A DNA stretch of 32,654 bases from Candidatus Acutalibacter stercorigallinarum (GTDB taxonomy: Bacteria; Bacillota; Clostridia; Oscillospirales; Acutalibacteraceae): the NCBI GenBank assembly GCA_019112625.1, contig DXIW01000010.1, positions 1 to 32,654 on the forward strand, given 5' to 3'. The notes under the pieces were generated by a model. That model was given only the letters and a program-made list of their open reading frames with translations, did no database searches and had not been told where the DNA came from. The translations under genes were made by a program, and so were the position numbers. Shown in pieces: positions 1-32,654 of the stretch. The stretch's first letter is position 1; every line of letters begins with the position of its first letter.

Positions 1-105
1 TTCACCGACGCCTCCCTGTACGGCGCGGCGGTGCTGCCGCTGAAACGTGTCTTCGACGGGGACTTGTGTTACGAACGATTTTTTGGGGAGACAGATGGAA
101 AATAG
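1..105 (+). CDS. 3' end of an unidentified protein (partial)
   Basis: The window opens inside a reading frame that runs in frame 1 to a TAG at 103-105, giving 34 C-terminal residues. The start lies outside the window. The segment contains DASLYGAAVL, which loosely recalls the small-residue-rich C-terminal helix of ASKHA/ROK sugar kinases, but this is too short to assign a family. A ribosome site for a following small ORF begins a few bases after the stop, so it may belong to an operon running toward the epimerase gene. Confidence 0.5.
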   Translation, partial: FTDASLYGAAVLPLKRVFDGDLCYERFFGETDGK

Positions 106-123
106 AACAAAGGAGGACACAGC

Positions 124-183
124 ATGATCGACCTGAAACACGATTTTAGCCGGTTGGGTCGGTCCTTCCAAGAGAACGACTGA
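124..183 (+). CDS. Possible 19-residue peptide or gene remnant
   Basis: An ATG at 124 sits 7 bases after a near-perfect ribosome site (AAAGGAGG, ending at 116). It opens 19 codons (MIDLKHDFSRLGRSFQEND) ending in TGA at 181-183. The strong ribosome site argues that translation starts here. The length suggests a short peptide, a leader, or the surviving start of a larger gene that has been truncated. No family is recognised. It lies between the end of the first gene and the aldose epimerase, 54 bases before the latter. Confidence 0.4.
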   Translation: MIDLKHDFSRLGRSFQEND

Positions 184-237
184 CCCTCCGGGTTTTGCCC
201 CAGCACTAAAAAATCACAAAAGAGAGGATGCTTGCCC

Positions 238-1107
238 ATGGACTACACCATCACCAACGGCACACTCACCGTCTCCGCGGAGACTTTGGGCGCCCAGCTC
301 AAGGAGATCCGGGGGGCCGGCGGCGCCCAGTACCTCTGGCCCGGCCAGGCGGACATCTGGGGGGACCGGGCCCCGGTGCTCTTCCCCTATGTGGCCCGGC
401 TCACCGGCGGGGAGTACACCTACCGGGGGAACAGCTATTCCCTGCCCATCCACGGGTTTGCCTCCGGCGCGGAATTCGCCTGTGAAAAAACAGAGGACCA
501 GCTGCGCTTCACCCTTTGCGACACCCCGGAGACCCGGGCCTGCTACCCCTTCCCCTTCCGCTTCACCGTGGCCTACCGCCTGGCGGGGAACACCCTCACC
601 CAGGAGTACACCGTGGAGAACACCGGCGAGGAGACCATGTGGTTCGGCCTGGGGGCCCATCCCGGCTTCCGGGTGCCCCTGGAGGAGGGCCTGGACTTCA
701 CCGACTACTGCCTGGAATTCGCCCCGGATGTCTCCCCCGTGCGCATCGGCTTTACCCCCCAGTGCTTTTTAAGCGGGGAGGACACCCCCTACCCCCTGGA
801 AAACGGCAGGCTGCCCCTGCGCCACGACCTGTTCGACCAGGACGCCATCGTGCTGCGGGACTGCGGCAGCCAGGTGACCCTCCGGTCGGCGAAGGGCGAG
901 CGCGCCGTAAAGGCCGAGTTTGCCGGCATCCCCTTCCTGGGCATCTGGCACCAGCCGAACATGGCGGCCCCCTACGTGTGCATCGAGCCCTGGTGCTCCC
1001 TGCCTTCCCGCCAGGACGTGGTGGAGGACCTGGAGACCCAGCCCACCTTGCTGTCCCTCCCCGCCGGGGAGCGGTATGTGGCAAGCGTCCGCTTCACCTT
1101 CCAGTAA
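238..1107 (+). CDS. Aldose 1-epimerase family protein (LacX-like mutarotase)
   Basis: The predicted 289-residue cytosolic protein belongs to the galactose mutarotase/LacX-type family, which interconverts alpha and beta anomers of aldoses or sugar phosphates. The family's catalytic residues can be placed: His72 in HGFA, His141 in GAHPGF and the likely general base Glu250 in CIEPW. Length is typical. The ATG at 238 is preferred, with GAGAGG about 10 bases upstream. An in-frame TTG at 232 is closer to that site and less likely. Exact substrate cannot be read from sequence. It is followed at once by a hairpin terminator shared with the convergent ABC exporter genes. Confidence 0.88.
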   Translation: MDYTITNGTLTVSAETLGAQLKEIRGAGGAQYLWPGQADIWGDRAPVLFPYVARLTGGEYTYRGNSYSLPIHGFASGAEFACEKTEDQLRFTLCDTPETRACYPFPFRFTVAYRLAGNTLTQEYTVENTGEETMWFGLGAHPGFRVPLEEGLDFTDYCLEFAPDVSPVRIGFTPQCFLSGEDTPYPLENGRLPLRHDLFDQDAIVLRDCGSQVTLRSAKGERAVKAEFAGIPFLGIWHQPNMAAPYVCIEPWCSLPSRQDVVEDLETQPTLLSLPAGERYVASVRFTFQ

Positions 1108-1112
1108 ACCAA

Positions 1113-1148
1113 CAAAAAAGACCCTCCCATTTTTGGGAGGGCCTTTTT
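1113..1148. terminator. Bidirectional intrinsic terminator
   Basis: A 7-bp stem (CCCTCCC/GGGAGGG) with a short T-rich loop is flanked by an A-run on the left and a T-run on the right. It can therefore end the epimerase transcript on the plus strand and the ABC exporter transcript, whose stop is at 1159, on the minus strand. Confidence 0.85.
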
Positions 1149-1158
1149 CTGTCTGTGT

Positions 1159-3081
1159 TTATTCCAGCTCCAGGGCGCCGGTGTACAGCTGGTAGTAGGT
1201 GCCGTGCTGGGCGATGAGCTGGTCGTGGGTGCCCCGCTCGATGATCCTGCCGTGCTCCAGCACCATAATGGCGTCGGAGTTCTGCACGGTGGACAGCCGG
1301 TGGGCGATGACGAACACGGTGCGGCCGGTCATCAGGGCGTCCATGCCCTTCTGGACAATGGCCTCCGTGTGGGTGTCAATGGAGGAGGTAGCCTCGTCCA
1401 GGATCATCACCGGCGGGTCGGCCACCGCCGCCCGGGCGATGGACAGCAGCTGCCGCTGGCCCTGGGACAGGTTGGCGCCGTTGCCGGAGAGGGGCGTGTC
1501 GTAGCCCTGGGGCAGGCGGGTGATGAAGTCGTGGGCGCCGGCCAGCTTGGCGGCGGCCATGCACTCCTCGTCGGTGGCCTCCAGGCGGCCGTAGCGGATG
1601 TTGTCCATCACGGTGCCGGTGAACAGGTTGGTGTCCTGGAGCACCATGCCCAAGCTGCGCCGCAGGTCCGCCTTTTTGATCTTATTGATATTGATGCCGT
1701 CGTAGCGGATCTTGCCGTCGGCGATGTCGTAAAAGCGGTTGATCAGGTTGGTGATGGTGGTCTTGCCCGCGCCGGTAGAGCCCACGAAGGCGATCTTCTG
1801 GCCGGGCTTGGCGTACAGGCTGATGTTGTGCAGCACCAGCTTGTCCGGGTTGTAGCCGAAGTCCACGTCGTCTAAGACCACCCCGCCCTCCAGGCGGGTG
1901 TAGGTCACGGTGCCGTCCGCCTGGTGGGGATGCTTCCAGGCCCACAGGCCGGTGCGCTCTTTGCACTCGGTCAGGCTGCCGTCGGCGTTCTCTTTGGCGT
2001 TTACCAGGGTGACGTAGCCCTCGTCCTTCTCCGGCTTCTCATCGATGAGGTCGAAGATCCGCTGGGTGCCCGCCAGGCCCATAATCACCATGTTCAGCTG
2101 GTTGGACACCTGGCTGATGGAGCCGCAGAACTGCTTGGTCATGTTCAGGAAGGGCACCACGATGCTGATGCTGAAGGCCATGCCCGAAAGGCTCAGGTTG
2201 GGGGCGCCGGTCATCAGCAGGATGCCGCCCAGCACCGCCACGAACACGTACAGCACGTTGCCGATGTTGTTCAAAATGGGCATGAGCATGTTGGCGTAGA
2301 TGTTGGCCTGCTCGGCGTTGTGGAACAGGTCGTCGTTCACCCGGTCGAAGTCCTCCTTGGCGCCCTCCTCGTGGCAGAACACCTTGATGACCTTCTGGCC
2401 GTTCATCATCTCCTCCACCACGCTCTCGGTGTTGGCGATGGACTGCTGCATCCGCACAAAGTAGCGGGAGGACCGGCCGCCCACCACTTTTGTTACCATC
2501 ACCATGGCGAAAACCCCCAGCAGGATGAACAGGGTCATCCACACGCTGAAATAGAGCATGATGGAAAGCACGGTGATAATGGTCACCCCGGAGATGATGA
2601 AGTTGGGCAGAGACTGGGAGATCATCTGCCGCAGGGTGTCGATATCGTTGGTGTAGTAGCTCATCACGTCGCCGTGATTGTGGGTGTCGAAATACTTGAT
2701 GGGCAGGTCCTGCATGCCGTTGAACATCTTCTCCCGCATTTTGGCCAGGCTGCCCTGGGTGATGACGGCCATCAGCTGGCTAAAGGTAGCGCCGGCGATG
2801 AGGCTGAGCACATAGAGCACCACCAGGGTGGCTACCAGGCCCAGCAGGGGCCCGGACACCGCGGCCCAGTCGCCGGATTGCCAGGTCTGCTCCACCAGGG
2901 AGATGACCTTCTGCATGAACACCTGGGGGATGGAGCTGATGATGGCGTTGGCCAGAATACACACCAGCGCCACCGGCAGCAGCACGGGGTAAAAGCGGAA
3001 CAGCATCTTGATCAGCCGCAGCAAAACGTCCTTGCGGTGGCCCTTCGGCAGGGGGGCGCCCCCTTTTCTCGGCATTGGCAT
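1159..3081 (-). CDS. ABC exporter subunit with intact catalytic site (heterodimer half)
   Basis: The 640-residue protein is a half-size ABC exporter: a six-helix transmembrane domain (about residues 35-330), then a nucleotide-binding domain. Walker A GSTGAGKTT lies near 432, signature LSQGQ near 535, Walker B with catalytic Glu (MILDEATSS) near 557-566, and the switch His in IAHRLST. An insert of about 50 residues, with two Trp in the AWKHP region, joins the two domains. Its start overlaps the stop of the upstream partner by one base (TGATG), so the two are translationally coupled and probably form a TmrAB/BmrCD-type heterodimer. Such exporters move lipids, drugs or peptides out of the cell; the substrate here is unknown. 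Confidence 0.92.
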   Translation of the reverse strand: MPMPRKGGAPLPKGHRKDVLLRLIKMLFRFYPVLLPVALVCILANAIISSIPQVFMQKVISLVEQTWQSGDWAAVSGPLLGLVATLVVLYVLSLIAGATFSQLMAVITQGSLAKMREKMFNGMQDLPIKYFDTHNHGDVMSYYTNDIDTLRQMISQSLPNFIISGVTIITVLSIMLYFSVWMTLFILLGVFAMVMVTKVVGGRSSRYFVRMQQSIANTESVVEEMMNGQKVIKVFCHEEGAKEDFDRVNDDLFHNAEQANIYANMLMPILNNIGNVLYVFVAVLGGILLMTGAPNLSLSGMAFSISIVVPFLNMTKQFCGSISQVSNQLNMVIMGLAGTQRIFDLIDEKPEKDEGYVTLVNAKENADGSLTECKERTGLWAWKHPHQADGTVTYTRLEGGVVLDDVDFGYNPDKLVLHNISLYAKPGQKIAFVGSTGAGKTTITNLINRFYDIADGKIRYDGININKIKKADLRRSLGMVLQDTNLFTGTVMDNIRYGRLEATDEECMAAAKLAGAHDFITRLPQGYDTPLSGNGANLSQGQRQLLSIARAAVADPPVMILDEATSSIDTHTEAIVQKGMDALMTGRTVFVIAHRLSTVQNSDAIMVLEHGRIIERGTHDQLIAQHGTYYQLYTGALELE

Positions 3082-4844
3082 CAGGCTTTAGCCTCCTTTC
3101 CGTCGTCGCTCACACGGTTCTGCGAGGTGTAGATCTCCCGGTAGGTGGCGCTGGTCTCCATCAGCTCCTTGTGGGAGCCCAGGGCCTCGATGGCGCCGTT
3201 GTTCAGCAGGATGATCCGGTCGGCGTCCTGCACCGAGGCCACCCGCTGTGCGATGATGATCTTGGTGGTCTCGGGGATGAACTTCCGGAAGCCCTGGCGG
3301 ATGAGGGCGTCGGTGCGGGTGTCCACCGCGCTGGTAGAGTCGTCCAGAATCAGAATTTTCGGCTTTTTCAGCAGGGCCCGGGCGATGCATAGCCGCTGCT
3401 TCTGCCCGCCGGACACGTTGGTGCCGCCCTGCTCGATGTAGGTGTCGTACTTCTGGGGGAACTGCTGGATGAACTCGTCCGCCTGGGAGAGCTTACATGC
3501 CTCCTCCAGCTGCTCGTCGGTGGCGTTGGGGTTGCCCCAGCGCAGGTTCTCCTTGATGGTGCCGGAGAACAGCTCGTTCTTCTGCAGCACCACGGCCACC
3601 TGGTTGCGCAGGGTCTCCAGGTCGTAGTCCTTCACGTCCAGGCCGCCCACCTTCACCGTGCCCTCGGTGGCGTCGTACAGCCGGGGGATCAGCTGGATGA
3701 GGGTGGTCTTGGAAGAGCCCGTGCCGCCCAGAATGCCGATGACCTCCCCGCTCTTGATGTGCAGGTCGATGTCGGACAGAGCGTAGCGGCTGGCCTTTTT
3801 CGAATACTTGAAGCTCACGTGGTCAAAGTCGATAGAGCCGTCCTTTACCTCCATCACCGGGTGCTCCGGGTTCTGCAGGGTGCTCTCCTCCGAGAGGACC
3901 TCCACAATACGCTCGGCGCTCTCGGCGGACATGGTGACCATGACGAAGATCATGGAGAGCATCATCAGGCTCATCAGGATCTGGAAGCTGTAGGTGAGCA
4001 GGGAGCTCATCTGGCCCACATCCAGGTCCATGCCCTGGGAGGTGATGACCGTGTAGGAGCCGAAGGACATGACGAAAATCATCACCGCGTAGATGCAGAA
4101 CTGCATCAGGGGGTTGTTGATGGCCAGGATGCGCTCGGCCTTGGTAAAGTCCTTCTGCACGTCCTCGGCGGCGGCGTCGAACTTCTTCTTCTCATAGTCC
4201 TCCCGCACGTAGGCCTTTACCACCCGCATGCCCCGGATGTTCTCCTGGATGGAGGCGTTCAGGTTGTCGTACTTGCGGAACACCCGGCGGAACAGGGGCA
4301 TGGTCTTTTTGGTGACGAAGAACAGCCCGATGCCCAAAACCGGGATGGTGAACAGGAAGATGAAGGCCATCTTGCCCCCCATCATAAAGCCCATCACAAA
4401 GGAAAAGACCAGCATCAGGGGGCTGCGCACCGCGGTGCGGATGATCATCATGTAGGCCATCTGCACGTTGGTGATGTCCGTGGTCAGCCGGGTCACCAGG
4501 CTGGACACGGAGAATTTGTCGATGTTCTCGAAGGAGTACCCCTGGATCTTATAGAACATGTCCTTGCGCAGGTTGCGGGCAAAGCCGCAGCTGGCGGTGG
4601 AGCACGCCTTGCCCGCCAGGGCGCCGAAGGCCAGGGACAGGCCCGCCATCACGATGAGGATGGCGCCGTAGCGCAGCAGGGTGGGCATGTCGATGCCCAT
4701 CTGGATCTCGTTGACCAGGTTGGCGATGATGAACGGGATGATACATTCCATGACGACCTCGCCCGTTACGAGGACGGGGGCCAGGAGCGAGGGCTTTTTA
4801 TATTCCCGTATGCTGCCGGCCAGGGTTTTCAGGATGTGGACCAT
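3081..4844 (-). CDS. ABC exporter subunit with degenerate catalytic site (heterodimer half)
   Basis: The 587-residue protein is the first gene of the exporter pair. It has an N-terminal transmembrane domain and a C-terminal ATPase with Walker A GGTGSSKTT (near 371-379) and signature VSGGQ (near 475). Walker B reads ILDDSTSA, so Asp replaces the catalytic Glu. The switch His is replaced by Gln (IIAQRVAS). This is the usual pattern of the non-hydrolysing half of heterodimeric exporters, whose partner (1159-3081) keeps both residues. The two seen together support an asymmetric heterodimer. The ATG at 4844 follows AAAGGTAGG. A MarR-type palindrome lies about 95-115 bases upstream of the start. 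Confidence 0.92.
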   Translation of the reverse strand: MVHILKTLAGSIREYKKPSLLAPVLVTGEVVMECIIPFIIANLVNEIQMGIDMPTLLRYGAILIVMAGLSLAFGALAGKACSTASCGFARNLRKDMFYKIQGYSFENIDKFSVSSLVTRLTTDITNVQMAYMMIIRTAVRSPLMLVFSFVMGFMMGGKMAFIFLFTIPVLGIGLFFVTKKTMPLFRRVFRKYDNLNASIQENIRGMRVVKAYVREDYEKKKFDAAAEDVQKDFTKAERILAINNPLMQFCIYAVMIFVMSFGSYTVITSQGMDLDVGQMSSLLTYSFQILMSLMMLSMIFVMVTMSAESAERIVEVLSEESTLQNPEHPVMEVKDGSIDFDHVSFKYSKKASRYALSDIDLHIKSGEVIGILGGTGSSKTTLIQLIPRLYDATEGTVKVGGLDVKDYDLETLRNQVAVVLQKNELFSGTIKENLRWGNPNATDEQLEEACKLSQADEFIQQFPQKYDTYIEQGGTNVSGGQKQRLCIARALLKKPKILILDDSTSAVDTRTDALIRQGFRKFIPETTKIIIAQRVASVQDADRIILLNNGAIEALGSHKELMETSATYREIYTSQNRVSDDGKEAKA

Positions 4845-4930
4845 AGAAAAACCTACCTTTCCAAAAGAATACCGCCTGGGGGCACAGGTCGCCCTGCCAG
4901 GGCCCGGCCCAGCTGGCCGGGGGTCCGCGA

Positions 4931-4960
4931 TACTATAATAATTAGGTCACGAACTAATTG
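4931..4960 (-). promoter_or_regulatory. Operator-like palindrome and -10 region upstream of the ABC exporter
   Basis: An imperfect 20-bp palindrome at 4940-4959 has arms AATTAG and CTAATT around a GTTCGTGAC-like centre, with 8 of 10 arm positions pairing. It overlaps -10-like hexamers (TATTAT and TATAGT on the minus strand). A convincing -35 was not found. The layout resembles MarR-family operators often found before Firmicutes exporter operons. No MarR gene is present in the window, so the regulator is inferred. Confidence 0.5.
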
Positions 4961-5077
4961 TACGGCAAAGTAAAATTTTTTGCAAGGGGGAGAAGGGGAA
5001 AAACTTGAAAAAAAACCCCTTTGTCCAAAGTCCCGCCAAACAGGAAGGAAACTTTTTGAGCGACATGCCCCCAGGCC

Positions 5078-5106
5078 TTGCGCAACGGTTTTCGGCGTGA
5101 TACAAT
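5078..5106 (+). promoter_or_regulatory. SigmaA-type promoter of the MATE gene
   Basis: TTGCGC at 5078-5083 and TACAAT at 5101-5106 are separated by exactly 17 bases. The likely start of transcription is about 40 bases before the MATE ATG, and the promoter diverges from the ABC exporter control region. Confidence 0.7.
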
Positions 5107-5152
5107 AAATAAATACGCGGCCCCTGGGCCGGGAAAGGCGTGAAAAAACCCC

Positions 5153-6544
5153 ATGGAAGACCGGCAGAAAACAGAATTATTCGAATCCATGGCCATCCCC
5201 CGGGCGGTGATGAAGCTAGCCGTCCCCACGGTGCTCAGCTCCCTGGTGATGGTGCTGTACAACCTGGCAGACACCTACTTTGTGGGCATGCTGAACAACG
5301 CGGTGGAGAATGCCGCCGTCACCCTGGCGGCCCCCCTGCTGCTGGCCTTCAACGCGGTGAACAACCTGTTCGGCGTGGGCTCCTCCAGCATGATGAGCCG
5401 GGCCCTGGGCAAAAAAGATCACGACACCGTGGCCCGCAGCTCCGCCTTCGGGTTTTACTGCTCGGTGATCGCGGGCCTGCTGTTCTCCCTGCTGTACACC
5501 ATCTTTCAGGAGCCCCTGCTCACCGTGCTGGGCGCCAACGAGGAGACCATGGCCGCCACCATGGGGTACGCCAAGTGGACGGTGACCTTCGGGGCGGTGC
5601 CCTCCATCCTCAACGTGGTCATGGCCTACCTGGTCCGGGCCGAGGGCTCGTCCATGCACGCCAGTGTGGGCACCATGTGCGGGTGCTTCCTCAATATCCT
5701 TTTGGACCCGGTGTTCATCCTGCCCTGGGGCCTGCACATGGGCGCCGAGGGCGCGGGCCTGGCCACCTTCCTCTCCAACTGTGTGGCCTGCGGCTACTTC
5801 TTCGTGCTGCTGTACGTCAAGCGGGGCCGCACCTACGTGTGCATCGACCCGAAGAAATTCGGCTTCCAGCGCCACATTGTCTGGGGCGTGTGCGCGGTGG
5901 GCATTCCCGCCTCCATCCAGAACCTCCTGAACGTCACGGGCATGAGCGTGCTCAACAACTTCACCGCCTCCTTCGGCTCCAACGCCGTGGCGGCCATGGG
6001 CATCGCCCAGAAGATCAACTCCGTCACCTTCCAGATCGCCCTGGGCGCCTCCCAGGGGGTCATGCCCCTCATCAGCTACAACTACGCCAGCGGCAACATC
6101 AAGCGGCTGAAGAAGGCCTTCTTCTTCACCGCCCGCATCGCCGTGGGCTTCCAGGTGTTCATGCTGCTGGTGTACTTCTTCGGGGCCGGCACCTGGGTCC
6201 GCCTGTTTATGAACAACGACGAGATTGTGGCCTACGGCGCCGCCTTCCTCCGGGGCTTCTGCCTGGCCCTGCCCTTCTTGGGCCTGGACTTCCTGGCGGT
6301 GGGCGTGTTCCAGGCCTGCGGTTTGGGGAAGAACGCCTTCGCCTTCGCCATCCTCCGTAAGGTGGTGCTGGAGATCCCCGCCCTGCTCCTCTTAAACGCC
6401 CTCTTCCCCCTCTACGGCCTGGCCTATGCCCAGCTCACCGCCGAGGTGATCCTGGCCGCCGCCGCCGTGGTGGTGCTCTACCGGCTGTTCCGCCACCTGG
6501 AGCAGCGGTACCAGCGGAAGGAGCCCTCCCCCGCAGAAGAATAA
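5153..6544 (+). CDS. MATE family efflux transporter (MepA/NorM-like)
   Basis: The 463-residue protein has the multidrug and toxic compound extrusion fold, with about twelve hydrophobic segments in two six-helix halves. Characteristic stretches include the N-terminal MKLAVPTVLSSLVMVLYN followed by ADTYFVG, and a second-half counterpart around residues 240-280. Family members use Na+ or H+ gradients to expel cationic drugs and other compounds. Length matches the family norm. The ATG at 5153 has only a weak ribosome site (GGGAAAGG, spaced long). It lies divergent to the ABC exporter, so two unrelated export systems share one intergenic region. Confidence 0.9.
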   Translation: MEDRQKTELFESMAIPRAVMKLAVPTVLSSLVMVLYNLADTYFVGMLNNAVENAAVTLAAPLLLAFNAVNNLFGVGSSSMMSRALGKKDHDTVARSSAFGFYCSVIAGLLFSLLYTIFQEPLLTVLGANEETMAATMGYAKWTVTFGAVPSILNVVMAYLVRAEGSSMHASVGTMCGCFLNILLDPVFILPWGLHMGAEGAGLATFLSNCVACGYFFVLLYVKRGRTYVCIDPKKFGFQRHIVWGVCAVGIPASIQNLLNVTGMSVLNNFTASFGSNAVAAMGIAQKINSVTFQIALGASQGVMPLISYNYASGNIKRLKKAFFFTARIAVGFQVFMLLVYFFGAGTWVRLFMNNDEIVAYGAAFLRGFCLALPFLGLDFLAVGVFQACGLGKNAFAFAILRKVVLEIPALLLLNALFPLYGLAYAQLTAEVILAAAAVVVLYRLFRHLEQRYQRKEPSPAEE

Positions 6545-6548
6545 ACCA

Positions 6549-6578
6549 GGGCGGCGCTGCGACGCGCCGCCCTTTCCG
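6549..6578 (+). terminator. Intrinsic terminator after the MATE gene
   Basis: A GC-rich hairpin (GGGCGGCG paired with CGCCGCCC, loop of about six to eight bases) begins five bases after the MATE stop and ends in a short T-run. Confidence 0.7.
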
Positions 6579-7054
6579 ATTATATATAGTATGGGATGGG
6601 CCGCCTTTTCCCGGGCCCCGCGAAAAAAATTTTTCCGCCCCCTGGTGCATGAACATGCAAAAACCTAGAACATGTGTTCCTTTACACCTGCCTGAAAAGG
6701 CCCCCGCCTTGTCACCGGTTTGTTACCAAAGGGGAAAAATCCAGGAAATTCCCCCTTTTCCCGACAGGATTTTCTGTATAGATTTTAAGGGATTATGCAA
6801 ACCTCCCGAGTAAAACCCAGGAAATCTCACACGATAGGCAGGAGGTAATGAATAAACATTCGTAAAAAATCCATTTTTCCGATTGGTTACAGCGTTGTAA
6901 TCAGCCGTTTTGATACATTTTGCACAGCACCCGGTTTCCATAATTTGAGAAACTCCCCGGAACAGGCGACAGAAAACGGAGTTTTTTGGGGTTATGTCAA
7001 GGAATGAGATATTCAGAATTGGCAAATCCGCACAAATGAAACCCGGGAAATTTT
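6579..7054. other. AT-richer intergenic region without a convincing gene
   Basis: About 475 bases hold no gene that I can support. A minus-strand open frame of about 110 codons lacks a ribosome site and family resemblance. Two dyads sit close together at 6646-6659 and 6667-6680. An AGGAGGT-like sequence near 6840 is followed by only five codons and a stop. The 3' part leads into the promoter of the G5/3D gene. Confidence 0.6.
6667..6680. promoter_or_regulatory. LexA (SOS) box-like site
   Basis: The 14-mer AGAACATGTGTTCC matches the Gram-positive LexA/DinR consensus CGAACRNRYGTTYC at every position but the first. It contains the core GAAC-N4-GTTC. No promoter hexamers or SOS gene stand next to it, so it may be fortuitous. 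A perfect dyad (TGCATG-AA-CATGCA) lies just upstream at 6646-6659. Confidence 0.35.
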
Positions 7055-7083
7055 TTGACATCCCGTCACATTTCTACTATACT
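7055..7083 (+). promoter_or_regulatory. Strong sigmaA promoter of the G5/3D wall protein
   Basis: A consensus TTGACA at 7055-7060 and TATACT at 7078-7083 are 17 bases apart. Transcription would start near 7090, leaving a leader of only about 35 bases and so no room for a riboswitch. Confidence 0.85.
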
Positions 7084-7125
7084 ACCACGTGAACCGCTGG
7101 GAAAGCGGCGAAAGGAGCATTTTGT

Positions 7126-8556
7126 ATGCGTGGTAGACACAGTAGAAAGGCGCCGAAATTCCGGGTCGCCCGGGGCCTGATGGCCGGCGCGCTGATCCTG
7201 GCTCTCAGTATCTGCTCCGTCGTCACCGTGACGGCCAACACCGTTACCGCCAACGTGGTGGACGGGGAGCAGTCCTATACCTTCCACATGGACACCATCG
7301 ACCTGGACCAGATCCTGGACCACGCCGTGAGCTTGGGCCTGGAGCCCCTGGGCCCCCTGGACGTGGCCGAGCGGGTGGAGAACACCACCACCGTCAACGT
7401 TCGCCGGGGCGTGTCCCTCACCGTGACCGAGGCGGGCAAGTCCAGCAGCCTGGTGGCCTATGTGGGCGACACCGTGGAGAAAGCCCTGGAGGACAACAAC
7501 ATCCTCTTAAAGGCGGAGGACGAGGTGACCCCCAGCCGGGAGACCCTGCTGGAGGAGGACACCGCCATCCAGATCCGCCGGGCCTGCCAGGTCTCCGTCA
7601 CCGCCGACGGCAAGACCCAGAAGCTCTCCCTGGTGGGGGCCACCGTGGCCCAGGCCCTGGAGAAGGCCGGCGTCACCCTGGGGGAGAAGGACTCCGTCAA
7701 CTACGAGGCCGACCAGCCTGTATTCGATAAGATGAACATCCGGGTCTCCCGGGTGATGAAGATCACCGTCACCGCCGATGGCGAGACCAAGGAGTACGAT
7801 GTGGCCGCCGGCACCGTGGAGGCCGCCCTGAAGAAGTGCGGTGTAAAGCTGGGCGAGGAGGACCGCCTGAACGTGGCCCCCACCGCCAAGCTCACCGACG
7901 GCATGGCGATCACCGTCCAGCGGGTGACAACCGAAGAGGTCACCGAGACCGAGACCGTGCCCTACGACACCGAGTACGAGTACAGCGATGAGCTGTACGA
8001 GGACCAGACCGAGACCCGCACCCCCGGCGTGGAGGGGGAGAAGGAAGTCACCTATAAAGTGACTTACGTGGACGGGGAAGAGGAGAGCCGGGAGGCCGTC
8101 TCCGAGAAGGTGACCAAGGAGCCCACCGCCGAAGTGGTGGTCCAGGGCACCAAGGAGTATGAGACCTACGAGCCCGAGACCCCCGACACCACCGTCCCGG
8201 ATGGCAGCGGCACCGGGAACGCCGCGGGCACTTTCACCGACATGTACGGCAACCAGGTGGCCTACAGCTCCATGCTCAGCGGTACCTGCACCGCCTACTC
8301 CGTGCCCGGCGGCACCACCTCCCTGGGGTGGGACGCTGTCTACGGCGTCATCGCGGTGAACCCCAATATCATCCCCTACGGCACCAGAATGTACATCACC
8401 TCCCCCGACGGCAGCGTGGTGTACGGCTACGGCGTAGCCGGTGACACCGGCGGGGCCTGCATGGCCGGGGACATCATCGCGGACCTGTGCTACAACACCA
8501 TCGAGGAGTGCAGCCAGATCGGCCGCCGCACCATGAACATCTACATCCTGGCTTAA
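7126..8556 (+). CDS. YabE-like secreted cell-wall protein (DUF348-G5-3D)
   Basis: The 476-residue protein has a basic N-terminus and hydrophobic segment at about 19-38 (signal or anchor). Three DUF348-like repeats follow (about 40-265), then a G5 domain (about 267-343) and a C-terminal 3D domain (about 382-476). This order is that of YabE/resuscitation-factor-like proteins, whose 3D domain is related to lytic transglycosylases and cuts or remodels peptidoglycan outside the membrane. Two of the three family aspartates are placed: Asp440 in GDTGG and Asp453. The first is Asn412 (AVNPN), a variant I believe is common in gut Clostridia. The gene has its own promoter and terminator. ATG follows AAAGGAG. 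Confidence 0.88.
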   Translation: MRGRHSRKAPKFRVARGLMAGALILALSICSVVTVTANTVTANVVDGEQSYTFHMDTIDLDQILDHAVSLGLEPLGPLDVAERVENTTTVNVRRGVSLTVTEAGKSSSLVAYVGDTVEKALEDNNILLKAEDEVTPSRETLLEEDTAIQIRRACQVSVTADGKTQKLSLVGATVAQALEKAGVTLGEKDSVNYEADQPVFDKMNIRVSRVMKITVTADGETKEYDVAAGTVEAALKKCGVKLGEEDRLNVAPTAKLTDGMAITVQRVTTEEVTETETVPYDTEYEYSDELYEDQTETRTPGVEGEKEVTYKVTYVDGEEESREAVSEKVTKEPTAEVVVQGTKEYETYEPETPDTTVPDGSGTGNAAGTFTDMYGNQVAYSSMLSGTCTAYSVPGGTTSLGWDAVYGVIAVNPNIIPYGTRMYITSPDGSVVYGYGVAGDTGGACMAGDIIADLCYNTIEECSQIGRRTMNIYILA

Positions 8557-8570
8557 AACAACGGCACCCA

Positions 8571-8608
8571 GGCCCGGGGAGCGCAGCAGCGTTCCCCGGG
8601 CTTTTTAC
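8571..8608 (+). terminator. Intrinsic terminator after the G5/3D gene
   Basis: A long GC-rich stem (GCCCGGGGAGCG pairing with the following GCGTTCCCCGGGC) with a five-base loop is followed by five T residues. Confidence 0.9.
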
Positions 8609-8622
8609 TGCCCCCTTTTCTC

Positions 8623-8651
8623 TTGTAATTTTCCCCGGGAACCGCTATAAT
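8623..8651 (+). promoter_or_regulatory. SigmaA promoter of the small membrane protein gene
   Basis: TTGTAA at 8623-8628 and a perfect TATAAT at 8646-8651 are 17 bases apart. The upstream in-frame ATG at 8650 lies inside this -10 box, which rules it out as the translation start. Confidence 0.8.
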
Positions 8652-8685
8652 GAAAGGGACAAATGGGAAAGGAACGTGGGACCCT

Positions 8686-8979
8686 ATGCAGTATTTTTAC
8701 GCCATCCTCTGGTTTGCCGTCGGCCTCATCCTCATCTTCTCCCTGTCCAAGGAGAACAGGATCTTCCTTTTCGCCGGGGGATTTTTCCTCCTGCTAGGGG
8801 CCTGGTGGCTGGCGGACGCCCTGCTGCCGGAGGTGGACCTCTTCGCCGGGGGCTGGGGCATCGCCCTGCGGTGCATCAGCGGCGCGGCCCTGGTGGTGCT
8901 GGCCGTCACCTTTGTGCGGGAGTACCGGAAAAACCGGAAGGCCGCCAATGCCCCAGAGGACAAGGACAGCAAACAATAA
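8686..8979 (+). CDS. Small membrane protein of unknown function
   Basis: The predicted 97-residue protein has three hydrophobic stretches, beginning YFYAILWFAVGLILIFS, then FLFAGGFFLLLGAWW, then a third before a short basic and acidic tail rich in Lys, Asn and Glu. No family is recognised. The start at 8686 is chosen because the earlier in-frame ATG is in the promoter and because AAAGGA precedes 8686 (spacing about 12). It is followed 27 bases later by the AEC transporter and may be co-transcribed with it. The tail probably faces the cytoplasm. Confidence 0.72.
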   Translation: MQYFYAILWFAVGLILIFSLSKENRIFLFAGGFFLLLGAWWLADALLPEVDLFAGGWGIALRCISGAALVVLAVTFVREYRKNRKAANAPEDKDSKQ

Positions 8980-9006
8980 ACAGGACCTGAGAGAGGGGAA
9001 CTGGGA

Positions 9007-9939
9007 ATGGAAGCCATTTTGACCGTGGTCACCAAGGTGCTGGTCATGCTCATCATGATCGCGGTGGGCTACTTTATCACGAAAAAAGGGATGCTCACCG
9101 ACCGGGGCGCCGCCGAGATCACTGCCCTGCTCATCTGGATCGTCACCCCCTGCCTGATCGTGGACTCCCTGCTGGGCTCCGGCGGGAGCCTCCAGGCCTA
9201 CGAGCTCCTGCTGGCGGTGGGCATTTCCGCCCTGGCCATCTTCCTCAGCATTGGGGTCAGCCTGGTCAGCTTCCGCAAAGAACCCCCCGAGCGCCGGAAG
9301 GTGCTGCGCTTCGCCACCATCTTCAGCAACGCGGGGTTTATGGGCATCCCCTTGGTGCAGGGCATCGTGGGGGAGAAGGGCGTGGTCTACGGCTCCTTCT
9401 TCATCGCCGTGTTCAATGTGATCTGCTGGACCTACGGCTACCGCATGATGAGCGGCGGCGCCAAGGTGAGCCTGCGCACCGTGCTCCTCAACCCGGGCAT
9501 CATCGGCCTGGCGGTGGGCCTGCCCCTGTACTTTTTGGGGCTGCAGCTCCCCGCGGTCCTGGCCGAGCCCGTGGGCTTCTTCTCCGACCTGAACACCCCC
9601 CTGGCCATGCTCATCATCGGCAGCTACATCGCCAAGGTAGACCTGCACTCTTTCGTCTCCGACATGGCCGTGTACCAGATGGCCGCCCTGCGGCTGATCG
9701 TGGCCCCGGCCCTGTTTTTGGCCTGCCTGCTCCTCCTTCGGCCCGAGCCCGTGCTGCTGGTCACCAGCGTCATCCAGGCCAGCGCCCCGGTGGCGGCCAA
9801 CACGGTGCTCTTCGCCGTGCAGTATGGGGGCGACTCCCAGCTGGCCTCCAAGACCGTGGCGGTGTCCACCGTGCTGTCCATCCTCACTATCCCCCTGTTC
9901 ACCATCTTGGCCCAGCTGGCCTGCCAGTTTTTGTTTTAG
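9007..9939 (+). CDS. AEC family transporter (auxin efflux carrier-like)
   Basis: The 310-residue, strongly hydrophobic protein has about ten membrane segments in two five-helix halves. The N-terminal half carries GYFITKKGMLT and an unwound-helix region rich in Gly, Asn and Pro (IFSNAGFMGIPLVQ), both typical of the bacterial AEC/membrane-transport family. Homologues move small organic acids such as malate or malonate, so a carboxylate is a reasonable guess, not a deduction. GAGAGGGG lies about nine bases before the ATG. The ribulose-phosphate epimerase gene begins 45 bases downstream. Confidence 0.88.
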   Translation: MEAILTVVTKVLVMLIMIAVGYFITKKGMLTDRGAAEITALLIWIVTPCLIVDSLLGSGGSLQAYELLLAVGISALAIFLSIGVSLVSFRKEPPERRKVLRFATIFSNAGFMGIPLVQGIVGEKGVVYGSFFIAVFNVICWTYGYRMMSGGAKVSLRTVLLNPGIIGLAVGLPLYFLGLQLPAVLAEPVGFFSDLNTPLAMLIIGSYIAKVDLHSFVSDMAVYQMAALRLIVAPALFLACLLLLRPEPVLLVTSVIQASAPVAANTVLFAVQYGGDSQLASKTVAVSTVLSILTIPLFTILAQLACQFLF

Positions 9940-9984
9940 ACCTGGAAATACGTATACATATATATTAGAAAGGACGTGAGGCCC

Positions 9985-10608
9985 GTGTACATCGCCCCAT
10001 CCCTGCTGGCGGCGGACTTCTCCGCCCTGGGCAGTGAGGTGGCCAAGGCCGCCGCGGCCGAGTGGCTCCACATCGACATCATGGACGGCCGCTTCGTGCC
10101 CAACCTGAGCATGGGCCCCCAGATCGTGGCCGCCCTGCGGGACAAGAGCTCCCAGGTGTTCGACGTGCACCTGATGCTGGAAAACCCCGCCCCCTACATC
10201 CCCGTGTTCCGCCAGGCCGGGGCGGATGTCATCGCCGTCCACGCCGAGTGCGGCCAGGACACCGCCGCCCTCCTCAACGCCATCCGGGACTCCGGCGCAA
10301 AGCCCGCCCTGGCCTTAAAGCCCGGCACCCCGGCAGAGGCCCTGTTCCCCTACGGGGACCAGCTGTACATGGCCTTGGTGATGACCGTGGAGCCCGGCTT
10401 TGGCGGGCAGAAGCTCATCCCCGCTGCCCTTGCGAAAATACAGGAGATCAAATCCCGGTTCCCCCACCTGCTGGTGGAGGTGGACGGCGGCGTAAACCGG
10501 GACACCGCCCCCCTTTGCCGGGCCGCCGGCGCCGACATCCTGGTGGCGGGCACCGCGGTGTTCCGCTCCCCCGACCCCGCCGGGGAGATCGCCGCCCTGC
10601 GTGGCTGA
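9985..10608 (+). CDS. rpe: Ribulose-phosphate 3-epimerase
   Basis: The predicted 207-residue TIM-barrel enzyme interconverts ribulose 5-phosphate and xylulose 5-phosphate in the pentose phosphate pathway. Family signatures include IAPSLLAADF at the start, the metal and catalytic Asp of HIDIMDGRFVPN, VHLMLENP, MTVEPGFGGQ with the phosphate loop, and VDGGVN. A GTG at 9985 is preferred because the AAAGGA site is 10 bases before it. The alternative GTG at 9976 would be almost touching that site. It links functionally to xylulokinase at 27104-28630, which makes xylulose 5-phosphate. Confidence 0.93.
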   Translation: MYIAPSLLAADFSALGSEVAKAAAAEWLHIDIMDGRFVPNLSMGPQIVAALRDKSSQVFDVHLMLENPAPYIPVFRQAGADVIAVHAECGQDTAALLNAIRDSGAKPALALKPGTPAEALFPYGDQLYMALVMTVEPGFGGQKLIPAALAKIQEIKSRFPHLLVEVDGGVNRDTAPLCRAAGADILVAGTAVFRSPDPAGEIAALRG

Positions 10609-11002
10609 ACCCATCACCAAACCCCTGCCCCTCGCATACGATACAGAGAGAGAAAACCATGGACCAAGTGAGGTGCTGCCGTTGGGACAGAGGATCTGGC
10701 GGCTGGGCTCATCCCCGCAGCCCCTTGTGTTCCGGTTCGCGGGCGTCTCTACCCTGTGCGCCGCGGTGGCGGCCCTGTACCGCCGCTGCCCCCCGGCCAA
10801 AGCCTGGCTGTGCCTGTACCGGGGCCGCTATTACCTGGCGGTCCACGCCGGCCTGCGGGCCCGCCCCAGGGCGGCAAGGGCTGCGACGCCTTACGGCGAG
10901 CTGCTGGGCCCGGCCCGGGTGCTGTACGCCTACTGCGAGGAACACGGCCAGCCCATCAGCCATAACGCGGTGGCCGAGCTGGGCGCCGCCCTAGACCGGT
11001 AA
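10601..11002 (+). CDS. MecA-like adaptor domain protein
   Basis: The open frame gives up to 133 residues. From about residue 40 it follows the C-terminal domain of MecA/YpbH adaptors: LVFRFAGVSTL, then a loop leading to WLCLYRGRYYLAV, and LYAYCEEHGQPISHNAVAELG. MecA delivers substrates to the ClpC protease. The N-terminal substrate-binding domain of classical MecA is absent, so this is a short form. The start is unclear. A GTG at 10601 overlaps the rpe stop (coupling possible), a GTG lies at 10673, and an ATG with a purine-rich upstream stretch at 10659 is out of frame by one base. Confidence 0.65.
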   Translation: MAEPITKPLPLAYDTERENHGPSEVLPLGQRIWRLGSSPQPLVFRFAGVSTLCAAVAALYRRCPPAKAWLCLYRGRYYLAVHAGLRARPRAARAATPYGELLGPARVLYAYCEEHGQPISHNAVAELGAALDR

Positions 11003-11023
11003 AGGGCCCCTGCCTGCCAAGGA

Positions 11024-11059
11024 AAACGCCCCTGGGCCCCGCCTGGGGGCCCGTTTTTT
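11024..11059 (+). terminator. Intrinsic terminator after the MecA-like gene
   Basis: A GC hairpin (GGGCCCC pairing with GGGGCCC) is followed by six T residues at about 11054-11059. Confidence 0.85.
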
Positions 11060-11249
11060 GTGAAAGATATGTCATGGCACGCAGAAATCCTTCCCAAACG
11101 CGCTGGTAAATTGTAACAAATTTTCTGCCGCAACTGCGAAAAACCGCCCCTCCCAGGCCTTAAAAATGGCTCTAGACCGCCAAAAATCAGGAAAATCACA
11201 CCGTACAAATAAAATTATGTAAATCCGGGAAAAAAGTTGCAAAAAGGGC

Positions 11250-11278
11250 TTGCAATTTCCAGGGGCAAAGGTTATTAT
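11250..11278 (+). promoter_or_regulatory. Promoter of S-layer gene 1
   Basis: TTGCAA at 11250-11255 and TATTAT at 11273-11278 are 17 bases apart. The block shared by all three S-layer genes starts at 11278, the last base of this -10 box. The -35 and spacer are therefore unique to copy 1 while everything downstream is common. Confidence 0.65.
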
Positions 11279-11434
11279 ATAGATAACTTCCACTCGCGGG
11301 GATTTGCGCCCCGGGAGAATCTAAAATTTAAGAGGGTTGAAATTATGAACAAAAGCAAGTTTCTGAAGAAATCACTTGCGATGCTCCTGGCTCTCATGCT
11401 AGTCGTCGCGATGATTCCGCTCAGTGCTTCCGCT
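11278..11434 (+). repeat. S-layer cassette head, copy 1 (157 bp)
   Basis: This block covers the end of the -10 box, the 5' UTR, the ribosome site AAGAGGG, the ATG and the signal-peptide codons. It is almost identical to 23175-23331 (direct) and 32494-32650 (inverted), with only a few substitutions by eye. The UTR contains a hairpin, CTCGCGGGG (11293-11301) with CCCCGGGAG (11309-11317), one mismatch and a 7-base loop. Similarity stops after the signal-peptide codons. Confidence 0.92.
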
Positions 11435-14400
11435 GAAACGAGCGCCGTTCCTACGATCGGCGTTGGTAACGCGATTGCCAAACTGGATGGCACCACGTAT
11501 ACCGTCGAGGCGGGCAGCACCGATGTCGTTCTGGGCGGCAACGCTCCCGCGGGCTCTCCGGAAGGCACCAAGGTCGTCTTTATCGACAAGGACGGCAAGG
11601 ACCTTGATCTGAGCACCAACGCCGAGGTCGATTTGACCGAGGTTGCCACCGTCTCCGACAATACTTACACTCTGGGCGTAGAGCTGCGCGTTCCCCAGGA
11701 GGGCAGCGCTGCCCCTGCTGTTACCAAGTACACTCTGGTTATCACCTATAACGAGGCTGTAAAGGGTACCAGCACCGCTATCAAGTATCTGAAGGATATC
11801 GCCGGCATGGCCGAGTACGAGATCGGCGCCGACAAGATCACCATCGTTGCCGAGTTTGGCAAGCCCATCGCGGCGAACTCTTTGGTTGGCACCAACTTCG
11901 TTGCTGCCGACCCCAATGCCACTGTCACTTACAGCAACAGCTCTGTGAAGGTCGTTTCCGACGACAGGCAGATCACCAAGAACTACGAGGTTGTCATCGA
12001 CATCCGCGACGGCCTGACCTCCTTCGAGGTAGAGGGCCAGATCGGCGAGACTGAGATCGACACCAACCCCGCCGACAGCGTGACCACCGTAGAGCTCACT
12101 GTGCCCTACGACACCGACCTGACCAAGCTGGTCCCCACCTTCGAGTTTGGCCCGGATGCTGAGGCGCTGACCACTTACGGTGACAACCAGGAGCTCACCA
12201 GCGGTGAGACCGAGCACGACTTTACCGCTACTAACGGCAAGCAGCTTATTCTGTGGACTGATGCCGATGCCCTGGAAGCTGGCTCTCCCTACCCCACCGG
12301 TAGCTGGTATGTTGTAAACGTCACCATCAACGTAGCCGACAACACCAACGGCGTGCTGGAGAGCATCCAGGTGAAGAGCACCAATGGCAACAGCAACGTC
12401 ATCGAGGTTGCCGCCCCTGGCACTGTCAACGTGGAGATGCCCAAGGGCTACGATTTCTCCGCTGCCACCAGCGTGACTGTGGAGCTCACCGGTTCTAAGG
12501 AGGCCAAGGTGGAAGTTCTTGGCCAGCCCGGCGCTTCCGTGGGCAACGGCGGCGAATTTGATACCGATGGCGAAGTCACCATCAGCGGTGTTGATATTTC
12601 CAGCAAGTCCTTTATCATCCGCGTTTCCTCCCAGGAGACGGGCGCTGAGTACAACGAGTACACCATCAACCTGTCCGCCGCTGCCAAGGCTGGCGTTGAG
12701 CTGACCAACATCATCGTCAAGGGCGATGTGGACGGCGATAACGTTCCCGAGACCTACGAGATGGGTGAGGACTACACCGTCACTCTGCCCTATACTGCCA
12801 AGGCTATCGTTTCCAAGCTCGCCCCCAATGACAACGACCCCGACCTTCGCATCTACTTCGCTGCCAGCACTGGCGCTACCGTAGGCTGCGGCGGCCCCGA
12901 CAATACCCTTGCTGTGCCGGACGGCGCTTCTCTGACCTACATCTTCAACCCCGGTGTTGATAGCGTGAAGAAGAACAACGAGCGCGATGTTACCGTGAGC
13001 AACGCTGGCAACAAAGAGACCTACACCATCAAGCTGGCTTACGAGGACGGCTTGACAGGCCATGTGCTGAACTCCGCCACTCTGGTGGGCGAGAACGATG
13101 TAGCTAAGATTACCACCGATAACACCTATAACACCGTGCCTGGCACTGCCAAGGACAAGAACGGCAACACCGTGAACACCCTGCGTGTGAACGTCCCCTC
13201 CGAGTACAGCTTCACCAGCGACACTTCTGTATACACCTCCGCCCTTGGGCTGAGCGAAGGCGCTGTGGCCTTTGTGGTTGCCGACGGTCAGGTCACCGAG
13301 AAACTCTCCGTTCTGGATGGAAAGGCTAAGGGTGTCCAGGATGTTACCACCATCCCTGTCAAGACCAACTTGGTAGATTCCAAGGGTGTTCTGGACACCG
13401 ACGCTGCCACGACCATCATCTATGTAGTTAGCGAGCAGGTCTACGTGGACGGCCAGGTTGCGAACAATGACTTCTACAAAGCCGACCTGCAGAAGCTGGT
13501 TGCGGATAAAAAGGCTGCTGCCTACTATGTGTACGGCGTGCATGCCGCTCCCAAGACCGGCGCCGACCTGGTGAGCATCGAGTCCACTCTGGACGAGTAC
13601 ATTGACGTCACCATGAAGGCCAACAATGTCATCGAGATCGCCGTGCCTTACAGCTACGAAAAGGCCAACAGCAACAAAGATGTGTTCTTCACCCTGAACT
13701 TCCGTGCCGATGCTATGGCTACCGTCCGTGCCAACAACGAAAGCAGCGGTTATCTGCTGGAGTCCGACCTGGGCAACCCCGACAATGCTGAGGATGCCAC
13801 CCAATTCAACGTCGCCAACGGCAAGAAATTGTATGCCGATGGGACAACTGGTGGTCAGGTGAATTCCATCATCGTCACCTCCGAGGACTACGTGGCTAAT
13901 GTGTCCGGCAAGAAGAACGAGTACACCATCGAGATCAAAGTGAAAGAGGCTGAGACCGGCGACGACCTGCTGTCTGTGGGCGCTTCCGGCGCTACCGCCA
14001 CTCCCGACACCAACCGCGATGTGAATTTGACCCTGCCCTACGGCTCTACCAAGTATCCCGTCAAGCTGGACATCGAGGCTTCTAAGCTGGCCACTGTTTA
14101 CGTGGGCACCTCTTCTAAGATCGACGAGCTGAAGGTTGACGCCAACCTCTATGATCCTGAGAAGGGCTACGACCTCAACAGCGACCTGAAGATCCTGGTG
14201 GTTGCTGAGAATAATCATGCCCAGCAGGTTTACACCCTGAAGACCACCGTGGCGGAGAACTTCTTCGACGTGGCGAAGGACCAGTGGTACTATGACGAGG
14301 TGCTGAAGGCCGCCTCCAATGGCTGGATCAACGGTACCAAGCCTGGCTACTACGAGCCCAACGGCACCATGACCCGCGGCGACTTCGCCCTGATCATCGC

Positions 14401-14785
14401 CCGCATCAAGAACTACAACCCCGCCCTGTACACCGAGTCCGCCTTCCCGGATGTGGAGTCCACCGACTACTACAGCGCTGCCATCGCCTACTGCAAGGAG
14501 ATGGGTTACCTGGGCGGCGAGAACGGGTACTTCAATCCCAAAGATCCCATCACCCGTGAGGAGATGGCCAAGATCATCTGCAACGCCGCCGGCGTTGACC
14601 AGGTGACCGATCCCACCAGCCCCTACGCCGACGACGACACTATCGCCGAGTGGGCCAAGGGCTATGTGTACGGCTGCCAGGCCGCCGAGATCATGATGGG
14701 CGACGAGAACGCGAACACCTTCGATGCTCGCTCCAACGCCACCCGTGCTGAGGCTGCCGCCGTACTGGTAAGAGCTTTCGCGTAA
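11345..14785 (+). CDS. S-layer protein 1 (SLH-domain surface protein)
   Basis: The 1146-residue exported protein starts with a signal peptide (MNKSKFLKK, then a hydrophobic core, cleavage after SASA near residue 29-30). About 940 residues of acidic, Thr/Val-rich beta-sandwich repeats follow, with recurrent LTVPYDTDLTKLVPTFE-like strands. Three SLH domains close it, at about 973-1025, 1033-1083 and 1093-1146, with TRGD, TREE and TRAE motifs. SLH domains bind pyruvylated secondary wall polymer, so it should sit on the cell surface. The body uses more GCT, GTT and AAG/AAC codons than neighbours, consistent with high expression. The ATG at 11345 follows AAGAGGG. Of the three copies it has the best visible promoter. 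Confidence 0.93.
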   Translation: MNKSKFLKKSLAMLLALMLVVAMIPLSASAETSAVPTIGVGNAIAKLDGTTYTVEAGSTDVVLGGNAPAGSPEGTKVVFIDKDGKDLDLSTNAEVDLTEVATVSDNTYTLGVELRVPQEGSAAPAVTKYTLVITYNEAVKGTSTAIKYLKDIAGMAEYEIGADKITIVAEFGKPIAANSLVGTNFVAADPNATVTYSNSSVKVVSDDRQITKNYEVVIDIRDGLTSFEVEGQIGETEIDTNPADSVTTVELTVPYDTDLTKLVPTFEFGPDAEALTTYGDNQELTSGETEHDFTATNGKQLILWTDADALEAGSPYPTGSWYVVNVTINVADNTNGVLESIQVKSTNGNSNVIEVAAPGTVNVEMPKGYDFSAATSVTVELTGSKEAKVEVLGQPGASVGNGGEFDTDGEVTISGVDISSKSFIIRVSSQETGAEYNEYTINLSAAAKAGVELTNIIVKGDVDGDNVPETYEMGEDYTVTLPYTAKAIVSKLAPNDNDPDLRIYFAASTGATVGCGGPDNTLAVPDGASLTYIFNPGVDSVKKNNERDVTVSNAGNKETYTIKLAYEDGLTGHVLNSATLVGENDVAKITTDNTYNTVPGTAKDKNGNTVNTLRVNVPSEYSFTSDTSVYTSALGLSEGAVAFVVADGQVTEKLSVLDGKAKGVQDVTTIPVKTNLVDSKGVLDTDAATTIIYVVSEQVYVDGQVANNDFYKADLQKLVADKKAAAYYVYGVHAAPKTGADLVSIESTLDEYIDVTMKANNVIEIAVPYSYEKANSNKDVFFTLNFRADAMATVRANNESSGYLLESDLGNPDNAEDATQFNVANGKKLYADGTTGGQVNSIIVTSEDYVANVSGKKNEYTIEIKVKEAETGDDLLSVGASGATATPDTNRDVNLTLPYGSTKYPVKLDIEASKLATVYVGTSSKIDELKVDANLYDPEKGYDLNSDLKILVVAENNHAQQVYTLKTTVAENFFDVAKDQWYYDEVLKAASNGWINGTKPGYYEPNGTMTRGDFALIIARIKNYNPALYTESAFPDVESTDYYSAAIAYCKEMGYLGGENGYFNPKDPITREEMAKIICNAAGVDQVTDPTSPYADDDTIAEWAKGYVYGCQAAEIMMGDENANTFDARSNATRAEAAAVLVRAFA

Positions 14786-14822
14786 GGTTTCAACTCTTAC
14801 TTAAATTTCATACCCCATAAGC
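14765..14822 (+). repeat. S-layer cassette tail, copy 1
   Basis: The last codons, the stop and 37 bases of 3' UTR are shared with 26941-26998 and, inverted, 29040-29103. Inside is an inverted repeat GTAAGAG (14768-14774) and CTCTTAC (14794-14800), 19 bases apart, spanning the stop codon. Confidence 0.9.
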
Positions 14823-14859
14823 AGGAAGGGCGGAGTGAAAACTCCGTCCTTCTTGCTTT
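14821..14859 (+). terminator. Terminator of S-layer gene 1
   Basis: A hairpin of about 10 bp (AAGGGCGGAG with CTCCGTCCTT, one G-T pair, loop TGAAAA) is followed by the T-rich CTTGCTTTG. The same design follows the other two S-layer genes. Confidence 0.8.
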
Positions 14860-14999
14860 GTCCGTGACCGGACAGGACGGGAAAATTCCTCTGGGCTTCG
14901 CACGAGCCAAGTTTCGCTTTGCTCAACTTACTCGGTCACAGACCAAAATTCCGGAACGCCCTTTGTGGAGGAATTTTCTCGTCCAGTCCGGTCACGGAC
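14860..14999. repeat. Palindromic dispersed repeat with 32-bp inverted ends
   Basis: Arms 14860-14891 and 14968-14999 are inverted copies matching at 30 of 32 positions, enclosing about 76 bases. The left arm and the adjoining bases CTGGGCTTCGC match the repeats at 21780-21845 and 28714-28779. The core resembles, in reverse, the AGCAAAGCGAAACTT stretch near 28790. It looks like a non-coding palindromic element, possibly two copies head to head. Confidence 0.8.
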
Positions 15000-15000
15000 C

Positions 15001-15029
15001 TTGCGAAAAATGGGGGGTTGTGCTATTCT
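15001..15029 (+). promoter_or_regulatory. Promoter of the GlpA-like operon
   Basis: TTGCGA at 15001-15006 and TATTCT at 15024-15029 are 17 bases apart. The -35 begins two bases after the end of the palindromic repeat, so the element abuts the promoter. Confidence 0.6.
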
Positions 15030-15090
15030 AGTTATGTATAGGCTCCCGGGGCGCGGGGGCCAATCGCCAAAAAGGAGATGGACGACGGCC

Positions 15091-16521
15091 ATGACAGTTT
15101 ACGACGTGATCGTGATCGGCGCGGGTGTGACCGGCAGCGCCGTGGCGCGGGAGCTCTCCCGCCGCCAGGGGCGGTTCCTAGTGGCGGAGCGGGCCAGCGA
15201 TGTGTGCGAGGGCACCAGCAAGGCCAATTCCGCGATTGTACACGCTGGGTTCGACGCCGAACCCGGCACCTTAAAAGCCAAAATGAACGTGCGGGGCAAC
15301 CAGCTGATGGACCAGATCGCCCAAGAGCTGGACGTGCCCTTCTCCCGGGTGGGCGCCTTTGTGGTGTGCCTGCGGGAGGAGGAGATGCCCAAGCTGGAGG
15401 AGCTGTACCAGCGGGGCCTGAAAAACGGCGTGCCCGACCTGGAGCTCCTCACCGGGGACGAGGCCAAGGCCTTAGAGCCCAACCTCACCGACGAGGTGTG
15501 CGGCGCCCTGTGGGCCCGCACCTCCGGCATCGTGTGTCCCTTTGCCCTCACCCTGGGCCTGGCGGAGAGCGCCGCCAAAAACGGGGTGGAGTTCTCCTTC
15601 GACACCGCCGTCACCGGGCTGGAACAGATCCCCGAGGGCTGGCTGGTAAAAACCAATCAGGGCGACTTTGCCGCCCGGGCGGTGGTGAACGCCGCCGGGG
15701 TCTACGCCGACGACGTGCACAACTGGGTGTGCGGGGAGAAGCTCTCCATCACCCCCCGGAAAGGGGAGTACTGCCTGCTGGACAAGACCGCCGGGTGCCA
15801 CGTGGGCCGCACCATCTTCCAGCTGCCCGGCAAATACGGCAAGGGCGTGCTGGTATCCCCCACCATCCACGGGAACCTGCTGGTGGGCCCCACCGCTGTG
15901 GACGACCCCGACCGGGAGGACACCGCCACCACTGCCGCAGGCATCGCCGATTTGACGGAGAAGGCCGCCCTCAGCGTGAAGAACGTGCCCATGCGGCAGG
16001 TCATCACCTCCTTTATGGGCCTGCGGGCCCACGAGGCCGGGGAGGACTTCGTGCTGGGAGAGAGCGCCGAAGGCTTCTTCGACGCCGCGGGCATCGAGAG
16101 CCCGGGCCTCACCAGCGCCCCGGCCATCGGGGAGTACCTGGCCGGGCTCATCGGGGAGAAGCTGGGCCTGGAGGACAAGCCCGATTTCGACCCCATCCGG
16201 AAGGGCGTGCCCCATCTGGCGGCCATGAGCCCGGAGGAGCGGGCGGAAAAAATCGCGGAAAACCCGGCCTACGGCAACATCATCTGCCGGTGCGAGGAAG
16301 TGAGCGAGGGCGAGATCTTAGACGCCATCCACGGCATCCTGGGCGCCAGGACCCTGGACGGCGTCAAGCGCCGCACCCGGGCGGGCATGGGCCGCTGCCA
16401 GGCGGGGTTCTGCTCCCCCCGGGTGATGGACCTGCTGTGCCGGGAGCTTAACATGGACCTGACCCAGGTGCGGAAAAACGGCGGCGATTCCCAGATCGTG
16501 CTGGAAAAGACCCGGGGCTGA
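15091..16521 (+). CDS. FAD-dependent glycerol-3-phosphate dehydrogenase-like protein (GlpA type)
   Basis: The 476-residue protein has an N-terminal FAD-binding Rossmann motif (VIGAGVTGSAVAREL), a DAO/GlpA-type middle (NSAIVHAGFDAEPGTLKAK; NAAGVYAD) and a C-terminal BFD-like [2Fe-2S] domain. Candidate iron ligands are Cys399 and Cys401 (CRC) and Cys436 and Cys441 (CQAGFC). The family oxidises glycerol 3-phosphate or related hydroxy acids. The ATG at 15091 fits the frame, with AAAGGAG at 15071-15077. The nearer ATG at 15078 is out of frame. It leads a three-gene operon with the next FAD protein (15-base gap) and a DUF1667 protein, an arrangement known in Clostridia. Confidence 0.87.
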   Translation: MTVYDVIVIGAGVTGSAVARELSRRQGRFLVAERASDVCEGTSKANSAIVHAGFDAEPGTLKAKMNVRGNQLMDQIAQELDVPFSRVGAFVVCLREEEMPKLEELYQRGLKNGVPDLELLTGDEAKALEPNLTDEVCGALWARTSGIVCPFALTLGLAESAAKNGVEFSFDTAVTGLEQIPEGWLVKTNQGDFAARAVVNAAGVYADDVHNWVCGEKLSITPRKGEYCLLDKTAGCHVGRTIFQLPGKYGKGVLVSPTIHGNLLVGPTAVDDPDREDTATTAAGIADLTEKAALSVKNVPMRQVITSFMGLRAHEAGEDFVLGESAEGFFDAAGIESPGLTSAPAIGEYLAGLIGEKLGLEDKPDFDPIRKGVPHLAAMSPEERAEKIAENPAYGNIICRCEEVSEGEILDAIHGILGARTLDGVKRRTRAGMGRCQAGFCSPRVMDLLCRELNMDLTQVRKNGGDSQIVLEKTRG

Positions 16522-16536
16522 GAGGAGAGACATACC

Positions 16537-17817
16537 ATGAGAATACAACATGACCTGGTCATTATCGGCGGGGGGCCCGCGGGCCTGGCCGCCGCCATCT
16601 CCGCCCGGGAGAACGGGGTGGAGGACGTGCTGGTGCTGGAGCGGGAAAAGGAGCTGGGGGGCATCCTCAACCAGTGCATCCACAACGGCTTTGGGCTGCA
16701 CACCTTCCAGGAGGAGCTCACCGGCCCGGAGTACGCGGCCCGGTATATCGAAAAGGCCAAGGCGCTTTCCATCCCCTACCGGCTGAGCACCACGGTGGTG
16801 GATTTAGAGCCCAGCGGGGACGGGGTGCTGGTCACCTCGGTGAGCCGGGAGGAGGGCCTGGTGCAGATCCAGGCCAAGGCCGCGGTGCTGGCCATGGGCT
16901 GCCGGGAGCGCCCCCGGGGCGCGCTGAATATCCCGGGCACCCGGCCGGCGGGGATTTTCTCTGCGGGCACGGCCCAGCGCCTGGTGAACATGGAGGGCTA
17001 CCTGCCCGGCAAGCGGGTGGTGATCTTGGGCAGCGGCGATATCGGCCTCATCATGGCCCGGCGCATGACCCTGGAGGGCGCCAAGGTGCTGTGCGTGGCC
17101 GAGCTGATGCCCTACTCCGGGGGACTGAAGCGGAACATCGTCCAGTGTCTCAACGACTACGGCATCCCCCTGAAGCTGAGCCACACGGTGGTGGACATCC
17201 AGGGCAAGGAGCGGGTCACCGGGGTGACCATCGCCGCGGTGGATGAGAAGCTGAAGCCCATCCCCGGCACGGAGGAGCACTTCGACTGCGACACCCTGCT
17301 GTTGTCCGTGGGCCTCATCCCGGAGAACGAGCTGTCCCGCCAGGTGGGGGTACAGCTCTCCCCGGTGACCAACGGGCCCAAAGTAAACGAGAGCCTGGAG
17401 ACCAACCTGCCCGGGGTGTTCGCCTGCGGCAACGTGCTCCACGTCCACGACCTGGTGGACTATGTGTCCGAGGAGGCGGTGCAGGCCGGCCGCAACGCCG
17501 CCAGGTACCTGCTGGAGGGCCGCAGCCCGGAGCAGAAGGAAATCCCCCTTACAGTGGCCGGGGCGGTGCGCTACACCGTGCCCTGCACCCTCTCCCCCCA
17601 GCGCATGGAGGCGGAGACCGTGGTGCGCTTCCGGGTGGGCCGCAACCTGCGGGACGCCCTGGTGCGGGTCACCGCGGACGGGAAAGAGCTGCTGCGGCGC
17701 AAGCGCCCGGTGATGGCCCCCGGCGAGATGGAGCAGGTCAAGCTGAAGCGGGAGTGGTTCACCGGCCAGGAGAAAGAGATTGTGGTAGAAGCCCTGGAAG
17801 CAAAGGAGGCGCAGTGA
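16537..17817 (+). CDS. NAD(P)/FAD-dependent oxidoreductase, partner of the GlpA-like protein
   Basis: The 426-residue protein has two dinucleotide-binding folds: VIIGGGPAGLAAA at the N-terminus for FAD and VVILGSGDIGLIMARR near 160-172 for NAD(P)H. The FAD-closing motif GVFACGNVLHVHD lies near 295. The layout is that of pyridine nucleotide-disulfide reductase-like proteins such as HcnB, but no redox-active CXXC is visible. It probably passes electrons between the GlpA-like subunit and a nicotinamide or another carrier (inference). It follows its neighbour by 15 bases with AGAGGAGAG upstream, and its stop is one base from the ATG of the DUF1667 gene. Confidence 0.85.
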   Translation: MRIQHDLVIIGGGPAGLAAAISARENGVEDVLVLEREKELGGILNQCIHNGFGLHTFQEELTGPEYAARYIEKAKALSIPYRLSTTVVDLEPSGDGVLVTSVSREEGLVQIQAKAAVLAMGCRERPRGALNIPGTRPAGIFSAGTAQRLVNMEGYLPGKRVVILGSGDIGLIMARRMTLEGAKVLCVAELMPYSGGLKRNIVQCLNDYGIPLKLSHTVVDIQGKERVTGVTIAAVDEKLKPIPGTEEHFDCDTLLLSVGLIPENELSRQVGVQLSPVTNGPKVNESLETNLPGVFACGNVLHVHDLVDYVSEEAVQAGRNAARYLLEGRSPEQKEIPLTVAGAVRYTVPCTLSPQRMEAETVVRFRVGRNLRDALVRVTADGKELLRRKRPVMAPGEMEQVKLKREWFTGQEKEIVVEALEAKEAQ

Positions 17818-17818
17818 T

Positions 17819-18181
17819 ATGGCGATAATCGAGCTGACCTGCATCAGCTGCCCCCTGGGCTGCCCCCTGAAGGTGGAGACCGACGGGGCGGGCCAGGTGG
17901 TGTCCGTCACCGGCAACACCTGCAAGCGGGGGGAGGCCTACGGCCGCAAGGAGGTCACCGCCCCCACCCGCACCGTCACCTCTACGGTGAAGGTGGAGGG
18001 GGCCGGCGTGCCGGTGGTGTCGGTGCGCACCAAAACCGACATCCCCAAGGAGAAGATTTTTGACTGCATGGCGGCCATCCGCGAGGCCGTGGCCCAGGCC
18101 CCAGTGCACATCGGGGACGTGGTGGTGGAGAACGTCTGCGGCACCGGCGTGGACGTGGTGGCCACCAAGGACGCAGAGTAA
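17819..18181 (+). CDS. DUF1667 domain protein (Cys-rich redox subunit)
   Basis: The 120-residue protein carries CISCPLGC near its start and a further Cys in NTCKRGE (Cys8, Cys11, Cys15, Cys35). This is the pattern of DUF1667, and four cysteines could hold an iron-sulfur cluster. The rest includes VKTDIPKEKIFD-like and HIGDVVVENVCGTGVDVVAT segments typical of the family. The ATG is one base after the stop of the FAD oxidoreductase, so the two should be coupled. Genes of this family regularly follow GlpA/GlpB-type oxidoreductases, which suggests the third subunit of one complex. The electron acceptor is unknown. Confidence 0.85.
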   Translation: MAIIELTCISCPLGCPLKVETDGAGQVVSVTGNTCKRGEAYGRKEVTAPTRTVTSTVKVEGAGVPVVSVRTKTDIPKEKIFDCMAAIREAVAQAPVHIGDVVVENVCGTGVDVVATKDAE

Positions 18182-18197
18182 TCCCCGCCGCCATAGA

Positions 18198-18545
18198 ACG
18201 GGTACGGCTAAAAAAACCTGCCCCGGGCGAGCAATCCCCGCCGGGCAATTCCCCGGCCTGTGCCAGGGCGGCAAGGAAATCCCAGCGTCTTAAAACGGGT
18301 ACGGCTGGAAAAACAGCCCCAGGCGGGTAATCCCCCGCTGCGGGCGCGGTTCCCCGGCCTGTGCCAGGCCGCAGGGAAGTCCCAGCGTCTTAAAACAGGT
18401 ATGGCTGGAAAACCGGCCCCAGGCGGGAACAATCTTCGTCGGGCGGTTCACTGGCCCATGCCAGGGCGGTGAGAAAATCCCCCACGCCTAAAAACGGGTA
18501 CGGCTGAAAAACCTGCCCCGGGCGAGCAATCCCCGCCGGGCGGAC
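18198..18545. repeat. Tandem array of a ~99-bp hairpin-rich repeat (about 3.5 copies)
   Basis: Units start at 18198, 18295, 18395 and 18494 (periods 97, 100 and 99), each opening with AC(G/A)GGTA(C/T)GGCT. The last is cut short near 18545. Units can form hairpins: GGCTG/CAGCC around an A-rich loop, and GGCCTG-TGC-CAGGCC within a TTCCC/GGGAA stem. Unit 3 has TTCAC opposite GTGAGAA, which looks like a compensating change. The array fills the 434-base gap between the DUF1667 and HAD genes. The frames through it show no conserved protein. Confidence 0.85.
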
Positions 18546-18615
18546 GGAAGAAAAAAATCACATGGCAGGGCTGCCCGGGGCGCTGGGCGGCCCTGTTCCA
18601 GATAGGAGAGATAAC

Positions 18616-19335
18616 GTGCTGGCGAAACACATCACCACCGTGCTGTTCGATTTGGACGGCACCCTGCTGCCCATGGACCAGATGGGCTTTACCAAAACCT
18701 ACTTCGGCCTGCTGGTGCAGAAGGCCGCCCCCTTCGGCCTGAAGCCCCAGCCCACCATCGACGCGGTGTGGGCGGGCACCAAGGCCATGGTGAAAAACGA
18801 CGGCTCCGCCCCCAACGACCGCCGCTTCTGGGACACCTTCTGCCCCCTGGTGGGGGTGGAGGAATCCGTGCTGCGGCCGGTGTTCGACAAATTCTACGCC
18901 GAGGAATTCCACGGGGCCAGGTCCGCCTGCGGGGAGAACCCCTGCGCGGCCCAGGCGGTGCGGGGCCTGAAGGCCCAGGGCTACGACGTGGTGCTGGCCA
19001 CCAACCCCATCTTCCCCCTGGTGGGGGTGCGCACCCGGCTCTCCTGGGTGGGCCTTGCCCCCGAGGACTTCTCCCTGGTGACCACCTACGAGAACAGCCG
19101 CTTTTGCAAGCCCAACCCCGCCTATTTCCAAGAGATCGTGGAGAAGCTGGGCAAAGCGCCCCAGGAGTGCCTGATGGTGGGCAACGACGGGGTGGAGGAC
19201 ACCGCCGCCGCCCAGGTGGGCCTGTCCCTGTACCTTGCCACCGACTGCCTGGAAAACGGCGACAAGGTGGACCTGTCCCAGTTCCCCCACGGCAGCTTCC
19301 AGGACTTCCTCACCTACAGCGGCGCGGCGGGCTGA
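18616..19335 (+). CDS. HAD superfamily hydrolase
   Basis: The predicted 239-residue enzyme has HAD motif I FDLDGTL (nucleophile Asp12, acid/base Asp14), motif II in VVLATNP, Lys of motif III in FCKPNP and motif IV GNDGVEDT. A helical cap sits between motifs I and II. It is probably a phosphatase of the phosphoglycolate/YjjG-like group, substrate unknown. The GTG at 18616 is chosen because AGGAG lies seven bases before it. An ATG at 18562 has no good ribosome site. It is downstream of the tandem repeat array and upstream of the thioredoxin genes, with no clear functional link. Confidence 0.85.
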   Translation: MLAKHITTVLFDLDGTLLPMDQMGFTKTYFGLLVQKAAPFGLKPQPTIDAVWAGTKAMVKNDGSAPNDRRFWDTFCPLVGVEESVLRPVFDKFYAEEFHGARSACGENPCAAQAVRGLKAQGYDVVLATNPIFPLVGVRTRLSWVGLAPEDFSLVTTYENSRFCKPNPAYFQEIVEKLGKAPQECLMVGNDGVEDTAAAQVGLSLYLATDCLENGDKVDLSQFPHGSFQDFLTYSGAAG

Positions 19336-19354
19336 AAAATCGAAAAAATTTTCC

Positions 19355-19401
19355 AACTGTTGCTTTTGCAACAGGAAAACCCAAAGCCTTTGGGGTATCA
19401 T
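19355..19401 (+). promoter_or_regulatory. Paired dyads upstream of trxA
   Basis: Two perfect 7-bp dyads lie in series: CTGTTGC-TTTT-GCAACAG and CCCAAAG-C-CTTTGGG, followed by TATCAT at 19396-19401, a possible -10. No well-spaced -35 was found. They may be a regulator site for the thioredoxin genes or a stem ending the HAD transcript. Confidence 0.35.
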
Positions 19402-19456
19402 AAAATCACCGAAAGGGAAATACCATACTCCAGATAGAAAGGGACAGGTGAGTGCT

Positions 19457-19765
19457 ATGGCAGTTTTGACCTTGACCAAGAACAATTTCGAAAAGGAAGT
19501 GCTCCAGGCCCAGGGCCCGGTGCTGGTGGATTTCTGGGCCAGCTGGTGCGGCCCCTGCAAAATGTTCTCCCCCATCGTGGACGAGTTCGCAGAAGAGAAC
19601 GCCGGGAAGATCACCGTGGGCAAGGTGAACATCGACGACGAGCCCGAGCTGGCCGCCCAGTTCCGGGTGATGAGCATCCCCACCGCCATGCTGTTCCAGA
19701 ACGGCAAGCCCGTGCAGACCCTGGTGGGCGTGCAGCCCAAGGCCAAGCTGGAGGCCATGCTGTAA
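19457..19765 (+). CDS. trxA: Thioredoxin
   Basis: The 102-residue protein has the classical thioredoxin fold with the active site WCGPC (Cys31 and Cys34), DFWASW before it, the cis-Pro loop SIPTAMLF and a C-terminal helix. It reduces protein disulfides in the cytosol and is itself reduced by the thioredoxin reductase encoded 63 bases downstream. The ATG at 19457 is chosen from the family start. The ribosome site (GACAGGTG) is modest. Upstream, 121 bases hold two dyads. Downstream a strong hairpin separates it from trxB. Confidence 0.95.
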   Translation: MAVLTLTKNNFEKEVLQAQGPVLVDFWASWCGPCKMFSPIVDEFAEENAGKITVGKVNIDDEPELAAQFRVMSIPTAMLFQNGKPVQTLVGVQPKAKLEAML

Positions 19766-19784
19766 ACACAAAAGCATCGAAGAG

Positions 19785-19808
19785 GCGGGGCCGCGGCCCC
19801 GCTTTTTT
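19785..19808 (+). terminator. Intrinsic terminator or attenuator between trxA and trxB
   Basis: A perfect 8-bp GC stem (GCGGGGCC with GGCCCCGC) is followed directly by six T residues. Only 20 bases then separate it from the trxB ATG, leaving no room for a separate promoter after it. It should set trxA above trxB by partial read-through. Confidence 0.85.
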
Positions 19809-19828
19809 CGAAAAAAGGAGGAACCACC

Positions 19829-20755
19829 ATGGAGCAGACCATCTACGACACCATCGTCATCGGCGGGGGACCGGGGGGCTACACCGCCGCCCTGTACACC
19901 GCCCGGGCCAACCTCTCCACCCTGGTGCTGGAAAAGCTGACCCCAGGCGGCCAGATGGGCACCACCGACCAGATCGACAACTACCCGGGCTTCCCCCAGG
20001 GGGTAAACGGTTTTCAGCTGGCCATGCAGATGCAGCAGGGGGCCCAGCGCTTCGGCGCCCAGACGGAGCTGACCGAGGTCATCAGCGTAGAGCTCGCGGG
20101 GCCCGTCAAACAGGTGCGCACCCAGAGCGGCACCTACCAGGGCCGCACCGTGGTGCTGGCCACCGGCGCCAGCCCCCGGGAGCTTGGCCTCCCCGGCGAG
20201 GGGGAGCTGCGGGGCCGGGGGGTGTCCTACTGCGCCACCTGCGACGGCATGTTCTACCGGGGCAGGACCGTGGCCGTGGTGGGGGGCGGCAACACCGCCG
20301 TGGCTGACGTGCTGTACCTCTCCCGTATTTGCGAGAAGGTCTACCTCATCCACCGGCGGGATACGTTGCGGGCCTCGAAAGTCTACCTGGACCCCCTGCA
20401 AAAGGCGGGGAACGTGGAGTTTTTGTGGGACAGCCAGGTGACGGAGCTCCTCTACGGGGAGACCCTCACCGGGGTGAAGGTCCAGAACAAAAAGACCGGG
20501 GAGACCAGGGAGCTTGCGCTGGACGGCCTCTTCGTGGCGGTGGGGCACGTGCCCAATACAGAGTTGTTCCAGGGCCAGGTGGAGCTGGACCAGGGGGGCT
20601 ATGTCATCGCCGATGAGACCACCCGCACCAGCCTGCCCGGGGTGTTCGCCGTGGGGGACCTGCGGCAGAAGCCCCTGCGCCAGGTGGTCACCGCCGCGGC
20701 GGACGGGGCCGTGGCCTCCCACTTTATTGAGGAATACCTGGCGGAGCATCCCTGA
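19829..20755 (+). CDS. trxB: Thioredoxin-disulfide reductase
   Basis: The 308-residue flavoprotein has an FAD motif (IVIGGGPGGYTAALY), redox centre CATC (Cys135 and Cys138), an NADPH motif (VAVVGGGNTAVAD followed by HRRD) and a closing FAD motif GVFAVGDLR. It passes electrons from NADPH to thioredoxin and is of normal length. The HRRDTLRA stretch is the usual NADPH-phosphate contact region. The gene follows trxA and starts after a strong AAAAGGAGG site. A terminator lies just downstream. Confidence 0.95.
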   Translation: MEQTIYDTIVIGGGPGGYTAALYTARANLSTLVLEKLTPGGQMGTTDQIDNYPGFPQGVNGFQLAMQMQQGAQRFGAQTELTEVISVELAGPVKQVRTQSGTYQGRTVVLATGASPRELGLPGEGELRGRGVSYCATCDGMFYRGRTVAVVGGGNTAVADVLYLSRICEKVYLIHRRDTLRASKVYLDPLQKAGNVEFLWDSQVTELLYGETLTGVKVQNKKTGETRELALDGLFVAVGHVPNTELFQGQVELDQGGYVIADETTRTSLPGVFAVGDLRQKPLRQVVTAAADGAVASHFIEEYLAEHP

Positions 20756-20768
20756 AAAATAGAACCGA

Positions 20769-20803
20769 GCCCCGGGGCCCTGGCATAGGCCCCGGGGCTT
20801 TCG
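20769..20803 (+). terminator. Intrinsic terminator after trxB
   Basis: A long GC stem (GAGCCCCGGGGCC pairing with GGCCCCGGGGCTTT) with an 8-base loop ends in a short T-run. Confidence 0.85.
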
Positions 20804-20841
20804 CATAGACTGGGAATACCGACGCGAAAAGGGGGGATGGC

Positions 20842-21276
20842 ATGGCCTATTCCGACCGGGAGCTGCTGGCCCGGATCATCCAGTGCGAGGCCGGGGGCGA
20901 GGGGGACAACGGCATGCGGGCCGTGGCCAGCGTGGTGATGAACCGGGTCCAGGTGGACTACGGGGAGTACGGCCGCCTGCACACCATCCGGCAGGTGGTG
21001 TACCAGAAGCACCAGTTCACCTGCGCCATGGAGACCGTGGGGGGCCAGTACAATTACCAGAACATCTACAACATGCGGCCCACCGACGTGCACTACGCCA
21101 TCGCCGACTGGGCCATGGCCGGCAACCGGCTGTCGGGCCTGGGGTTCGCCCTGTGGTTCTTTAACCCCTACCAGCCCACCTGCCGGGAGAATTTCCCCTC
21201 CGCCGTGGGGCAGTTTGCCCTGCGCATCGGCGACCACTGCTTTTACGACCCCACACCGGCCTACGCCAAGACATAA
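20842..21276 (+). CDS. cwlJ: Spore cortex hydrolase, CwlJ/SleB family
   Basis: The 144-residue protein is a cell-wall hydrolase of the Hydrolase_2 family with no signal peptide, as in CwlJ. The likely catalytic Glu16 lies in IIQCEAGGEG. Family stretches include VASVVMNRV, and FNPYQPTCRENFPS near the end. CwlJ degrades cortex peptidoglycan during germination and acts from the spore coat. The next gene is GerQ-like. In Bacillus subtilis cwlJ is likewise followed by gerQ, and GerQ is needed to place CwlJ in the coat, so the pair supports both calls. GGGGGG sits six bases before the ATG. No sporulation-sigma promoter was confidently seen. Confidence 0.85.
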   Translation: MAYSDRELLARIIQCEAGGEGDNGMRAVASVVMNRVQVDYGEYGRLHTIRQVVYQKHQFTCAMETVGGQYNYQNIYNMRPTDVHYAIADWAMAGNRLSGLGFALWFFNPYQPTCRENFPSAVGQFALRIGDHCFYDPTPAYAKT

Positions 21277-21296
21277 TGGGTACAAGGGAGGTCACT

Positions 21297-21734
21297 ATGG
21301 ACAACTACCAGAAACAGCGGGGGGTAAACTCCCCGGGCATGCAGCGGCTCCACCAGCGCACCGATTTCGAGTCCACCGCCGACGGCGGCAGCGAGCTGGA
21401 TAATTTCCACAGCCCGCCCCAGCCCAGCTTCGACACCGAGGAAATGCGGGGCTCCATGCAGGCCATCCTGGCGGACAACATCGGCAATTACGTGGTCATC
21501 GAGTTCCTCATCGGCACCGGGGAGATCATCCGCAAGCAGGGCATGCTCTACGTGGTGGGCCGCAGCTTTGTCACCCTGTACGATGAGCTGGCCAACAACT
21601 TCATCGTCTGCGACATCTACTCGGTGAAGTTCGTGTATTTCTATATGCCCGGCGACCGCCCCCGCTACCACTACAACACCCTGCCGCCCATCAGCGGCGA
21701 GCCCGGCATGGGCCCCCAGCGCCCACGGGGCTAA
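21297..21734 (+). CDS. gerQ: GerQ-like spore coat protein
   Basis: The 145-residue protein has a polar, Gln/Gly/Pro-rich N-terminus (about 1-50), then a compact region of alternating hydrophobic residues (MQAILADNIGNYVVIEFLI, RSFVTLYDELANNFIVCDIY, SVKFVYFY) resembling GerQ. In Bacillus, GerQ is a coat protein crosslinked by transglutaminase and required for CwlJ assembly. The identification leans on position after cwlJ as well as the sequence shape, so identity is probable. The ATG at 21297 has GGGAGG five bases before it. An ATG at 21276 overlapping the cwlJ stop is less likely. Confidence 0.75.
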   Translation: MDNYQKQRGVNSPGMQRLHQRTDFESTADGGSELDNFHSPPQPSFDTEEMRGSMQAILADNIGNYVVIEFLIGTGEIIRKQGMLYVVGRSFVTLYDELANNFIVCDIYSVKFVYFYMPGDRPRYHYNTLPPISGEPGMGPQRPRG

Positions 21735-21779
21735 ACACGCCCCCACCCTTCCCCCGGCCCGAAAAGCTGGGGGATTTCT

Positions 21780-21845
21780 GTCCGTGGCCGGACTGGACGA
21801 GAAAATTCCTCTGGGCTTCGCCCGCCGGAATTTTGGGGTGTGACC
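21780..21845 (+). repeat. 66-bp dispersed repeat, copy A
   Basis: This stretch is a direct copy of 28714-28779, with a single visible mismatch. The two flank S-layer gene 2 and xylulokinase, about 6.9 kb apart. Its first 40 bases also match the left arm of the palindrome at 14860. Confidence 0.9.
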
Positions 21846-21904
21846 ATGAGAACATTCCGCGGAAGCAAACCCGCGCTTCTTGCGGCTTCTATAAAATTTC
21901 CAGG

Positions 21905-22760
21905 AAAACCCCTTCCGCCGCCTTTCGGCGACTGGGGGAGCTGCCCTTAAAAGCTCAGAATACCCGAAAGTAAAACTTTCTCGCTCATTTTTCTCCCCCG
22001 TGGGGGATACAAAAGGGGCAACGTCCCCTTGAAAAACTTTATATTATTTTGAAAATAGAACTCCCCCTCCCGCGCCAGCGCGGCCCCCTCTTTCAAAAAG
22101 CATAGGTGCGGGAGGGGGGTGAGCGAGCGCCGGTGGCGCTCTGCCGCGAACCGGTCTCCGTTGCCACGACCGTCGGTCCTGGACGCGCCCCACTGGGGCG
22201 CAGGACCCGAGCCGGCAGGCGAGACGGGGGTGGGAACCTCTCGGGAAGAAACCCCTTCCGTCACGCCACCGGCGTGACACCTCCCCCAAAGGGGGAGGCA
22301 AGTCTCGCTTCCAAGAAACACAAAATAAAACGGTGAACCAGAGCTAAGCACACCCTTGGGGGGTGCGAGGGGGGTCTTGGTGCCCACTGGGCACCTGCGC
22401 CCCCATAGGGGGAGGCAAGTCTCGCTTCCAAAAAGCACAAAATAAAACAGCGAACCAGGACTAAGTATGCCCTTGGGGGTGCAAGGGGGCGGAGCCCCCT
22501 GAAAAAACTCTATTTTTAGAAAAATAAGATCCCCCTCCCGCGCCAGCGCAGCCCCTTCCTTCTGAAAAGTGTGTGCGTGGGAGGGGGTTAGGGGGTGGGA
22601 GGCTATAGAAAGCACACGTAACTCCCTCCGCCGCCCCTGGCGGTACCTCCCTCATGGAGGGAGGCAAGCTCCGCTTCCAATGAGCTCAAAGTAAGACAGC
22701 AGGCCCGGGTTAAGCATGCCCTTGGGGGGGAAGGGGGTGGGAACCTGAAAAAATCTTCCC
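21905..22760. repeat. Mosaic of imperfect palindromic repeats
   Basis: Three related ~83-base segments start at 22293, 22410 and 22659 (GGGAGGCAAG, CGCTTCCAA, then a T/C-to-G-rich end). Each is preceded by a paired-hairpin module such as GTCACGCC-ACC-GGCGTGAC plus CCTCCC/GGGAGG. Two ~110-base segments (about 22010-22130 and 22480-22590) share a GC hairpin, a TGAAAAACT-type AT stretch and CCCTCCCGCGCCAGCGC. No gene is supported here. Confidence 0.8.
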
Positions 22761-22892
22761 AAATAAAACAGGCCGCCGCGTGCAACAAAAATTCAACAGC
22801 CCAAAAATTTCCTCCTCACCTACGAACCATCCCCCACAACACCACCTCTCGGCACCAAAAAATCCCTCCCCACGCTCCCCCGAGCCAACCAC

Positions 22893-22980
22893 GGGCCGAC
22901 CTCGGGCTTTTTCGGGCCAAACCCGGGCCAATTTGGGTCGGAATTGGGCTATTTGGGGTCGATTTTGGGTCGATTCTGGG
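22893..22980 (+). repeat. Helically phased GGG tract
   Basis: Nine GGG runs begin at 22893, 22904, 22914, 22925, 22935, 22946, 22955, 22967 and 22978, with spacings of 9-12 and mostly 10-11 bases, separated mainly by A/T-rich steps. The spacing is close to the 10.5-bp helical turn and not a multiple of three, so it is not a peptide repeat. Confidence 0.7.
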
Positions 22981-23174
22981 CTTTCCCGGACCAAAATCGC
23001 GCCGATTTGGGGCCCACTCCCCCCTCTCGGCAGCCCCTTCCACCCCGGGTGATGTACAAAAACTTCACCTCTCATCCTCCGCACACAATCGCGCCCCGTC
23101 TACCTTAATTTCCCGAAGTCGCACAAATTATAGAGTATTTATCACATTTACTTCTAAAAATGCCCCTCTCAGTT
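22981..23174. other. Leader region of S-layer gene 2 with only weak promoter signals
   Basis: The only spaced pair near the cassette is TTCTAA (23152-23157) and TATAGA (23175-23180), 17 apart and 4/6 each. The stretch 23100-23170 is AT-rich. Nothing else was recognised. Confidence 0.45.
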
Positions 23175-23331
23175 TATAGATAACTTCCACTCGCGGGGAT
23201 CTGTGCCCCGGGAGAATCTAAAATTTAAGAGGGTTGAAATTATGAACAAAAGCAAGTTTCTGAAGAAATCACTTGCGATGCTCCTGGCTCTCATGCTGGT
23301 CGTCGCGATGATTCCGCTCAGTGCTTCCGCT
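23175..23331 (+). repeat. S-layer cassette head, copy 2 (157 bp)
   Basis: Almost identical to 11278-11434 and inverted 32494-32650. The 5' UTR hairpin is kept, with changes confined to its loop side. The shared run with copy 3 extends a few bases further upstream (AGTT) than with copy 1. Confidence 0.92.
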
Positions 23332-26300
23332 GCCGAAGGCCCTGCCGTTACGGGAGTAATCGTAAACGGCGTGGCGGCAAAGGAGAGCGGCGACGCTAGC
23401 TTCACTGCTACGATCACCGAGCCCGCTGTGGGCGAGAAAGTGGTCGCAAAAGTGCAGGTAGAGAACGACGCCGGCACTGTGGCCCACTACACCGACGCCA
23501 CCCTGCTCAACAGCAACAATGCCAGCGTAGAAGGGGAGCTGTGGCGGTTCGAGCTGACCGACAAGGAGATGGAAAACAAATCCTTCACCTTCGACGTCCT
23601 GGTGGGCAACGTGAAAAAGCAGACCTACACCGTTACTTACACCACCGAGGCTGCTGATGGCGACGCCACTGTGAAGTCCGTCTACCTGGACGGCGAGTAC
23701 GATGATTGGAACAACATCGACACCAACAACGAGATCCACTACACTGTGGTGGCCCCCTACGGCCTGGACCTTGCTACGGGCACCCATTACGTAGAGGTGA
23801 CCCCCAACAGCGCCAAGGCTACTGTTGTGGATAGCGATGAAGAGTTCGAGACCAACAAGGACGGCGCCTACCTGGTTCCCGTTGACGATTACGACGTCCG
23901 CGTGCCCTTCACCGTGGTGGCCGAGAACGGCAAGCCTGCCAACTACACCGTCACCGTGGTGAAGCCCATCCCCTTCGCTTCCTTCTCCATGGAAGGTGAG
24001 CGCCACGAGTCCCAGATCAGCCGCGTGACCGAGGAGCCCGACTTCCAGGTAACTACCTCGACCGGCGAAGAGGCCACCGTGGAGCTGTACCCCTCCTACA
24101 AGTACGACGGCAAGTTCACCCCCACCTTCGAGACCAACTACGGCGTGAAGGTCGTGACCAAGACCGGCGTTGAGCTGCAGAGCGGCGAGACTTACGAATG
24201 GAAAGACCTGGCCACTCCTGCTCCCGATCGCACCAAGGACTACACCATTCTTGTTGATGTGAAGTACAGCGACGACAAGACCGAGGAATGGGCTCTGGCC
24301 TTCGACGTGCGCACCGATGGCAACACCGAGAAAGACACCATCCCCGCCATCAAGGGCGTGACCGTGAACAACTACGTGGCCGAGATCGAGGGCACCACCA
24401 TCACCCTCACCCTGCCCAAGAGCGTCCGCGAGAACGCCACTGACCTGAAGGTCAAGGTTTCCAATGCCACCGAAGTGAACGTGGTGGACAGCGATGAGGT
24501 TATCACTGCTACCGGCGATGCCACCGACGGCTTCGTTACTTTCAACAATATCGAGAAGGGCTTCTTCGAGACCGACAAGTACACCCTGCGTGTGACCGCC
24601 GCCATCGAGGAGTTCGACGCTGACGCCAAGGCTGTGCAGGACTACACCTTGAACATCGTCACTGCCCAGGTGGAGCAGCCCAAGCTCAACACCATGACCC
24701 TGCAGAACGCGGACGGCACCGTGACCCTGAAGGCCGACATCGACCAGTCCAAGGGCATTGTGTCCTTCAGCGACGACGACAGCGCCATCCCCTACAGCAT
24801 CAAGAGCGTGAAGGACCTGCACAATAAGGGCTGGAAGCTGTTCTGGTCTGTAAGCCAGGGCGCTACCTTCACCTACAACAACAGCAAGTCCGATCCCGGG
24901 AAAATTATGCCCCTGTCCGGCGAGACTGTAGAGAAAAATGCTTCCTACCTGCCCGACGACGCCAACCGTTTCGTGGGCGCCTGCGAGGCTGCCGACTACG
25001 TGATCGTCGCTGTGGAAGGCGAGTCCGCCAAGGCTTACAAGGTCGTGTTCACCAGCGCCGAGGCCAGCCATGAGAGCAAGCTCTCCGACATGAAGCTGAC
25101 CTGGAATGGCGTGACTAAGATGGAGCAGCTCAACACTGAGAACTATGTCAAAGCCAACGTGAACAACATGACCGGCGAGATCACCGCTTCCATTTTCAAC
25201 AAAGATTGGTGGAAGTTCAATAACATCGACCTTTCTGACGGGACGCTTGGCGGCAACAGTGAGTACACCTATAATGTTTCTAACAACTACGGTGGCGCTA
25301 CCGTGATCACTACTCTGCCCGAGGACGCGGAACTGTACTTTGTTGCTGTTGGTGGTGCGAATAACGCCCTCCGGAATGATGGTGCGCTCTATCGTGTAGA
25401 CGCCATGAACGAAACCAATGACGAGATTAAATACATCCTTCCTGGTGTAGGTTGGAACAAAAGCTACTCCTACGGCGATAGATACAATCACAACGATGGC
25501 GACATTGTTGCCCTGAAGCTCATCGTGATCAGCCAGGCCCTGGCGGAGAAAGTACAAGGCGTGGGCAGCGAAGAAGCAAAAGGAAAAATTGATAGCTATA
25601 ACGATTTGCTGAAGGATAGAACAGCGGATGGCCTCTACACCGAGTACAAGCTGACTCTCACCCAGGCTGCCCCCCGCACCGGCACCGACATTGACACCCT
25701 GACTGTGTACGACAACTACACCGGCGCCAAGGTCACTGCCGCTCCTGTGGGCAACACCATCACCCTGAACATCCCCTACTACTTCGTAGACGAGAACCGC
25801 AAGTCCTACAAGAACCTGTTCCTGGACTACACCCCCGAGCAGGGCGGCCAGACTGCTCTTGCCAGCTCTCAGGGCGGCGATGGGACTGCCGAACTGAACA
25901 ACCTGGTTTGGAAAGAGGACGGCACTCTCGACGAGACCCAGTCCGTCAAGCTGGTCTGGGATAACTCTGATAATCACAAAGCCTTTATGGCTTACGAGCC
26001 TGGCAAGACCGGTAATAATTATGGCTGGATCGGCCATAAGGACGCCGAAGGCAAGGATCAGTATCCCATCCAGGTAGAGGCTGAGGACGGCAACACCAGA
26101 AAGACCCCCTACAGCGTGGTCATCAACATTCTGGACGCCAACGGCGAAGCTGAGCTGAACAGCGTGACCATCGCCGGCTCCACCGCCACTCCCAACGGCA
26201 AGAACGTGACTGTGAACGTGCCCTTCGACACCGAGGTCACCAGCCTTGCCCCCGAGTTCAATGTCTCCGAGAACGCCTACGTCATCGAGGGCGGCTCTGA

Positions 26301-26961
26301 CGGTATCGGCAACGATACGGCCAGCCTGGAGAAGATGGTTGATGAGGGCGAGACCTTCAACTTCCTCACCTCCCGCACCTTCACCGTGGTCTCCGAGGAC
26401 GGCCAGAATTGGAACACCTACACCATCACTGTGGTGCCCTCCGAGTCCTTCCCCGACGTGACCACCGACAAGTGGTACTACGACGAGGTCATGACCGCTG
26501 CGAACAAGGGCTGGGTCACTGGCGACAACGGTTACTTCAAGCCCGATGACACGATGAAGCGCGGCGACTTCGCTCTGATCGTAGCCCGCATCCTGAATTA
26601 CGATCCCGACCTGTACACCACCGCTTTCCCGGATGTGGATGCCGATATGTACTACAGCAAGGCTGTGGCCTTCTGCAAGTACGAGGGTATTATCGACGGT
26701 GACGACAACGGCAACTTCAACGCCGAGGATCCCATCACCCGTGAGGAGATGGCGAAGATCATGTGCCAGGCTCTGAAGCTGAAGGTGACCGTCCCCGAGA
26801 AGACCTACGCCGACGACGCTGAGATCGCCGAGTGGGCCAAGGGCTACGTGTATGCTTGCCAGGAGGCCGGCATTATGGAGGGCTCTGGCGACAACTTCAA
26901 TCCCCGCGACAACGCCACCCGTGCTGAGGGCGCCGCTGTCCTGGTAAGAGCTTTCGCGTAA
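23242..26961 (+). CDS. S-layer protein 2 (SLH-domain surface protein)
   Basis: The 1239-residue exported protein has the same signal peptide as the other two copies, then about 1040 residues of beta-rich repeats and three SLH domains (about 1068-1120, 1127-1180 and 1188-1239) with KRGD, TREE and TRAE motifs. The central region resembles copy 3 (shared HESQISRVTEE/HTSQISRVTED, YTLNIVT, LNTMTLQ/MNTMTLQ stretches) and is unlike copy 1. Its third SLH domain differs from copies 1 and 3. The ATG at 23242 follows AAGAGGG. The visible promoter is weak, so the gene may be silent, condition-dependent, or activated by recombination (inference). Confidence 0.93.
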   Translation: MNKSKFLKKSLAMLLALMLVVAMIPLSASAAEGPAVTGVIVNGVAAKESGDASFTATITEPAVGEKVVAKVQVENDAGTVAHYTDATLLNSNNASVEGELWRFELTDKEMENKSFTFDVLVGNVKKQTYTVTYTTEAADGDATVKSVYLDGEYDDWNNIDTNNEIHYTVVAPYGLDLATGTHYVEVTPNSAKATVVDSDEEFETNKDGAYLVPVDDYDVRVPFTVVAENGKPANYTVTVVKPIPFASFSMEGERHESQISRVTEEPDFQVTTSTGEEATVELYPSYKYDGKFTPTFETNYGVKVVTKTGVELQSGETYEWKDLATPAPDRTKDYTILVDVKYSDDKTEEWALAFDVRTDGNTEKDTIPAIKGVTVNNYVAEIEGTTITLTLPKSVRENATDLKVKVSNATEVNVVDSDEVITATGDATDGFVTFNNIEKGFFETDKYTLRVTAAIEEFDADAKAVQDYTLNIVTAQVEQPKLNTMTLQNADGTVTLKADIDQSKGIVSFSDDDSAIPYSIKSVKDLHNKGWKLFWSVSQGATFTYNNSKSDPGKIMPLSGETVEKNASYLPDDANRFVGACEAADYVIVAVEGESAKAYKVVFTSAEASHESKLSDMKLTWNGVTKMEQLNTENYVKANVNNMTGEITASIFNKDWWKFNNIDLSDGTLGGNSEYTYNVSNNYGGATVITTLPEDAELYFVAVGGANNALRNDGALYRVDAMNETNDEIKYILPGVGWNKSYSYGDRYNHNDGDIVALKLIVISQALAEKVQGVGSEEAKGKIDSYNDLLKDRTADGLYTEYKLTLTQAAPRTGTDIDTLTVYDNYTGAKVTAAPVGNTITLNIPYYFVDENRKSYKNLFLDYTPEQGGQTALASSQGGDGTAELNNLVWKEDGTLDETQSVKLVWDNSDNHKAFMAYEPGKTGNNYGWIGHKDAEGKDQYPIQVEAEDGNTRKTPYSVVINILDANGEAELNSVTIAGSTATPNGKNVTVNVPFDTEVTSLAPEFNVSENAYVIEGGSDGIGNDTASLEKMVDEGETFNFLTSRTFTVVSEDGQNWNTYTITVVPSESFPDVTTDKWYYDEVMTAANKGWVTGDNGYFKPDDTMKRGDFALIVARILNYDPDLYTTAFPDVDADMYYSKAVAFCKYEGIIDGDDNGNFNAEDPITREEMAKIMCQALKLKVTVPEKTYADDAEIAEWAKGYVYACQEAGIMEGSGDNFNPRDNATRAEGAAVLVRAFA

Positions 26962-26998
26962 GGTTTCAACTCTTACTTAAATTTCATACCCCATAAGC
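26941..26998 (+). repeat. S-layer cassette tail, copy 2
   Basis: Identical by eye to 14765-14822, including the synonymous positions of the last codons. GTAAGAG (26944-26950) and CTCTTAC (26970-26976) are again 19 bases apart. Confidence 0.9.
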
Positions 26999-27037
26999 GA
27001 GAGGGACGGAGTGAAAGCTCCGTCCTTCTTGCTTTGT
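26998..27037 (+). terminator. Terminator of S-layer gene 2
   Basis: AGGGACGGAG and CTCCGTCCTT form a stem around TGAAAG, followed by CTTGCTTTG, as after copy 1. Confidence 0.8.
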
Positions 27038-27052
27038 CCCACAATGAAGGAG

Positions 27053-27086
27053 GAGGGAGAGAGCATCTGCTCTCTCCCTCTTCTTT
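27053..27086. terminator. Terminator serving xylulokinase
   Basis: A perfect 13-bp stem (GAGGGAGAGAGCA with TGCTCTCTCCCTC, 2-base loop) lies between the convergent S-layer 2 and xylulokinase genes, with T-rich sequence on the plus side and A/G-rich sequence opposite. Confidence 0.7.
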
Positions 27087-27103
27087 GCGCTCAGTCAAGA
27101 ATG

Positions 27104-28630
27104 TCACTCCGCCTTTGCCAGGGCACGGAAGCCCTCCCTCATGGCCGGGTACAGGGACGCGTACACCCGGTAGAACTTCTCGTACTGGGGCACGTTCCCC
27201 GGGATGGGCTCCTGGGGCGGGTTGGTCTGGATCATGGCGTCGCAGGCCTCCTGCACCGAGGGGTACAGCCCCGCGCCCACGCCGGCCAGAATCGCCACGC
27301 CCAGGGCAGGCCCTTCTTTCGACTTCACTGTTTTCACCGGGCAGGCGAACACGTCTGCCAGCATCTGCCGCCACAGGGGGGAGCTTCCGCCGCCCCCGCA
27401 AGCCAGCATCTCGGCGGGCTGGATGCCCATGCCCCGCAGCACCTCCAGGCAGTCCCGCAGGGAGTAGGTGACCCCCTCCATCACGGCCCGGAGCATGTCG
27501 TACTTGCTGTGCATGGCGGACAGCCCGAAGAACACCCCACGGCAGTCCGGGTCCAGGTGGGGGGTGCGCTCCCCCATGAGGTAGGGCAGGTACAGCAGCT
27601 TGTTGCACCCGATGGGAACCCGCTCCGCCTGCTGGTCCATGAGCACATAGGGGTCCTTGCCCATGCCCGCGGCAGCGTCCTTCTCCGCCTGGCAGAAGTT
27701 GTCCCGGAACCACTTCAGGGACAGCCCCGCCCCCTGGGTGACGCCCATCACGTGCCAGGCGCCGGGCACGGCGCAGCAGAAGGTGTGCACCCGGCCCTTG
27801 GGGTCGATGGAGATTTCATCGGTGTGGGCGAACACCACCCCGGAGGTGCCGATGGTGGTAAAGGCCCGGCCGTCCCGGACCACCCCGGTGCCCACGGCAG
27901 CTGCGGCGTTGTCCCCAGCGCCGCCCACCACCAGGGTGCCCGCCGCCAGCCCGGTGCGGGCTGCCGCCTCCTGGGAGACCACCCCGGTGACCTCTGGGCT
28001 TTCGTAGACCTTGGGCAGCAGGGCCGGGTCGATGTCCAGCTTCTCCAGAACCTCCTGGCTCCAGCACCGGTGGGGCACGTCCAGCAGCTGCATGCCAGAG
28101 GCGTCCGAGACCTCGGTGGCAAAGTCCCCGGTGAGCATGTACCGCACGTAGTCCTTGGGCAGCAAAATGTGGGCGCACTTCTGGTAGATCTCCGGCTGGT
28201 GGTTGCGCACCCACAGAATTTTCGAGGCGGTAAAGCCCGTCAGCGCCGGGTTGGCGGTGATTTGGATGAGCCGCTCCTTCCCCACCTTTTCGGTGATCTC
28301 CTCACACTCGGCGGCAGTGCGCTGGTCGCACCAGATGATGGACCGGCGCAGTACCGCGCCGTCCTTGTCCAGCATCACCAGGCCGTGCATCTGCCCGGAG
28401 ATACCCAGGGCCTTGATGTCCCGGCTATCCACCCCGCTTTTCTCGATGACGGTCCGGATGGTCCCGGCGGCGGCGTTCCACCAGTCCAGGGGCTCCTGCT
28501 CCGCCCAGCCGTTTTTCTCCTGGTGCATGGGGTACTCGATGGTGGCGCTGGCCACCACCGTGCCCGCCCGGTCGAAGAGCACCGTCTTGGTGCCGCTGGT
28601 GCCCAGGTCAATGCCAATCAGGTATTCCAT
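27104..28630 (-). CDS. xylB: Xylulokinase
   Basis: The predicted 508-residue FGGY-family kinase phosphorylates D-xylulose to xylulose 5-phosphate, which ribulose-phosphate epimerase (9985-10608) can convert. Motifs include the N-terminal ATP loop GIDLGTSGTKT (residues 6-16), ISGQMHGLV, IIWCDQRT and the catalytic-base region GGAGDNAAAAVG with Asp near 239, then TIGTSGVV. The QMHG and CDQR patterns favour xylulokinase over glycerol kinase. The ATG at 28630 has AAAGGAG about 10 bases upstream. An in-frame ATG at 28651 overlaps that site and is rejected. It stands alone between two S-layer genes, with no xylose isomerase in the window. Confidence 0.92.
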   Translation of the reverse strand: MEYLIGIDLGTSGTKTVLFDRAGTVVASATIEYPMHQEKNGWAEQEPLDWWNAAAGTIRTVIEKSGVDSRDIKALGISGQMHGLVMLDKDGAVLRRSIIWCDQRTAAECEEITEKVGKERLIQITANPALTGFTASKILWVRNHQPEIYQKCAHILLPKDYVRYMLTGDFATEVSDASGMQLLDVPHRCWSQEVLEKLDIDPALLPKVYESPEVTGVVSQEAAARTGLAAGTLVVGGAGDNAAAAVGTGVVRDGRAFTTIGTSGVVFAHTDEISIDPKGRVHTFCCAVPGAWHVMGVTQGAGLSLKWFRDNFCQAEKDAAAGMGKDPYVLMDQQAERVPIGCNKLLYLPYLMGERTPHLDPDCRGVFFGLSAMHSKYDMLRAVMEGVTYSLRDCLEVLRGMGIQPAEMLACGGGGSSPLWRQMLADVFACPVKTVKSKEGPALGVAILAGVGAGLYPSVQEACDAMIQTNPPQEPIPGNVPQYEKFYRVYASLYPAMREGFRALAKAE

Positions 28631-28683
28631 TCCAACACAAGCTCCTTTCAAAGCGAGGGCCGTCCCCTCCGCTGTTTTCCTCT

Positions 28684-28712
28684 ATTTTCCCCGATTTTCC
28701 CCCCGCTGTCAA
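28684..28712 (-). promoter_or_regulatory. Promoter of xylulokinase
   Basis: On the minus strand TTGACA (28712-28707) and GAAAAT (28689-28684) are 17 bases apart. The -35 box is one base from the 66-bp repeat at 28714. Confidence 0.6.
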
Positions 28713-28713
28713 G

Positions 28714-28779
28714 GTCCGTGGCCGGACTGGACAAGAAAATTCCTCTGGGCTTCGCCCGCCGGAATTTTGGGGTGTGACC
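28714..28779 (+). repeat. 66-bp dispersed repeat, copy B
   Basis: Direct copy of 21780-21845. It continues into a run of further hairpins (28780-28940), including a perfect 14-bp stem CGAGTAAGTTGCAC/GTGCAACTTACTCG and GGGAGTTT/AAACTCCC. Confidence 0.9.
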
Positions 28780-29004
28780 GAGCAAGTTGAGCAAAGCGAA
28801 ACTTGACTCGTAGGGACAGGAAAATTCTCTCCCCACGAGTAAGTTGCACGAAGTGCAACTTACTCGGCAAGAACCGCTTGGGAGTTTGCAAAACTCCCAT
28901 TTCGCTAACGCGAAACCGCGCTTCTTGAGGCCGCCCATCATCTTTCACGGCGAGACATGTCGCGAAAGGCAACTGGGGGCCCTCTTCGCCGAGTATAAAG
29001 AAAA
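28780..29004. other. Hairpin-rich non-coding spacer
   Basis: Between xylulokinase and S-layer gene 3. It holds the 14-bp stem near 28836-28866, the stem GGGAGTTT/AAACTCCC near 28880-28899, and GAAACCGCGCTTCTTG, also seen near 21868-21882. No gene was recognised. Confidence 0.7.
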
Positions 29005-29040
29005 AGCAAGAAGGACAGAGCGCAAGCTCTGCCCTCCCTG
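29005..29040 (-). terminator. Terminator of S-layer gene 3
   Basis: On the minus strand AGGGCAGAG and CTCTGTCCTT form a stem around a short loop, followed by CTTGCTTTTTC. The design matches the terminators of copies 1 and 2. Confidence 0.8.
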
Positions 29041-29103
29041 CTTATGGGGTATGAAATTTAAGTAAGAGTTGAAACCTTACGCGTTAGCGAATGCTCTTAC
29101 CAG
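29040..29103 (-). repeat. S-layer cassette tail, copy 3 (inverted)
   Basis: Inverted relative to copies 1 and 2. The 37-base UTR part is identical, with six extra bases in the last codons that add Asn-Ala to the C-terminus. CTCTTAC/GTAAGAG arms (29094-29100 and 29062-29068) are conserved, 25 bases apart. Confidence 0.9.
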
Positions 29104-32100
29104 CACGGCAGCGGCCTCGGCACGGGTGGCATTGGAACGGGCGTCGAAGGTATTGGCGCTCTCGTCACCCATCATGATCTCGGCGGCCTGGCAGCCGTAC
29201 ACATAGCCCTTGGCCCACTCGGCGATCTCAGCGTCGTCGGCATAGAGGCTGTCGGGGTCGGTCACCTGCTCAACGCCGGCGGCGTTGCAGATGATCTTGG
29301 CCATCTCCTCACGAGTGATCGCACGCTCGGGGTAGAAGTTGCTGCCGTCACCGCCGATGATGCCCTCCTCTGCACAGAAGGCGATGGCAGCGCTGTAGTA
29401 CAGGTCGGAATCCACATCCGGGAAGGCACTGTCGCGGTACTGGGTCTCGTCGTAACCCATGATGCGGGCGATGATCAGGGCGAAGTCGCCGCGCTTCATA
29501 GAGTCCTCGGGCTTAAAGTAGCCGTTGGAACCATTGATCCAGCCCAGACCGGCAGCCTCCATGACCTCCTCGTAGTACCACTTGTCCTCGGCCACATCGT
29601 AGAACTTGTCGGACACGGTGACAGTGATGGTGTAAGTGTTGGTGGCCTTGCTGTCGTCCTCCGCGTGAACGGTAAACTTGCGGGCGGAGTAGAAGTTGTA
29701 GGTGTCGCCTTCCTTCACGATCTGGTTTTTGTCATCGGTGACGTAGGCGTTGGTGGAAACGTCGAACTCGGGGGCCAGCTTGGTGACCTCGGTGCCCAGG
29801 GGTACCGTGATGTTCACGTTCTTCTTCGCGTCGGGAGTGGCAGTGACGCCAGCCAGGGTGACGCTGTTCAGCACAGCGCCGGTGTTGGGCTCGGCCACCT
29901 TTACCACCAGATCGTAGTCGTTGACGCGATCAACGGTAGGATCTTCGGCAGTCACAGCGATCTCATCGAAGGTAACGTTATTAACAGCCAGCTTGTAAGA
30001 ACCATCGGCCTGCTTCGCCAAGGTAACGCGAGTGCTGTCGCCCACGACCACATCGCCGTCCTGATTGAGGGCCAAATCCTTCAGCACGGTTGAACCGTTA
30101 ACCTTCAGAGTCTCGCCTCCCTGCACGCCGAAGTCGAGGAACAGGTTATCCTCGGAAGGACGATCGGAATCGGTGAAGTAGTAGGGCACCGTGAGGGTGA
30201 TCACACCGTTGCCGATAGTAGCGGTGGCAGAGGTATTGCCAGTGTAGTGATCGTACACGGCGAAGGAAGTGATCTCCGTAGTCTGCCGGGGCTTCGCCTG
30301 GGTCAGAGTCAGTTGATAGATGCTGTACAGACCATGGGCTGTAGTATCCGCATCAAGAGAAGAAACCGTGTAAGTCTTTTCGGTCAAAGCCTCGCTGAGA
30401 ACATAGATATCGAGAGGCTTTTTACCATCGGCAGTATTGCTGTAAGAATCAGCGTAGTCGTAGTTTGTGCCATTGGACTGAACCAGCAGCTTAGTAATGG
30501 TAGCGGTATCCTCATTCAGCTCATCAATAGGAGTCAGGGCACCGTTTACGTTACGGTAGAAGAGTTCGGCGCCTTCGGGCAGGGTAGTCACAAACACAGG
30601 GCCGGCATTAGTGGCATTATAATCACTCCAAGCGCCATAAGGAATCTCGGCAGTGATTTTGCCCTTGCCGCCGTTGACAGGAGCGGTCACAGTGGCAGTG
30701 AGCTTTTCCGCATCAGTCAAGGAATCCCAAACGGTTTCGTCAGCCTCAGCCAGCTCCACAGTGCCCAGGGTGCTATTGGTGTTGGGCAGGGCGTTCTTGA
30801 AGATGACGGTGTACTCCTCGGTAGCGTCGCCGATGGCTACGGTGATAGGCTGAGAAGCAGCCTGGCCGATTTGACCATTAAACTTGCCATTGGTATGGTT
30901 GCCGTTAGGCAGATATTCATTGTAAGCAACCTCGCTAACGCTAGCACCGCTCTTCTTGATGGGCGTGCCGTTGTTGTAGGTCACAGTAGCGCCGTTAGTG
31001 GCAGTCCAGAACAACTTGTAGCCGCCGCCGGAGAAGTAAGCCAAATCGCCTGCACCGAAGGGCACCTCGAAGGTGATGGTGTTCTTATCGTGGTCGATGT
31101 CAGCCTCGATGCGGCCAGTGCCATCGGCCTTCTGCAGGGTCATGGTGTTCATCTGGGGGGCCTGCTCCGCCACAGTGACGATGTTCAGGGTGTAGTTCTT
31201 AACCTCGGGAGTGGTGGCGTCGAACTCGGGGCCAGCAGCGGTAACGCGCAGCTGGTAAGAGTTGCGGGTCAGGTCAACACCAGTGATGGTGGAACCGCCA
31301 GCAGAAACGTTATCCTTCTTATAGTTGACGATCTCCACCTTGCTGGTGGTGTCCAGGGTCAGGGTGCCGTTGACAACGCGCTGGGAAGCGGGCAGGGACA
31401 GGGTAATAGTGCTGCCCTCGATGGTGGCCACGTAGTTGTCCTTGCGCAGTTCCTTAATAGCGGCTACGGGGTCGGGGGTAATACCATCAAAGTCCAAATC
31501 CCAAGATTCGGTGGTACCTTCGCTGTAAGTAACGGTCAGCGGGATGATAAAACGCTGAAGAGGTTGACCTGCACTGACACTAGAGAGATCCACGAAATCA
31601 TTTGCATCGTAAGTCTCGCCAGATTTGATCTCTACAGTATTGTTGGTGTTTCTGTCTTTTGCGGTAATCACAACATTGTAGTTAACTTCAAAAACGGGAG
31701 TGAATTCAAAGGAGTGATTCGCATCAACAGTTGCGCCAAAAGGTAGGTACACCTCAATGGTATGGTCGGATGTATCATCAGCGTTTACAAAGTCGATATC
31801 CTCTGTTACACGGCTGATCTGAGAGGTATGCCGCTGGCCCTCCACAGCGAAGGTGGCGAAGGGCTTGGGCTGTACCAGGGTCACGGTGTAAGAGGCCTCC
31901 TGGGTGGTATTCTCAGCCACAACGGTGAAAGAAGTCTTGTCGTTCAGGCCAATAGTGTTATCGAACACCCATACGCCGCCGGTCTTGGTAGCCGCAGGAG
32001 TAGCAACAGTGGAGTTGTCACCGGTGGTGGTCACCTTCACAGTGCCAGCGGTCTGGCCGTAGGGCAGCACGACGGTGAAGTCGTTGCCCTCGCGGATCAC

Positions 32101-32583
32101 GTCGTAGCAGCCATCCACAGAGACGGTCTCAACGCCGGTGTCGGCCTCGGGCTCGGTGAAGGACAGAGCCAGGGTGCACTCCTGATCGGGCTCTTTGTCC
32201 TGCGCGTTGGTGAACACAGCGAAGTTGTACTCACCCTCGGCAACAGGGGCCTTAATGGTGTAGGCAAAGGTGCCAGTGCCAGTGGGGGTAGTGGCCTCGT
32301 TGTAAATGCCATTGGCATCCATGAAGCGCACGTCGCCGCCCTCGTCGCCCACGGAGACGGAAATCGTCACCGTGTCGCTGGGACCGGGCTCCACAATGGA
32401 GTAGCTGTAGGCCCCGTTGCTCCCTTCGGCCTCCTCGGGGGTGCCGGTGCCGCCGTTTTCATTTACGGCGACCCAGACCTTGTAGGCCTCGGCAGCGGAA
32501 GCACTGAGCGGAATCATTGCGAGGACCAGCATGAGAGCCAGGAGCATCGCAAGTGATTTCTTCAGAAACTTGCTTTTGTTCAT
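29077..32583 (-). CDS. S-layer protein 3 (SLH-domain surface protein)
   Basis: The 1168-residue protein has the shared signal peptide with two substitutions at most, beta-rich repeats, and three SLH domains (about 990-1042, 1050-1100 and 1112-1168). It is a mosaic: the middle (RHTSQISRVTED, TLNIVTVAEQ, MNTMTLQKADG) matches copy 2, while the SLH end (ICNAAGVEQVTDP, CQAAEIMMGDESANTFDARS) matches copy 1. The C-terminus is two residues longer (AFANA). The DNA of the SLH part differs from copy 1 at many third positions, so this exchange was not recent. The ATG at 32583 follows AAGAGGG. Its promoter lies beyond the window. Confidence 0.93.
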   Translation of the reverse strand: MNKSKFLKKSLAMLLALMLVLAMIPLSASAAEAYKVWVAVNENGGTGTPEEAEGSNGAYSYSIVEPGPSDTVTISVSVGDEGGDVRFMDANGIYNEATTPTGTGTFAYTIKAPVAEGEYNFAVFTNAQDKEPDQECTLALSFTEPEADTGVETVSVDGCYDVIREGNDFTVVLPYGQTAGTVKVTTTGDNSTVATPAATKTGGVWVFDNTIGLNDKTSFTVVAENTTQEASYTVTLVQPKPFATFAVEGQRHTSQISRVTEDIDFVNADDTSDHTIEVYLPFGATVDANHSFEFTPVFEVNYNVVITAKDRNTNNTVEIKSGETYDANDFVDLSSVSAGQPLQRFIIPLTVTYSEGTTESWDLDFDGITPDPVAAIKELRKDNYVATIEGSTITLSLPASQRVVNGTLTLDTTSKVEIVNYKKDNVSAGGSTITGVDLTRNSYQLRVTAAGPEFDATTPEVKNYTLNIVTVAEQAPQMNTMTLQKADGTGRIEADIDHDKNTITFEVPFGAGDLAYFSGGGYKLFWTATNGATVTYNNGTPIKKSGASVSEVAYNEYLPNGNHTNGKFNGQIGQAASQPITVAIGDATEEYTVIFKNALPNTNSTLGTVELAEADETVWDSLTDAEKLTATVTAPVNGGKGKITAEIPYGAWSDYNATNAGPVFVTTLPEGAELFYRNVNGALTPIDELNEDTATITKLLVQSNGTNYDYADSYSNTADGKKPLDIYVLSEALTEKTYTVSSLDADTTAHGLYSIYQLTLTQAKPRQTTEITSFAVYDHYTGNTSATATIGNGVITLTVPYYFTDSDRPSEDNLFLDFGVQGGETLKVNGSTVLKDLALNQDGDVVVGDSTRVTLAKQADGSYKLAVNNVTFDEIAVTAEDPTVDRVNDYDLVVKVAEPNTGAVLNSVTLAGVTATPDAKKNVNITVPLGTEVTKLAPEFDVSTNAYVTDDKNQIVKEGDTYNFYSARKFTVHAEDDSKATNTYTITVTVSDKFYDVAEDKWYYEEVMEAAGLGWINGSNGYFKPEDSMKRGDFALIIARIMGYDETQYRDSAFPDVDSDLYYSAAIAFCAEEGIIGGDGSNFYPERAITREEMAKIICNAAGVEQVTDPDSLYADDAEIAEWAKGYVYGCQAAEIMMGDESANTFDARSNATRAEAAAVLVRAFANA

Positions 32584-32650
32584 AATTTCAACCCTCTTAA
32601 ATTTTAGATTCTCCCGGGGCGCAAATCCCCGCGAGTGGAAGTTATCTATA
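32494..32650 (-). repeat. S-layer cassette head, copy 3 (inverted, 157 bp)
   Basis: Reverse complement of 11278-11434 and 23175-23331, with a few substitutions. The window ends four bases beyond it, so the extent of similarity upstream and the promoter cannot be seen. Confidence 0.92.
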
Positions 32651-32654
32651 AACT

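Follow-up and report, generated by a model that had tools for sequence, protein, structure and literature searches.

The S-layer genes sapA/sapB of the Gram-negative bacterium Campylobacter fetus have conserved 5' ends, a single promoter and silent cassettes, and recombine by homologous recombination over long heads. We know of no dedicated site-specific enzyme in that system and of no SLH domains in its proteins. The switch of CwpV in Clostridioides difficile is an on/off inversion near one gene. Eight sapA copies are predicted in two C. fetus genomes (PMC4943207), and CwpV is a phase-variable cell-wall protein (PMC2784873). The slpA/slpB system of Lactobacillus acidophilus has one expression site, a promoterless silent gene and a segment that inverts (PMC6015585, citing Boot 1996). 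In the Vpma, Vsp and Vsa systems of Mycoplasma agalactiae, M. bovis and M. pulmonis, site-specific inversion by the recombinases Xer1, Mbr and HvsR joins silent genes to a single active promoter; putative recombination sites are described directly 5' of the start codon, with the recombinase gene in the locus (PMC2268961, PMC5634654).

Here we analyze a stretch of 32,654 bp (the window), which is the whole of contig C70 in a MAG of 70 contigs and 86% completeness, and compare it across the genus (Acutalibacter/Neglectibacter; 29 genomes, one genome per species). We read the locus, with a probability of roughly 65%, as an S-layer switch with a single promoter and silent cassettes, operated by a linked tyrosine recombinase, in which homologous exchange keeps the gene heads alike.

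Three S-layer-type genes in the window

The window carries three intact ORFs with three SLH stretches each: SLP1 (11345..14785, + strand, 1146 aa), under a promoter in this assembly; SLP2 (23242..26961, +, 1239 aa), a silent-type cassette; and SLP3 (29077..32583, -, 1168 aa), a cassette in inverted orientation. The SLH stretches, together with a signal-peptide-like N-terminus, point to S-layer-type proteins. An earlier note on this DNA had described near-identical heads, near-identical tails, divergent bodies between them and an inverted third gene, and all four descriptions hold. Head copies 1 (11278-11435, +), 2 (23175-23332, +) and 3 (32650-32493, -; 32489..32654 with the contig end) agree pairwise at 155, 155 and 154 of 158 bases, beyond which identity collapses to 0.17-0.50 per 30-bp step. 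Copies 2 and 3 have 166 bp in common because the third copy reaches the last base of the contig, where AGTT is all that is visible of its left flank. The head consists of the 5' UTR and the first 30 codons (the signal peptide). Copy 1 begins with the candidate recombination core TATAGAT (11278-11284, +), followed by the right arm AACTTCCACTC (11285-11295, +), a 5' UTR hairpin (11293-11317, +), the RBS region and the signal-peptide codons. That the first 7 bases of the head resemble a recombination core had not been anticipated. No further head copies were found in the MAG beyond these three places; SLH matches occur on nine of its other contigs.

Between the matching ends, the three proteins are 31-40% identical. 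The shared tails lie at 14715..14863 (+; the end of the SLH coding region, the stop and the 3' UTR), 26891..27039 (+) and 29000..29103 (-). In all three, a stretch of about 60 bp that spans the stop codon and continues past it is nearly the same, save a 6-bp insertion 5' of the stop in gene 3; genes 1 and 2 match over 149 bp at 90%. Tails differ in several genomes, so common tails are not general in the genus and the head, rather than the tail, looks like the active part.

The genes upstream of SLP1 (7126..11002, +) mark this position genus-wide: a G5/3D protein (7126-8556, +), an AEC-type transporter (9007-9939, +), rpe (9976-10608, +) and a small conserved ORF (10601-11002, +). Between SLP1 and head 2 lies a metabolic block (14965..21734, +), the first gene of which encodes a DAO/Fer2_BFD oxidoreductase (14965-16521, +), and a xylulokinase (FGGY) gene occupies 27104..28651 (-). 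These last two genes adjoin divergently in 5 relatives; in the window, cassettes separate them. The labels glpA and glpK were dropped for them, since family searches give the oxidoreductase and xylulokinase families, respectively. A Pfam scan of 23 window ORFs, a small number of which are likely to be spurious, identified no recombinase, as the earlier note had also seen, and Rfam at the gathering score gave no matches in the window.

One promoter and assorting bodies

A sigma-70-type promoter (11250..11278, +; TTGCAA at 11250-11255, a 17-bp spacer and TATTAT at 11273-11278) ends at the head start of gene 1. Gene 2 has no promoter block upstream, and the upstream region of gene 3 lies beyond the contig. 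That only gene 1 displays such a promoter, with its end at the head, was likewise unanticipated. Across the genus, heads are present in 25 of 29 genomes, and promoter plus head occur together in 18, every time at the same syntenic locus. The promoter pattern is unmatched in 39 other head copies with at least 60 bp of upstream sequence, a count that leaves out nine copies that were too short or whose head start was unrecognised. There are exceptions: the expression site of G011 lacks the promoter and half of the UTR, and the UTR of G016 is truncated. In N. timonensis, the promoter region is duplicated across an N. In G018, G025 and G028, some silent copies within one genome are also alike upstream beyond the head. 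Sigma-70 scores of the silent flanks (6-10) fall in the range of shuffles; because this simple scoring gives no separation, it is conservation across the genus that supports the promoter claim. The silent flanks may contain weak promoters, and the silent copies are presumably unexpressed. A sapA-like design, as suggested earlier, is supported: a single site of expression plus cassettes that lack a promoter, recurring across the genus.

An invariant 28-mer in the UTR was considered as a recombination site and rejected. Genomes with one head have it equally, as does a genome of another genus with one copy, so a role in the mRNA is more likely; the pattern had no matches in viral contigs.

Heads and bodies behave differently across the genus. 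Median UTR identity is 1.00 within genomes versus 0.84 between them, and signal peptide identity is 0.99 versus 0.82, whereas body segments are 0.52 identical both within and between genomes. A simple recent whole-gene duplication, which the earlier note had named as the competing explanation together with a fixed gene order, is excluded on these sequence comparisons because bodies are as diverged within genomes as between; gene order, for its part, varies between species (one genome per species). Best body matches fall at the same site in 29 of 104 cases (32.2 expected), in 9 of 52 for expression-site bodies alone (15.3 expected) and in 10 of 27 comparisons involving the single-contig genome G003 (8.7 expected); by this measure the distribution of bodies over the fixed sites is random. 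A body next to the expression-site flank in G011 has its counterpart (72-73% protein identity) next to a silent flank in G021. In G013, a xylulokinase gene lies 3' of the tail of the expression-site cassette, whereas in G000 and G016 it lies 3' of cassettes at silent sites. Neighboring head pairs up to 20 kb apart on one contig are inverted in 9 of 10 cases, two of the ten pairs including a partial head. Homology between the promoter copy and silent copies starts at the core, at the same left base in copy after copy, as strand exchange there predicts.

A linked tyrosine recombinase and its candidate site

Eighteen genomes of the genus carry one orthologue apiece of a tyrosine recombinase, which is present in 16 of 17 multi-head genomes versus 2 of 12 others (P = 3e-5); G001 and G026 have it with one visible head. 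In 15 of the 18, the core of a silent head lies 78-349 bp past the recombinase stop. The protein has a PF00589 catalytic domain (E 1.6e-25) and an N-terminal SAM-like match slightly under the cut-off. Motif blocks that we take to hold the catalytic residues (R, K, HxxR, H, Y) are invariant in all 18 sequences. It does not reach the XerC and XerD equivalog cut-offs (84.7 and 82.7 bits versus 335 and 330), and integrases and Int proteins are among its closest relatives of solved structure. The next two genes upstream, encoding a substrate-binding protein and a DUF4340 protein, are the same ones in 11 of 13 genomes among the matches listed, and in at least 5 an ABC permease gene lies further upstream. 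Recombinase identity correlates with the identity of the AEC gene at the expression site (r = 0.78).

The orthologue was not found in the window's MAG (86% complete), nor was its neighbor gene, the latter in a search run without a positive control; the MAG has ten integrase-family matches (nine above the cut-off) and two resolvases, all on other contigs. On the proposed reading, the window's species would have the recombinase.

Silent heads start within an imperfect 11-7-11 inverted repeat (a 29-bp site). In the window, the left arm of silent site 2 (23164..23174, +) matches the inverted right arm at 5 of 11 bases. Counting sites with identical left 40 bases once, silent left arms match at 6.14/11 at one register (43 sites), compared with 1.8-3.7 when the register is moved to any of 27 other offsets, and with 3.37 in shuffled sequence. 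The match is 7.6 beside the recombinase (14 sites, leaving out the G026 site at 7/11) versus 5.4 elsewhere (28 sites, including the divergent G002 site). Left arms at the expression site are unmatched (3.50/11, about the shuffled level), and these copies have a weaker, left-shifted symmetry (5.06/11 at a 3-bp core). Judged by these scores, the symmetric site of the silent copies is not repeated at the expression site: core and right arm are common to active and silent sites, and left-arm symmetry occurs at silent sites only. The arms covary at one position (12/15, P = 0.09), and direct GTTGAA repeats lie next to the core, resembling arm-type sites. The recombinase probably acts on this 11-7-11 candidate site.

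Mechanism, alternatives and known systems

We propose that one chromosomal locus would supply the promoter, the other full-length S-layer genes being promoterless with the same head. Strand exchange would take place at the 7-bp core, where the head has its left edge, and would be carried out by a dedicated tyrosine recombinase whose gene lies beside one silent cassette in relatives. DNA to the left (promoter or silent flank) would remain with the site, and DNA to the right (UTR hairpin, RBS, signal peptide, body and downstream DNA) would move. Exchange between inverted heads would flip the intervening segment and place a different body under the promoter; in the window, inversions of about 2-21 kb are possible, as had been claimed. 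Core exchange alone is insufficient to keep 84 nt of signal-peptide codons alike, and homologous exchange between aligned heads would maintain UTR and signal peptide. Switching would occur within strains. At even odds, the enzyme is a resident tyrosine integrase with a fixed place next to conserved transporter genes and with an attP-like site (the near-symmetric 11-7-11 core plus GTTGAA repeats). Throughout this genus of gut commensals it would now be dedicated to shuffling whole S-layer genes through a single promoter, moving cassettes among several separate chromosomal sites.

The earlier note had preferred homologous recombination as the simplest route. RecA-type exchange over the 158-bp heads and common tails, the recombinase having some other role, could in principle suffice: the heads and some of the tails are nearly the same and of sufficient length, head homogeneity past the core needs some homologous exchange, the MAG search yielded no such recombinase, and expression sites lack the left arm. 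We nevertheless regard it as unlikely as the sole route, given that promoter/silent homology ends at one left base throughout, that inverted arms exactly flank the core, with silent heads starting at one exact register, and that the recombinase sits beside a head in most multi-head relatives (15 of the 18 genomes that carry it) and tracks multi-head genomes.

Gene conversion that homogenises 5' ends, with each gene expressed in place and no switching, would account for head homogeneity within genomes, and the shuffle-range scores of silent flanks leave room for weak promoters there. Random assortment of bodies to fixed flanks, the differing downstream neighbors of the expression site and the inverted head pairs nevertheless suggest that bodies move, not heads only, and we consider conversion alone improbable. 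Similarly, we give little credence to the recombinase being part of an integrative element whose attachment site is the S-layer head, with cassettes as a by-product. The integrase domain with its sub-threshold SAM-like match, the arm-type-like repeats by the core and the integrases among solved relatives fit such an element; the largely constant, non-mobile upstream genes among the matches listed, the single orthologue per genome and the correlation with the AEC gene speak against it. Lastly, because every genome of the genus except G003 (3.80 Mb) is in many contigs and 21 of the 65 head copies have a contig end within 200 bp, errors in some flank-body joins are possible, but random joining across a repeat exceeding read length, to which the window's own end within a head and the N. 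timonensis duplication might also be ascribed, is a very improbable source of a design that recurs in G003, where site and body are equally unlinked, and of a head homogeneity and promoter uniqueness that do not depend on joins.

No earlier report of such a system in Acutalibacter/Neglectibacter, nor of an S-layer combined with a tyrosine recombinase, was found in the open-access literature among the matches listed. If true, the recombinase-driven switch would be a programmed change of the whole outer coat in gut Clostridia, with a bearing on phage resistance and host antibodies. The finding supplies a recombinase, a candidate site and a prediction open to testing in a harmless organism. Acutalibacter muris belongs to a defined mouse community in wide use; if G003 is, as we presume, that species, switching could be measured directly in long-read or mouse data.

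The locus resembles several described systems. With CwpV it would share phase variation of a cell-wall protein in a Clostridium relative, but here alternative full genes would be exchanged. It resembles C. fetus sapA in its multiple S-layer gene copies, conserved 5' ends, single promoter and silent cassettes and differs from sapA/sapB in its SLH domains and linked recombinase. Like slpA/slpB, it has S-layer genes, a single expression site and silent genes without a promoter; slpA/slpB comprises two genes on one 6-kb segment, whereas here many genomes have at least 3 cassettes, spread over different contigs; their products have SLH anchors, and a recombinase gene is linked to them. As in Vpma, Vsp and Vsa, there are a single promoter, silent genes, a linked recombinase gene and a candidate site 5' of the start codon. 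Those systems, however, vary mycoplasma lipoproteins, whereas the proteins here are large SLH proteins encoded at several chromosomal sites in gut Clostridia, with the recombinase beside a silent site and the signal peptides homogenised.

Three S-layer genes with common heads and unlike bodies

The window comprises one entire contig (C70, 32,654 bp) of a 2.19-Mb metagenome-assembled genome (MAG) that is 86% complete. Its three S-layer-type genes, SLP1 (11345-14785, + strand), SLP2 (23242-26961, +), and SLP3 (29077-32583, -), are intact and encode large proteins, each with a signal-peptide-like start and three SLH stretches at the C-terminal end. As described in the earlier note, the third gene is inverted, and all three share a near-identical head and tail around unlike bodies. 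The common head of 158 bp, which spans the 5' untranslated region (UTR) and 30 signal-peptide codons, is identical at 154 to 155 of 158 bases. Directly past it, identity among the copies falls to 0.17 to 0.50; the bodies have 31 to 40% of residues in common, and about 60 bp around and past the stop codon are again near-identical.

A 66-nt intergenic repeat with copies 74 to 98% alike lies near the SLP1 tail, before head 2, and near the SLP3 tail (14860-14925, 14968-14999 [inverted], 21780-21845, and 28714-28779), and may have aided local rearrangements. Two short-repeat sets, at 18170-18526 and 22283-22728, comprise four copies of 61 nt, about 100 bp apart, and three of 80 nt.

Head matches were identified in 25 of 29 genomes of a genus set (Acutalibacter, Neglectibacter, Neglecta, and further Clostridia, including the window's own), with a maximum of eight per genome, counting fragments. 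Median UTR identity is 1.00 within genomes (66 pairs, excluding three genomes whose UTRs are longer) versus 0.84 between them. Signal-peptide DNA behaves likewise (0.99 within, 77 pairs, lowest 0.63; 0.82 between), while body segments are 0.52 identical both within and between genomes, although a few pairs are alike at the start. Of 44 heads, 39 have their closest match in their own genome, ties included; among the five that do not is the third head of the window, nearer to a sister species by one base. Because heads are alike within genomes and bodies are not, simple recent duplication of whole genes, the alternative raised in the earlier note, is excluded as the general cause; the heads are still undergoing exchange or did so recently.

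The expression site and its presumed silent counterparts

Upstream of head 1 lies a promoter block, TTGCAA-17-TATTAT, whose last base is the first base of the head. No block of this type is present upstream of head 2, and head 3 extends to the contig end, leaving its upstream flank off the contig. Such a block adjoins a head in 18 genomes of the genus. Only N. timonensis has it twice, the two lying 228 bp apart with an N between them, and in one genome (G014) a further contig terminates within the block. CTTGC and TTT are invariant in all 14 promoter rows. The other 39 head copies with at least 60 bp upstream did not match the pattern; nine more were set aside here, being truncated or having an unrecognised head start. 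Copies with the promoter share one syntenic upstream neighbourhood (G5/3D protein, AEC transporter, rpe, and a small open reading frame [ORF]), to which the G011 flank also belongs though its promoter is missing. Of the flanks of the remaining, presumably silent copies, many fall into four other groups, and the remainder each stand alone.

Two expression sites have damaged leaders: G011:C53:4496 (L100) is without the promoter and half of the UTR, and G016:C6:187579 (L077) is missing part of the hairpin and the ribosome-binding region. The damage may come from a switch in decay or from misassembly.

The UTR starts with a hairpin, compared across 17 genomes. Its 9-pair stem, derived from the same sequences used to score it, is paired in 85% of cells and scores 0.271 for covariation versus 0.107 when shuffled; none of 500 shuffles reached that score. 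The number of pairs changed on both sides is a weaker indicator (4 versus 2.7; 88/500). In the single-contig genome G003, which we take to be A. muris, the left part of the head UTR is copied before an unrelated 32-aa ORF (G003:C1:36421, L046).

Outside the genus, one genome (G226:C6:5085, L227) has a single S-layer-type gene. This gene has the same type of promoter, lies downstream of the same G5/3D-AEC-rpe genes, and is followed by Na/H exchanger and nusA genes. This single-copy arrangement is probably the ancestral state. In a sample of 398 genomes of the family, six have the UTR motif: this genome, plus five out of six that represent the window's genus.

Bodies appear to move among these fixed sites. 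In 104 comparisons, another genome had a body at the corresponding site and at least two bodies to choose from. The best body match fell at that corresponding site in 29 of them, with 32.2 expected by chance; the counts were 9 of 52 (15.3 expected) for expression-site bodies alone and 10 of 27 (8.7 expected) for comparisons involving the single-contig genome. All other genomes of the genus are in many contigs, and of 65 head copies, 21 are no more than 200 bp away from a contig end. One body (72 to 73% identical in protein) has the expression-site flank in G011, where the promoter is lost, and a silent flank in G021. Similarly, a cassette tail is followed by a xylulokinase gene in G013, G000, and G016; in G013 this is at the expression site, in G000 and G016 at silent ones. 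In five genomes (G005, G013, G015, G016, and G018), the xylulokinase gene and an oxidoreductase gene are divergent neighbours; in the window, the two genes are separated.

A candidate recombination site and a linked recombinase

The head starts with TATA and a variable triplet, here termed the 7-bp core, followed by a right arm of AACTTC[CA]ACTC. In silent copies, the 11 bases left of the core match the inverted right arm at a mean of 6.14 positions (43 sites, range 4 to 10), versus 3.37 for shuffled arms. The match is confined to one register, with 1.8 to 3.7 at 27 other offsets and 2.2 to 3.6 at other core lengths. Promoter-bearing copies do not have this silent-type left-arm symmetry (3.50/11); they have a weaker one shifted left (5.06/11 at a 3-bp core), which counts against a plain reaction between identical sites.

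In G016, a silent head adjoins a gene for a 480-aa tyrosine recombinase (Pfam Phage_integrase, E 1.6e-25) that scores far below the NCBIfam cut-offs for both XerC and XerD. One orthologue per genome, 59 to 84% identical to the G016 protein, occurs in 18 of 29 genomes (G016 among them), a count that leaves out weaker relatives (45 to 49%) in G003, G004, G011, G026, and G027. Among genomes with two or more heads, 16 of 17 have it, versus 2 of the 12 that have fewer heads (Fisher P = 3e-5). A head core lies 78 to 349 bp beyond its stop in 15 of 18; of the others, G018 has its cassette about 3.3 kb off, G002 has a divergent orientation, and the G001 contig ends 81 bp past the stop. The motif blocks that carry the family's catalytic residues are invariant across the 18 orthologues. 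Recombinase identity correlates with AEC transporter identity (r = 0.78; 14 genomes, 91 pairs). The next two genes upstream, for a substrate-binding protein and a DUF4340 protein, are the same in at least 11 of the 13 genomes examined, with an ABC permease beyond them in at least five; given these conserved neighbours, the recombinase looks like a resident gene rather than a visiting element. No orthologue was found in the window's 86% complete MAG (best match 34%, partial), and a search for its neighbour gene, which had no positive control, also gave nothing; we infer a recombinase in the window's species.

The best arms adjoin the recombinase (10/11 in G006 and G015), with a mean match of 7.6 at 14 such sites versus 5.4 at 28 elsewhere. 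All 15 recombinase-adjacent sites also have RTTGAA direct repeats (2.40 per 160 bp, versus an expected 0.28; the remaining silent sites have 0.03), although these sites are orthologous and so not independent. Sites in the same genome also lack independence. The RTTGAA repeats resemble the arm-type sites of integrases.

TTCAACCCTC, or a sequence close to it, occurs in several silent flanks of other groups (e.g., in G018, G005, G015, and G010). It is the reverse complement of the GAGGGTTGAA present in the head leader. TTCAAY has a density of 0.47 per 160 bp versus 0.13 expected.

Proposed exchange at the core

The earlier note favoured homologous recombination as the simplest route. Alone, this does not explain why homology between the promoter copy and the silent copies starts at the same base, copy after copy, as strand exchange at the core would. 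In such an exchange, the promoter or silent flank would stay and all DNA right of the core would move; homologous exchange would additionally be required for the likeness of the signal-peptide codons. Inverted heads would give reversible inversions, and direct heads would give excision. Ten neighbouring head pairs lie within 20 kb (seven convergent, two divergent, and one direct, heads 1 and 2 of the window), and this scarcity of direct pairs fits the proposal because direct heads would excise. In N. timonensis, the promoter-bearing gene and another cassette lie tail-to-tail, and a 7-kb inversion would exchange them. The comparison of this arrangement with known systems draws on PMC2268961, PMC5634654, PMC6015585, and PMC4943207, together with general background.
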